From: Beroe forskalii
Taxonomy: Eukaryota; Ctenophora; Nuda; Beroida; Beroidae
Assembly (NCBI GenBank): GCA_011033025.1
Contig: WFMF01000098.1
Span: forward strand, 186,001-250,000
Length of the DNA: 64,000 nt
Direction of reading: 5' to 3'
The notes below the pieces were generated by a model, which ran no database searches, was not told where the DNA came from, and saw only the letters and a program-made list of their open reading frames with translations. This document shows, piece after piece, positions 1 through 64,000 of the stretch (position 1 is its first letter; each line of letters opens with the position of its first letter). The translations under genes and the position numbers were made by a program.

Positions 1-594
1 TTTGGTTAGTTACTGCGCAAAAAGCTTCCTAGTATACGGGGGTGTTTAAGTTTAGAGAAAGATACTAGTGAAACACTTGGGATTTAAATATATCATTGGA
101 TCGATCATAGAATGCCCATGTTGTCCATCAGGATAATTCATTCCAAACTGGTCAATTCCTCTTGTCTTTTGAGTTGTGTTTATGAGTCCTCCTATTTTAC
201 TCTTCAGTAATTCTGCTAAAGTTCTCTGTTTACCTCGGTATAATTAAGTCATCTTGCTACGGTACGGAGGTCGGAAAACCTCCCCTCTTCCCCTCGCCGG
301 CAGCAGTCTGTCCTTCAAATGTTAATCAGGGGAAGAGAAGGGCTGAAGGTTGACTCAATAAAAGATCTCTTCTCTACCTCTTTTCACTTTTTCTACCTAA
401 ACAAACATAAAGAAACATAAACATTGCGTGAGTTCGGCCACGTAGTAAAACCAACAAGTGACGTGGCGAAGCCCGCCACTTCACAGCTTGGGCCTTGGAA
501 TGTACACTAGTAGGAAGTTAGGATGTAGCATCTTTGCAAGACAATAATTAATAATTAGATGAATATAAGCAGTGGTTGGGGTAGGAGGAAACTC
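1..594. other. AT-rich non-coding flank with a short dispersed repeat
   Basis: No coding sequence is visible. A segment of about 50 bases at 38-90 (GGGTGTTTAAGTTTAGAGAA) recurs in diverged form at 784-838 (GTGTTTTAGTTTAGAGAATG), so it belongs to a dispersed repeat. Confidence 0.5.
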
Positions 595-775
595 TGTACT
601 CTGTAGTCTGAACTTCTGCGTGTATATTTGCTTATTTACAGTTCATAAATCTTCCTAGTTCACAGGTCTACCTGGACTCTAATGACTAATAGTAATGTGT
701 TCCTTCCTCTTTATTATGGACCCATGCTGTGCTTAGGGACCAGGAGACTACCAGATAAATTCAAATGGTTATGAA
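595..775. repeat. Dispersed repeat, copy 1
   Basis: This stretch (AACTCTGTACTCTGTAGTCT through ...CAAATGGTTATG) is repeated at 1021-1115 plus 2155-2240. Shared blocks include TTCCTAGTTCACAGGTCT, ACTCTAATGACTAATG and CTCTTTATTATGGACCC. Copy 2 is split by an inserted element, so copy 1 serves as an approximate uninterrupted reference for the insertion site. Its family is not recognised. Confidence 0.6.
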
Positions 776-1020
776 GTGGTACAGTGTATGGGGGTGTTTT
801 AGTTTAGAGAATGGTACTAATGAAACACTCGTGATTTTGTAAACTAGAAAGAGAGAGATAACATCCGGCTACGCGCAGGTAACCTCCAAGATAATCTTAT
901 CATAAACTAAATAAACATTCTGCGCCTACACAAGTGGGAGGAATGCTCACCCCGCAGGAAAGAGGGCTGAGGGGAGCGATGAGAACGAGGGAGGATAAAA
1001 TAAGTGATGATCTAATATCT

Positions 1021-2260
1021 AGGATATGGTATAGGAGGAAACACTTTTGTCTGAACTTCTGTGTGTATTTGGTTATTTTCTGTACAAAAAGCTTCCTAGT
1101 TCACAGGTCTTCCTGGGTGTCTTTCATGAACGCAAATACTTGCACTTAACAAAAACTTAAGTAGAAATTTAAGTACGACTCTCCAATTGTCTTTCATGAA
1201 ACTGAAGTTAAGTGCAACTTTTTACTTAACTTTTTGTGTTTAAGTGCGACATGAAATATTTAAGTGCAACTTTTCCTCTTGCACTTAACCTGCACTCAAC
1301 TCTGCGTGACACTCCATATATGGTGCGTTATGCTTGCGTGATGTAATGGACACCGCACTTAACTCCAGAAAAATACTTAAGCCGTACTTAACTTGTGGAG
1401 ATTTAAGTAAAAAGTTAAGAGCGGTCTATACCGCTCTTAATAAACCGTACTTAACTTGCACTTAGGGAATTTGTGGATAAGAGCCACCATATACCTGCCA
1501 ATTGTGACGAGTATTAAAATGCCATTTTAATATGACAATATCATTATTATCAATGAAGATGGAAGGTCACATGACACATTCAATATCCATTCAGTAATTG
1601 ACGTCTATTTCATCCGCATGGTATTATATGGTAAATGCTTCAAGACATGAATGAGTCAATGACGCTATTTTTGGCCAGCTGTCCCAGTTTCAGGCCTCAG
1701 GGCTTCTTTGTCACGCGTATTTTTCTGATTATGCGTGTGATGGAAACTTCATTTGCTTTCCTCTTTATCTCCTTCACATCATCATCCACACTGCATTGAA
1801 GGTTCTGATCCCTACAGTATGTTTGGGTAAGGAACGGCTACGACAGGTAAACAATATTATCTCGCTGAAAAGGTTAGAATTACGCATCATGTTTCCCGTT
1901 GAGATGTACATCCTATTTGCAACACTCCGCTTCTCTGATTAGCTAGTGTTTCGGTCACATGACATGCGTTACCTTGATCACGTGTAAGTTAAGTGCGGGT
2001 GGTTGAGGGCGTTCATGAAAGACAACTCTGTGCTTAAGTACAAGTCACCCCGGTAGGTTCTTGTTTCATGAAAGACAAAATTTCTCGCACTTAAGCTAAG
2101 TGCGCACTTAACTTTTGAACACAAAAGTTAAGTAAAAGTTTCATGAAAGACACCCTGAACTCTAATGACTAATGTGTTCCTCTCTCTTTATTATGGACCC
2201 GTGATGTGTCTGGGAGACCACCAGAGAATTTCGAATGGTCACGTGACCAATCAATATTAA
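1021..2260. repeat. Dispersed repeat, copy 2, split by an insertion
   Basis: The left part (1021-1115) and right part (2155-2260) together match the repeat at 595-775. Between them lies an inverted-repeat element of about 1 kb. The join resembles copy 1 (ACCTGGACTCTAATG against TTCCTG + AACTCTAATG), which supports insertion rather than rearrangement. Confidence 0.6.
1116..2154. mobile_element. Non-autonomous DNA element with TIR GGTGTCTTTCATGAA
   Basis: The left end reads GGTGTCTTTCATGAA and the right end is its reverse complement (TTCATGAAAGACACC). It is flanked by CTG on both sides (1113-1115 and 2155-2157). A 4-bp CCTG duplication is possible if the right end is set one base inwards. The terminal motif TGTCTTTCATGAA or its complement also occurs internally at about 1188, 2013 and 2067. 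The interior is full of TTAAGTGC/GCACTTAA words in both orientations. There is no open frame of transposase size. The 3-bp duplication would suit PIF/Harbinger or CACTA types, but the superfamily is not settled. Confidence 0.65.
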
Positions 2261-2405
2261 CTGAATCACTGGTGGGCGATACTCTACTCCTTGGAATATT
2301 GGTCACGTGGGTGATACTCTACTGCTTGAAATATTAATCACGTGACCAATCACGGGTGGGCATTGGGCAACATTATACGGTCTTGTGTCGTACTGATCAC
2401 GTGGC
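2237..2405. promoter_or_regulatory. Cluster of four CACGTG (E-box) palindromes
   Basis: CACGTG occurs at about 2240, 2304, 2339 and 2398, the first as TCACGTGA inside GGTCACGTGACC. Part of the cluster is a local duplication of GATACTCTACT...GAATATT...CACGTG, so the density may reflect repeat structure rather than regulation. CACGTG is the core site of bHLH and bZIP factors. No adjacent gene is recognised, so function is conjecture. Confidence 0.2.
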
Positions 2406-3589
2406 CGTTTCGTCAATCAAAGAATCAAGCAGTGATATTAGATCCTGTTAACCGCCCGTATCCTGTTTCTGATTCTGCCCTCGGGGTGGTGTTATCTTTA
2501 CTAATTACCGGTTAGTCATGGATATGACGTGTAATCGGGGATGGGATTGTTTGTATAAGAGATCAGCTACACTTCTGTTATCCTTCATTGATATAAAACG
2601 AATCATTTCATATTGTGGCTAGTTTAGTTTCTATAGAATAACCTACTTTGACATTTATAGATGCAGTTGATTATATGTTTACTTTTTTCCCAGAATGATC
2701 TCTTTTCTGTACAGAACAGACAAGAATCTTACTTTTTCTTCAACCAGGCCCGTTTTGCGATATAAACTTTCTTGTGAGTTTTTGAATATAAAATTGTGGA
2801 TACATAGACCTTTTGATGGGGTTCAGATGTGAACAACAAGGTTGTAACCCTAGAAAAAGCATTTGGATTTCAATAACCAATATTACCGTAGTTGCTTGCT
2901 ATGCTGTTCGAATCAATTCTTCACGAATATTTCCTGTATTGGGTACAGTTTACACAATGCTAATCCGTGCTAATACGCTTGATGCATTTATATTTAAATG
3001 ATAATCTTCTTGATATAAGTTTTACGTGTGGTGATCATATTCGATGGATAGGATGGAAGCTGCGCCTTGACTTATTTCCTCAAGCTATCGTAGGACTTGA
3101 CAGGGAATTTGCTGTTCTGCAAGTTGTACACTCCCAGCTATGTTACGTGTTTCATTGCGGTGTGCCCATGAATCAGTCCACACCTCTTTTTAAATTATTG
3201 TGTTTATAGTGAATAGAAAATAATTTACGATATTTCTATAATTTGTTTATCTCGGAGTGTGACTGCATTTTCTTTGGAAATGCGGTCACCTTCACAATCG
3301 GTTTTTCGTGAAAAATACAAAATCTTTGATTCTCTCCTAGGCTCTAGAAAACCATTTTAGCATTTTGGTTGGAGAACATTAGAACAACCCTGCTTTCCAC
3401 GTTACATTCTCCGCAATACCTGAACGAGTTCATTAAAACCGGAAAGTTCTCAAGGCAGGCTTAATTAATATCGATACTGCGACATTTCACAGATAATTAC
3501 ATATGTGGATTTTACTTTTTTAATCTGATTTACACCCTGATTACTATTTGTTCGAGGGTGTTTTTCATTCAAGAGGTTCTTCTTCTGCT
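2406..3589. other. No recognisable gene
   Basis: AT-rich sequence with only short chance open frames (for example 2813-3001 and 2967-3209). I see no splice-bounded exon, repeat array or terminal inverted repeat here. Confidence 0.5.
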
Positions 3590-4720
3590 TGTCGTATACT
3601 TTGATATAACTTCCCTGCTATCGTCACGTGTTTCATTCCAGTATGTCCAGGTATCAGGATACCTTTTGTTTTTATCTGTGTTAATACTGTCGTAGTGATG
3701 CTTGTGCGAGTGATGATGCTAGTACATCATCACCCGCAGGATGCATATAAAACTCTTCCATTACGTTTGCTGCTGTGGGTACTTCCTCCCCATTGATAAG
3801 AGATAATATAGAAAAGTCCAGTTCAGTAATCAGTATTTTCTTCTCAAATCCCTGGCACTGTACTTCTCTTTCCCCTGATAGCCCCGTCTGCCCCTCCCCC
3901 TCCTCTCGTCTTGCAGTTGAATTGCTCTCTGCGGAATCAAACGATGTAAAAATCAATAAGTTAACACGGGCGGATTGGGCGGGAGATATTTAGCTCTTTT
4001 TCAATTCCACCGCCGTGAAATACTTCAAAAATCCGTGACCAAATATGGACCCCGCGATATTTAGCTTTTGTGAGATTCCACGTAGTGGAATCAGGATACC
4101 TTTTTCCTTAATTTGTGTTAATGATTCAATAGTGATGCTTGTGCTGGTGATGATGCTAGTACATCATCACCAGCAGTATGCATGTATAGAACTCTTCCAT
4201 TACGTTTGCTGCTGTGGGTACTTCCTCCCTATGGGAAGCCTTTCATCCTCTATTGCCATACAATCCTGTGTGGAACTGAAATTATTCAAATTATTTAAAA
4301 AATAAACAATCCGTAAAATTTCGGAATGATACTTGATCTCCTCTGAACAAGTTCATTGTTATTAGTGGTATACTTTGATATAGCCATGCTATCGACAAGT
4401 GCTTCATTCCTGTGTGTCCAGGAATCATGATAGCTTTTGTTTTTATCTGTGTTAATACTTTCATAGTGATGCTTCTGCGAGTGATGATGCTAGTACATCA
4501 ACACAGGATGCATTTAGAATCTTCCAATTGAGATTTTCAACAGTGGGTACTTCCTCCCTATGGGAAGCCTTTCATCCTCTATTGCCATAGAATCCTGTTT
4601 GGAACTGAAATTATCTCAAATATTTAAAAAACAAACAATCCGTAAAATGTCGGAATGATACTTGATCTCCCCTGAACAAGTTCATTAGAATTAATATCAA
4701 TTCTGTGAAGTTTCACAGTC
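3590..4720. repeat. Three diverged tandem modules with an internal hairpin
   Basis: Three copies of one module lie head to tail at about 3590-3790, 4040-4350 and 4370-4700. Shared blocks include AGTGATGCTTGTGC, GATGATGCTAGTACATCA, TGGGTACTTCCTCCC and, in copies 2 and 3, ATGGGAAGCCTTTCATCC and AATCCGTAAAAT. Copies 1 and 2 carry a hairpin: GTGATGATG, CTAGTA, CATCATCAC. In copy 1 the minus strand is open for 91 codons (3956-3681), ending ...SSLAQASLRQY. The frame is broken in copies 2 and 3. It may be a duplicated exon or part of a transposon; I do not recognise it. Confidence 0.55.
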
Positions 4721-5754
4721 TCTTTCTCTGCAAGACAGTGGACTGCTCGCGCTGTACTTTGTTTCCGTTTCGCGTGAACTCATATGGTAACGTATTTTCT
4801 CTTTCTTTCAACTGCAAAGCAATGTATTATTCACTATACGGATTTCTATGTTCTTCCTGTTACATAATTCTATAATAGCTACTTAGTACAGTTGCAACTC
4901 GCAATAAGTATTTTCAATGGAACAGAAAAATCATCATCACTTGGGTTCATTGTCTGGCGTCTGCTTGTCATCCTCGTTATTCATAATAACGACGCGAGAG
5001 TGCTGACACGAGTCTAAACAAACAATAGACGTGGCATGTACGTCCCTGAAATACTGGAAATCAGATCTTGCAGCTAATTAGATTCACGCTAACATTATCC
5101 AGAAACATACCATTGCTCGGATTGCATCGAGTTGGGTGAGATTTAAACAGTGAAGAGGCGAGTTTCGTGGTTCTAAAACTTGAGATTTAGCATAGGTGTG
5201 TTTATAAATGTATTACGGATCCAACTCTCACACTTCCCACGAATGTTATCCTAAAATGTATTAATTAATGCGTGATATTGGTTAATAAATCTTAAATAAT
5301 AATTTAAAGATGGAAAAGATAACTTTAAAACAGGTTAAAAGTATCATAAAAACCGGTTAAAAAAAAACTACAAAGAAGGTTCATTACAAAAATACGGAAC
5401 CACACTCATGTATCATGCACACACGGAGTGCAGTAGAGTGATTGTTGGCTAACGTCTAGTTTCATATTAATATAGTAAACCCTTTCGCTCTTTTTGTAAG
5501 ACAGTAAACGCCTGTATTACGTATTCAAGGTAAGGGTAACGGAAGAGAGCGAGAGTTAAACTTCCTGGTTACACGCAGGTAACCTCTGTAACCTAATTAA
5601 CTCCCGTTAGATAAACAATGAAACTCTTTGGGGAAAAAAGAGGCGAGGATCTAATATAGGGAAAAAAAACATGGAAAAAAAAAACTTAAATTCGTAAAAA
5701 GAGGAGTTCAGGGGAATTCCGAAAATTTACCACATTTAAAAACATGTAGTTTTT
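4721..5754. other. No recognisable gene; end of contig before the gap
   Basis: Non-coding and AT-rich. The words ACACGCAGGTAACCTC (near 5570) and ACGCGCAGGTAACCTC (near 872) point to another dispersed repeat shared with the first kilobase. A-rich homopolymers (about 5645-5700) precede the gap. Confidence 0.45.
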
Positions 5755-5854
5755 NNNNNNNNNNNNNNNNNNNNNNNNNNNNNNNNNNNNNNNNNNNNNN
5801 NNNNNNNNNNNNNNNNNNNNNNNNNNNNNNNNNNNNNNNNNNNNNNNNNNNNNN
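5755..5854. other. Assembly gap (100 N)
   Basis: Exactly 100 consecutive Ns, the usual placeholder for a scaffold join of unknown size. Features should not be read across it. Confidence 0.99.
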
Positions 5855-6554
5855 ACAGCTTTTTTCTATATGAAAACCATTGGTTGAGATTTTTTCGACC
5901 AATTCTATGGAAAGAGGATGGGTTCATTGCTAAAATCATCAACCAAAAATTAATTTTTCGTTAAAAGTGTGACTGTGGCACCTGAATATGTCTCAAATTG
6001 TCCCACTTCACCCCGCTTTACCCTATGCTTCTTATTTAATGGACTATATTAATCAGATAAGTCAGCATTTTTTGTTAATAATGATTAATGATGACATTTC
6101 CCAATGGTCAGCTTGAATTTGAAATTGGGCGGATAACTGGAAGAATTGAAACATTCCACACATGAGAGACAGGCAATGAGTGACTGCAGTAGTGTGGATC
6201 TGTGGAAGTAGAGTGGTACCTCAGCAGATCTCCTAAACAGATCTCCTCAACATATCTCCTTAGTTACTTTACATTTAGACTTGAAAGTGTCAAATCGTAG
6301 TAGAAGTAGTGGTAACTGGTAGATTTTATTATTTTCCTCAACTATTAAATAGATCTAAGTAATCTAAGTTAACAGCCATGTATTTCAGATGATTCTGGAG
6401 TAAAGGTACTGGCTACAGAAGGGGTACGGTATTGTGGCGTCGCGTTACAAGCTCTATGACACGAAGTGGAAAATGGAATGTTTAGTCATTTCTCAAAAAA
6501 CAAGGAGCAGCACAAGCCAATAAGACACAAACTTGCTAGTAGCAAAGATAAAAA
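5855..6554. other. No recognisable gene
   Basis: AT-rich sequence with no open frame of note and no repeat that I can match elsewhere in the window. Confidence 0.45.
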
Positions 6555-6648
6555 CTCGCTAATAGCAAATAATTATTTTAGCGGTACCAACATTGCTGAT
6601 TAAACTTTTATAATGTTGGTACCGCTAAAATTATTTGCTATTAGCGAG
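6555..6648. repeat. Hairpin (about 40-bp stem)
   Basis: The left arm, starting CTCGCTAATAGCAAATAATT and ending GGTACCAACATT, pairs with the right arm AATGTTGGTACC...GCTATTAGCGAG, leaving a loop of about 17 bases. The arms differ only by a small indel in the AT-rich middle. It has the size and form of a miniature foldback element, but no target duplication is evident. Confidence 0.8.
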
Positions 6649-7839
6649 TGTATGTTTTACTTTACTTAAGAGTTTAATCATCTTCTTCTTAATTTCTAAC
6701 TCATCCTCTACGTAATGAATATAATGTAATATTATCATCTTGATTGCAATATAAAGAATAAAGATACAGCCTACCGGCTACCATCAGCGGGATCTAATTT
6801 AAATTTCCACTTTCCCTTCATTGGCGTTTGGCAGTGTAGACTCGCAATAATTTCTGCTGGCTGCAACTTAATTATAAACTTCTCTGAAATCAGAAATGAG
6901 TGTAAAATGTTCACATCAAGTCGGATCTAGCAGACAATATTGAGAGGAATCACTTCTAAAACGGCTGGCTTGGAATTGGTTGTGTCCGTCAATTTGTGGT
7001 TCGTGAGTCGGGAGACGCTGCTATAGTCCATTCTATATCAGCTGATAACAAATAGCAAATGGCGACCCCACTCGGCGGTGAATCATGAAAACATGGAGTA
7101 TGAAATATTTACCTAGTTTACCTCGGTACCAATCATACAAAGCAGAATTTTATCGTAAAATATCAAAGCACGGAACAATGGAATAATGTGTTAGAATAGG
7201 TCAAGGATTAGAGTAGAGAAGAAGAAACTGTCACCAGGATGGAGGAAATGAGTAAAGGACTATGGGAGATTGGAAAACAGATAATTATAATAAACAGTAG
7301 TGAAAAACGAGAAAACTGATCTATGCTTCTTATCTGTGAATCAAGCATTTTCACGGTATATCCTAATTAATCAATTAGCTTATTTTATATTAATTGCTTC
7401 ACAACATTTCCAGATATATTCATCTTACTTACTACACAGAGACAATCTAGCCGCAGATCACGCAACACACGAGTCAATAAAAGTCACAGCCCCAGCGGAT
7501 CATTCAGAGAAAGCCCGATACCAGGAGAGATATCCACCTGAGTCCTAAAAACGTTGGGAACAGATATCTATTCCTGCCTATACCACAAAAGAAAACAAGT
7601 TTTTGAGAATTGACAAACTGCCTGCTCACGTGAATATTTATTACCTATTTATTTTATAAGACTGGTGTGTCTGCTACATCTAGACCTCCACAGATGCTAC
7701 AGTGTTGAGAAACAACTGCCAAAAGGGTAGAGGGCAGATTCAGATAATTCAAAAATTAGAATAATACTTAAATTTAATTTAATGTGGTAGGTTTCAAGAT
7801 TCATGGTGCTTTCCAGTATGCAGTGTGACAAAGCACGCA
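6649..7839. other. No recognisable gene
   Basis: Mostly AT-rich. An 82-codon open frame at 7300-7548 (+) shows no domain or splice context and is treated as chance. Confidence 0.4.
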
Positions 7840-7845
7840 GTGTGA

Positions 7846-8165
7846 CTCCTCATCACATCGATTGAGAAGGCTGGCTTAGCACTGCCCTAAAACAAGTGAG
7901 AACGGAAATGTGACTTCTCGTCACATCCATTAAGAAGGCTGGTTTGGTACTGCCAAAACAAGTGAGAACGGAGGTTTGACTCCTCGTCACATCGATTGAG
8001 AAGGCTGGTTTAGCTCTGCCCTAAAACAAGTGAGAACGGAAATGTGACTCCTCGTCACATCGATTGAGAAGGCTGGTTTAGCGCTGCCCTGAAACAGGTG
8101 AGAACGGAAATGTGACTTCTCGTCACATCCATTGATAAGGCTGGTTTAGCACTGGATGTCCCCAC
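7846..8165. repeat. Tandem array, five copies of about 68 bp
   Basis: The unit contains TCGTCACATCGATTGAGAAG, then GCTGGTTTAGCACTGCCC, AAACAAGTGAGAACGG and AAATGTGACTCC. Starts of the TCACATC word lie at about 7853, 7921, 7987, 8055 and 8123, a spacing of 66-68 bases. A sixth, decayed piece lies at 8355-8445. It does not code. Confidence 0.85.
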
Positions 8166-10087
8166 ACATTATTGTATAGTGAGATGTATACTGTGAAGGT
8201 ACCTGTTCAGAGAGCTAAATAGAGTTTGTCGCAATGTCTACACTTGTCTTGGGGAACTGGGGCAAGGTATTCGTGGCTTAAACTGTGTAAAGAGACAACA
8301 GGCATTGAGGGATATTTGGGGAGAAGCCGAAGATGAAACTGCACTCATCTCAATTGATATGACTCCTCGTCACATCGATTGAAAGTTAGATAAGCTGATT
8401 ATAGTAGTGTTACTTCGATTGAGAAGGCTGGTTTAGCACTGACTACCCTGAAAAATGTTCAGAGAACTTGAAACAAGACTTGTCAACGGAAGACAATGAA
8501 ATTTCAACCCCGAATACTCTCCCTCGCGTAGTGACACAGGGCTCGGGTAAAGAAGATTATAACTGGTAGAACGGACATTCATTCAAAATATAAACCAAAA
8601 TTTAATCTCAAGACAACATGGCTAATCGACAGAAGCATAACTCATAAGAGGGATGAGCTCACGCCCGTGGGGCATGAAACGAGTATTTAAGGCCAGAAGA
8701 AAAGTAAGGCCTTGATGAATCCCTCCACGAACAGTGTACAGCATTCAGGCAGCTTTACATAAAATGGCAGAACAAATAATATTATCGTACGATTTAGAAC
8801 ATGAATTATTCTATTATTAATAACATTAGAAGACTAGAATACATATTGCTAGATTTTGATATATTTTATATATGAACGGACAAATCATGACTCAAATGTC
8901 CGGCAAAAATGTGAAAAGAAAACAAAGCTGACGGGCTTTGTATGGAACAGGATAATGAACCAACAATAACAGGTTGAAATTCCTGCATTTATGTTGGAGA
9001 TCCTGTTGCTTTGAGGAAGGGTAATAACAGGTGTTTCATTGCTGGCATCAAAGGAATCCGCCTTAAATAACAACGCCACAATTGCCAAGTCCAATGACTG
9101 TTCAAGAAAGAAATGTCAAGAAGGTGCGTTTATTGTGGACAGAATGCTCCAACACTTGTACAAATGTCTAGAATGTGCGGTGAGGAACATTACAAAGTTG
9201 AAAGCAATTGTTCGTATTTCGTATTTTGTAAGAAATTTGTCAAAAACGAAGTCAACGAGTCAATTGTACAAACCATGATGTGATTAAAAATGATTGCAGT
9301 CAATAGTCATTGACCATTGTGGTGCGATTATAATTTGTAGAACATGTAGTTGATATAATTGAGGCAAGAGAAAGAATATGGATGGCCGGCACTCTGAGTG
9401 CGCAGTTAAAGTAACTGTAAGGTGGTGTTTTCGCTACACCGGGCACTAATTGGTTAAGACCACAGTCAACGATATCAACTCGGGGTTCAAGGGGGTTGGC
9501 CCCTTCCCACGGAATTCATAGAAAGGACTGGATTCTGTGAAATGTGTGTTCCATCGAGAACGGTGTGTAAAGCTCTCCGTGTAATGTACACTTATAATAA
9601 CATTATACGTATTTTCATAAACAAACAACTTAACAGAAGTTTAGAGTGTATTAATTACAGCAAATTCCTATTTGGAGGTTTTGATCTGTTCTACTTGAAA
9701 CTGCACTGATTGAATTAACGCAAGTTTACACATATATTTACATTGCAAATTGAGATTGCTCGTCAATCGAATTAAACAAATCCAAAGGCCTCCCGTCTCT
9801 CCATCAACAAGAAAGGTAAACAAGATAATCGAATCAACACGAGAAGGAATAATAACAGTAAGAGCTCAGGGAATTGAAATGTTTACACAAGTACGCACAG
9901 AACGAGTGTTACTACCTTAGATTATGGTGCTTACCCAGTAGGGTAAGCTGATTCCACGTAGTGAAACAAGCGCGTGTATGAACTTGTATGAACCCTTATG
10001 ACGTATAACTGAGAGGATCCTGGAGTTCTGGCTCCTTTATTCCATGGAAAAGAGTGGCATCGATATATTATAAGGTAAAAAACGGCA
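8166..10087. other. No recognisable gene
   Basis: Contains the remnant of the 68-bp array (8355-8445), then AT-rich sequence with only short scattered open frames (8885-9094 minus, 9039-9278 plus, 9446-9628 minus) that overlap one another and show no domain. Confidence 0.4.
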
Positions 10088-10310
10088 AAAAATGCCACGA
10101 TCTGTGCAAAAATTATTTACAAAGGTTTTATTGTTGGAATGTGTTCTAATAGGTCCCATGAAGGTCTCCAAAGAGTGTTAAGGTGCTATCTTGAAGGGAA
10201 AAGTCAGGAGGGCCACGCCCTTTTTCGACCGTGGGAAATTTTGAGGGAAAAATGAAAATTCAGTTTTAATATGATATATGACATGTGGGTACCCTGAACC
10301 TATGTTTTTT

Positions 10311-11010
10311 GGGACGGGGAATCGATTCCAAACACTTTCAAAGTCGTATCTACCTTCATTGACCCAAAACCGGCCACGCCCATTTTTGCGCAAGGCATTT
10401 TTGAGGTCTAAAAGCTATTTTTCAGATTAATGCGATATATGGCATGTAGGTACTCTAAACCCATGTTTTTTGGGACGAGAAATCGATTCCGCACATTATC
10501 AAAGTCGTATCTACCTTCTTTGCCCCAAAACCGGCCACGCCCACTTTTTGCGTATGGGATTTTTTGACCGCCACAAAGGTATTTTAGTATTTTTCAGTGA
10601 AGTGCGATGTATGGCATGTAGGTACTCTAAACCTATGTTTTTTGGGACGAGAAATCGATTCCACGCATTATAAAAGTCGTATCTACCTTCCTCGACTCAA
10701 AACCGGCCACGCCCATTTTTGTGCAAGTCATTTTTGAGGTAGAAAAGCTATTTTTCAGATTAATGCGATATATGGCATGTAGGTACTCTAAACCCATGTT
10801 TTTTGGGACGAGAAATCGATTCCACACATTATCAAAGTCGTGTCGACCTTCCTTGACCCAATACCAGCCACGCCCACTTTTTGCGTATGGGATTTTTGCC
10901 CACCGGCACCATAAAGTTATTTTTCAGTTAAATACGATATTTAGGATGTTGGTACCCTAACCCATGTGTTTGAACAAAGAAATAGAATCGATTCCACACA
11001 TTATCAAAGT
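10311..11010. repeat. Tandem repeats of about 160 bp in the left terminus
   Basis: The unit runs from TTTTTTGGGACGAGAAATCG through ATTATCAAAGTCGTATCTAC and AAAACCGGCCACGCCCA to GGCATGTAGGTACTCTAAAC. GGGACG words start at about 10311, 10472, 10644 and 10805, with a decayed fifth copy near 10975. Two alternating spacer types are seen (TTTTTGAGGT...AAAAGC and GGGATTTTTTGACCG or similar), so the higher-order unit may be a pair. Confidence 0.8.
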
Positions 11011-11368
11011 CGTACTGAACTTCCCTTGATCCGTTTGTGGCCACGGCTATGAGTATTTTTGACCACATAAGATAAAATATATTGCTCAGTCACATAAGAT
11101 ATAAGGCATGTTAGTACTCTAAACATGTTATTATCACAATTGATTATTGATTTTCTGAGTATCTGGTCAAACTAGCAGCAGTAGTTTAGGTTAGTCATTC
11201 GAGGTATTACACTTGTTGATGTTCTTCCCACATAAAAAGTACATTGGTCTGCTATGGTCGTCCTCTACTGGTGATAGGAATAAAATTCTGGAAACAAAAC
11301 CAGCCCCGGAAATCAAGGAGGCACGGCAGTCAACTAATGTCTAACCAATGAAAACGGGTGATGTATCC

Positions 11369-11990
11369 CTATTCCTCCCAGCACACTACAAGAGTACAAG
11401 GAATGAAATTTATTGAGGTGCTTTTCTGCTCCTGCCCGACCAGTTCCTTTCCGACTGCTACTGTCATAACTTCATAACTTTCTCCCTTCTGTTTGTTGTG
11501 TGCTCTGCTAGATCGAGGCTCTGCTGTTATTGAGGTGAAGTGTTTATCAATCCTCACACTACTGGCTTTTGAATTTTTCTCTCCTTCTTTCACTGGGGTC
11601 GAAAAAATTCATTAAAAATGTCAGACATTCACTCCTCCTTTCCATCCTGGATAGAAAGGGATAAAATATGGACATCCACTTCATGTTAATATCCAATTCA
11701 ATGCCCAGCTGCCCCTTAAAGATTTCATGGCAGTGTATTTGTCTGAATACTTCCTTGTCAGCTATCCCTGTAGGCATCCAACTTGATCCCCATTCTTCAC
11801 GACATGCCCAACCTTAAAACCTAACCTCTTGTTTTCTGCTCGGCCATTCTGAGCACAGCGGGTTTTCTCTCTTGTCCTGCTTATCATTTCAGCCGTGCCC
11901 ATCTCTTTAACCCGGAGCAGGTTCGTTGTGTCCGAGTGTCCCACTATCACGAAGCCATTGCCAAGCGACCTCAACCCTATTTTCTCGGCG
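11369..11990 (-). pseudogene. Unidentified coding-like remnant inside the 3.1 kb element
   Basis: Three minus-strand open segments follow one another in different frames: 11974-11762 (contains GFVIVGHSDTTNLLRVKEMG), 11777-11559 (contains EVFRQIHCHEIFKGQLGIEL) and 11593-11369 (Lys/Glu-rich). Their order and overlaps suggest a single reading frame broken by small indels, perhaps the remains of the element's own protein. I recognise no family or catalytic motif. Chance open frames are an alternative. Confidence 0.25.
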
Positions 11991-12539
11991 AAATATCACT
12001 TTCAATGCTTCATTGGCAAAATTCCTGTTGTAGTAGAATTTCTGAAATTAATTGGTGATAGCAGCCAGAAGCCTGGTCAGCCGAGAAGAGAGTTCCTCAC
12101 AATTGGTCTTTTCTGGTACCCCATAGTACAAATCTAATTACCATCCATATCAAGATATCACAGTGATCCATGGCTTGGAATCTTCCATGATAAGATGGTA
12201 GAGATTGGATATCTCTACAATTTATCCTGGATTTAGAGTACATACCTAAATGGGTGACTTATCACTTTGGTCGCTGGGAAAGGAAACATGACTTTCGTTT
12301 GCTTACGTTAGTGATCAAACATTTTATCAGGTAAAATCACTTCTTGGAATAGTGCCAAATTCGGGTGGGTCTAAGTGTTTGCTGGGTTCTGCTGCACAAC
12401 CAATACTCCTAGGCAAACTGTTCAACCTTTGGCTTTATCCCTGGAGAAGAACCCTCCACCCTTGCACCATGTCCTGTCTATCCCCACATGTATGCATTAT
12501 GTGCACTTAGGTGCTGGATGCCGGGCAAGACCCCTTTAC

Positions 12540-13030
12540 AAGGGGACCGAGGGGGGGGCGACCACAAGCCAAAAAGGAAAATGCCTAAAAAAGGATTATT
12601 TTTGCCAATAAATACGCAAAAAAAAGGGGGTGGTGGTTTGGTCCCCTGAAGGGCGAACGACTTTTATAATGTGGGAATCGGTTTTTGTCCCAAAACTGGG
12701 AGTTGAAAATTTAACTCCCCCCCTCCAAATTTTTACAAAAAAGACCAGTCGAGGGAAAGGTGTGACATTTAAAGCGTAATCATTTCTCCCCAAAAAAATT
12801 TGGGGTTTTAAGGGACCCCATGCCTTAAACGAAATCGTAATTTTTGGTAAAAAATCCCAAAAAGGGGGGCCCCCGGGGAAAGAAAGGGTTGACGATAATG
12901 TGGAACATTTCCCCAAAAAAAATTGGTTTAAGCCTTTTTGGTTTATATCCCCCTGAAAACTTTTAAAAAATAAACTGGGGCCTTTGGTCAAAAGATACGA
13001 CTTTGAAAAGAAACTCGAATCACCCCCGTC
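12540..13030. other. Probable low-quality consensus over the right terminal repeats
   Basis: The stretch is crowded with runs such as GGGGGGGG, AAAAAAAA, CCCCCCC and TTTTTTTT. Read on the minus strand it follows the left-terminus repeat word by word (GTTTTTTGGGAC, CGATTCCCACATTATAAAAG, TCGT, TTTTTTTTGCGTA) but with stretched homopolymers and substitutions. That is typical of collapsed or mis-polished repeat consensus, not of ordinary divergence. The 153-codon minus open frame here (13057-12596) is therefore discounted. Confidence 0.6.
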
Positions 13031-13215
13031 CCAAAAAACATAGTACCCATATGCCATATATCATATTAAAACTGAATTTCATTTTTCCTCAGCTCAAAAA
13101 GGTCCTGACTTTTCCCTTCAGGCACTCCACACTCTTTGAGACCTTCATGAATCTATTAGGATCATTCCAACAATAAAACCTTTGTAAATAATTTTTGCAC
13201 AGATGGTTTCATTTT

Positions 13216-16200
13216 TTCTATAAATAACAGATGTAAAGTGCACACTGTGGAGATCAGCATCTTGGTTAAGGGTGTATCATTGATGGTTTTGGTTCTTTAC
13301 GCTGAAGAAGTTCTACCTCCATGATATAGTCAAATGAGGTATTGTTCATTTAGCGTTCAGTTCGCTTCGACTTGTTTCCCTTAAAGCAGCTCATGGGAGC
13401 GAGATAGGTAGAATTGAAAATTCCTCCAGTGGTGTGAAGCACCATGTTACGGGGAATTGGAATTCTACTTATCGAAGCGAACATGAGCTAAATGTCCCTC
13501 CCTCCCTCTCCAAGATATCAAGGGGCGTTAACCATTTAAAGCTGGGTCAGTGGTTACATGCATGAGACGTTCATGTACCTTGTAAAGCACCACTTTTGCA
13601 TATTTTTTACTGGAGTGTTATCAACATCGACACTGTTAACTATTATGAAGCTTATCTCTAATCATTCTACTCTCAGAGGAAGAGGTGGGCCCGGTAGATA
13701 CGGGAACAGGTATTAGCGGGAGCTAATACCTTACTGGGGGATGAAGTCTGGAAGATTCCTCGTACTATAGCATGTTATCTATCTATCACCTATCTACACT
13801 ACGTTTATAACTGCATGGCTATTGAACCATCAATTATTGGCATACAGCCCAGACTTCACCTGAAGCAGGTTAGTGTTTTGTTTCCTTTAAAAAGTGGGGT
13901 GAAATGTGGGGAAAGCACACATTTAGCTCATGGGAGCGAGATAGGTAGAACTTGATAATCTCTAAGTGAGAACAATAGATACTGCAAGGTCATAACATAA
14001 CCATATGGTATTAGTAATAAGTATGATAATTAGGATTATTGAATGACGCTGTGATTGGTTAGCCTTGGGGTAAACAAATTCCAGGAACTCCCCAATGAGT
14101 TCACGAGAAATTATAATGTTTCACTACATGCACAATAATTATTTTTTCTTTATTTTTCTAATAAGATTATTCAAATTACCGGGACCAGTATTGCGGCATA
14201 CATAACAAGCTCTTGTGTATTTAAGAACTGTGTAACTTCATTACTACGTTTTTGATAAACTATCACTAATTAAGTGCACATTGGATAAAATTGTGTTCTC
14301 ATAATATCCTATTGTTCAATTAAAAAATGGCACCAATCAAGTGTGCATTTCTTATATGCTTACATGGTGCACACCAATTACGTTATGCAGTTCTTAAGTG
14401 TACTAAGCTACAACTCAGTCCTGCAAAGAGCATTAAGAGGGGGGTTAGAAGCAAACGATGCTACCACGGCAAGTACAAGGACGTCAGAAAACGATTGTAA
14501 ATGCTGGCATCGAATACTGGGACAAAATGCTGTAGGTATTTTGATAGTGGATAAGGGTGGCGCAAGAATGATTCAAAATGGATACTAACATGATTCAAGC
14601 TGTCCATTTCTGAAGCAATAATTATGTGCAATGATTTGTGTCAAAATAGCTAAGCATTGCAGGAATGAGGATATCAATTAAAACTTGAATGATAAAGTTG
14701 GATGGGGGCCAATATTCAGAATATTTCAAATAGTACAATAAGTAAATGATCATGTGCAATATTACTGCACATCTAGCACTGTACATTGAGAAATATAGGT
14801 GGCCAAAGTGAAGTCAAGAGCATTGCATGTGTTGCCAACTTGTCCAACCAGAATGTATATTTTTCTTGAGGGATGATTCTGGAATAATGTGGTACAGCGA
14901 AAGCAAAAAAAGCAGTGTAATTGACCTGGGTATTACACCCAAATTAAAAATAATATGTTCAACTTATAATTTATGGTGGTAAAACTTCTAAAACATCAGG
15001 TGTGCCACAAAACAAGACTGTCAAATTAGATTACAGCATTTAAAATGTGTACCTGAAATAACTGAAGATGAACTAAATTCGTCACCCTTGAGTTCATTGC
15101 ATTGGATATTAGCACGTTTTTCAACATTTTAGTTAGAATTGTAATTGTCTTTATGGCCGGAGGAAACAGGCTCCAAAAAATGTGTTGGGAGGACATAAGA
15201 TAATAGGAGGATGCAATGCTGGTCGACACAAGAGCAACTCAGAACATGAGTTGAAATTATTGAAACTGTTTCTCATCAATTCAAATCTCCAGAGCATTTA
15301 AATATATCAAGGTGTATCAATCATCAACATGTTAATTAACTAACTTGGTAACTTGGTAATTGTGGAACAATTGTAATTAAAAAGGAATTAAAATACCTAC
15401 CTTCTTCATGTTGGTATCTCACCACATTCTACCCTATTTAGTATGGAAAGATAGTAGAGACACTTGGGGTTTTGTTTGGGCGACCGGTGTCGACCCAGTC
15501 AGGAGTTCAGTCGGGGAAATGTACCAGCCCAGGAGGGGCTACATAACCTACAGGTAACGGGAGTGTCAAGTCAGGAGACACTTGGGGTTTGGACACACAT
15601 CATCAGAAATCAGTGTTCACGGGAGTTCGTTCTGCACAGGATAGTACAGTCTGAAGCAGATCACACATCTTTGGGCATCATCATCAGAAGGCTACAGTTG
15701 GGCTTCATATTACATTGATATCGCGCGGTAGCGAATTGGGAACTGAAGTTATTGATTGGATATATTTGCCATTGTGAAGTATAGAGATGTTATCTGAGTA
15801 GATATCGTGAGTTAGAGTGAGAGCAAGTACATCTTAGATTGGGTTTACACATATATATACCGCTTTTATATTTTTATGTGTTAACCAAGTCTCTTCCTTT
15901 GGTATTTTTAGAAGAGGCAGGGGGTATTAACACTTCATACTGAAACATTGTACTATAGAAGGAGAGCTAAACAGACAGCAGAAGCACAATAGAAGAACAC
16001 AATCCAATTTACAAAAGTAACAAATGACTGCATTCACTTTCTAGCAATTACAAATACTGCGGCTCATCCCTCCAGAGCTAAGAGTGCTATAAATCTTATT
16101 TTTTCTCCTCTTTTCTCATTTTGCCTCCATTTCATGTGACCAGGTCACATGTTCTAGAGCAATGTGTGAACACTATTGGCTTACTCACATAGAACTCAGA

Positions 16201-16340
16201 GAATGGAAATAACCATTTCAAAGTTCTAAAGGATCCTTATTAGGGTAATCTAAAAAGTGATTAAGAAGATAGAGCTATAATAAGGATTACACCTTTCTGT
16301 TATTGAAACAAAATGAATCAGAATGAATATTTGATTTCAG
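13216..16340. other. No recognisable gene; two small hairpins
   Basis: An imperfect hairpin spans 13388-13489: AGCTCATGGGAGCGAGATAG pairs loosely with the complement of TTATCGAAGCGAACATGAGC. Its left arm (TAGCTCATGGGAGCGAGATA) recurs at 13924-13950. A clean 10-bp hairpin AGGTATTAGC-GGGA-GCTAATACCT lies at 13708-13731. The rest, to 16340, is AT-rich with short chance frames. Around 15455-15595 the phrase GACACTTGGGGTTT occurs twice. Confidence 0.4.
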
Positions 16341-16354
16341 AAATGATTTTTTAC

Positions 16355-16481
16355 CTTGTTCAGTTGTTGCAGCAGGGCATAGGATACAACATTGCTGGGA
16401 TTGATCCTGGAAATATCCAGAGAATGTTGATAGGATGTTGCTGCGATTGATCCTGGGAAGGTTGCAGGAAGTGTTACATAG
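16355..16481 (-). pseudogene. Candidate exon, ending ...YALLQQLNK
   Basis: On the minus strand an AG acceptor (GAATCAG) precedes an open segment that reads ..PATFPGSIAATSYQ..., ends in NVVSYALLQQLNK and is followed directly by a GT donor (AAG|GTAAAA). A segment upstream on the same strand (16708-16752) ends in the related DVNYALLQQMSK with its own donor. Two related peptide ends, each abutting a splice donor, argue for real exons, but no family is recognised. Confidence 0.3.
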
Positions 16482-16707
16482 CTGATTCAAGGTTATTACC
16501 CTGTTTCAAATGTGGGTTTTTTCAAAAAGATTGGAAACTTCACAGGTACTGTCAAAGTAACCTTAAAAACAAATAAAAGCCATTGTACTGCATCTCTAAA
16601 CGAATCAAGATTCTCAAGGTTTATCATTGAGGAAATCAGGCCCATACAAAAGACATTCATTCATTTAATCAGAATGCAAGTTGAAACTTAGTTTTAAGTA
16701 GTCTTAC

Positions 16708-16752
16708 CTTGCTCATTTGTTGTAGCAGAGCATAGTTTACATCATACAATTT
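16708..16752 (-). pseudogene. Candidate short exon, ending ...YALLQQMSK
   Basis: The minus strand reads AKLYDVNYALLQQMSK between a possible acceptor (TAACCCAG) and a strong donor (AAG|GTAAGA). It is a paralogue of the segment at 16355-16481, including the position of the donor. It is very short and its upstream boundary is uncertain. Confidence 0.25.
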
Positions 16753-16794
16753 AGCTGGGTTAGATTACTTTATTGAAAGTTGTTTGTTTCATTC

Positions 16795-17125
16795 CCAGAA
16801 AATTATTTTTAACCGGGGGGGCCCAGCCTTTTTTTTGTTTAAAAATTTTTTTTTGGGTTTAGATTTTTTACTCCCACCTGCCCAGAAAAAGAAAAAAACA
16901 TGGAAAATGGAAAAAGGGGGAATATGAATTAGGAAAAAGGTATTAAACCCATCCAATTACCCCCGGGTTGTATGGGTATCCAGTTTTTATCCCGAGAATT
17001 TGTTTTTTAGGAAAAAAATATTAAAAGATTTTAAAAAAGTAAAATTTATTTTTAAATTTGAGACTTGGCATGTTTTATTATGAAATCTGTCCTCGTCAGT
17101 TTCCCCCAAAAAACCCCAACCAATG
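16795..17125. other. Probable low-quality consensus stretch
   Basis: Runs such as GGGGGGG, TTTTTTTTT, AAAAAAA, CCCCC and GGGGG are packed together between 16795 and 17125, unlike the sequence on either side. The texture is the same as at 12540-13030. It lies between candidate exons and could hide coding sequence. Confidence 0.5.
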
Positions 17126-17595
17126 AATACAGTTTGGTTTCAGACGATGAGTATCTTTATCAAGTTCAACACCTTCAATGCGATAAAACAAATAGCATAT
17201 TATTAACAATTAATATTATATGCTATTAATTTTATGATAGCTATTATTCCAAGGTTTACTGGCGTCAGACAATTCTGGTCCTTGTTCCGAGCTCTTAGTC
17301 CAGGTTTTCTATAGTGTATGAGCTGAAGGTCTGCCTTCAGATAAGTGCAGTCCATTAAAATCAGAAACTTGAGGGCATCCAGATATCGCAGCAGTTCTAG
17401 TCTGCTCTTTCCTCTCCGAGCTGGTGTAGGAGAGGACTGTATGAGCTAAAAGTTTCCCGGAACATGCATTTTCAGGTTCTCCTCCCGGAACCTGCCTAGA
17501 ATCTCAAGCAGGGGCATGATCACTCCGTTAGACTAACCCTGGAAGTACTCTCCCTCGGCAACCTTGTGGTCCTTATTGACCACGGTGTTGTGTAC

Positions 17596-17708
17596 CGCTT
17601 GATCTGGACTCAATGGTGGTTCAGGAAATCTCTCAGTGATTCCACGAGTCAGTCGATCTCCACGTCCAGAAAAATGATGGGCTGGGTAGTCTCTTTTTCT
17701 TTGTGTCT
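17596..17708 (-). pseudogene. Candidate exon, ...RGITERFPEPPLSPDQA
   Basis: On the minus strand an acceptor (CCCTAG) is followed by an open segment containing PAHHFSGRGDRLTRGITERF and PEPPLSPDQA, then a GT donor (GCG|GTACAC). It is clearly related to the end of the segment at 18569-18729 (TRGIKERLSESPSSTDQE, donor GAG|GTATAT). The pairing of both peptide and donor position supports an exon duplicated together with its splice site. Confidence 0.35.
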
Positions 17709-18043
17709 CTAGGGTTTTTCAGAGAGTTTCACAACTTGATGTGGAATGTAGCAAATTCCAAATGGTATATTCCTTGCTCTCATATTCCTTGCTCTCAATA
17801 TACTTTTCAATCTTCTTTTGGTGTACAAGTTTAAAACGTTGGGTATAGACATTTTGCTGCAACATAATGAAGCACTCAAACGACCAGAAGTATGAATGAA
17901 ATATGGGTCGTGAAATTGCTTCATATCATTCAATTACTCAAATCATGTTGACAAATATATTAATTTTTAACTTTGTAGTCCTCTGGAATATCCTTATCCA
18001 GGTTTCCAGATCAGTTAGAGGTCCCAATCTTGGTACTTTGTTG

Positions 18044-18408
18044 CTAAGTAGTCGTAGCAAACTCAGATTTGTGCATCCCTAAGTTCAGCATCTCCGTATC
18101 AGGAGTAGTAACTTGGGACAATTGAGCCAGAGCCATACCTGCTTTCTCTATTGCTGATTTCAGCAGGTTTTCCACATCAGCACTTATACCAGTGTGATGA
18201 TAACCCGGGTTCAGCTGCTGAGTTTTGAACACCACAGTCAACATCTGTGCCTGCAGTTCTTCGAGTTCTATGGGATGTGACAGATAGGACCGGGAGAGAG
18301 GGTTTGACCTTCCGTTCCAAAACTCGGAGGGCTGGAGTTGAGGGGGTGGTGGTGGTGGCCGGTCCGAATCTTCCAAAGTAAAACTATGCTGCTGAGGATT
18401 GAGAGTAC
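18044..18408 (-). pseudogene. Candidate coding exon with proline-rich run
   Basis: The minus strand is open for about 120 codons to a TAG stop at 18044. It begins near a possible acceptor (TTCTAAG). The product has a Pro run (DRPPPPPPQLQPSEFW), then a helical-looking segment (IELEELQAQMLTVVFK; DVENLLKSAIEKAG). No domain is recognised. It lies between the two related exons at 18569-18729 and 17596-17708 and may be the last exon of the upstream copy. The composition is more protein-like than that of neighbouring chance frames. Confidence 0.35.
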
Positions 18409-18568
18409 TTAGAATATCACAATTCGATTATTAATCAGGTACTCATGGAAAAGGTACATTACTTATAGCTGATAATTCTCTGCAGTTTTTCATTCAATGA
18501 AAAAAATCATTTGACAATGATTTTAAACAAAATATACAATTAATTTATTCTTTACGGTGTTGATATAC

Positions 18569-18729
18569 CTCTTGATCTGTACTCGATGGTGATTCAGAAA
18601 GTCTCTCTTTGATTCCACGAGTTTGACTCTTTGTCGCTTTTAATTCACTTTCACTTGGTGTTGAGCTTCTGAGGGGGCATTTTAAGTGCCATTGCTCAGA
18701 GATTTCCACCGCTGTTGCTGGAAAAGGAT
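18569..18729 (-). pseudogene. Candidate exon, ...RGIKERLSESPSSTDQE
   Basis: A minus-strand open segment with two possible acceptors (before 18729 or before 18717) and a donor GAG|GTATAT at 18568-18567. It encodes EISEQWHLKCPLRSSTPS, then a polar stretch and TRGIKERLSESPSSTDQE. The end is paralogous to 17596-17708. The peptide is polar and probably disordered. The product is unknown. Confidence 0.35.
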
Positions 18730-18839
18730 CTGTATATAGAAGGTAGATTCCTGGGGAGGTACTCAGTGTGTTCACCTCTGAGTCCCCACAGATAATATTT
18801 ATACTATAATATATTATCAATTATAGTATATATCAATAA

Positions 18840-19912
18840 GGTCGTATGAAAGTATACCAATGACCCTCTGCTGACCCCCTACTGACCCCCTGCTGACCCC
18901 CTACTGACCCCCTGCTGACCCCCTACTGACCCCCTGCTGACCCCCTACTGACCCCCCTACTGACCCCTGGTGACCCCTGAGTGAACCCCTACTGACCCCT
19001 ACTGACCCCCTTTGACCCCTGCTGACCCCCTGGTGAACCCCTGGTGACCCCCCTGGTGACCCCCTGGTGAACCCCTACTGACCCCCTACTGACCACTTCC
19101 TGATCATAATTCTAACATATATCATGAATGTTTTAAAAGCATTTAAAATAGCACTCAGCCTTATAATGACGCTTTATTATTTGCCACTCGATCAAGGCAC
19201 CCTAAACGCACGCTCAAAACATAAACGAGTCAGTTATATTTTTCATGTTCGTTATGTTATTCTGTTATTCAAGTCAGTCAAATAAGTCAGGACATGACTG
19301 ACATGACTGACATGACTGACATGACATGACTTGATCAAAGTAACTTGACTTGAGTGGCTTGACTAATTTGGCTTGACTAACTTGACCAACTTGACCAACT
19401 TGACCGACCTGACCGACCTGACTGACAGAACTGACTTGATTGACTTGAATAACTTGACTAACGTGACTGTCCTGACTTATTTGACTGACTTGAATAACAG
19501 AATAACATAACGAACATGAAAAATATAACTGACTCGTTTATGTTTTGAGCGTGCGTTTAGGTGCCTTGATCGAGTGGCAATTGACCAATAAAGCGTCATT
19601 ATAAGGCTGAGTGCTATTTGAAATGCTTTAAAACATTCATGATATATGTTAGAATTATGATCAGAAGTGGTCAGTAGGGGTCAGTAGGGGTTCACCAGGG
19701 GTCACTAGGGGTCACCAGGTGTTCACCAGGGGTCAGTAGGGGTCAGCAGGGGCCAATAGGGGTCAGTAGGGGGTCAGTAGGGGTTCACTAGGGGGTCACC
19801 AGGGGTCAGGGGTTCACCAGGGGTCAGTAGGGGTCAGCAGGGGGTCAGTAGGGGGCCAGCAGGGGGCCAGCAGGGGGTCAGCAGGGGGTCATTGGTATAC
19901 TTTCATACGACC
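18840..19912. mobile_element. 1.07 kb foldback element with 8-bp target duplication ATCAATAA
   Basis: The ends are perfect inverted repeats for at least 26 bases (GGTCGTATGAAAGTATACCA...). They are flanked by ATCAATAA at 18832-18839 and again at 19913-19920. Arms of about 440 bases fold onto each other. Each has an outer tandem array of TGACCCCCTAC/TGACCCCCTGC-type units (GGGGTCAGTAG on the other arm), a middle unique block (AATGACGCTTTATT, GCGTGCGTTTAG) and a centre of TGACATGACTGACATGAC-type units. There is no coding capacity. An 8-bp duplication is the hallmark of hAT elements, and a hAT-like transposase gene begins about 1 kb downstream. Confidence 0.9.
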
Positions 19913-20140
19913 ATCAATAATCACCCCTTCACAAAAGTTCAAATCTATTTCCCATAGGGAGGATAAGGCCAAGAGCGAGGATAAATTTTTTTACCAGCAA
20001 AAATTTTCGAAAATTTGAAAAAATCAAGCAAATTTTTCTGATAATTTATGGAAGAATTGTGAAACTGACATTTCTTTCTGAGATAATAAAAATTCATTGT
20101 TTCATTGAATTTATTGTTTTATTACATTTTTTGACTTTTT

Positions 20141-20500
20141 ATACTGTGCTATGTGATTTGAAACCAACTTAGGAATCCCGAGGATCATCTTCGCTTTTCC
20201 AGGATCATCTTCGGTTGTCCAGGAGAGGAAACCTAAAGAGCTCAAGAGTCCGATCAGCCCGAGGATTATTAGGTTTTGCTTTGATGAAGATTATTTCCTT
20301 ATTTGAAATTCAATGAGGTCGAGGATTAATCATCATGTGTGAGAATTTTATCCATCAGTATGAGCCCCAAGGTAATTCAAGTTGGTTGTCTTCTTGTCTT
20401 GAAGAGAAAAGAATATACTGTGCTTTGTGATTTGAAACCAAAAATTAGATTCCGAGGATCATCTTCGCTTTTCCAGGATCATCTTCGGTTGTCAAGATAA
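20141..20500. repeat. Direct repeat of about 80 bp upstream of the transposase
   Basis: GTGATTTGAAACCAA, GAGGATCATCTTCGCTTTTC and CAGGATCATCTTCGGTTGTC occur at 20151-20230 and again at 20428-20500. The short word CCGAAGAT and its complement recur at about 20508 and 24067-24087, close to both sides of the coding region. Such subterminal repeats are common near DNA transposon ends, but the element's true termini were not found. Confidence 0.55.
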
Positions 20501-20939
20501 ATCCGAAGATTAATATCATCTACATTTGATAAGTTGGGTGTTTTGGAGAAGAAGATGATCATTGTTTACGATCTTCATTTGATATTGAACAAAGAGTCTT
20601 GATTTAGATTTTCGTTAATTGAGTTTTCAATTCATATTATTGTTGATTTATCACCATCTCTTATCTGTCATTGTATTCATATTCCAACAAATTATTCATC
20701 AATATCATTTTATTATTGAAGTGGTAATTACTCTTTGTCTTAGATTCTTCAACCACGATCCAGTGGTGATCATTTGAAACTTGATGTTGATTACATTATC
20801 ATTACAAATTCATAACTTTCAAAATTACTGATCATTCTCTAATACCTATTGCATAAACCTGGTTTCTATACAAATGTTTCCAATTTTTCATGACACTTCA
20901 GCATTTTATTAGGTTAGCTATATTATGTGAATCCATGCC

Positions 20940-23686
20940 ATGCATTCAAATGCTTCATTGGAGTCCAGCGTACATTTCTGGTGTGTGCATTGTCTTCGCA
21001 GATATAACTCCAAACAAAAATATCTCCTTCACTTTAATAGACCCCAAGTTCAAGAGAATGAAAATCAAGGAGATGAAAGCAGAGGTGGAAGGCAGGTTGA
21101 CAACCCATGCTATAACCGTAGTGAAGGAAGGCAGTTTGGCAAAACCAAGGCCGAGGCCATCCAATTGAAGAAGCAAATGGATGATGGCGGTTTACTACAA
21201 TTCTTCAAGTCAACTTTGGGTAAACGCAAGGAAAATCGTACAGTTAACACTGGGGATGAAACTAAAGATGATCCAACTGCAGTTAGAACCGAAGAGTCAT
21301 CAACTGTGATTGAAAACCCATCTAGTATAATAATTGAAAACTCTTCTCTAGTTATAGAGAACCCAGCATCAACATCCTGCTCAGAAATCCCATCTGACAG
21401 TCATAGCAACACAGATCATGCTTTTCCATTCCATCGCCAGATTTCTGACAGATTTAGAATTCATTCAGCTGATTCACATGATTGTAGTGAATCAGTTTAT
21501 CTTCACCATCAGTTGTGACATCAGTTGGTTCATCAGCCAGTGTTGAACAATTGAACTCAAAAATTGATGAAGTTTCAAATACATCTAATAAAATACTGGA
21601 CCTCTTGCAATCCCTGGAGTTAGGGAAAACCTGTGAAATCAAAGACAAATCAGCAACCTACGCTAGATGATCAGCCCTCTTGGTTCCAGCGAGGTCATAA
21701 TAAGGAAGATTTTGAAGACCAGTTGCAACTTCTGAGAACAGCTAAATCAATGCACAGTGTTATGCGTAATTCTTTGGTCAATGGGATATTTTATTTTACA
21801 AGAAAAGATCAGCATGGTAATTTAATACCAGTAGAGGAATCAAATGATAATGATATTGAAGAGAAAAGAGAGTTTGCTTGACAATGTAAACTGCTATTTG
21901 GTGTGTCAACTCTGCCAAGCTAATGCACCTAAACTTATAAAAGGGTTCAGGGTTCTTGATAAAGAATACAAGAAAGGAGAAAATTCTCTTGAAGAATGGT
22001 TTAAATCTTTTAGGAAAAGTGTGAGTGCACACATTGGACTCGAGGTTCATTCAAAAGCAGTTAAAGAGTATGAGAAGAAAGTACAAGAAATTAGAGATGA
22101 GATTGATGCAATAAAGAAATCAATACGATATCTTATTTACTATTTGATCAGAACAAACACTGCTTTCCTCCGATTTCCTGAATTGCTGGCTGTTGCCAAT
22201 CAATGTGGACTACACATTGGCAATATCAATCACAGCAAGAACTTTCCTTCCAAGATTCTTCCTTTGATTGATGGGGTCATGTTGGAGAATACTGCTGAAT
22301 GGTTTAGGGATCAAAGCAAGATAACTCTTCTGTTGGATCATGGTACAGTATTTGGTTTAGTTTTGCTTGATGTATATTTTGTGGGAGAGGATGGTAGTGT
22401 ACGATTATCAGGATGTGAGCTTTGTGCAAGTACTGTAAGGAAGGAGACTTCACAGCTAGACTTTGCTTCAAGATTTGTACTTCAAATCCATTCTTGAGTG
22501 CAAATGCTGTGCAAAACCGAGTGAAAGTTGTTTATGTGCTGATGGGGCTATAGTGGACAGGAATGGTCCCTTTAAAAGGGAAATGAGAACACTGCTGAAC
22601 AATGACAACCTGATATTCCGCTGGGATATACTCCATATGGCAAACAGGAGTCATATTGCTGCAAGAGGAGCTACAGACATTGATATCAGTAATGATGGAA
22701 ATACAAATCAACCTCGAAACAGGTCGCTATTGGCAAAGACCATGATATATGTTCAGACTGAATCAAAAAAGTGGAGGAGTGGAACAGCATTCACCGGACT
22801 TGTGCTCTCAACTGTTGACTTTCAGAGACCAAAAGTTTACTCCAGTACAAGAATGAGCCTTTATGAGTTTGAGCAAGTCCATCGATTTTTACTGGTCAAG
22901 CATTATTTTGATGTTCCTTGGCAGTATGAGACTATGTGTCAATTATACATTTTTGTCCTGTTAGCCATAAAGATCATGCTAAAATCGTGTCAAAAAACAA
23001 CTGATCAGAGGGACTACATCAAACGGGTTTTTATTGGTGCCCATGGCAATGAGCCTGAAGGCAAGACAGCAATGAAACTTTGTTTCAGAGTGGCTAAGGA
23101 TGTTTTGCGTGGTAATGGTATCAGCTATTTAACCAGAGATCCACAAGTTGACTTAGTTGCCAATGATCCCTTAGATAATAAGTTTGTTGATGCTATCTTG
23201 AACCTTTGGACAACAATGGGAGATAAAGTAGTTGCATCCAATTTGGTTAATCCTAACCCACTGACTCGCAACGAAGCCCAAATAACAATAGATGTCATTG
23301 AAGATGAGGTGGAGAGATTCATCAACCAGTTTTGGGTTGAATTTAATTTGAGGCGAGCTAGAACAGATATTGACAATGATGAGACAGGCTGTTTCTCAGA
23401 ATCTCCCTGTGAGACATTTTTTTCCATGTTTGATAAAGTCACTCACTTTCGGCCCTCCCTCAAAGTCGAAAATGTTGTCAGACTTATTCGAATAATGATG
23501 GAAGGACCAGAGGTAGGAACAGAAGCCTCACATGACCTCATAGCAGCAGCTATGCAGAACTATCGTACCATAAGTCATCTCGGTGAAAGGTATACCACTA
23601 TGAGGTGGGGGCCAGGGGTTATATCACAGACTGTTAGGAAGATAGTAAATAGAGGGTGGCAATTCCAAGTTTATAGTAACTTTTAA
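20940..23686 (+). pseudogene. hAT-like transposase gene, frameshifted
   Basis: Coding sequence runs through successive frames: 20940-21500, about 21500-21660 (VTSVGSSASVEQLNSKIDEV...), 21633-21875, 21880-22470 and 22463-23686 (407 codons, TAA stop). At least four small indels are needed. Near the start is a zinc-finger-like CVHCLRRYNSKQKYLLHF. The centre has GLHIGNINHSKNFPSKIL and ITLLLDHGTVFGLVLLDVYF, which resembles the DDE segment of hAT-derived ZNF862-type proteins but has LDHGT in place of the usual acidic DST. It is followed by CLCADGAIVDRNGPFK. I see no hAT C-terminal dimerisation motif. Other hAT-derived host proteins are an alternative source. Indels may be decay or assembly error. 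Confidence 0.6.
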
Positions 23687-24540
23687 GCTTCCTTTAGCTG
23701 TAAATTGAAGCATATGATTTGATTTGTCAATTGATACTATGCCTTAGAAATTTCCAAGGAGTTGGACAGTTGGTATATTCATGTTTGGCAATTATTTTCA
23801 GAGCACAATGGGAGGTTTTCATACATACATTCCTTTTCACTTTTTATAAAATTTTCTATCATTTCAAAACACATTATTTTTATCCAGTTATTGATATGGT
23901 TTTATTATCACTTAATTTCAACACACACAGTTAATGAAGCTTTCACTGCATCTTGACTCAAATGCTTCAGCATAATTTTCGTGAAAAATTCATTTCATTT
24001 GTTAAAAGGGTTCATAATATGATATGAGTCCTATGTTAAGCAATTTTACATCAAAAAATGAAATACCGAAGATAAAATACCGAAGATAAACTTTCAATTT
24101 AGGGAGGATAAGGATGGTGATTTTCAACTTATATGAACCTATGTAATAATATATACTATAGTGTGTCTATTCTCATCTGTGATTTAAATGTCGACTCAAA
24201 AAGCTCGGAACCTACAGAATAGTAGCCAATCAATCAAGGTCCGCCCAGATAACAGGCATGGGCAAACAGCCTCGCTAAATATAGGAGCATGCGCGTGGAA
24301 GGGATCAGAGAATGCACATTGTCTGTATGTCTGACAGGGAAATCTGTTGTCGTATTCCCACATCTACGAACAGTATTCTGGTTCTGATTTCATGACTGTG
24401 TTGGGAATCTTCATGATTAACAAATCTATTGAGCAAGGAATCCTTCCCTTTCTAATTCCTTATCATATCTATCTCCTTGCTTTCCAAAATGGTTTTTCCT
24501 CCCATTAGCAGCATGTAAAATCCTCCCAGTAAATTTAAAT
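23687..24540. other. Transposase 3' flank, no recognisable gene
   Basis: AT-rich 3' flank. AGGGAGGATAAGG at about 24099 repeats a word near 19957 in the same orientation. The segment 24340-24465 is related to 26150-26265 further on (TTCCCACATC, TTCATGACTG or CCATGACTG, GAGCAAGGAATCCTTCC or GACAAGGAATTCTTCC), so this flank belongs to a larger diverged duplication around the array at 24545-25520. Confidence 0.45.
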
Positions 24541-24544
24541 TGAA

Positions 24545-25520
24545 TTTCTAACAAACTTAGTGAAACAGACGTCTGGAGGCGGCAGCCCTCAGAACTAACA
24601 GGATTTTAACTTATACTTCAGTCTAATTTCGGGGTATTTTAAATGCAAAATGTCTACTGAAACAAGTATGAAATCCAGTATCAGTGTGCAGGATTGCGGG
24701 GGTCTGGGGGCGGCAGCCCCCAGAAGCCAGACGTTTTCAATAGATTAAATTTTCACCTCAATAGGATTTTCACTCTCATTTAGACTAAAAATTCTGAATA
24801 ATTTCAAGTATTTATCCCGTTTTTAAAATAAAGAAATTTCATGATGAGAACGAAATCCAGTAGGCAGGGGTCTGGGGGCGGCAGCCCCCAGAAGCTGGAC
24901 GTTTTTAACCGAATAGAATTGTCTGAATATCAATAGGATTGTAACTCTTATTTCAGTCTAATTTCAAAGCATTTGCTTGGCCCGTAGTCCGTATTTGAAA
25001 TGAAAAATGTTTACAGAGATGATAATGAAATCCAGTAAGCAGGGGTCTGGGGGCGGCAGCCCCCAGAAGCTGGAAGTTCTCAACCTAATAGAATTGTCAT
25101 CTCAATAAGATTTAAACTCTTATTTAAGTCTAACTCTAATTCCAAAGAATTTATGAGAAAAATTTCTGCAGAGATGAAAATGGAATCTAGCGAGCTAGTG
25201 AGCAGGTGTGTGGGGGCAGCAGCCCCCAGAAGCCAGACAGTTCGGCCTGTAGGCCGTATTCGAAACGGAATATGTCTGTACAGATATAGTAATGAAATAC
25301 AGAAGGCAGGGGTCTGGGGGCGGCAGCCCCCAGAAGCTGGATGTTTTCAACGGAATAGAATTTTCATCTCAATAGGAATTTAACTCTAATGTCAGTTTCA
25401 TTTCAAAATATTTTGCCCTTGTTAATGATGAAAAATGTCAGCAGAGATGAAAATCAAATGTAGTGAGCTATTGGGCAGGGGTCTTGGGCACTGGGCGCAG
25501 CCCCCAGAAGCCAGGCATTT
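24545..25520. repeat. Array of seven diverged modules with hairpin CTGGGGGCGGCAGCCCCCAG
   Basis: The hairpin core TCTGGGGGC-GGCA-GCCCCCAGA or a variant occurs at about 24572, 24703, 24871, 25045, 25209, 25312 and 25481. It is followed by AAGCTGGA-type sequence, AATAGAATTGTC, TCAATAGGATTT and ATGAAATCCAGT. The usual spacing is about 170 bases, with two shorter steps. Some modules contain CCGTAGTCCGTATT or CTGTAGGCCGTATT. The hairpin is the best-conserved part. CTTCTGGGGGCATAGCCCCC near 44730 is similar. Confidence 0.8.
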
Positions 25521-26394
25521 TGAACAATAAACTGAATTGTAGCCCTGATAGGATTTTTACTCGTATTTTTACTTGTAGACAAAAATTAACCAAATAAATT
25601 CCGCTGTAATGATGGGATGACGAGTTAAATCATATAGGAAGTACTCTTCTAATAATCAATATTTCATTCATAGCTTCAATAACTTTACACGTGCATTAGT
25701 TATGTATCTACTGTAGGTATGCATTTTACTGGGATTATTTCTCAGAATGCAACTTATTGTGTAAACTTTCTGGGAAATTTTTAAAAATAATATTTTTTGG
25801 CAACTTCACAAAATCCTCCCAGTATCAAAAAAATTCCTCCCATTAGCACTGCTAACCGTGCTAACCGTTTATGGAAACGAAGTCTATCTCTCTTCTAACC
25901 CTATTACGATGTGATGCTATTTCCATGAGAGTCACTTACCAGTTTCCATCCTTTACAATTTACATCTTTCCTCTACTTCTTCTGCTTTGTATACCTACGT
26001 TCCTATACTGTACTTGGTCTGTAATGCAAGATTTATGCAAACAAAGTGGTATGCTTGAAAAGTCTAAAACAAGATTTATTTATGTTAACAGCAGTGTGGT
26101 GATACACTTCTTTTTTGTTAGTTTCACTTTTCCCCGACTACAAATCGGGCATGTATTATGTTTTTCCCACATCCACGGATATTACATTTCTAATTCCATG
26201 ACTGTGAATAAATTCACAAATCCATTGGACAAGGAATTCTTCCATTTCTCCCCATATTGCGTACCACACTACTGCGACGATATTTCTATAAGTGCCATCT
26301 TATCAATGTGCTTTTTCATTGCATTTATTAAGAAGCATAAGAGTGCAAAAGAAGCAAAAGAGTGCCGTCAAAATGTTCAATGAAAGCCTCCCTA
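25521..26394. other. Non-coding flank of the array
   Basis: AAATCCTCCCAGTA and CCTCCCATTAGCA, present near 24500-24530 before the array, recur at 25810-25850 after it in the same orientation. The segment 26150-26265 is a diverged copy of 24340-24465. A 170-codon open frame (25871-26383) crosses this duplicated segment; its other copy is not open, so I do not call it a gene. Confidence 0.4.
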
Positions 26395-26548
26395 GGTAAG
26401 AAAGTTTCAAGCTGAAGAAACGAAAAGAAAATATAAACAAAAGAAAAATCTAAGAAAAGAAAAAGAAAAAAAGAAAAAGGAAGATCAAAAGAAAAGAAAA
26501 GAAAATCATAAGAGAAGAAAAATCAAAAGAAAAGAAAATCATGAAACA
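26395..26548. repeat. Purine-rich low-complexity tract (GAAAA-type)
   Basis: The tract is built of AAAAGAAAAG, AAGAAAAAGG and AAAATCATAAG units and has no other content. Confidence 0.8.
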
Positions 26549-26879
26549 TGAGAGGGGGACCTATATCCATTCCAGTTCCAATGCTTCCTTGAAAAAAAGC
26601 ATTGATCATGAAAACAAAAAAGGCCCCATCTTTAACAGCATTACTCACATCTTCGAAAATTTAAGTTCTTGACTCATTGAGGTACTATTGATAATGCATA
26701 CATTTAAAAATTGGCTTTTGATCGGTTTGCGATCTCTTTATATAATCTTGTTTGATATAAACCTTACAACAACTCATGATCATATGATAACATTGTTGAT
26801 ATTATATGATAAGTTTACAATCAATTTGGCATTTTGCAATTGGTTGAACCTTATTTTTGAGCTGCTCATTTCCCAGCTT

Positions 26880-29800
26880 TTCTCCATATCAGAAACACTT
26901 GTAATGAAATCGGTGCTCCTCTTCCTTGCAGTCACTAATGCAGCTTGATCTAGCATCAGATGTGTGGTGGAGACCTCCTCAGCTTGGTGCTGTAACCAGA
27001 GGAGGTGTTGCAGTGGAGATGTACCATCTTCTGGTCTTTACTGATGGAGGATGGGAGATCAGACTCCATTCAGTAAGTTTTGCAACTTCTCTGTCCTCTT
27101 ATTGGTGTGGGAAACATTTGCTCTAAAATTACTTATCTCAACTCCATTTCATAGCCTCCTTTCTTTAAGTCACCTACTTTCCTTTGGAGTTAACTCCTTG
27201 TTCCGGAAGTCTGAGTGTTTTGGATCCATGGAATATTTCATGAATATATAGAATTCCCATTGTAGCGGTAACCCATTGTCACTGCCTGGCAGTGGCAAAT
27301 GTCCAGTGTGTCTGGTGCGGGTTTCAGCTGCTCGTCATACAACATGTTCCTGGACTCACTGTTCCTGGCACAGTTTCAGCTGCAGTCTTCCTATTCGGAT
27401 ATCCATCAATATATGGGATTATTTATGTCATTTCTGAATTGGACTGAAATATCAATGTACATCATATACTTTGACTTGGAGTTATAAACTATGTCAACAG
27501 GTGAACTCCTTGTCTCTTTGTAATCCTTGTGGTTCGGGTCCCATGGAAAGTTCCATGACAACATATTATGGAAATCTAATTTTAAAATTAAAATTGACCT
27601 GTAATAATATATGAATTTGTTCATTAATGTATCACATACTTTGTCTTGGAGTTAATAACTATGTCAACAAATCAATCCCTTGTTTCGTACTTTTGTACTT
27701 TTGTAGTCCTTGTTTGAGGGGTCGTATGGAACAATTCATGAGTATATGGAAAATCCCACTTGAGAAAGAAATGACCCATAAAATTAAAATAATTACATTG
27801 TAGCGGTTACCATTCCTCACTTCCTGGCAGTGTTCAATGGCCAGTGTCTGGTACGGGTTTCAGCTGCAGTCATAACCGTTTCGAGAGAGAAGTTGGTTGA
27901 AACACACATCGGATGGATTAATTTTCTCCTGTTATTATTGCTTCTGCACCTTGGTGTGCTGCCTTTGTTGGTTTTGTACCAGTTGTTTTATATCCAATGG
28001 ATTTGCTTCACCTCGGACAATTCTCCAAAACAGAAATAGAAGCTCTATTGGCTTTGTATAAGTGCCTACTGTCTATCTTCACTCTTCTCCTTTCCGAAGT
28101 GGGGGGTGACGTGTTTCCTCATGACGTTACCTCAGGAAATATGTGTAATATTGATTCTGGGTTTTAAATCTTGCAATGGAAATCGAATTCCCTTATTCTT
28201 ATTAATTCTTTTTATTCTTAGTGATTTCTATTGATTTCTATTGATTCTTGGTACAGTTTTCAGTAGCAGTCAGTCATCTAGCAACCATCTTACTTTTTCC
28301 TCTTTACATTTTCCAGAAGCATGGAAAAAGATGACTCCTCATTACCACCATCCTGATCGTTGTTGCAACCTTTTTCTTGTGGCCGAGATGGTTGGAACAC
28401 ATTCTACCTTCAGTCAGTACTTTGGAGCTGACGATCACTGGCAGTGCTAATCTTCCATTGTCGGTAGAAAATTTTGATTTTAAGGTATTACTGACTATTC
28501 TTAACATTTCTTTGACTTATTAATCTTCAACAGGAACATCTTTCGTTAGTAGCTCGGATCACCCCAAAGCTAATCATTGAGTCCACTGGCCCTTTCCCAT
28601 GTGTCCTGTGCACTTCATCATAACACAACTAGCATGTATAAATACATTTTTGCAACCAAAATGTTTTAAATTTCATCCAAATCCTGCAGGTTTTGCAAAT
28701 ATGCCCTGGTACTGGTCTTGATCAGGAGCTTCATCAGGACCGGTCCCTTTGTCTGTTCTGGATGACTGTCCCGAGTATGTCCAAAGTATGTCCATGCATG
28801 CCTGATTTTTTTAATCATGTGCCTTTTTGGAGCCCCCAAATCTCCATTTGGGCATCATCTAGCTCTTCACGAATCAATGATTGGTCAGTTTTTCTTCTCT
28901 TTGCTGGAGTTGGAGTTGCCAAACTTGCTGTTTTCGTCGGCTGTCGAAATTTCAACGACATCACCGTCCCTACCACCAGCATTCACAGGATCCTCTACTC
29001 CATCTTTGTTTGCACTCACTGTAGCCTGCTCATTGTCATGGGTAGTACTCTCACTTGAAAATTGATTTGTATTCAAGGTATATCAGTAAGACACACATCA
29101 GTAACAGGGGAACTCAAGAAACTCAAGTTCTTTCTACGTCATTGTCTTTTTTAGAGTTTTAGCAACATTATAGCATCATAAAATCCGTTGAAAAGCTTGC
29201 AGATATATGGTGCTGAGTCAAGCTTTTTTCGAGCTTGAGTGATTTGAAGAACTGAGCGCACCATTCAAACCAGGAACAAACACATGTTTATGATAGAGGT
29301 TCCACACTTTTAACTTCGTCGCCATTATTGTATCTTTGTAGTCAGGAAAACACCAGTATAGCTAAAACATAAGAGGCTAGGAATATATTTACATTAAATC
29401 AATATCAAATATATAACAACTTTGGATTTTGATTTTTACTGGTATTACTGACTTTTTCTTAACATTTCTTGACTTATAAATCTTCAACAGGAACATCTTT
29501 CGTTAGTGTTCCTATCACTCCAAAGCCACTCATTGTGTCCACTAGCCCATTCCCATGTCCTGTGCGCTTCATCATAACATACTTACGTCTTACATGTATA
29601 AATACAATCTCAAGCAAAATGTTTTAAATTTCATCCAAATCCTGGATCTTTTGCAGGTTTTGCAAATATTCGATCACCCATGGTCTGATCAGGGACGCTC
29701 CCTTTGCCTGTTCTTGGATAACTGCCCTGAGTAGGTCCAAAGTATCCATGCAAGCCAAATGTTTTTCAATCAAGTGATACCTTTCATAAGAGGCCATGTA

Positions 29801-30310
29801 CGCTGTATATAAACTTCACATCTACGGACCACGTGTTTTCCATATCTTGTATGCACTCTCACTTCAACTGCTGATAGGGATTTGCAGCTGATAGTGATTC
29901 CCAGCATGTGATGCATTTGACAGCTCTTAGCAATATCATGTTGCTCATTGGAAGCTTTTTTTGATAGAATTATGGGAATTACTCGCAAATTCTCACAATG
30001 GGTGGGTTATCTCGTTAGAAGATTTTCATTTGAAGGCATTTCTGACTATTCACTATTCTTAACTAATTTTATCTTCAACAGAAATGGCTTTTCTTACTAA
30101 CCAAGAAGTTGAGTCAACTAGGCCTTTTCCATGTCCTGCGACGCCACTACCCCTTGTTATTGATAACTTATACTACTCCAATACAATAATCACATTGTAG
30201 CGGTTACCTTCTCCTCACATACTGACAGTCACCAAGGTGGTGAATTTCCAGTGTGTCTTGGTACAGGGTTCAGCTGCAGTCTTCATTGCATGTACAGTAT
30301 CCGGCTTTGC
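26880..30310. repeat. Diverged, interspersed tandem modules
   Basis: Three motif blocks recur in the same orientation. Block 1 (CATTGTAGCGGTTACC ... GGTTTCAGCTGCAGTC) lies at about 27262, 27795 and 30192. Block 2 (TCTTCAACAGGAACATCTTT ... TGTATAAATACA ... AAATGTTTTAAATTTCATCC) lies at about 28505, 29458 and, decayed, 30055. Block 3 (ACTTGGAGTTATAAACTATG or similar, then CTCCTTG or CCCTTG and CCATGGAA or similar) lies at about 27175, 27465 and 27628. TTCAACAG looks like a splice acceptor, so these may be repeated exons or 3' ends of a decayed gene family, but no continuous protein can be read. A minus frame at 29076-28885 is polar and unrecognised. Confidence 0.5.
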
Positions 30311-30344
30311 TAAGCTTTTTGCTATATGCCAAAATACCAGTAAA

Positions 30345-30425
30345 CGACCGAGGCCTCGGCCAAACTCGGCCTTTTTTTCAAACTCGGCCTCGGCCTCGGC
30401 CTCGGCCAACTTTTTGCAGGATTTG
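30345..30425. repeat. CGGCCT microsatellite-like tract
   Basis: CTCGGCC units repeat here (CGGCCTCGGCCTCGGCCTC), broken by a T-run. The result is open in several frames, which explains the overlapping short frames at 30215-30462. Confidence 0.8.
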
Positions 30426-30816
30426 GCCGATTTCTTTTTTCATTAAATTAAATTTAAAATGAATATTTTTTTTGGCTGAAATTGATTATTCAGCGGTCGA
30501 TCATAATTCAACATTTGATACAAGACAGAAACGCATGACTGAGCTAATTTACTTAGTAATTAGTAATTCATTTAATTCAACAGTATCACGATACATGTAC
30601 AGTAAATACATTTAGAAACCAGTGAGTCTTGAGAACCCCTTGGTTCACTAGCACTTGACAGCTTTCGGGCCCTTATTTCAGCACTGAGTGGGCTCCTGGC
30701 CCTGATGATTCAAGTCTGACCCTTTTAACCCTGCTGTTGCAGTATATCACTTTTTCATTCGCTGCTTGTCACGCTTATCAGTACGTTTGATATAGCAAGA
30801 CTTACACCGCTACTGT

Positions 30817-31689
30817 GTGGCTATGTGTACAAGTACAAAAGATGCCCAGCACCAAGAAATGCAGAAATTGGTAAAGAATAATTGTGTTTCATTCCTCGAT
30901 AAAGCCTTCAACGGACTAGGGATCACCAGCACGGGACAGCTGACCACGGCTATTATATTGAATGCGAGGCAGGACGAAACCGCAATACTGTTGCGTGAAT
31001 CAGTGTGCCTAATCAGCAGTCTTGTGCGGCACATGACGGACTACAAGAACACGGCTCACAGTGTTGGAGCGGAGCTGATCGATGCTCAGAAGACTATCAT
31101 TAAGCTTCAGTCAGAACTATTGTTAGTGAAAGACCAGCAGATGGACAGTATCAGGACTGCTGTTGAGACGTCAGTGTCTAGCACAGTGAAGGAGGAGATC
31201 AAATCCTACAGCGCAGCAGTTCAAGGCAGTGTGAAGGAGAGTCCTGTCAACCAGACCGTGATGAAGAAAGTGGTACAGGACGTCGTTCAAGGAGAGGACC
31301 GCGCCAAGAACGTCATGATCTTCGGCCTCGAAGAAGAGAAGGATGAGGAGCTGGCTACCAAGGTCGATGAGATGTTCCAGTCCATGGGAGAGAAGCCCCG
31401 CATTGAATCCTGCCGTGTTGGACAGAAGAAGCCAGGCGGAGTCACGAGACCTGTTAAAGTCACCACGGCATCATCAACTGTTGCAGACCAGTTACTTCTC
31501 AAGTCACGAAAGCTCTGCCTGCTTGAGAAGTATAAGAAAGTGTACGTCAATCCAGACAGGTCCCCGGAGGAGAGGGAGCAGCGGAGGGTGCTGGTGAAGG
31601 AGGTAAAGCGGTTGTCGGAGGAGGACAAGGAGAAAAGACACTATATCAGGAACGGTAAAGTGTGTAGTGTTCCAAGGAGTGCTACATAG
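30817..31689 (+). CDS. LINE ORF1-type protein (coiled coil + RRM-like), intact
   Basis: An intact 290-codon frame. Residues about 60-120 are helical and coiled-coil-like (ELIDAQKTIIKLQSELLLVK). Residues about 155-260 carry the pattern typical of CR1/L2-type LINE ORF1 proteins: RAKNVMIFGLEEEKDEE, then VDEMFQSMGEKPRIESCRVG, TRPVKVTTAS and VYVNPDRSPEEREQRR. In that family the protein binds element RNA as a multimer. No zinc knuckle is seen, and no endonuclease or reverse transcriptase follows, so the unit is either an ORF1-only derivative or a copy that lost ORF2. The GC content is higher than in neighbouring sequence. ATG at 30817 is followed by a second Met (MAM), so the exact start is uncertain. 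A domesticated gene is possible but unsupported. Confidence 0.7.
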   Translation: MAMCTSTKDAQHQEMQKLVKNNCVSFLDKAFNGLGITSTGQLTTAIILNARQDETAILLRESVCLISSLVRHMTDYKNTAHSVGAELIDAQKTIIKLQSELLLVKDQQMDSIRTAVETSVSSTVKEEIKSYSAAVQGSVKESPVNQTVMKKVVQDVVQGEDRAKNVMIFGLEEEKDEELATKVDEMFQSMGEKPRIESCRVGQKKPGGVTRPVKVTTASSTVADQLLLKSRKLCLLEKYKKVYVNPDRSPEEREQRRVLVKEVKRLSEEDKEKRHYIRNGKVCSVPRSAT

Positions 31690-32195
31690 TCACGTATGAT
31701 TGATGTGATATTCAGGAGGAGACAGTCACAGTGATATTATGATTTTTCGTGTGATTGAGCGTGAATCTTGATGATTTACTAGTTTCTACATGTTAGTACA
31801 CAGGACTTGGTAGTCCTCACGAGCATTTAGACTCTATCGATTGTTTTAGCAGAGTTTTAATCACTTTTTATCTCTTAATTGGTGTGCAGTGCCCAGTTGA
31901 GGGCCTTTTGATATTATTTTAACTGATTTTATTTATTTTTTCCCTGCCCATAAAAGCGGCACCCCTCCACGGAGGGTTTTCAACAAAAAAAAAAACTGGC
32001 TGACCCTCGGCAACTCTTGAGCAGTGCTTTGCTGATAGTTCACCAAAACAATGCCTTGGCGTACTGATTATGTCATATAAAACACCATAAATCACCCAAA
32101 ACATCAATAAAAACTGACGAATATTGTTTGAAACCATAGTGATATCAATAACAACACATTATTAATAGCATCAGCAATCCATATTGGCTTGAAAA
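31690..32195. other. 3' flank of the ORF1 unit, with an A-run
   Basis: Non-coding. AACAAAAAAAAAAACTGG at about 31981 may mark a poly(A) tail of the ORF1 unit about 300 bases after its stop. No matching target duplication was found upstream, so the element's limits stay open. Confidence 0.35.
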
Positions 32196-32345
32196 AGTCA
32201 AAATTTTTGAAAAAAACCTAACCCAATAAAAACCAAAAAAACCCAAAAAAAACCAAAAAAAAACAAAAAAAACCAAAAAAACCAAGGCCTACCCTACTTT
32301 TCCGATTCTTGGGCTAGGTTTTTTATGGTTTTTTTGGTTTTTTTG
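32196..32345. repeat. Inverted repeat of AACCAAAAAAA units
   Basis: Left: AAACCTAACCCAATAAAAAC followed by several CCAAAAAAAACC units. Right: CTAGGTTTTTTATGG and TTTTTTTGGTTTTTTTGGG. The two sides can pair into a long imperfect stem. The sequence is low in complexity. Confidence 0.7.
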
Positions 32346-33488
32346 GGCTTCATCCCCCCCCATGAAGTAGTGTTGCAGTGTCCCAAGCCACTGAGCAGCC
32401 ACCAGCCATCTACCCCAACCTTAACATTTAGCAATAGCATTATATAGCTCATCCATTGTGATTCGAGTCTCTATGTCAAGGATATATATTCTGTCTTGAT
32501 CCCACATGCTATATCATTACATATAGATCACTGAGGAAGTCAGTGTTCATGTTTGAACAGTGTTGACCGTGCCTTTCGACCAAATTTCCCATCGCTGAGT
32601 GGTTCTGTAGTCTGTTTGTACTGCAAATTGCATAAATATTGTCGGCACTCCTTTACAACTCTTTAAGGACGAGTAATCAACGGTTCCGCTTTAGCAATTT
32701 ATGGCTGCATAATTGCCGATGTAATTCTGCAAAGGAAAACGTTGGTCAGAGTTTAAATGAATGCAGTATTAGCGGTTAGTGCACATAGCTCCCATTTCGT
32801 GAGCGTCTCTATCATGGATAAAGCTGTAGCGAAGTAAATGTTTTATGAGCTGTTCACTAAATAGCCTGGAGGATATCTCATGGTTATGGCTAATGAAGGC
32901 TCACATGGGCAGACAACCTTTTAGATCTCCGTATGTTTTCATGGTAAGTCTTTTATAGGAAATCGTCCATCGTAAATGAGATAAAATGTTCTTGTCTGTG
33001 GCATTCTCAACACCGATATCGGTTGGAATAGTTTACAAGAGAACGTGAATCCCTTATTAGATGGACTGCTTAACCTGACTCAACTGTAGTTTTATAGTCA
33101 AATCCAATGGGCGTTGTCTTCCCATTCATATTATTACCCATTCTAGGGAAATAAATAAGGCAAGACAACAACCCTCTAACAGAGCGAAATGCAATGATAA
33201 TTCCTCAATAACAAAACTTTTCAATAACAGATTCCTACTAGGACTCATTAGGTTCCGTGAAAACGATCGTAAAATTGTTGTTCATCCGGGAGGTCCGCAC
33301 ACTGAAGCAGTGGGATAGTGTTTTGGTCGCATTCCGGGTTCCCAGACTCACTGGCGCCCACGCAGCAGTGATGCCCAGGAATATAAGAATGCGGACCCAC
33401 GGCCACTTGCTTTTGTCAATTCGAGGGATAACCACTGCAACCAATCAGTGGTTATTATGGCAAATTAATTATCAGGGATACAGCATTA
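32346..33488. other. No recognisable gene
   Basis: No repeat or long open frame is seen. A 99-codon frame at 33257-33556 (+) runs into the multi-hairpin element and is taken as chance. Confidence 0.4.
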
Positions 33489-33672
33489 TACGCTTAGAGC
33501 ATGGCTGGGAATGCGCTAATAAAAATTATTGCACGAGGCGAAGACGAGTGCAATAATTTGTATTGTCGCACGAGGAGCAGGCCGAGTGCGACAATACCAA
33601 ATTATTGCACGAGGCGAAGCCGAGTGCAATAATTTTATTAGCGTCATGACCATTTGCCATGCTCTTAGTGTA
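33489..33672. repeat. Multi-hairpin (cloverleaf-like) element 1
   Basis: Three consecutive hairpins, each with a perfect 12-bp stem: AAATTATTGCAC (33523/33548), GTATTGTCGCAC (33560/33586) and AAATTATTGCAC (33599/33624). Their loops are near-identical: GAGGCGAAGACGA, GAGGAGCAGGCCGA and GAGGCGAAGCCGA. They sit inside an outer stem (GAGCATGGC...CGCTAATAAAA against TTTTATTAGCG...GCCATGCTC). The whole could fold as a cruciform with three arms. It has no coding capacity and no clear target duplication. Confidence 0.85.
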
Positions 33673-33786
33673 TTAGCCAATGTGAGGAGTGCAATATTAC
33701 TTATTATTGCACGCCTACAAGTACCCTCAAAATTGGCTAATATGTATTAATTTTATTTCAGTTTAATGTGAATAAAGACCTCAGTA

Positions 33787-35614
33787 CGGGTATATGCCCC
33801 ACAAAATAACACGCCCCACAAAATACATAATTTTCTTTTTCATCATATAAGTAAATAAATATGATCTTTCATACTGTTGAAGTTAATAACACATAAACTA
33901 GTATCTTATGTGAAGATTTCCTGATAAAAATCATGGCTTTAGGTGAATTTTTTTCATTCCAATTTTTCCTTGAAAGTGAAAATGATGGTGATTAGGAAAA
34001 TTGATTTGCATATATCCTCATTATTTTTGAGAAATTTGTTATAAATCGAGTAGTTGAATACTTCTCCATTAATTTCAAATTGATATAAGAAATTCCATGA
34101 TCAAATTTCGAAAAGTATAGGAATTATTCAAAAAAATTGACTTAGCCCCACAAAATAACATGGAATGCCCCACAAAATAACATAGCTAAATTCAAGGTTT
34201 TCATGAACTTCAACAAGTCTACAATGCTTATTTGACTTCATTATATGATGAATAGTATTCAAGAAGCATGTAATTCACAATGAGACATAAAGTTTATGAA
34301 GAGAGTGTAAAAAGCCAATATTTACCATGCCCCACAAAATAACACTATATTTCAAATATGCCCCACAAAATATATCTAAGTTCCATACAAAGTTGTGGTG
34401 AAAGCAAATACAGTAAAATAAAGATGAATCATGTAAGGACCACTAATTGAAGGTAGTTTACATATCAAAAAAGCAGAAAATTGTTTGCTATGAGCATCAA
34501 TATTCTTGAATTCTTGCAGATTTATCTACAGGTGACTGATAAATTTCATCAAAATCAGTGCAGTGTTAAGGTTTGAATTTGAACTTTGAAGATCAAATCA
34601 ATGTGATTGAATGTGACTCTTTCACTACTACTAAAGTACTAATAAACTTAACAATTATTTGATTCTCATGATCATCTGGTTTCATGACCTACTGTACTGT
34701 TTTCACATGTAATGATTGCAAATTATGATAGAGGTTCCTGGCCAAAAATACCACAAAATGACATAAGCAATAGCAGAATAACCACCCAACCTGGTTTAAA
34801 ATGTGTATGCAAATAAAACGTCTAATTCATGTCAATTTATAGACTGGACATAATAGCCTGAACTTTAATCAAAGGACAAAAATGCATCTGAGCAATATCC
34901 AATAAGCTAATATACATAGATGCCCCCAACACATCATAATTTTTCAGTATAAAACCCTTAAACCCTCGAACAATGATTTTCTATCTTCATAAACTTGTCA
35001 GACCAACATCTAAAGTAGTCTTGGGTGTTCGACTATACAAAATTTGAAGCTTATAAGCTATTGCCCCACAAAATATATAACCCAAAAAAATTAATTTTAG
35101 GAAAACTCTGAGTTGGCATAGTGCATATGACTTGCAGTTTACGTTATTTGAGCTAATGAAGGACAAATTTATAAAAGAGAAATTTCATCTAAATCATAAC
35201 TTCAAAAAAAAAATATAACGGTTTTCCTTGATTTGAGTGTCATTTTGTGGGGCTCTTACAGCTTTCGTGGATCATGAAATCAACAGTAAAGATGATGGAA
35301 TCCCAAATTGTTTAGTTTGGAGATTTGAAAAGTATCAAAATAGTATAATCGAACGAAATTTTTGTTACGGTTAATGTTTTTGAAACAATTTCATATTTTT
35401 CATGTTGTATATTTTGTGGGTCATGGCAAAATGAAGGGTGTTTTCACAGAAAATTTTCGTCCACTAAAAGGCTTAATTTTTGTTAAAAATCGGCGTGGAA
35501 AACTTTTCTAAGCCTTTTGCTACTATAAGGAATCCTTATTAGTCACATCCTACTCAATTTCTCTGGACAAGAGGTATTTGAAAAATCGTATATATTTTGT
35601 GGGTCAAATACCCG
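33787..35614. mobile_element. 1.83 kb TA-flanked non-autonomous element
   Basis: The left end CGGGTATATGCCCCACAAAA and the right end TTTTGTGGGTCAAATACCCG are inverted repeats with two mismatches over about 22 bases. TA lies on each side (33785-33786 and 35615-35616). The subterminal word CCCCACAAAATA recurs internally in direct orientation (about 33814, 34144, 34169, 34329, 34363 and 35064) and inverted at about 35240 and 35410. There is no open frame of transposase size. A TA duplication fits the Tc1/mariner group, but TIR evidence alone does not fix the superfamily. Confidence 0.75.
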
Positions 35615-35616
35615 TA

Positions 35617-36645
35617 TAGCCATAGTATTCATTAATTACGAAGGTAATAAATCGCAGTTTTTACTACTTATGTTATGTGGCCAGATCGTTTGCAAAAGCT
35701 CTACTATAAGATTATAGGTTACACGATATTCGCCATCGCAGATCCGTAGATTTCCAATACACACACATTCTGTAAATAGCAAAGTTTTTCCTTGATGAAC
35801 CCACCGTTTAGAAAACCATCGTTGTGAAATTGGAAAACGGACTTTTGCGGAAAATCAGGATTTTTTTCGGAGATAAACTTATAAATTACTGCTACTATCA
35901 TTGTCCGTTTGGGCATAATTTTCATCAAATTGGGCGCGCTGCTTCATGGCGGTAAGTTGTATCGCAATCCACTGTTGTCATGAGTGGACACCATTATGGC
36001 GGGGATTTATATTTTCTACACCCTACAGCTGGACCAAACAAACTGATTAATCGTCTAATCCTCTACCAACGTGCATGATGATTCTGATTGCATTATATCT
36101 GGTGATCAAAAACGTATAAATCTGGTCACATGAATCAACACATCTTTGGACGTTTCGTCCGTCATTCAGTCTAACAAACATTTTCCGACTTGATATATCA
36201 CCATCAAAGATAAAACTGCATGAATATGCTGCATGAGAAAGTCGAGCTGAGCGCTATGTCGGATCATTATCGGTGTTATTGGGTATACCCATCATAGCAA
36301 AACTTAGGTACATACGACCCGATACGACTGCATAATACTTCAGTTTTTAGAAACTGGAAGAAATTATTGTCACAGTGACTTACATTTCATCGCACATAAT
36401 TCAAAGCATGGTCACGTACAAATTCTTGATTTGCAAATATACGTCATAAAATTAAACTCTAGAAATTGGGGTTTTTATGCCCGAAATCCAAATGGAGTAT
36501 AAAGTTAGATTGAATTTCTGGAGCGTTCTTAAGGTAAGAGGGTAAGTCCCACTTAAAGGTCCCACTTAACGCAAATTTGGTGAATATGGGCCTTAGCCTA
36601 GGATTCTCGAAAATTTAAGAAACCTAGCCTAGAATTTCGGAAAAA
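35617..36645. other. No recognisable gene
   Basis: Non-coding. Near 36590-36650 the words CCTTAGCCTAGGATT and TTAAGAAACCTAGCC form part of a repeat that continues on the far side of the LINE (about 44635-44690 and 45245-45325). Confidence 0.4.
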
Positions 36646-36657
36646 TTAAGAAACTTC

Positions 36658-36962
36658 TTCTTCTTTTGCGGTCACCGGTTTCTAGTCACAGCACTGGAGC
36701 TGTGTCTCTGTCGCCGGGTCCCCAGAGGCAAACTCCTGCTAGCTCGACCCCAAGGACTCCCTGTATATGACAATAAACATACTTACCTATATCATAGAAC
36801 TGCAACTAGACACGGGAGTCTAATGTCAGTTGCTACCTGGAGCGCTGCAAACTCGGAGAGCAGACAGGGACCAACGCTCAGGCCAACCCCATTCGTTCTG
36901 TATTCCCCGGTTGTGTGTGACCTGAGTGGGATGTCAGAACTTTCCATGATAACCTGGGGAGG
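36658..36962 (-). other. 3' untranslated region and tail of the LINE
   Basis: Non-coding, between the ORF2 stop and the target duplication. On the minus strand it ends in a short run of AAG units (TTCTTCTTCTTTT on the plus strand at 36655-36667), the probable 3' tail used in priming. Confidence 0.6.
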
Positions 36963-37670
36963 TTAACGCTGTTCCTTAAACAGGTTGTCCCTTTCGAAAC
37001 GACCCGTTTGTTCCACGTATTTAATCAGAGATTCCGGTTTAATTTTCATTATTTCTTCCATGGTTAGTACTGGTTTCCCAAGTATTTGTAGCCTGAGAGT
37101 CATGAAGGCTACCCACTCGCATAGGAAGTGTTCAGACGTCTCTTCTTCCACCGAACATTCCGCACATATAGGCGTCGTGTAGTTGTTTGCCCTGTATTGG
37201 AAGTAGTTAAGAGGGCTGTGTCCGGTAAATAACCAAGTAAGCCATCTAGTGTGGCTTCCTGAAAATTTTGGATTTCTATAACGGTGATTCAGAAGATAGT
37301 GCGAAAGGGGGGTTTTTCCTTTATCGCTAATAACTGCCTCTGAGTAAGCCTTAATATGTGAGTTCATCATGTGGGTCTTCAGTTCTTTGATGATGAACTC
37401 TCCTGTAAGAGGGAGAAAAGGTTCTGGGCCTATCGGGAGGGCCGAGGACCCAGATCTGGCTAACTCGTCTGCCCTCTCGTTCCCTTGTACTCCCTCGTGA
37501 CCAGGGATCCAGTGTAGTTCTACGATATGTGTCAAGCTGAGGTGGTTCAGCTGTCTTATGATTTCCAGTACCTGTCTGGAAATAACCTGTGGGCTTTTAA
37601 TTGCTCTCAGAGCTGCTTGAGAATCCGAAAAGAAGATGGGCTGTGGACGTTGCCGCCAACCCAAACACAT
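36963..37670 (-). pseudogene. LINE ORF2, C-terminal part: RNase H and CCHC motif
   Basis: The second half of the RNase H domain continues here in a frame different from the RT segment. FFSDSQAALRAI carries a catalytic Asp, and HWIPGHEGVQGNERADELA carries the His/Asn/Asp cluster. Near the C-terminus, CAECSVEEETSEHFLC is the CCHC motif (C-x2-C-x8-H-x2-C) seen after RNase H in related elements. A single-base frameshift near 37670 separates this part from the RT: upstream reads ...YQCELFAIHMG and this frame resumes at CLGWRQRPQP. RNase H would remove the element RNA during cDNA synthesis. Neighbouring codons show no further stop, so the break may be recent or a sequencing error. Confidence 0.85.
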
Positions 37671-39735
37671 CCCATGTGAATTGCAAACAATTCACATTGG
37701 TAAACCGTGGCTAAAGTGCCAAGGCTGAAATGTCGTCCATGTTGTTCTACACCGTTCCTGAAGACGGAGAACCCTGCTCCAGTGAAGGAAGATTGTTTCG
37801 AGCCGTCGGTGAAGATCTGCCAAGCTGAAGAGGGGAGTTCGTTTGGTTTCACTTTCGCCGCTGGTCTCTCCTGAATGAGAGTTTTGAACCTGCGATCTAG
37901 AACGAGTTCCTTTGGTATAATGTCCGTTAGTTGGCACTGGCTGAAGGATAGATTATTCAGTGTGCTCTCAATGGGATAAGCATGGGAATTACATTTATTT
38001 CCATGCCCTAAAACGTAATTGGAGTTCCAGGTACCATGACGCTTAAGTCTAATGGCCGATGTGATGGCCAATTCCCTGAGTTTCAAGGAGATTGGTTGAA
38101 TACCTGCCATAATTTCTAGATTTGCCGTGGGTGTGCTCTTCAGTCCTCTGGAGATCATGAGAGCCGCATGCCGTTGAATAGACTCTAATCTCTTCTTCAG
38201 GTAGAGTTTCTGCTCCGCTGAGTGGTGCCATACCACTGCCGAATACATAACCGAGGGAATAACTACTTGGTTATAAATCCATCTTACTCCTTTTGGAGAG
38301 ATACCCCAAAGCTTGCCTACTGCCTTATTGCAGGCATGTAGCTGTCCTAGTGCTGAGTCACATTTCTTCATAATGTGAGGACCCCAGCTAAGTTTGCTGT
38401 CGAGAGTTACTCCGAGATACACGGTACTGTTGACCACTGGTACATCGTGACCTGCCACTGAAAGGGGTGGAATAATGTTATCTCTTTTGTTCGTAAAGAG
38501 AATAGCCTTTGATTTAGCCGCACTGATCTTAAGACCTTTGCTAACGCACCATTTATTGATGTTTACCAGGTGTTGCTGCGCTATGTTTCTGACTGTAGAT
38601 TTGCAGATACCCCTGATGAGAATCACCAGGTCATCTGCAAAAGCCTGGATAAAGCTGGACTGAAGACCTAAAGAGGAGAGAAAGGTGTTAAGGGTGAGGT
38701 TCCACAGGAGGGGGGAGAGAACTCCCCCCTGTGGGCTGCCCCTCGAAGCTTTCCTCCTGATCGAAGTACCACAGTAGGATAGAGTGATAAACCTGTTACT
38801 AACCATGTAGAATATCCACTGGCTGATAGTAGGGGGGATATCAGCTTCCTCAAGAGCTTCTTTGATTGCCGTAAACGTTACAGCATCAAACGCCTGTTCT
38901 ATATCTAGAAATACTCCGAGTGAGTAACTACCTGTAGCCATGGCATCCTCTATTCTGCGGGTTAGAATATGGATTGCTGATTCCGTGGATTTGCCTTTCT
39001 TAAAACCGTGCTGGTTTTTAGTTAGCTTAGCCGGGATATTGGCGTCCTGTTCGAGATACCAAAGTATCAGACGTTCTAGAAGCTTTTGGAAGCTAGAAGT
39101 AAGCGAAATTATTCTAAACGCACGTGGGTTAGTGTAATCCGGTTTAGCCGGTTTAGGTAGTACACATCCGATAGTATCATGCCAAGAGTCTGGAGTCAAA
39201 CCCAGAGATAGCGAGTGGTGAAAAACCATGCGCACTGGATCCTTAATCCATTTCCATGCTTTGGTAATCATTTCGTTCCTTATTTTGTCTGGTCCGGGAG
39301 CTTTGTTCTTAGCCAGTTGTTGTACAGCCTTGTCCACCCTATGGGGTGCCAGCAGCTTCAGGATGAGATCAATGTCTCCTCCTGTATAATCATGGTTAGT
39401 TGCTTGCTGGGCATCACTCGGTATTAGAATGTCAGCTAGCACCTGAAGAGTTTCCTGAGGGGAATTAGTAAGTTCTCCTGTGGATTTCCTGAGGCTGTTA
39501 AGATTTCCTTGTTTTGTATTTCCCAGGTTTACCAGTTTGTTAACCCTGGAAAGGGTACTCGAGTCTTTGATATTACTGCAGAAGGTTTTCCATCCTTTGC
39601 GTTTCGTATCTTTCATAAGCTTGGAATACAGTCTGTTAGCTGAGCGGTAGAGTTCCCAGTCTGCATTGTTCCTGGAGCAGTTAGCTAAACGTCGAAGAGC
39701 CTTGGCTGATTGCTTAGCCCTGGTGAGCTCCGCTG
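37607..39735 (-). pseudogene. LINE ORF2, reverse transcriptase and start of RNase H
   Basis: The frame is open from the insertion point (39735) to about 37670. RT motifs appear in order: RAFRIISLTSSFQKLLERL, NQHGFKKGKSTESAI, motif A GVFLDIEQAFDAV, motif B SRGSPQGGVLSPLLWNL and the catalytic motif C QAFADDLVIL. Downstream are the LYLGVTLDSKLSW-type block (VYLGVTLDSKLSWGPHI) and RHAALMISRGLKSTPTANLE, then RNase H begins with IFTDGSK and a catalytic Glu in QCELFAIHMG. All RT catalytic Asp residues are present. The N-terminal side of the linker (WELYRSANRLYSKL) is in frame up to the transposon junction. Confidence 0.9.
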
Positions 39736-39959
39736 CTTACCTTCCAAAAGTGGGTAGCAGGAGTAGCACTGCTACCGAGGGGATTTTTTTCAAAACCGAG
39801 GGGATTTTCAAGTCAAGATGCACGCATGCGCAGCATGCGTGCCGTGCCGAAATATTGAAAAAAGATTTGATAAAAATTGTATCTATTTGCAAGTAATGTG
39901 TTCTAATAACAACGTAGATCAATTTTAACTGTAAAGATGCATATGTAAGGGGAATACAA

Positions 39960-40395
39960 ACATACAAAAAGACGTGAGGGGAAGTCATCATAAGGTGAGG
40001 GGAAGCAGGTAGTGAAGCAAGGGGAAGTGAAGTAGAGGGGGAAGATGGTGTGATGGTCAGATGGGCTGAGGGGAAATTAGGTGAGGGGACGTTAACTGAG
40101 TGAAAGTAAAGTGAGGGGAAGTAAGGGTAATTATTGTTATTATTAAGGTAAGGGGAGGTCTGGTGAGGGGAAGTATGGTGAAGGGAATTAATTAATTAAG
40201 GTGAGAGGAAGTATGGTTAGGGGAATTAACTAATTAAGGTGACGGGAAGTTTGGTGAGGGGAAATATGGTGAGGGGAATAAACTAATTAAGGTGAGGGGA
40301 AGTATGGTGAGGGGAAGTATGGTGAGGGGAATTATGGTGATTCGTGATGAGATGTAAGGTGAGGGGAAGTGAAGCGAGGGAAAAGCGATATGCCA
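39960..40395. repeat. GTGAGGGGAAGTATG-type tandem repeats in the transposon
   Basis: Short units GTGAGGGGAAGTATG, with variants GTGAGGGGAATTA and AACTAATTAAG, are repeated irregularly through this interval. Confidence 0.85.
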
Positions 40396-40534
40396 CACAA
40401 GAGGAAAATACTGACCATTTTAAACTTTTGCAATAGTTTAATGATAGATTATCAATAGAAAACGCCTTTGGCAAGAAAAGGATTGGTAATCAAATTAAAC
40501 ATTACCGGATTGATCTCAAAGGCAGACTTAAGGA

Positions 40535-41075
40535 GGCAAAAAACCTTAAAAATTTTCGCCTGCGGCGGGCTGTTGTGATTCAGTAATCACACAATCTCAG
40601 AAGTAATACTTTCACAATTTTTGCCTACGGCTGGCTGTTTGAATCACATTATCCATTAATAAACAAATTGATCTTAGAGGCAGATTCACGCACAAACCCT
40701 AAAAATTTTCGCCTGCGGCGAGCTGTTGTGATCCAATTATGCCACTTAATTGATCCTAGACACCATCTCGGGTGTAAAACTTTCACAATTTTTGCCTACG
40801 GCTGACTGTTTTAATCACATAATACATTAAATGGATTGATGTAAGAGGCAGATTCAGGTGCAAAACCTTAAAAATTTTCGCCTGCGGCGGGCTGCACTGA
40901 TAGAATTATGCCACTTAATTGATCCCAGACACAATCTCAGGTGTAAAACTTTCACAATTTTTGCCTATGGCTGGCTGTTTTAATCACATAATATATTAAC
41001 TAAATTGATCTTAGAGGCGGATTCATGTGCAAAACCTTGAAAATTTTCGCCTGCGGCGGGCTGTACTTAATTGCC
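40535..41075. repeat. Tandem repeats of about 160-170 bp in the transposon
   Basis: AAAATTTTCGCCTGCGGCGG occurs at about 40549, 40705, 40870 and 41038. A related half-unit, TTTCACAATTTTTGCCTACGG, alternates with it. Each unit also has GATCTTAGAGGCAGATTCA or similar. Confidence 0.85.
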
Positions 41076-41164
41076 ACTTAATTGGCTCTTGGCTCTGAGC
41101 AAGCTTGAAACCGAGGGGATTTTGAAATCTGCTACCGAGGGGATTTTTCTTTTTGGAAGGTAAG

Positions 41165-42063
41165 CTCCGCTGTCCACCAGGGCGTGGTGGAGTGAAAAGT
41201 ACCCCTAACAATGGGGCAGGCTGCGTTGAAGCAGGTGCGGAGGGCTTTGGAGATGAAGTTCTGTCTATCGTTGAGATCGTCTGCAGAGGAGACTGGCTTG
41301 AACCAGAAGGGATGACTGGTGAAGTGAGACTCCACGAGCTGTTGGTAGAGTGACCAATCACATCTAGCTGTCGATCTGGAAGCGAAGCTGGACTTGGCGT
41401 CGATGGCAATGTTGAAGTTGATTGCCTCATGATCAGAGAGTGAACTACCTTGATTCACTCTCCAATCCCTGACAAGGTTAAGGCCGAGAGGGTTAGCGAC
41501 GGTTAGGTCAATAACTGAGTGGCCCAACTTTCCGACGAAGGTTGGAGTGTTACCTGAATTGCAGATAGCGAGGTTGTTCCCGTTGACTGCTTGAAGTAAT
41601 TCTCTTCCCCTTGCGTTGCATGCCGTGTTTCCCCACGCAACATGGTGCGCGTTCGAATCCGTTCCTGCTATCAGAGGTAGCCGTTCTTTTTCAGCAAAGG
41701 TGCTGATCCGAGTTAAAAGACCTGAGGGTACATCAATGTTAATATCCATATAAAACGAGGCCAGAAGAATAGTGACGTCGTCTCGAAGCTTAATAACTCT
41801 GAGTACTAAACAGTCCGCCGAGCTAAAGCTAGCTAGAACCATTGTGGCTCTAGCCAGGTCCTTTGGTAAAAGAATACCCACCCTTGCTTTCTGTTTCGAA
41901 AAAGGCACAAATTGCTTGTGCGATTTCGGAACATTACAAATGGAGTTGTTCCTGGTTAGAGGTTCCTGGAGTAAACAAATATGATTAGATTTGAGTTAGC
42001 CGCCGTAATGCGTTTGCCAAGATTGAGTTGGACAACTGGTGTCGAGAACTTAGCACGAGTCAT
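41165..42063 (-). pseudogene. LINE ORF2, N-terminal endonuclease
   Basis: An ATG at 42063 opens a frame (..STPVVQLNLGKRITAANSNL) that shifts near 41985 into the frame carrying HICLLQEPL, which holds the catalytic Glu of the APE-type endonuclease. Further motifs are LIAGTDSNAHHVAWG (Asp/Asn/His) and SLSDHEAINF (Ser-Asp-His). It ends at HSTTPWWTAEL, a linker motif common between EN and RT in this group, just before the transposon insertion. The endonuclease would nick the target DNA to prime reverse transcription. The ORF2 ATG is 63 bases after the ORF1 stop. Confidence 0.85.
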
Positions 42064-42126
42064 AGTAACAAGAAAAATTTAACAACCGCGGTTCCAAGAA
42101 GGAAAACTAATACTGAACCTGATGCC

Positions 42127-43548
42127 CTATTCTGGGCGATTCAGTCCTTCAGATCTGTCGGACCCAGAGTCAGAGACTCCGGAGTCGGAGACGTCTGCTG
42201 GGTACCCCCCGGAAGCGAGCCTTCTTCTCCCCACTTTAGCAGCTCTCTCCTCTCTAGGACTGCTTGTTCTGGAAGGAGCAGGCGAGTCCCCCGTGTTACC
42301 TCTGGTAGCAACGTGCACTACCGTGTTGTTCAGTCCGGGACTATTGGGTACCACTAAAGAGCAGCTCTCCAACAGCTCCTGCTCCTGTTTCGGAGTCAGA
42401 TCCTTCTCAAACACCTTCAACTCTGCAGGGGTTTGCAGCAGTTTCGCCTCTTCAGAATCCTCCTGTAGGGCTCTACGGGCTTCAGAGCCCGTAACGTGAC
42501 GTTCCCGATCATTGGCGGACACCTGGGCTGTCGCCCTGGCCTCCTTCTTCTTCTTCTCCAGCTCTTTGGCGAGCTCGTTCACGTCTTGATCCGGCGCTAT
42601 GTAACCTTCAATCCCTCTAACTGGAGGGTGTTGCCACTGGATGAGGAATAATCCTATGTAGGAAATCCAGTCCCGCTGTTTCAACCACTCGAACGCGTCC
42701 TCGTCCACCTCGAGTATCACCCGAAAACTGGATTCGGGACCTGCCGGTTGCGATGGTTTCGTAGGTACCCTGACCTGCGATTCCGAGATACCCCCGAAAG
42801 TTCCGGCGGCGAAATGCGCCGCCAGTTCCGGTATCACGATGCTGGCTGCACCTGGTAGGGTGCAGTAGATCGCGTTTCCTTTCGGCCACTCCCCGGGCAG
42901 GAAAGCCTCGAAATTTCCGAGCTTGTTGATTTCCTGCTTGTAGAAGTTGCAGGACAACTCGTTAGCGTACACCACCATGTGGTGTGGGGTTAGCCGTGTA
43001 CCTGCGTGGGAAATCGCGTCTCCCGCCAAACCGTTCCTGTGGGCTGTTAGTATAGCCGTTCCTAGTTTGAACTGGAGTGTCCATTGGTCCGTGCGGGTAG
43101 GGGGAGCTCTGTCCGCCATAAACACCCTAATATCCACCTGCTGTGTACTCTGAGTGGGACCACTGGCCCCTTGAGCACCCGAGTTCTCCGCTGTGATTTT
43201 CGCATATGTCATGCGAAATCTCTCCTGCTTCTCCCTGATGGTGTTGGCATCAGCTCCTTTCGCCAGCTTGGCTGGTTTGTGGAGCGGGACTCTAGTTTTA
43301 CTAGAGCTCGCACCATCCTGAGCCCTGTTAGTAAACCCTTTTCTGAGTTTGGCCTCCCGGGTTTCTCTCCGTTCCTTTAAGTTCCCCCCTTCAGCATTGC
43401 TCTTCCTCTTCTTCGCTGCTGTCCGCTTTTTTTCCGCCTCCTCCTCGGCTCTCCTCTCTGCCCGCCGCTTCTTCGCCTCCTCGCTCTTCTTCTTCCTCTC
43501 CTCACCCGCCACCTCAAACGCTGGGGAGCTGTCTCTCGAACTAGTCAT
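42127..43548 (-). CDS. LINE ORF1 protein (DUF4780-like), intact
   Basis: An intact 473-codon frame. Residues about 16-90 are very rich in Lys, Glu and Arg (ERKKKSEEAKKRRAERR), likely a charged helical or nucleic-acid-binding region. Residues about 145-345 form a folded-looking region (WTLQFKLGTAILTAHRNGL; VILEVDEDAFEWLKQRDW) that resembles the DUF4780 domain of arthropod-type retroelement proteins; that assignment is from memory of the pattern. The tail is Ser/Asp-rich (SDSGVSDSGSDRSEG). It lies 63 bases upstream of ORF2. ORF1 proteins of this class package the element RNA. It is the only undamaged frame of this element. The ATG at 43548 is the first Met of the open frame. Confidence 0.8.
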   Translation of the reverse strand: MTSSRDSSPAFEVAGEERKKKSEEAKKRRAERRAEEEAEKKRTAAKKRKSNAEGGNLKERRETREAKLRKGFTNRAQDGASSSKTRVPLHKPAKLAKGADANTIREKQERFRMTYAKITAENSGAQGASGPTQSTQQVDIRVFMADRAPPTRTDQWTLQFKLGTAILTAHRNGLAGDAISHAGTRLTPHHMVVYANELSCNFYKQEINKLGNFEAFLPGEWPKGNAIYCTLPGAASIVIPELAAHFAAGTFGGISESQVRVPTKPSQPAGPESSFRVILEVDEDAFEWLKQRDWISYIGLFLIQWQHPPVRGIEGYIAPDQDVNELAKELEKKKKEARATAQVSANDRERHVTGSEARRALQEDSEEAKLLQTPAELKVFEKDLTPKQEQELLESCSLVVPNSPGLNNTVVHVATRGNTGDSPAPSRTSSPREERAAKVGRRRLASGGYPADVSDSGVSDSGSDRSEGLNRPE

Positions 43549-44622
43549 TCTAGCGGAGGACCCGGTGTGAGTTGAATTACGAGAAAGCTACACGCATTGA
43601 ATGAGGAAAGCCGAATTTAGGGTCGTGAATTTGGGAAGCCGAGTCAGTTAAAGGCTGGATATTTTGATTAAACTAAAATAATCCAATCCTGAAACTCCGT
43701 CAGGTAGGCCGTCTTGATCCAGGTTCAATCCAGGTTGAGAGCCGTGCGCGTTCCCAATGCGCGTCGAAAATTGTCTGCTAGATATTGCTTGCAGATTCTA
43801 CGGCTGGCTCCGCGCATTCCTGACATGACCGCAAACTCTGTGACCGGGCGTTTCTTTGTATCGTGTGTCCCACACCGCGTGTATCAGCACCCGTTTCATC
43901 GATCCCTGTGGATGTTAACCCCTAGGGTCATTGTCCGGGGATTCCTGCGGATGTTAGCCCTGATGGATGTTAGCCACTGCAAGGTTAATCTACTTGGTAG
44001 ATTGCTTCGAGTTAAGTAGGAGTCCTTTCTGTTCGTGTGAGCCGGGAGAGATTAGGCGGGGTTGAGGCCGCTCCTAACCGTGTTTCTCTTTAAATAGAGA
44101 AGCATATGGGTGTTTTCCCGCGGATGTTAGTCCTGTGGATGATAATCCTGGATGTAAGGCCTGTGGATGTTAGACCTGCGGATGTTAGTCCTGCGGATGT
44201 TAGTCCTGTGGATATTAGTCCTGTGGATGTTAGTCCTGTGGATGTTAGACCTGTGGGTGTTAGTCCTGCGGATGTTAGTCCTGTGGATGTTAGTCCTACG
44301 TTTGTTAGTCCTGAGAATGTAAGTCCTACGTGATAGCCCTGCTAAGGAGCCAAAAAGGGGCCTAAGGAGGCAACTACGGAGAGAGAAACCGAGTACTAGC
44401 CGAGTGGAAGCCAGAAGGGTGGCCGAAGTAACCCTTAGGAGCTGGATAGAGTTGAGAGTAGACTCGATGCGGCTCCGCTCTGGGAATGTTACCTGTGGAT
44501 GTTAGTAGTTTTCCGAGTTTTTGGGGTGGCTAGTCCCGCCTTCACATTATAAAATAATGTACCTCCTGTTAGAGCCATCCGGCCCGCACGACAGGGACGT
44601 TCGGTGAGGATTTCGCGGGCCT
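43549..44622 (-). promoter_or_regulatory. 5' leader of the LINE with 15-bp tandem repeats
   Basis: The leader has no long frame in the sense direction. From about 44110 to 44335 a unit of 15 bases (GTCCTGTGGATGTTA on the plus strand) repeats about 14 times; isolated copies lie at 43905-43975 and 44485-44505. Because 15 is a multiple of three, an antisense frame stays open (44106-44333, DVSPVDVSP...), which is an artefact. Repeats in LINE leaders often serve as internal promoter or enhancer elements; that role is inferred here. Confidence 0.6.
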
Positions 44623-44634
44623 TTAAGAAACTTC

Positions 44635-46316
44635 ATCGATTTACAATTAAGAAATTAAGAAACTTTCAGCCTAGAATTTCCTAATTTGTTTATTAAATCC
44701 TGTTGCAACAGAAATTCTTTGATCATGAACCGTCTGGCTTCTGGGGGCATAGCCCCCATAGCCCCTCTTTTTGATTGTTAACATTCTGATGATAATGATT
44801 AGTAGGTAGTTGCTTCTATCGCTCTATAATTGGACTTCTATTGTACTGAACATGTGATTGAACTTTAGAAAAGGACTCTTTCACGATACTACTGTATATT
44901 TCCATATTTCTTCTCACAGGCCAAGCTTGTTTTTAAGTCGAGAAATTCATTTAAAAGCCTTGGGCTTGGCTCAGATCAAATTATCTAAATTCGTGAACAT
45001 CTTTGGATGATTCATTAAGATTATTGCATACAGTTGCACAATATTTCACAAATCAATAGGACGTGATATATAATTTACTAATTTAGTGGGAAATGTATAA
45101 TTTAGTGGAAAATACCCAAAGGTTCGATTTTAAGCACCAACTGTAGTTGGTGCTTATCCAATATACTTTGTAGACGGTAGACCGTCAACAGATTTGGGCT
45201 CTATATTGAAATTCACAAAAATTTTGCTGTACTGTACTTATGCAGAATTAAGAAACCGATTAAGAAACTTTTAGGCTCAAAATCGTGAAAAAATAAGAAA
45301 CTTTTAGCCTAGGAGTTCAATAAGTTTCTTATAAAGAAAACTGAGTGTAATGTAGATCGAGTTTCGTGGACTAGCACTGAGAGCCATTCTGTCTCACTTT
45401 ACATTTCAGAACAATAAACTTTTGAAGATTGAGCACAATTCTTAAAGAAATAGAGAGAATAGAATGGTCGTACATCGGTACATAGTATATTCTTATCTTC
45501 TTATATTGTATATATTTTGAAAAATGGCCCTGAAATTTTCAAAATATGGGCGGATTTTCGATTTATGCCTGATAATATCCATTTTGATAATTAAAAATTG
45601 ATTTTTCGATGGTTTTGGACTGAAAAGAAATTTCAAAATGAAATAGAAGTTTATGCACATGCTGTAATTACTGGCAAGTTCTGATTTTCAAAATCATATT
45701 ACAACTCCATAATGAAATATTCCCTATTTTGGGTGCTCTGAATTAGGATGTTCCTCTATCAAGTTCTGCAAAAGACTCAATTTTTAGTGCTGACACCTCG
45801 AAGACACCCTGCCCCCTCAACTGACCCACAGTTTTACAGCACTTTAAGTTTATAAATAATAACACCGTAGGAAAAATTATCATTCTAGAATAGTAAAATG
45901 TTACACTGAATAGAATGTACTAGATAGATTATAAGTTATGTATTGAGGACTGAGGTCGGAAAAGACTAAATGGACTTAATGGTTTATCCCATCTTTTTCA
46001 ATGTACAGCCCATTTGAAATGAAAGCTGTTTCTATAGCTACAATTACAATAAACTAATAAAATTATATTTTTTTCAGCACTTATACAGTTCAACGTGACG
46101 TCCCATTGAGCAAAAAAACTTAAACAAATTTGATTAAAAGAAACTAAGAAATCTGCACAGGGTTGGCAGTTACTAAAAAACGCGCTTCAACTACTCAAGA
46201 TCCTGATTTTCCGCAAAAATCCGTTTCCTCCGGGAAAACGGCCGGTAAGCTGCCAGCCCTGATCATAGACTCGCGAGTTAATAAAGCTTGTAGATTGCAC
46301 GGCTAACACGTTTCAG
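44635..46316. other. Intergenic or intronic sequence, two small hairpins
   Basis: Holds repeat words TTAAGAAACTTT and TAGCCTAG (44635-44690, 45245-45325) matching the left flank of the LINE. A perfect 12-bp-stem hairpin TAAGCACCAACT-GT-AGTTGGTGCTTA lies at 45131-45156, followed by GACGG-TAGA-CCGTC at 45172-45185. The last part should be intron if the zinc-finger exon that follows is correct. Confidence 0.4.
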
Positions 46317-46783
46317 GGAGGAGGTTCCAATGTCCACACTGTAACAAATGCTATGCGTCCTACGACTGCTTGTCGAGGCACAAGCGCATCCACACGGGGG
46401 CTAACAAGAAAACGTGTCCCACGTGTTTCCGACTCTTCTTCAGAGCGGACCACTTCAAGACACACACCTCCAACTGCAACAAGAAGCAGATGGTCAGCCC
46501 CCCGGCCGGGCCGGACAAGGGCAAAGACGCACCTGGTGAGGGCGCCCCTATGGAGAGTCTGGTGGGGGTAATGAACGGCACCACACGCCCAACCACCGGA
46601 GAGAACCCGGGGGGCGACCCCATGATCGACATCCAGTACTACCATTCCCAGTACCTGTGGGCCAGCCAGCTCGTCAGCAGAGTGGGGTCAAATGCGCTCA
46701 GTTCCGCGCAGTTGCCCAAGCCCATGGAACTACCACGCATCAGCAGCGTGACGGGTAGCTTGTCTGACGGTAGACAGTTTTAA
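46317..46783 (+). CDS. Terminal exon of a C2H2 zinc-finger protein
   Basis: An acceptor (CACGTTTCAG) is followed by an open segment to a TAA at 46783. It starts with two zinc fingers: CPHCNKCYASYDCLSRHKRIH (C-x2-C-x12-H-x3-H) and CPTCFRLFFRADHFKTH, joined by the linker TGANKKT. In the second finger the last ligand is Cys (HTSNC), a known C2HC variant. The remaining 100 residues are Pro/Gly/Ser-rich with a short conserved-looking block (MIDIQYYHSQYLWASQLVS). Codon use is GC-rich against an AT-rich setting, unlike the surrounding elements. Upstream exons must lie beyond the LINE or outside the window. The protein is probably a nuclear DNA-binding factor; no orthologue can be named. Confidence 0.8.
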
Positions 46784-48049
46784 GTAATGTGAAAGATCTA
46801 CCGCCATTTGTTTGCCTGTCACTCTTGAGGCATCTCTTAAATATACATTGTTAACAGAAATACGATGCATATTGTATTGATTAAGCGGCATGCCAGGTAA
46901 CACTGAATTGTGCGCTTTTGGAAGACATTATAATATACTGTTCGAATATTGTGCGTTTTTATGTACGGCTCAGTCCTTTACTTGCGTTGTGATGTATTTC
47001 AGGCGTTGAAAATATTAATCCGAGTTTCATAAAATATGGCGACCTTCGACATGAATCTCCATGAATGAAAGAAAATTTGAAATACAGCATGAAGAAGTAA
47101 TACTGAAATAATATTCTGCGAAGGAAAGAAAATATTCACTGTTATACATTTCACAACTCAAATTAAGGACCGAGCCCCATTATTGTTTATCAATATATAG
47201 TATATACATTGTACCTATACATTGAACATTTTCGAAAGAGAAGAAAAATCTGTTTGTACCTCAGTTGGCGCAGTTGCACTGTACACCGTTATTGATGATA
47301 TAAATATTAATATTATATAACATATTCTTTCATTGTTTTCATAAAATTAATAACACTATTCTTTGTTGAAATATATCTCAAATATAAATCATATATTATG
47401 TTAATGGTTGCTCGAAGCTTCGATTTGGATGGTTGTCAGGAAACGAGTACTTGATTTAAGTTCTATACGCCTTACGAGACCAATTTATGTGGGGCACTAA
47501 CTCAGGAGATCGAAATTTTGGGGGTTCGAAAATATGTTTTTTTCAATATTGCCCATGCTGACGTGATACGTTAACATGATAATGACGTCGTATTGAAATT
47601 TTATGGGATGCCAAATGAATTATTATTATTATTAAATCAAGATAACACATAACATAAATCACATGTTATCAACCTCTTAATGTAGGCATAACATACTATT
47701 TAAAAGTAATCTATTGTCTGTGAACACAAATTAAATCATTGTCTTACTACATTGCGTCATGGTCTAACTGGGGCCACCACTATACCAAAATTTTATCAAT
47801 TATAATAAACAGCTTGTCATACAAAAATATAAAATAACAAAAAATGAATTTGAATGGGCGGCATACCAATATGAGGAAAACATAAAACTAACAGATCCTA
47901 AAAGCCCCAGTCAGTTATTTTGCAGGATGCAGTTGTTATAGGAGGTGCCCAACTCCTGCCGCACAAAACATACAATAAATAACAATAAATAACATAATAT
48001 GAGACCATTTGGGTGGATTAGAAGATCCAGTCTTTCTTTTGGAAATCGT
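46784..48049. other. 3' untranslated and intergenic sequence
   Basis: AT-rich without open frames. No canonical AATAAA lies close behind the stop; the nearest clear one is near 47802, so the polyadenylation site is uncertain. Confidence 0.4.
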
Positions 48050-48205
48050 TGAAAAACACTCTTCCAAAAACAGCATTCAAAATAAGCAGTCTTTAAAAAC
48101 TTTTAAAACAGTCTTTCATAAACAGCCTTTTGAAAATTCTTTCAAAACAGTCTTTAACAGTCTCTTTGAGTCTTTGGAACAGTCTTTGAATAATCCATAT
48201 TTACC
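48050..48205. repeat. AACAGTCTTT-type low-complexity repeat
   Basis: Units of AAACAGTCTTT and GAGTCTTTGGAACAGTCTTT repeat irregularly just beyond the end of the LINE remnant. Confidence 0.7.
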
Positions 48206-48211
48206 AGTGTA

Positions 48212-49422
48212 TCATGTACTCACTAAATGATTCTGAATTGTTGGTAATTTTTCCTGCTCAGTGATGATATTTCGAATTCTGTTTTGGCATTGAGACTTGT
48301 TAGTACATGGTGCTAGAATTTTCATTAGGTACACTGATTTATCTTCTACTGCAGACAGAAGATTTTCTTGAGTTTCCTTCAGTTTGCTACATTGAAATAA
48401 TTGATGATCAGCTGAGTCTAAAAGATAACCACAGAATAAGCATTTCCCATTACCTTTTAATGCATTTTTCCTTCCATTGCCAAATATGAGTGAGTTACCA
48501 TGGATATAGTCAAGCATGAAACTGTCCTCCTTTTTTGTGGTACAATAGTTGAATATGCTGTTTTCCTGTGATAGCAGTATTTTATTGTCAACTATGTGGT
48601 CAATTACAGAAACAGTATTGATATTATTGCTTGACTCATTGTCCATAGCACAAGTCCTTCTTACTCTTTGTAACCATATGTCTTGCTGATATCTAGCCAT
48701 TATTGATGAGTCATATTGTAGCATATTTCTATCAGTGATTTCACAGAGGTCTACATTGTGGATGCGCCTATATTGCTTACTTTCATCCCTCCATAATATG
48801 AATCTCTTTAGTGAAGTAAGCTGTAAATGAAACTCTTTGCCTAGCGATCCTTCAATTTGTAACAATGTTGCAGAGAGGTTATCTTCATTAGTGAAGGCTT
48901 TGCAAAGAAACTTGGTTGTTATAACCTCAGTTTGAACTTGGAGTGGTGGTAGGTGAAGAGCAATCTCAGTGAGTGCCCTGTGAGGGTTCAATGTAGCTCC
49001 GGTCACTTTCATCACAATTTGGTTCCAGAATGATGTAAATCCTCCAATTTGCCCATGAATCCAAATGGGGGAAGCATAGAGCATCTTTGTGAGCACAATG
49101 GTCTTCAGTAATGTGATGAGGCTATGTACATTCAATCCATGATTTCTATTAGTGGATTTAGTGAGGAGCCCCCATTTTTGCCTGCACTCCTTCAGCTTCT
49201 TTTCTGCATGAGCATGAAAATCGAGGTTCTTGTCAATGTACAATCCCAAAACTTTGGTACTGTTGACATATCTTATGGCTTGCTTGTTAATTACCAATTG
49301 TGCAGGGATTTGTGTATCTGATCTATTACCAGTGGTTAGTATGATCGCCTCCGTTTTGTTATCATCACAGTTTATGACCAGTCTATTGAGCATGCACCAT
49401 TTTGTCAGCTCATTACAGAGGT
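48212..49422 (-). pseudogene. LINE A: C-terminal part of a reverse transcriptase
   Basis: A 393-codon frame, extended upstream to the junction at 49422 (..LCNELTKWC). It has the post-catalytic RT blocks: WCMLNRLVINCDDNKTEAI (KTE motif), STKVLGLYIDKNLDFHAHAE and IVLTKMLYASPIWIHGQ. A C-terminal CLFCGYLLDSADHQLFQC gives a C-x2-C-x8-H-x4-C motif. It continues the fragment at 50565-50700 once the inserted LINE B is removed. The frame itself is intact for nearly 1.2 kb. The clade is uncertain, with no RNase H seen. Confidence 0.8.
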
Positions 49423-50564
49423 ACGTACGTTTTGGTACGTTTTGGTGAGTTTGACTGGGCGTGCTCAGGACATCTGCGTCGTGCGCGTCTCCTTCCAGCT
49501 CAGCAATGAGTTGTTGTTCACAGCTGTGTACCCCGGAACAGGAGGTGTATCCGGGAACTGCTCAAGGAACATGCCCAAACCGATCTTGAAGCTTTCAAGA
49601 AGATTCAGTTGGGAGACATCAGGTGGCAAGATATTCCAAAGCTGAGCTGCTCTTACACCAAACGAACTGTCGTAGTCACTACGCACAGATAGCTGGGCTT
49701 TGGTGTTAATCTGTGGGATGAGTGCCTTGATCCCAAGCCGAGGATGGTGCTTAAACTGCATCTCGACATCATTTGGAGCATGGTTGTGGATTATCTTCCA
49801 AACTTGTATGATGCAGTATCTTTCCTCCGGCGTTGAAGTGACATAAGTTTCAGCTTCTTGAGGCGGTCCCAGTAACTCAAATCTTTGAGTCCAGTTACCT
49901 TTCGGACAAAGCAGCGTTGGACGTTCTCTAATTTCTGGATGTCAGCTATCTTGGAAGGGTTCCAAACAGGGCAGCAGTATTCAAGCCTGGAGCGGACCAT
50001 TGACTTGTAGAGAGTGAGCATGACGAGGGGAGATCGGTCACAGAAAGCTAAGAACCCAAGAGGACATTTTCCTAGCTCCTTGAACAGTTTGTTCAATATG
50101 GGGCGACCATGATCTATCGCTTGAGACGAGGACCCCCAAATCTTTAGCAGTGTCTGTAACTTCAATAACATGTCCTTTGGGAGTTTTGTACTCTACATTC
50201 TCCGGATAGAGAGGTAGTTGCCGTAGAAGGTAGGAACTGTTAAGAGGATAGCTCAGCAGTTGAAATTTGTCTTCATGGAGCTCCATGTTATTCATGGTTG
50301 ACCATTGTATTACCCTACACAGGTCTTCCTGTATTCTTGCCGTACATTCTAAACCAAGCACCCTTGATATCAACTTGGTGTCGTCTGCAAAGCATAGCCC
50401 CTTGCAGTTTTTGAGTGTTGGAAGAAGGTCATTTATGTATAGAAGGAACAGTATGGGTCCTAGTACTGTACCTTGTGGGACTCCACTTACCACAGGTTGG
50501 GCTGATGACAAAAACCCTTCCACCTGGACAGTTTGGGTTCGGTTTGTGAGGAACTCTTGAATCC
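49423..50564 (-). mobile_element. LINE B: 5'-truncated CR1/Jockey-type copy inserted in LINE A
   Basis: The 1142-bp insert is flanked by AGGT (49419-49422 and 50565-50568). Taking it out with one AGGT restores LINE A in frame as HRLMQDL-CNELTKWC. The 5' end is cut inside the RT domain, as is usual for incomplete reverse transcription. The 3' end carries a short direct repeat (ACCAAAACGT twice on the minus strand), like the microsatellite tails of CR1-type elements. Confidence 0.88.
49465..50564 (-). pseudogene. LINE B reverse transcriptase fragment
   Basis: The segment starts in the RT at WIQEFLTNRTQTVQVEG and continues with SGVPQGTVLGPILFLLYIND (motif B) and CFADDTKLIS (motif C, both Asp present). 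It then has TAKDLGVLVSSDRSWSPHI, a frameshift near 50040 into LYKSMVRSRLEYCCPVW, another near 49790, and the tail MQFKHHPRLGIKALIP...RAAQLWNILPPDVSQL. Motif spellings fit the CR1/Jockey group. At least two indels make it non-functional even apart from the 5' truncation. Confidence 0.85.
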
Positions 50565-50705
50565 AGGTCCTGCATAAGCCTGTGGCACTCTTGCATACTG
50601 TTGTGAGCAATAAGGAGAGTCCCATCGTCAGCAAACTTGAAACAGGTGAGCCACTTTTTCACATCCTCAGGTAATTTTTTCCTAAAATCCCCAAATCTCT
50701 TTCCT
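50565..50705 (-). pseudogene. LINE A: reverse transcriptase catalytic fragment
   Basis: The minus strand reads GDFRKKLPEDVKKWLTCFKF, then ADDGTLLIAHNSMQECHRLM: the FADD catalytic motif followed by the helix before the KTE block. It belongs to the frame at 48212-49422. A stop lies just upstream of GDFRKK, and sequence beyond about 50705 shows no further RT motif, so LINE A is itself truncated or decayed at its 5' side. Confidence 0.75.
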
Positions 50706-51356
50706 CATAAATTATAGTTCTCGTAAGGGATGTAACACCTTGTAGTGAAGAAGTGTTAAATGCCACGTTCTTAATCAATGACCACTTAGACCTACTAACT
50801 TACCACAAACCTGTTTAATGAATGTAGGGGAAAGCATGTATGCCCAGTGTCAAAAAATTACCTTACTTTAGTGAAGGAATTTAGAAATTAAAAAGGGATG
50901 GTTTTTTGAATGATTACGCTATATTTAATTGTAACTTATAAAACTACTGTGAACTTGATTATGGGAAGGGGTAAGAAGTGACGAAAAATTGATTATGCAA
51001 CATGTGAACGATCCCTTATTATTCAAGACAAGAATTTTTAATTCTGAAATGAATGAAATTGATTTCAAGTTCGTTGATTGCTTTCAGTGCAATGAAGCCC
51101 TCTGACTCTAGTGGTATCCCATCCATTTTTACTTGCAAGGCTCCGAACAGGTTCGCGACGGTTTTAAAAACCCGAGGCAGGTTCAGTTTAAATCTATGTT
51201 TAGAGGGACAGGTCAAAGACAAGATTTGACGGGATACCGCTATCGTCAGGAGATCGAGCAACCATACTCTCAGTAATCAGTAATCAGTATTATACAATAC
51301 GGTTGCAACATGTTTAGCTTTTTGTTTTTGTTCTATCGTTATATCTTATAATATAA
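50706..51356. other. No recognisable gene
   Basis: AT-rich non-coding sequence. An 80-codon minus frame (51261-51019) has no supporting feature. Confidence 0.4.
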
Positions 51357-52965
51357 CTAGCAGGCCCGTTGGGCCTGCTAGAATGATATATAAATGGATA
51401 TATAGCTCACTCGGCGGCGCTTCGCGCCACCTCGTTCGCAAATTTTGAAAAAAGTACGGATTCAACCATAGGTAGCAATCCAATTATTAACTTAAACGAA
51501 ATATTAAATTTTATGAAGGAGCAGAGTGAAAAGTAGTTCGGTTAATCTCAGTTGTGCTAAACCATGTGAGTTTTGTTCCGTTTTGATTGCAAGATGATTT
51601 CAATTCTGACAACTGATTTTCATACTGACATTTTGCTTTATTCACATTGATTTTGGCCAGGAACTGTCTCCGTAATCTGATACACCCATATTCGACCCGA
51701 TTAAATTGTACACTTTTGTAAACCTTAAATTGCTCTTAATAGCGGTCTATTTCTAAACTACAATTACCACTGTTATCACGGGCTCAGCATTAAATATCAA
51801 CCAACCTCTGCCACAGGTTTATGAAAACCATCTATCTGCATTATCCTCCGTTATTCAAGTTATGTCCTTTCTCCATCTTGAGATCTTAAATTTGAAGTAA
51901 GGAAGCGTCAAAATTTTTCAAAAACTACAGCACAGCATTTAACAGTAGTAGCGTATCAGAAAGCACTCGCATAGAACTGATCATAATCTGCACGTGCAAA
52001 AATTGGTTTCCATAGCAACGGCACCTCTTTTCTCCCGTTTGCATTCGTTTCTCTTGATATTTTCTTGGCAAGCTCAAATTTAAACTGTGCGCCCGCACAA
52101 ACAGACAAAATTCACGTGCCATCTCCAAATTATATATAAGATTTGGAGATGGCACGTGAATTATGTCTGTCTGTGCGGGCGCACAGTTTGAATTTGAGCT
52201 TGCCAAGAAAATATCAACTTATCAAGAGAAACGAAAGGGGAAAATGTGCTTATTGGTGCCGTTGTCATGGTCACTGGAAACTGCACGTGCATGTTGTGAT
52301 CGGTTGTATGCGAGTGCTTTCTGATACGTTGCTAACTGCTGCGTCGTGGTTTTTGTTAATTTTACGTTTTCTACATTTAAGATTGAGATCTAAAGATGGT
52401 GAATGGGTATGGCTGGCATCGGGGAGGCTATAGGCGATAGAATTCCCTTTATGAATCAGTGGCAATGGTCGGTCAATTTATTAAATCGATGATTAAAATG
52501 GTTTCAACTAAATTATGTTAATCGAGCAATTATTGAAGGAAATTTAAGATTAACCAAGGCAAAATCAAATTGATCAAATTGGGCATGTCATATGTTATTG
52601 CGAATTTGGGAATCTTGGCGTAAATCAATGCGCAATGCAACGTTCAGTATGCATTTACGGTTCTCAGATTGCAGTTAAACTAACTTCGTCGTACAATTGC
52701 AATTAGACAAAACTGGCCTTCATATATGGGACAGCATTACTGAAAGTGACAAACGGATTATTGTAAATTTTGCTCCTTCATAAACTTTTTCATATTTCAA
52801 AATTTGCAGCTGGCGTAAATGTATTATTTGTTTTCATTGTTCAATGCGGTAAGAATAGAAAAATTGTCTTGATAACTTGAATTGCAATTTTGGAATTCTG
52901 CGAGGGAGGCAGGGCGTAGCCCCGCCGAGTGAGCTACGTTTTAGCAGGCCCAACGGGCCTGCTAG
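51357..52965. mobile_element. 1.6 kb palindromic element with CTAG plus hairpin at both ends
   Basis: The left end is CTAG-CAGGCCC-GTT-GGGCCTG, the right end the complement (CAGGCCC-AAC-GGGCCTG-CTAG). An A precedes the left CTAG and a T follows the right one. Inside both ends lies AGCTCACTCGGC or its complement, with the CCGAG/CGAGG hairpin motif. The two arms are diverged inverted copies of one sequence of about 770 bases that meet at about 52133 (GCACGTGCCATCTCC against GGAGATGGCACGTG). The match is strong near the centre (51930-52340) and weaker outwards. A possible AATATA duplication is low in complexity. Helitron-like 3' ends in inverted orientation are one reading, an ordinary foldback transposon the other. 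Confidence 0.75.
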
Positions 52966-52989
52966 TAATATATCTTACTTATAATTTCG

Positions 52990-53240
52990 CAGATTCTGTT
53001 TTTTTTACGTCACGCCCCATGGCAACGCGCGCGCAATGGGGTAAATTGCACGTGCAGATTAATTGCGCGCGCGTTCATTTCTGTTCAATGCTGTTTTGAT
53101 TTCGAAGCTTCATAACTTTTGATGTGGTCGGAATTTTTTGATGCGGTAAAAAGTATTTAGTTGATTTGAAATTTGCGAACGAGGTGCTGCGTAGCAGCGC
53201 CGAGTGAGCTGTGTATTTGCAGGCCCAACGGGCCTGCTAG
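52990..53240 (+). mobile_element. Short copy of the 51.4 kb family arm
   Basis: Contains TTGCACGTGCAGATTAATTG and ends in AACGAGGTGCTGCGTAGCAG, CGCCGAGTGAGCTG and CAGGCCCAACGGGCCTGCTAG, followed by T. It therefore carries the same terminal module as the palindrome before it. A hairpin AACGCGCGCGCAA/TTGCGCGCGCGTT brackets the GCACGTGC word. It is one arm only. Confidence 0.7.
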
Positions 53241-53681
53241 TAAGCTTATAATTTAGAGTACCTAACTATGCACTTTTGTAGAACAGTGCACTTATTTCAT
53301 TATCAAACTGATCTACTGTTAACAATTTGATTGACTTAGCTAGGCTCAATCTTGAAGCTATCAAAACCGTCTTTTGATCGACCAATTGAGCTTGAATTTA
53401 AAAATTATTTCTTGCAATTTTTCGAAATTGAATCGTATGAGCTACGGGCCTGCTACGGGCCTGCTAGTAAGCTTATAATTTAGAGTACCTAACTATGCAC
53501 TTTTGTAGAACAGTGCACTTATTTCATTATCAAACTGATCTACTGTTAACAATTTGATTGACTTAGCTAGGCTCAATCTTGAAGCTATCAAAACCGTCTT
53601 TTGATCGACCAATTGAGCTTGAATTTAAAAATTATTTCTTGCAATTTTTCGAAATTGAATCGTATGAGCTACGAGATTGGG
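53241..53681. repeat. Tandem duplication with a 227-bp period
   Basis: TAAGCTTATAATTTAGAGTA starts at 53241 and again at 53468. By eye the following 205-215 bases are identical, up to GAATCGTATGAGCTACG. The unit boundary carries GGGCCTGCTACGGGCCTGCTAG, pieces of the neighbouring element's terminal hairpin. Identity this high means a recent duplication or an assembly artefact. Confidence 0.85.
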
Positions 53682-54467
53682 TTTTATTTCAATCATACTT
53701 ATATCTGTCTGAACTTATTCTTAGTTCAAGGAATAGTTGTACTCCCGCCCTGGCAAGGGCGGTGCACCCCTTGCTAAAACTTGTCTACAGCAAACCCATG
53801 TAACGAGTAAAAACTATGAAATTTCAACTGGTCTTTATGAAATCATATTGGGAAACTTTGTTTTTGAATCTTGATACTTGAAAATGTGGTGCCAAAGAAT
53901 TTTGAGTTGATGCTAAAAGGATTTCACCTGTTGAATCTAATAAGTCTCGCTTATCAAATTTTATTTAATTTCTGATAACAAGGCCTTGTGAACTTGTTAC
54001 TAGTAATATAAGGGGATCTCCTATTGTAACACCTTTGAGGTTTTGCAACTGATGTTTTATCATATAGATGATATAGTATAATGGTATTATACATTTATTT
54101 GAGTTTAACTAAATTTTTCCGTGGAATGACTGATGGCTCAGGACGCCACGGTTGTTACGATGTCTGTCTTTGTGAAAGACACGAGGGTTAATTGCCAGCT
54201 GAATGATCTTTGTTGCGGTTTAAAACATCAAATTTCAAACAATATATTGTACCACCACCATTGTACCATATAGTGTTACAAATAATATATAGAAGTAATA
54301 CTTTTTGAAAGCTCGATTTAATAATAACGTTAAATTACTAGTTAATTGAGATTATGTACTTAATCTAAATGATCATGAATGATTCAAATATGTTTACTAT
54401 ATATATATTATTATCATTTATCAGTGATTCAGATTAATGAACGCCCTTGTGTATAATGACTGTATAT
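53682..54467. other. No recognisable gene
   Basis: AT-rich non-coding sequence. A small GC hairpin CCGCCCT-GGCA-AGGGCGG lies at about 53745-53762. Confidence 0.4.
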
Positions 54468-54650
54468 ATACATATACCCGCAGCCTCTAGGGCTGAATTT
54501 CATATCGCACGCGCATGCGCGTGCGATATGAAAATATATCCCTCGAGGGCGCTAGCCCGAGTGGGATATATATCGTATAGCACGCAGGGCTCGAAGAGCC
54601 CGAGTGCTATACGAAATTCAGCCCATGAGGCGAGGAGTATATGGTATATA
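54468..54650. repeat. Multi-hairpin (cloverleaf-like) element 2
   Basis: An outer stem GGGCTGAATTT (54490) / AAATTCAGCCC (54614), extended by CCTCTA/ATGAGG-type pairing outwards, encloses three hairpins. These are a perfect 36-base palindrome at 54498-54533 (TTTCATATCGCACGCGCA and its complement), ATATATCCC/GGGATATAT with loop TCGAGGGCGCTAGCCCGAGT, and TCGTATAGCAC/GTGCTATACGA with an inner GGGCTC-GAA-GAGCCC. It has the same plan as the element at 33489-33672, with unrelated stems. Confidence 0.85.
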
Positions 54651-54875
54651 TCCACTCGCGTGAGCTTTTTGGGAGAATGGCATATCTAAGATGAAAAAAG
54701 TCGAATGTTCAAGTAAATCCTCGAAGATTTGAACACACAGGAAGGTTTTGCAACAATAATATTGAGTTTTTTCTCTAATTAACAAAAATTTAATTTTTCA
54801 CCAATGCAATACAAACACGATTAAGCACCGTTAGTATTTGATCGAAGGGGTTGGCAAAGCTTATGTAGAAGTTAT

Positions 54876-54905
54876 GAGCCCGAGGGCCCGAAGGGCCCGA
54901 GGGCG
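54876..54905. repeat. Short GGGCCCGA palindromic cluster
   Basis: GAGCCCGAGGGCCCGAAGGG followed by CCCGAGGGCG reads GCCCGAGGGC-CCGAAG-GGCCCGAGGGC. It is like the loop region of the multi-hairpin elements but without long stems. Confidence 0.6.
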
Positions 54906-56364
54906 AAAATTTTAAAGGCGAATCGAATCAAAGCATGAATTAATCTCAAAGGTCTTGCAATCGAAGGATTATTGGCTAAAATGTGGTGAGATGTTGCAAA
55001 TGAAACTTAAAACACTAGCAATCTTGGATAAGCAAACAATAATTGGAAAAACAAACGAAGGAGAAAACGAATTAATTTGGTAGCATGTCACTTTGTGAAA
55101 CGCATCAGTTGACATTTACAACTATAGTCTTATAGTAAACAGAACTTGAAAAGAGATACAAAACGATGAAAGGAAATGGGTTAAAATGAGCGTATTTACA
55201 TTTGGTGAAACTCTGCAGCACTGTTATAATAGACAAATGAGAATGACGTAATTACCATGGTTGAATATGGTAAGTCAATAGAATAAAGTGTCCCTCAAAA
55301 TTTTTCTCACGGGAAGTTGCACAATGTATCAGAGTCTCGCGGTGATTAGGCGGCATTTATTTTACATCGTATCCGCTGTGTGTGAGAAAAGTAATGCACC
55401 ATTGTTACTAATGATAATGACGTATTGCTCACTCACCTCTTGCTATTTCCGAAGAATGTGTAACCATGACAACATGGCAATGCAATTAATGATCAACACA
55501 AATGCAAATTCCTAACTTTATTTCATGATATTGTGTTTCATTCTCTCGTTTTTGATTTTGTATCTTTTTACTTCTCTTTCTTGGAATGATTGCTTTTACA
55601 GAATTTTACAGAATTGCTGCTATCACTGCTATCATTGCTATCACTGCTATCACTGCAGTTCACTGTTTTCTCTGCTATTTGACTCGACTTTTGTCTACTG
55701 TTGGCCACATATTTTGCTGAATATTTATTAATTCTATTTCGAAGTTGAACTACTTCTCATAATTTCATGATTCAGTAAGCTGCTGAACAATGATAAATGT
55801 CAATTTCAGTGTTTTGACTCTTAACTTTCCATCGCCTCTATGTTTTTTGTCGATAATCAACTCCACAAAAATCCTTCTATTTGCCAGTTTTTTGCCTCAT
55901 GATCGATATTTTGCTGCTAAAATTGTTGTTGTGGACACTTTCAATGATCTCAGCCAGTTTAGCACCAAAAAATATTTTCTTCCAAGAGGCGGGCTATATT
56001 GCAACCGACGCAGAACTGCTCTCGCGGGCCGGGCTATATCCGCTGGGTATATCAAATTTAGCGTGCAAATATTTTACCGGGCCGCGCGCGCCCGCTACCT
56101 AAAATGTCTTCAAAAAGCGCACGCGAGTGGATATAAGTATATATCATACTCAGTAGCTGCGCTATCATTGCTTTAATTTGGGGGAAAACGGCGATATAGA
56201 TTGAAAAAAAGACATTTTGATGTTGTTTTTATTTGTAATTTTGTCAATTTCTATGTATTTCAAAAGGATTATTAATGAAGGTTGATTGATCTCACTATAT
56301 AATAAGGACAAGTTGAATACTGAATAGTCTAAGGAATAGTTTAGAAGGCGGTTTCTCGTCAAAG
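54906..56364. other. No recognisable gene
   Basis: AT-rich sequence. TATCACTGCTATCATTGC-type units form a small tandem at 55617-55657. Around 55985-56140 is a GC-rich patch (GGGCCGGGCTATATCC, GGGCCGCGCGCGCCCG). Its end, read in reverse (ATATCCACTCGCGTGCGCTT), matches ATATCCACTCGCGTGAGCTT at 54648, so it is probably an inverted relative of multi-hairpin element 2. The 128-codon frame 55790-56176 is taken as chance. Confidence 0.4.
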
Positions 56365-56475
56365 TGGTGACCGTATACCGCAACTTACACGGTCGAGGAT
56401 AAGCCGTTGGATAAGCCGTTGTAAGTTGGATAATAGACGAGGCGTGCCAAGTCTATTATCGAAGGTATACTGTCA
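56365..56475. repeat. Multi-hairpin element 3 (two hairpins in an outer stem)
   Basis: The outer stem GTATACC / GGTATAC (56373 and 56464) encloses two hairpins. The first is CAACTTACACGG paired, with one bulge, to CCGTTGTAAGTTG. The second is GATAATAGAC-GAGGCGTGCCAA-GTCTATTATC, a perfect 10-bp stem. The second loop begins GAGGCG like those of element 1. ACCGCAACTTACA recurs at 56670. Confidence 0.75.
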
Positions 56476-57909
56476 TAGAGCTGAGATCATGGAACCGGAT
56501 TATACCCCCGACTGAACTGCTAAACAATATAGTATATCTTTAGATATCTTTCCGCACGGGTCAGACAACCCAACTACCCGAGTCTGGAATAAACTTTCTG
56601 ATAGTTTTTCTCTGCTCCTTTATGAAATCAAGTTTGATCTAACTTTGGTTTGTTCTATTAAATTGAGGTACCGCAACTTACAGATCGCAAGGGAGGGGTA
56701 TAATTCCTCTTTGCAGCTATTGGAATCTAATACGTTAAATACTTCTCAATGGAAAATAAAGAAACTATGATTAAAACATGGACCTATTTATATATTGCAA
56801 TACCTTAAAAATCTTTTTGACTTTCCATCGTTTGGAATAGCGGTAATTCTTCAATTCTGCCGGTATTGTACCATATAAATCTATCAAATTACAAAACGCA
56901 GCTCTATCTACTCATACAGCTTTATCAATTCTCTATAAATGAATTTTAGTATTTTAAGTCTGATTTGCAATGTGAAATTATGCTTGTATTATCACGAAGC
57001 GTTGATTAGAACGAACTTCGAAATGTCTTGTTCCCTGGGGATCTAGAAACTGTTCGTTTTCGTATGAAAATGTTGATTACTTGCATGGACTTTGGTCTTG
57101 ATATAATATATTATTGGGTAAATTATTGGTTCCAATTAGATTTAAGCAATTGTACTATATAGGTATCGGAATTTGTTAGAATGCTCTGCAATGCGTAATA
57201 GCTGAGAATGTGACATAAAATTTTGTCCAGTGAAAGTACCATCCCTTCTCAAAATTTAGTATGCTGGCAGATTTCGTCATCTGGAAAGCTGGTTTCTTGT
57301 CCGTTTCATTCAGGTGAAAAGTTATTCTAGAGTATACTGTATCTAGCTTGCTTTGTTTATTGAAATAATCAAAGAATGAAAGCCAAAATCTGAGGACTTG
57401 GTAATTTAAAATAATTTCGTTGCAATATCAATGAAATTTGAATTTGTCATAGAGAAAATCCAGTCCCAAACATTCATATCAAATTTTGAAATCCCCGCAC
57501 CTTTTCGACGCGTGAACTTTATCGCCCAGCTATTACGGTAATTGCAGAGTACTGCTACATCACAGCTGCTTGAATGGCAGGAATGGGGTCTATTGAATGT
57601 CGGTGTGGTCTATCAATGTGTAATCTCAAAACAGGCAGCTTTCAAAACCCAAAGGAGATTGGCAAGATTCCATACAGTGAGAGACCAGCAAATCTCAAAA
57701 CCGATTTATATAAAACATGATATGAATGAAATTTGTGGGATTTTAAGTATGACTTAGAGAGTTAAAAACACGCTTATGCATTTATAGTTGTTATCTGTGA
57801 ATTTGGATAAGTATATATTTTAATCTTTTGAAACGTTGCGCCTGTCTCTGTTTATCACAGCTGCTCTGTATTGGGTGTTATTATCTTTAATATAAAGTAA
57901 AGTCACATG
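56476..57909. other. No recognisable gene
   Basis: AT-rich non-coding sequence with short chance frames only (for example 57542-57757). Confidence 0.4.
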
Positions 57910-58412
57910 TGAATAATATTTGTTTGTTCTTGCCAAGAAATTATTAGGAGAAGCGAAAGGAAAAGGGAAAAAGGAGGCTTCGTTGAGCCTATGGAAATCA
58001 ATTTTTCCGCACGTGCAGATTATAATCAGCTCTATGCGAGTGCTTTCTATTGCGCTATTACTGTTAAATGAGCTGTGGTATAGTTTTTGAAAATTTTACG
58101 TTTCCTTATCTTCAAATTCAAGATCTCAAGATGGACATAACTCGAATAACGGAGGATATTCCAGATCATAGATTGTTTCAAAAAAAACTTGTGATAGAGG
58201 TCGGCCGAAAATCAATGCTCAGTCGGTCAATCAAAACTGAACAAAACGCACGAAGTTCTATTTTCCACTCTGCTCCTTCATAAAATTCTTTGATGCGTTG
58301 AAGAGTATCCAATCAATTTAAATGGCAATGGCAGTGTTCAAAATTTGCGAACGAGGTGCTGCGTAGCAGCGCCGAGTGAGCTGTCTCTTTGCAGGCCCAA
58401 CGGGCCTGCTCA
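57910..58412 (+). mobile_element. Single-arm copy of the 51.4 kb palindromic family
   Basis: It runs from GTTCTTGCCAAGAAATTATT through CACGTGCAGATTATAATCAG, CTCTATGCGAGTGCTTTCT and CAAGATCTCAAGATGGACAT to AACGAGGTGCTGCGTAGCAG and CAGGCCCAACGGGCCTGCT. It is closest to the left arm of 51357-52965. The end reads GCCTGCT-CAAT rather than CTAG-T, so the last bases are altered here. A single arm with the shared end shows that the palindrome is not the only mobile form. Confidence 0.75.
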
Positions 58413-58989
58413 ATATGTATATAATATATCAATTAGTGATACTAGTCGGTTCCCGTCCTACGGACGGCGAATGATGGCAGCCGCATGAGCTAACGGCCAC
58501 ATGTCCCTTTGACAGTGATTTGACCGTGCGAGTTTGGAGGGGAAATTCGAAACTTTAATTTCTGCGAAAAAAAAGCTTCCCACGCCCCCAACTGTTACCC
58601 AATATTGCCGAAAATATTCTCAAAACCTTTACTCATCATAAGCAACTCGATGGCGGAGAAATTTTGAAAAAATTCGAATTTTAATTTTTCGCGGAAAAAA
58701 GGGCGTGGCCTCCCACGCCCCTCAGGGCGACCCAATCATGCGGAAAAAATTCTCAAAAGCTTAATATTCGAGTAGCCAGGTAGGGTTGAGTATGCATTTT
58801 GGACGGCGTTTGTTTTGAGGGTTGGAATGGCTTCGTATGGTGGATACAAAAAAAGTTGGTGGGGACTCGTTAACTGTAAGTGTGGCGTTTGGCCCAAAAT
58901 TGGCCCAAATCCAAAATTGGGCCATACGCGAACTTTAAGTAGGGCTATCTCAGCTTCCTTTTGGAGTTGGGAGCAAACGTTGGTGTTTA

Positions 58990-59160
58990 AAATGACCGCA
59001 ATGGTCGAAATATGCCAGGCGGATGATGGTTCCAAGACGGTAAGAGCTTTATTTTCCGAGATATTAACGATTTTGTTCATGCGCTGTAAGCGCCTTGACC
59101 CAATAACCACGAAATTTCTATCTTTTTACAGACTGAGTACTTTGCAATCGAAAAATCATC
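58990..59160 (+). pseudogene. Exon-intron-exon fragment carried in the palindrome arm
   Basis: MTAMVEICQADDGSKT ends at a donor (ACG|GTAAGAGC, 59040). A 92-base intron-like stretch ends at TCTTTTTACAG (59131), after which the frame continues TEYFAIEKSS and stops. Both splice sites are preserved in the other arm (complement near 60856 and 60948). This looks like the end of a spliced gene, either the element's own or a captured host fragment. It is not recognised. Confidence 0.3.
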
Positions 59161-59447
59161 TTGAATTGACTTTTCACATGTCAGATTGATGGCCCTGGAC
59201 TCTTGTGATCAAGATTAGGTCTATTTATAGCCTGAAAAGCCTCATATTACTTGACTTTCATCCCAGTTCTATGCTATCGCATGGGTAAAATAAAGTTTTT
59301 GATGGTATATTTGACGCATATATCCTTGAATCCATCTTGGATAGGATGGATAGTGCAATGATTAATTGTTGTCTGACGTCTACTGCTGCTCAGTATTTAG
59401 GTTATCTTTTGCAGAAATAATAGATACTCAGATATGTTATATTTGCA

Positions 59448-59843
59448 TCAAGTGGATTCTTTCCAAGTCTTCACGACAAGATCGTTCAGCTCACCTCTAC
59501 AGTAGATCCAGCCCACCCCTTCATTCTCTGACCGGATGTTATAGATAGAAAGTATGCTGTGGATGACAGATGTGCTTCTCAGATGGTCCTCATCTGTTAC
59601 AGTGCTGCTTCCAACATCTGCAAGAAATTCATCAACATCAGAGCAAAGTGTCCTGGCTGGGAGGAGGCTTTCCTTCAAGATATTTTTCACCCTGATATAC
59701 CACCTTGAGCTCCATTCCTCATCAATGTGAAAGTTGCAGCTATCGCTATGATAAGCCAGAAGGGAGTTGGGGAGAGGAGAACCATCCTGTCCAATGTTGA
59801 AGTCCCATATTACTTCAATTTCATTCCAGTTCTTTGCTATCAC
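59448..59843 (-). pseudogene. Unidentified 131-codon open frame in the palindrome
   Basis: The minus frame contains FHIDEEWSSRWYIRVKNILK, CSDVDEFLADVGSSTVTDED and YNIRSENEGVGWIYCRGEL. The other arm (60285-60540, plus) has the same peptide words (EEWSSRRYIRVKI, DVDEFLADVGSSTTDED) but with stops and shifts. The composition is protein-like, and the two arms differ partly by frame-breaking changes, so one arm may once have coded. No family is recognised. Confidence 0.3.
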
Positions 59844-61211
59844 ATGGGTTAAACCAAGTTTTTGACTGTATAATTGACGCAGATACCAGGAGAAACCTAA
59901 AATTTCAGGTTAAGGTAGGCTTCAACTAGACATGGCTGGTGGCTTGCTGCTTCCCTTTATGTACCTCCAATATCATTGAAGCATTGAATACGTTATGTCA
60001 AAGTTGTTTTTGATATGTTTCTCACTTCTTCACTGAACTGTTACTCAGCACTTAGGTAATTGATTGCTGAAACAAATGGTGAGTACACAGGTAATTTTAA
60101 TGAGATATTTGGATCCAGTGGAGCAGTAGATTTTCCCGAGACACAAAGCCTGAATTTGGATTCTAGCAACAACTAAGCATGGCCAACTTGATTCCGTTTG
60201 TATCACTATTCAATCAAATTCAACTCATTTATGGTACTTTTACGACTTAGGTTGAATTGGAAGCGACAAAAATCGGTTTTGGAGGAATGGAGCTCAAGGC
60301 GGTATATCAGGGTGAAGATATCTTGAAGGAGGGCCTCTTCCCAGCCAGGACAATCTGCTCTGATGTTGATGAGTTTCTTGCTGATGTTGGAAGCAGCACA
60401 ACAGATGAGGACCATCTGAGAAGCACATCCACAGCATAATTTCAATCTATAACATCCGGTCAGAGAATGAAGGGGTGGGCTGGATCTACTGTAGAGGTGA
60501 GCTGAACGATCTTGTCGTGGAGACTTGGAAAGAATCCACTTGATGCAAATATAACATATCTGAGTATCTATTATTTCTGCAAAAGATTACCTAAATACTG
60601 AGCAGCAGTAGACGTCAGACAACAAATCATTGCACTATCCATCCTATCTAAGATGGATTCAAGGATATATGCGTCAAATATACCATCAAAAACTTTATTT
60701 TACCCATGCGATAGCATAGAACTGGGATGAAAGTCAAGTAATATGAGGCTTTTCAGGCTATAAATAGACCTAATCTTGATCACAAGAGTCCAGGGCCATC
60801 GATCTGACATGAGAAAAGTCAATTCAAGATGATTTTTCGATTGCAAAGTACTCAGTCTGTAAAAAGATAGAAATTTCGTGGTTATTGGGTCAAGGCGCTT
60901 ACAGCGCATGAACAAAATCGTTAATATCTCGGAAAATAAAGCTCTTACCGTCTTGGAACCATCATCCGCCTGGCATATTTCGATGCGGTCATTTTGAACA
61001 CCAACGTTTGCTCCCAACTCCAAAAGGAAGCTGAGATAGCCCTACGTATGGCCCAATTTTGGATTTGGGCCAATTTTGGGCCAAACGCCACACTTACAGT
61101 TAACGAGTCCCCACCAACTTTTTTTGTACCCACCATACAAAGCCATTCCAACCCTCAAAACAAACGCCGTCCAAAATGCATACTCAACCCGACCTGGCTA
61201 CTAGAGTATAA

Positions 61212-61725
61212 CTGATCATAAGCAACTTGATGGCGAAGAAATTTCGAAAAAATTCTAAACTTTAATTTTTGCGAAAAAAAGGGCGTGGCCTACCACGCCC
61301 CTCAGGGTGACCCAATAATTCGGACAAAATTCTCAAAATTTTGATTCATTATAAGCAACTCGATGGCGAAGGAATTTTGAAAAATTCGAAAGTTTAATTT
61401 TGACGGAAAAAAGGGCGTGGCCCCTCACGCCCCTCGGGGCGACCCAATATTGCGGGAAAAAATCCTCAAAATTTTTATTTATTATAAGCAACACAATGGC
61501 GAAAGAATTTTTTAAAAAATCGAAATTTTAATTTTTGCGAAAAAAGGGCGTGGTCTCCCACGCCCCTCAGGGTGACCCGATATTGCGGACAAAATTCTCA
61601 AAATTTTTATTCATCATAAGGAACTCGATGGCGAAGGAATTTTGAAAAAATTCGAAACTTTTATTTTGACGAAAAAAAGGGCGTGGCCCCCCACTCCCCT
61701 CAGGGTGACCGCAAAAAAAATTCTT
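61212..61725. repeat. GGGCGTGGCC tandem array, left arm
   Basis: About four units of 110-125 bases: CATAAGCAACTCGATGGCGA, GGAATTTTGAAAAA, AAAGGGCGTGGCC, CACGCCCCTCAGGG and GACCCAATATTGCGG. Further units lie at 58560-58760 in the left arm before the insertion. The core GGGCGTGG...CACGCCCC is itself a hairpin. Confidence 0.85.
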
Positions 61726-62395
61726 TATTTTTCTGATTTATTATAACTTTCTTACAACACGATGAAAAAAGAATTTCGTTACCTACTTGAAAACGAATCG
61801 CCAGCCATAAATATATATATATATATTAACAACACGCATTATATATAGTAAGATAAGATAAGATAAGATGAATGGAGCTTGCCTATTGCCTAAGTTAGGT
61901 ATAATACCAAGACCGTTGAGTGGCTTTTATCAATTATTCAAAAGTCACTGACTTTTTATTGAAATATTGGCTGTAGCACACTTTTGCAAGTACGCATTTA
62001 TCATCAAGAAAACAATGAGGAACAGGAATTATTGATCTGAATCAGAAAAATAGCAGAATCTTTAGACCATGGATTCATGTTTTACTCAAATTTTCATCAA
62101 ATTCTTGCTTTTCATTTATATTTCAGCGAATAATATTCTTAATTAGATTAGATAAGGATCTTATTCGCAGAAAAGAATGGCGTATCGGCTTGGTTTGTTG
62201 CTCACGGATAAAATTCTGAAAATAAAATGATAGTACTTTACAATATGGACTAAAAATAAATTAACTCTGTGCATCTTACTATATATAATGCGTGTTGTTA
62301 ATATATATATATATTTATGGCTGGCGATTCGTTTTCGGGTAGGTAACGAAATTCTTTTTTCATCGTGTTGTAAGAAAGTTATAATAAATCAGAAA

Positions 62396-63110
62396 AATAA
62401 AGAATTTTTTTGCGGTCACCCTGAGGGGAGTGGGGGGCCACGCCCTTTTTTTCGTCAAAATAAAAGTTTCGAATTTTTTCAAAATTCCTTCGCCATCGAG
62501 TTCCTTATGATGAATAAAAATTTTGAGAATTTTGTCCGCAATATCGGGTCACCCTGAGGGGGGTGGGAGGCCACGCCCTTTTTTCGCAAAAATTAAAATT
62601 TCGATTTTTTAAAAAATTCTTTCGCCATTGTGTTGCTTATAATAAATAAAAATTTTGAGGATTTTTTCCCGCAATATTGGGTCGCCCCGAGGGGCGTGAG
62701 GGGCCACGCCCTTTTTTCCGTCAAAATTAAACTTTCGAATTTTTCAAAATTCCTTCGCCATCGAGTTGCTTATGATGAATAAAAATTTTGAGAATTTTGT
62801 CCGAATTATTGGGTCACCCTGAGGGGCGTGGGAGGCCACGCCCTTTTTTTCGCAAAAATTAAAGTTTCGAATTTTTTCGAAATTCCTTCGCCATCAAGTT
62901 GCTTATGATCAGTTAAGCTTTTGAGAATTTTTTCCGCATGATTGGGTCGCCCTGAGGGGCGTGGGAGGCCACGCCCTTTTTTCCGCGAAAAATTAAAATT
63001 CGAATTTTTTCAAAATTCCTCCGCCATCGAGTTGCTTATGATGAGTAAAGGTTTTGAGAATATTTTCGGCAATATTGGGTTACAGTTGGGGGCGTGGGAA
63101 GCTTTTTTTT
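62396..63110. repeat. GGGCGTGGCC tandem array, right arm (inverted)
   Basis: The complement of the left-arm array, without interruption: GGTCACCCTGAGGGG, GGCCACGCCCTTTTTT, TTCGCCATCGAGTTGCTTAT. About six units. An AT microsatellite (ATATATATATAT) stands at the inner boundary of both arms (61808-61826 and 62302-62320). Confidence 0.85.
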
Positions 63111-63236
63111 CGCAGAAATTAAAGTTTCGAATTTCCCCTCCAAACTCGCACGGTCAAATCACTGTCAAAGGGACATGTGGCCGTTAGCTCATGCGGCTGC
63201 CATCATTCGCCGTCCGTAGGACGGGAACCGACTAGT

Positions 63237-64000
63237 AATATTAATTATTATGTACAGAAGTAAATAAATTGATCTATTCCTTAATTTATTTATTCTAGGT
63301 AGCCTATATTTTACATATCAATGTTCATCCCTATACAAAACTGTAATGAGCCTTTGCAGATAAAGCAGCTAAAATATTTTAAAAATTTTACTTAATTTTC
63401 CCAACGAATATACAAGTTAAATGCATCTTATGCTCACTTGAAGTTGCAGAAGTGAATCACAATTGGCACTGCGGCTATAGTTTGGATTTGGAGAGGTCAT
63501 TGTCCAAGTTGAAGACAGGGAATGTCCGTTGGCCCTTATGCAGACTATGGGTGTGGGGCTAGTTTGTCTGACTGGCTGTATAAAGTGATATTGAATTAGT
63601 CACATTACTCTCAAGTATTGTGACATAACTGCTAAGGCCATTACAGTCTTCAGAATATTACCAACCTTTAGATCATCAGAGCTCATTTTAACCCAGATAT
63701 GCCAAAGGGGTGGAAAATAGACCCTCAGAGTATGGCGCTATTCTGTTGAGCTGGTAACTTCTCTAGTGCTGGAAACTATTTTTATGCTTAGAAGAAGGAT
63801 CAAATTTTTCAGAATAGAAAAAATTTTAGGATTTTATAAAATAGTTTTGCTGCACGGTGGCCCCAAAAATGGTGAAAATCCGAAATTTCAATTCGATCAC
63901 TTTGACGTGCCACTGTACTCATAATTTCGACTTATATGACGTCAAAATGGTTGTTTTTTGTAGCAGAAAGATTAAATTTTCATAGTACCAATTTTCACTT
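63237..64000. other. No recognisable gene
   Basis: AT-rich sequence to the window edge with no open frame, repeat or hairpin that I can support. Confidence 0.4.

Follow-up and report, generated by a model that had tools for sequence, protein, structure and literature searches.

Why should hairpins with unrelated stems be built on one and the same plan? The question is raised by 64,000 nucleotides of DNA from the ctenophore Beroe forskalii (contig WFMF01000098.1, positions 186,001 to 250,000; hereafter the window), in which an earlier note had described hairpins with different stems and a common CGAGG...CCGAG plan and had proposed a comparison with shuffled sequence. The plan is real. The pattern CGAGGN{4,18}CCGAG is found 12 times in the window, against an expectation of 0.25 (the mean of 100 shuffles, with a largest count of 2). 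Seven of these matches are hairpins that had already been named (33571, 33610, 51410 on the minus strand, 53180, 54544, 54881, and 58352). Three others (30365–30404, minus strand) belong to a single short (GGCCGA)n repeat, and the two at 39776 and 41112, in or beside LINE open frames, are stemless, with pairing at 1–2 of the 8 outer positions and at none of the 3 inner ones. Two named hairpins depart from the exact pattern: the one at 33534 has ACGAG for CCGAG, and the one at 52901 has 19 bases between the two halves. A case described as partial at 54876 (match 54881) turned out to be complete, reading GCCC-GA-GGGCCC-GAA-GGGCCC-GA-GGGC (54878–54904, plus strand). The other supposed partial case, at 56437, does look decayed by eye, and the arm, probably a relic, can be read as ATAATAGAC-GA-GG-CGTG-CC-AA-GTCTATTAT (56430–56459, plus strand).

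The motif is not confined to the window. Its first core, CGAGGCGAAGCCGAG, is present in 1082 copies in the 216-Mb genome (reversed control, 0), and CGAGGTGCTGCGTAGCAGCGCCGAG is present in 881 (control, 0). At own-genome loci, the first core has 45 distinct pairs of 12-nt flanks, in which stem positions 1–8 are paired in 70% of cells; shuffling the partners gave 54% (maximum of 1000 shuffles, 61%). The stems therefore differ while the core stays. In 13 distinct core sites from prokaryotes and viruses, pairing was 41% versus 44% after shuffling, though the search pattern itself fixed positions 1–2 as paired. A bacterial or viral origin was rejected, as a 19-mer core has 14 and 1 matches there and the stems do not extend across the set; two arms were found over 15 such loci (87 kb), and one of the loci (L148) has an arm. 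The cases also do not collapse into one ordinary MITE family, an outcome that the earlier note had asked to be checked: the motif is common to seven cloverleaf or long-hairpin kinds (F1–F5, F7, and F8) and one Helitron (F6).

The conserved thing is a structure, namely tandem G·A in a paired stem together with a GNA or GNNA tip, and not a loop sequence. The tandem G·A pairs arise where CGAG faces CGAG in a stem whose remaining positions are paired. The proposal that some feature is kept while the stems are free to change is therefore upheld, but the feature is a structural rule rather than a fixed loop, and the inner stems vary and covary; a replication mechanism that builds new stems around a fixed core did not find support. 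Among 33 distinct arms, drawn from 114 own-genome loci (L001–L114) and the window, the G·A pairs are always in a YGAR context (33/33). The tips are GNA in 23, GNNA in 5, and of another kind in 5; the closing pair is C-G in 29, and ten inner stems are represented. The same search with 15 other types of 2x2 mismatch yielded 0–2 arms each. Two further tandem G·A sites are exceptions to YGAR, one in the outer stem of F1 and one, seen by eye, in the third arm of the recombinase locus L152.

Because these loci were mostly chosen by the core, counts over the whole genome weigh more. CNNGGCGAAGCCNNG has 1184 matches (control, 8), with GA/GA in 1082; among the 100 matches listed, 92 are GA/GA and one is fully Watson–Crick. 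CGAGGCNNNGCCGAG has 1512 matches (control, 1), with GNA in 88 of the 100 listed. CGAGGCNNNNGCCGAG has 1605 (control, 7), and 44 of the 100 listed are a CGAG minisatellite; the tetraloop is GNNA in 53 of the other 56, with the outer stems unchecked. CGAGHNGNANDCGAG, from which the inner G-C is excluded, has 580 matches (control, 93). In the 100 of these that were listed, the first inner position is paired in 82 and both positions are paired in 76; they reduce to 30 distinct rows, 14 pairing at the first position and 8 at both, so few families carry the covariation signal. The motif, with the concerted change of the Watson–Crick pairs around it, is well supported, and through it a single strand of element DNA can take on a very stable fold. 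Tandem sheared G·A pairs are stable in YGAR settings. With nearest-neighbour folding, the GA strand folds better than its complement in 11 of 12 regions, by 0.7–6.1 kcal/mol, and worse in one. The tip obeys the rule that the accessible part of PMC4686876 gives for stable mini-hairpins of DNA, d(GCGAAGC) among them: two or more G-C pairs with GNA or GNNA as the loop, and a Tm of 78 °C. There, such hairpins are described as oligonucleotides and aptamer parts and not as transposon ends.

The motif is found on two kinds of mobile element. The first is the cloverleaf, an outer stem with three arms, and this architecture is well supported. The F1 element (33487–33742, plus strand, 256 bp) runs from TATACGC to GGCTAATA, with CAT on its left and TGTATTA on its right, and the DNA fold of 33487–33750 has a z of −13.8. 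Its cloverleaf part (33487–33670) contains arm 1 (33523–33559, the case at 33534; core CGAGGCGAAGACGAG, one base off the consensus), arm 2 (33560–33597; core CGAGGAGCAGGCCGAG), and arm 3 (33599–33635; AAATTATTGCAC-GA-GGC-GAA-GCC-GA-GTGCAATAATTT), followed by a 3' hairpin, TATTAGCCAAT...ATTGGCTAATA, that ends in TAATA (33671–33742). The additional tandem G·A in the outer stem, GGGAATG/CATGACC, was read by eye. Arms 1 and 3 resemble each other, and folding favours one long nested hairpin over the three-armed form. The F5 cloverleaf (54490–54624, plus strand; z −13.2 for 54481–54670) has the outer stem GGGCTGAATTTC/GAAATTCAGCCC and three arms, of which arm 2 (54534–54571) has tandem G·A and a GCTA loop and arm 3 (54574–54612) has a GAA loop and a GCAG/CGAG mismatch variant. 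An outer stem with three arms is also found in F3 (z −13.4), in L152 (z −16.8), and likewise in F7 and F8.

The second kind, F6, consists of non-autonomous Helitrons, represented by the copies at 51.4–53.2 and 58.4 kb. They share with known Helitrons a TC start, a CTAG end (CTRR in general), a 3' terminal hairpin, insertion between A and T, and head-to-tail arrays. Of 47 F6 starts, 31 directly follow CTAG, and among the 15 without a preceding G, A precedes 13; T follows all 38 matched ends, some of which serve two starts. A 785-bp copy lies on the minus strand (TC...CTAG, 51357–52141), with a GA hairpin and GAA loop at 51405–51439 (minus strand). A 268-bp unit on the plus strand (TC...CTAG, followed by T; 52973–53240) has the hairpin GC-GA-AC-GA-GGTGCTGC-GTA-GCAGCGCC-GA-GT-GA-GC, with two tandem G·A sites (53175–53209), and the terminal hairpin GCAGGCCC-AAC-GGGCCTGC, then TAG (53219–53237). 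In another copy, both a GA hairpin and a terminal hairpin lie at 58347–58409 (plus strand), where the best fold is confined to the inner part plus the terminal hairpin. The core at 52901–52929 (plus strand) is near the end of a further copy, and its best fold differs from those of its relatives. What sets F6 apart from known Helitrons is a second hairpin with a GNA tip and either one tandem G·A site or two; in the two window copies that fold into both hairpins, it precedes the terminal one by 9–23 nt. The motif is thus not a mark of tyrosine recombinases in particular, given that Helitrons have it too.

Which enzyme could move the cloverleafs? Likely partners are genes for DUF3504 (Crypton-type) recombinases, although the link is incomplete. 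The genome has seven DUF3504 matches, six of them above the cut-off; six loci were examined, leaving out the one below it (C282). The L152 recombinase matches DUF3504 at 3.4e-20 and has R171, K204, H296, R299, H322, and Y331 in common with L153 and L154, which we take to be catalytic residues; a search of solved structures with its sequence gave no match at E 0.1. At five of the six loci, antisense arms lie to the right of the gene, and there are none at L155; by comparison, 94 kb of other DNA from this genome hold five weaker arms, all with tips other than GNA/GNNA. As L152 and L153 are relatives (72%), the five arm-bearing loci are at most four kinds. L152:31–206 matches, inverted, L152 527–626 (98.0%) and 3354–3441 (96.6%), on either side of the gene. 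Put end to end, the two flanks of this gene give a cloverleaf, as though the ends were made to pair with each other and to bear the arms. The cloverleaf resembles a longer element that an internal deletion has reduced to its two ends, as is ordinary for non-autonomous elements.

Next to F5, two stretches (54690–55101 and 55138–55468) match, at 82–85% identity, DNA on the right side of the DUF3504 gene at C347 (L156), where the hairpin of 54878–54904 is also found. These stretches, like the one at L156 that holds the arm, may lie outside the gene-bearing element. The sole link of F1 to DUF3504 is an F1-like piece (139 bp, 83%) left of the L154 gene, and among the loci examined no whole DUF3504 element with F1- or F5-type termini was delimited. 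The C493 gene has on one side a copy of the F3–F2 internal part (98.0% to L096 over 407 bp) and on the other F2 units arrayed head to tail. One family has the look of a gene-bearing locus after deletion. C493 is without the F3 5' cloverleaf, its right-flank arms seem to belong to another, nested insertion, and the F2 units may have inserted later. Such a head-to-tail array is compatible with a circular intermediate.

With moderate confidence, we regard the window cloverleafs (33487–33742 and 54490–54624) as non-autonomous relatives of Crypton-type transposons, in which the motif would serve the stable folding of one DNA strand and the folded strand would be the recombinase substrate. Tandem G·A, nearly always 5'-YGAR-3', together with a tip of the form C-(GNA or GNNA)-G, would give one strand a very stable fold, which the recombinase, presumably of the DUF3504 type in F1 and F5, would recognise. 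The 51–58 kb Helitrons use the same hairpin design adjoining their terminal hairpin. To our knowledge, it is not settled how Crypton-type recombinases find their ends, and the ends found here have a legible structure that is open to direct testing.

The likeness to Cryptons as described in the accessible text of PMC3212892 (Kojima and Jurka 2011) lies in the recombinase gene with the same Pfam domain and perhaps in short direct repeats at the termini, which are of 4–6 bp in Cryptons and would here be TAATA or AATAA in nested cases, with a left 5-mer that varies among complete F1 copies. The DUF3504 tyrosine recombinase is encoded by the candidate autonomous L152, L153, and L154, and the window elements are non-coding. 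Cryptons are said there to lack both terminal inverted repeats and long direct repeats; in contrast, the ends found here bear folded arms and pair with each other, and the flanks of the L152 gene form the outer stem of a cloverleaf. The words hairpin, palindrom, and secondary structure did not turn up in a word search of that text, and no tandem G·A or cloverleaf ends of Cryptons were found in the titles and abstract openings searched.

A parallel is offered by the attC site of integrons, which, as far as the accessible part of PMC2727003 goes, is also used by a tyrosine recombinase, keeps its structure with little sequence conservation, and has stem interruptions that distinguish its two strands. 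There, the interruptions are extrahelical bases, and here they are tandem G·A pairs in transposon ends, of which the folded strand may be the substrate. Perhaps, by analogy, a single-strand route of recombination is used. The stable G·A on one strand, compared with C·T on the other, may help strand choice as in folded attC sites. A bolder version, which we offer tentatively, is a eukaryotic counterpart of integron recombination: Crypton-type recombinases would join ends as a folded single strand, G·A and GNA/GNNA would form a sequence-free, strand-selecting code, and Helitrons would have arrived at the same code. Should the folded strand prove to be what the enzyme uses, tyrosine recombinases would carry out single-strand recombination in eukaryotic transposons as well as in bacterial integrons, and evolution would have reached a known optimum for DNA, not RNA, hairpins. 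More than 1000 copies in one genome provide covariation data. The repetitive hairpin-forming elements of sponge mitochondria are also hairpin repeat families, but they are mitochondrial and, in the accessible part of PMC2800124, without a common loop rule, a common signature, or a recombinase; they were rejected as a source.

The strongest rival, which we consider unlikely, is that all of these elements are rolling-circle (HUH) transposons, with F6 an ordinary Helitron, the cloverleafs a further HUH group such as Replitrons (a Y1 HUH transposase family), and the DUF3504 genes chance neighbours. The earlier idea of a Rep-type nuclease does fit the 51–58 kb cases with their Helitron ends; the genome has 20 Helitron_like_N matches, F2 as well as F6 forms head-to-tail arrays, and a fixed 3' TAATA beside a variable AATA-like left target suits HUH chemistry. 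The cloverleaf elements are better fitted by a tyrosine recombinase. F1–F3 begin with TATA and end in TAATA, hence not TC...CTRR, and antisense arms accompany five of the six DUF3504 genes examined. Helitron genes were rejected as partners of the cloverleafs, as there were no arms at four Helitron gene loci (37.5 kb), and the F6 ends could be linked to none of these four. A CRESS Rep was rejected as well: the lone Viral_Rep match (E 0.07) is below the cut-off and looks spurious.

Less probable are cut-and-paste MITEs, i.e., subterminal palindromes moved by a DDE transposase, with a fold that would at most be an extruded cruciform. The elements are short and numerous, and the outer stem acts as an inverted repeat. 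Nested insertions of F1, F7, and F8 have TAATA, TAATA, and AATAA on both sides, which can also be read as 5-bp target duplications. The flanks are similar in part of the copies: over 30 F1 copies, similarity exceeded that of shuffled pairings (0/2000), and native sites equalled it in 40 or 41 of 5000 draws under two strict controls (20 and 87 sites) and in 0/5000 under a loose control of 623. A target duplication is not what the 11 complete F1 copies suggest, all of which end in TAATA while the left 5-mer is the same in only 3; among relatives of the cloverleaf elements, the insertion site is AYAWTA^NNNNTTA, and the end is TAATA regardless of the 5' flank. Moreover, a palindrome acting only as duplex would have no reason to keep G·A so consistently among the CNNGGCGAAGCCNNG matches listed.

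Slightly less credible still is an origin without selection, in which single-stranded hairpins are corrected to perfect pairing, sheared G·A escapes, and the motif is a by-product. This would explain its presence in unrelated elements, Helitrons included, but neither the GNA/GNNA tip nor the fixed position of G·A, close to the tip, in each of the three arms of a cloverleaf. It also predicts the same excess in other hairpins, which is absent from the 94 kb of other DNA mentioned above; nor did the motif characterise the ordinary hairpins that turned up on scanning the window and five samples of 10 kb.

Least probable of all is a fold that acts as RNA, whether a structured non-coding RNA, as the earlier note had considered, or a SINE-like retroelement: RNA, too, often has tandem G·A pairs, and the predicted folds are strong, but this reading is disfavoured because the loops obey the DNA rule (GNRA in 3 of the 53 GNNA tips among the matches listed) and no Rfam family reached threshold in the window, no tail was seen, and the exact 5'-end pattern of F1 is present 240 times in the genome against 150 for the 3' pattern (a rough comparison of different patterns), opposite to 5' truncation.

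The earlier note had described hairpins in which different stems are built around a single loop plan, CGAGG-N-CCGAG, and the window bears this out, with 12 matches to the pattern versus 0.25 expected. Five of the 12 are other things than hairpin arms: three fall within one short (GGCCGA)n repeat and two, which are stemless, lie in or beside LINE open frames. The feature that is kept is structural and is not a fixed loop sequence. When CGAG faces CGAG on one strand, the bases pair as C-G, G·A, A·G and G-C, and beyond the tandem G·A the stem runs on to a tip of C-GNA-G or C-GNNA-G. In the 33 distinct arms (hairpins with tandem G·A pairs in the stem) collected from 114 loci of the same genome and from the window, the tandem G·A always stands in a 5'-YGAR-3' setting (33/33). 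Their tips are GNA in 23, GNNA in five and other in five; ten inner stems are represented, and the outer stems depend on the family. An identical search with 15 other mismatch pairs returned 0 to 2 arms for each.

Because the arm loci were mostly picked by core sequence and many arms are related, weight is placed on pattern counts across the whole genome, with the reversed pattern as a control. With the mismatch positions left open, 1184 matches were obtained (control, 8), and 1082 of them carry GA/GA. Leaving the three-base loop open gave 1512 matches (control, 1), with GNA in 88 of the first 100 listed. For an open four-base loop there were 1605 matches (control, 7); 44 of the first 100 listed are a minisatellite, and 53 of the other 56 have GNNA, just three of those 53 being GNRA. 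The minisatellite unit is that of the (GGCCGA)n repeat at window 30365-30404, which mimics the pattern. When the inner G-C pair was excluded, 580 matches remained (control, 93). Both inner positions are paired in 76 of the first 100 listed, and in 72 of these 76 the pairs are C-G or A-T outside a C-G. These 100 are drawn from the first contigs and represent few families: they hold 30 distinct sequences, eight of which are paired at both positions. Two tandem G·A sites, read by eye, are not YGAR: one in the outer stem of F1 and one in the third arm of L152. The motif, the covariation and the loop rule almost certainly hold.

Several points favour DNA over RNA as the molecule that folds. In RNA, the tips would be expected as GNRA, and a tandem G·A in the YGAR setting is about as stable in DNA as Watson-Crick pairs. 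An Rfam search of the window gave no family at its threshold. Nearest-neighbour folding favoured the GA strand in 11 of 12 regions, by 0.7 to 6.1 kcal/mol; in the remaining region that strand was slightly less stable than its complement. Mini-hairpin DNA that combines a GNA or GNNA loop with two or more G-C pairs is described in PMC4686876 as unusually stable and nuclease resistant.

There is hardly any doubt that the elements bearing the motif are mobile. They are of two kinds, cloverleaf elements and a Helitron. The fold of F5, from the window, has three arms on an outer stem (z -13.2), and F3 in L003 folds on the same plan (z -13.4), with tandem G·A and GAA in all three arms despite differing base pairs and one further tandem G·A in the outer stem. 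F7 in L112 and F8 in L114 likewise have an outer stem and three arms. F1 (window 33487-33742) also has three arms, but the likeness of arms 1 and 3 gives it a nested hairpin as its best fold. F2 and F4 each form one long hairpin that contains tandem G·A.

The 51-53 kb and 58 kb copies can be assigned with great confidence to a non-autonomous Helitron, F6. Of its 47 starts found, 31 are directly preceded by the CTAG of a preceding unit; A precedes 13 of the 15 starts that have no preceding G. The next base is T at all 38 matched ends, some of which are shared by two starts. A spacing of 9 to 23 nt separates the GA hairpin from the terminal hairpin that follows it. Two tandem G·A sites appear in the fold of two window copies, and the best fold of two other copies is without them. 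The copy at 53.2 kb differs from the one at 51.4 kb in both sides of the inner stem and has a GTA tip in place of GAA. Since Helitron copies carry the hairpin code too, this code does not belong to a single enzyme. Head-to-tail F6 arrays with CTAG-TC joints and no spacer occur in L015, L029, L037 and other loci, and a 219-bp tandem repeat of 100% identity (window 53228-53446 and 53455-53673) overlaps a Helitron end.

A search of the genome for Helitron genes gave 20 matches, and no arms were found in four such loci. The single CRESS Rep match in the genome (E 0.07) looks spurious. Seven matches were obtained for DUF3504, the domain of Crypton recombinases, and six of them exceed the cut-off. 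The encoded proteins are 463 aa (L152) and 469 aa (L153) long, and the L154 open frame has 484 codons; the residues R, K, H, R, H and Y, which we take to be the tyrosine recombinase set, are invariant across the three. Five of the six loci examined (of seven) have antisense-strand arms on the right side of the gene: L152 and its relative L153, L154, L156 (C347), where the arm is in a stretch adjoining the gene and only putatively belongs to the gene-bearing element, and L157 (C493), where the arms seem to lie within a nested insertion. The flanks of the C490 gene (L155) have no arm. Another 94 kb of the same genome, searched under a laxer limit, gave five weak arms that all lacked a GNA or GNNA tip.

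A complete cloverleaf (L152:1-208, z -16.8) stands upstream of the L152 gene. Inverted, it matches two pieces, 527-626 on the gene's left (98.0%) and 3354-3441 on its right (96.6%), a comparison that excludes the outermost 30 bases, where the locus ends. Since these matches flank the gene on both sides, the cloverleaf, judged by its sequence, is the remnant that would be expected of a gene-bearing element without its inside, with an outer stem formed from its two sides. In C493, the antisense order is an internal part of F3-F2 (98.0% over 407 bp to L096), the gene, and a head-to-tail F2 array with units joined TAATA-TATAAC. This is the order of the 1-kb F3-F2 element, with the gene standing between its parts; the F3 5' cloverleaf was looked for at C493 and is absent, and the F2 array could represent separate insertions. 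The head-to-tail F2 array at L159:1-607 (-), with these joints, adjoins a DUF3504 gene. An F1-like stretch (139 bp, 83% identity) lies left of the L154 gene, and window 54690-55468 matches, in two pieces with 82-85% identity, the sequence on the right of the C347 gene. A link to DUF3504 elements is probable for F2 and F3 and somewhat favoured for F1 and F5.

The cloverleaf elements are best read as non-autonomous members of Crypton-type transposons, with ends that would be built to fold as single-stranded DNA. As an inferred step, the tandem G·A could help to select the strand, since C·T takes its place on the complementary one. That the folded single strand is the substrate of the recombinase is put forward tentatively. 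The nearest working analogy is offered by the integron attC site, for which PMC2727003 describes a tyrosine recombinase acting on one folded strand, structure mattering more than sequence and stem interruptions selecting the strand. As far as the description in PMC3212892 extends, Cryptons end in short direct repeats and lack inverted repeats, so the cloverleaf elements would be a Crypton variant.

The F1 end patterns occur 240 times (5' end) and 150 times (3' end) in the genome. Among the first 100 listed for each end, the 5' flank before TA is A-Y-A-W, its first base being restricted to A or T by the search pattern, and the 3' flank after TAATA has T, T and A at positions 5, 6 and 7 in 76, 70 and 74. 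In 11 complete F1 copies, the 3' end is always TAATA and the left 5-mer is TAATA in three, which speaks for an element-borne end more than for a target duplication. Where an element has inserted into an F1 copy and the empty site is known, there is a 5-bp direct repeat, one copy of which is present in the empty site: TAATA for F7 in F1, TAATA for F1 in F1 at that same site, and AATAA for F8 in F1 (one site shared by two loci, perhaps from a single event). Either a duplicated target or the shared recombination core that Crypton-type elements should have would account for these repeats. The flank similarity of 30 F1 copies averaged 4.67 versus 3.78 for shuffled pairs (0 of 2000). Against native sites, the excess was mild with two strict controls (20 and 87 sites; 40 and 41 of 5000) and clear with a loose one (623 sites; 0 of 5000). 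Tail-to-tail F1 pairs with exactly two bases between the TAATA ends are present at C192:900540-900579, C237:317525-317564 and C569:715094-715133.

The window corresponds to C1112:186001-250000 in an assembly of 216 Mb and 1134 contigs. It contains a LINE at 37607-43587 (-), whose endonuclease (41132-41995) and reverse transcriptase (37607-39736) matches fall in different open frames. Three open frames of 195, 220 and 408 codons at 20931-23686 (+) are possibly a decayed transposon gene; a Pfam scan of the 220- and 408-codon frames gave no match. The single COX1 match in the assembly, with four in-frame TGA codons (Trp under code 4), sits on C1134 (13,339 bases; L150), which is probably mitochondrial.
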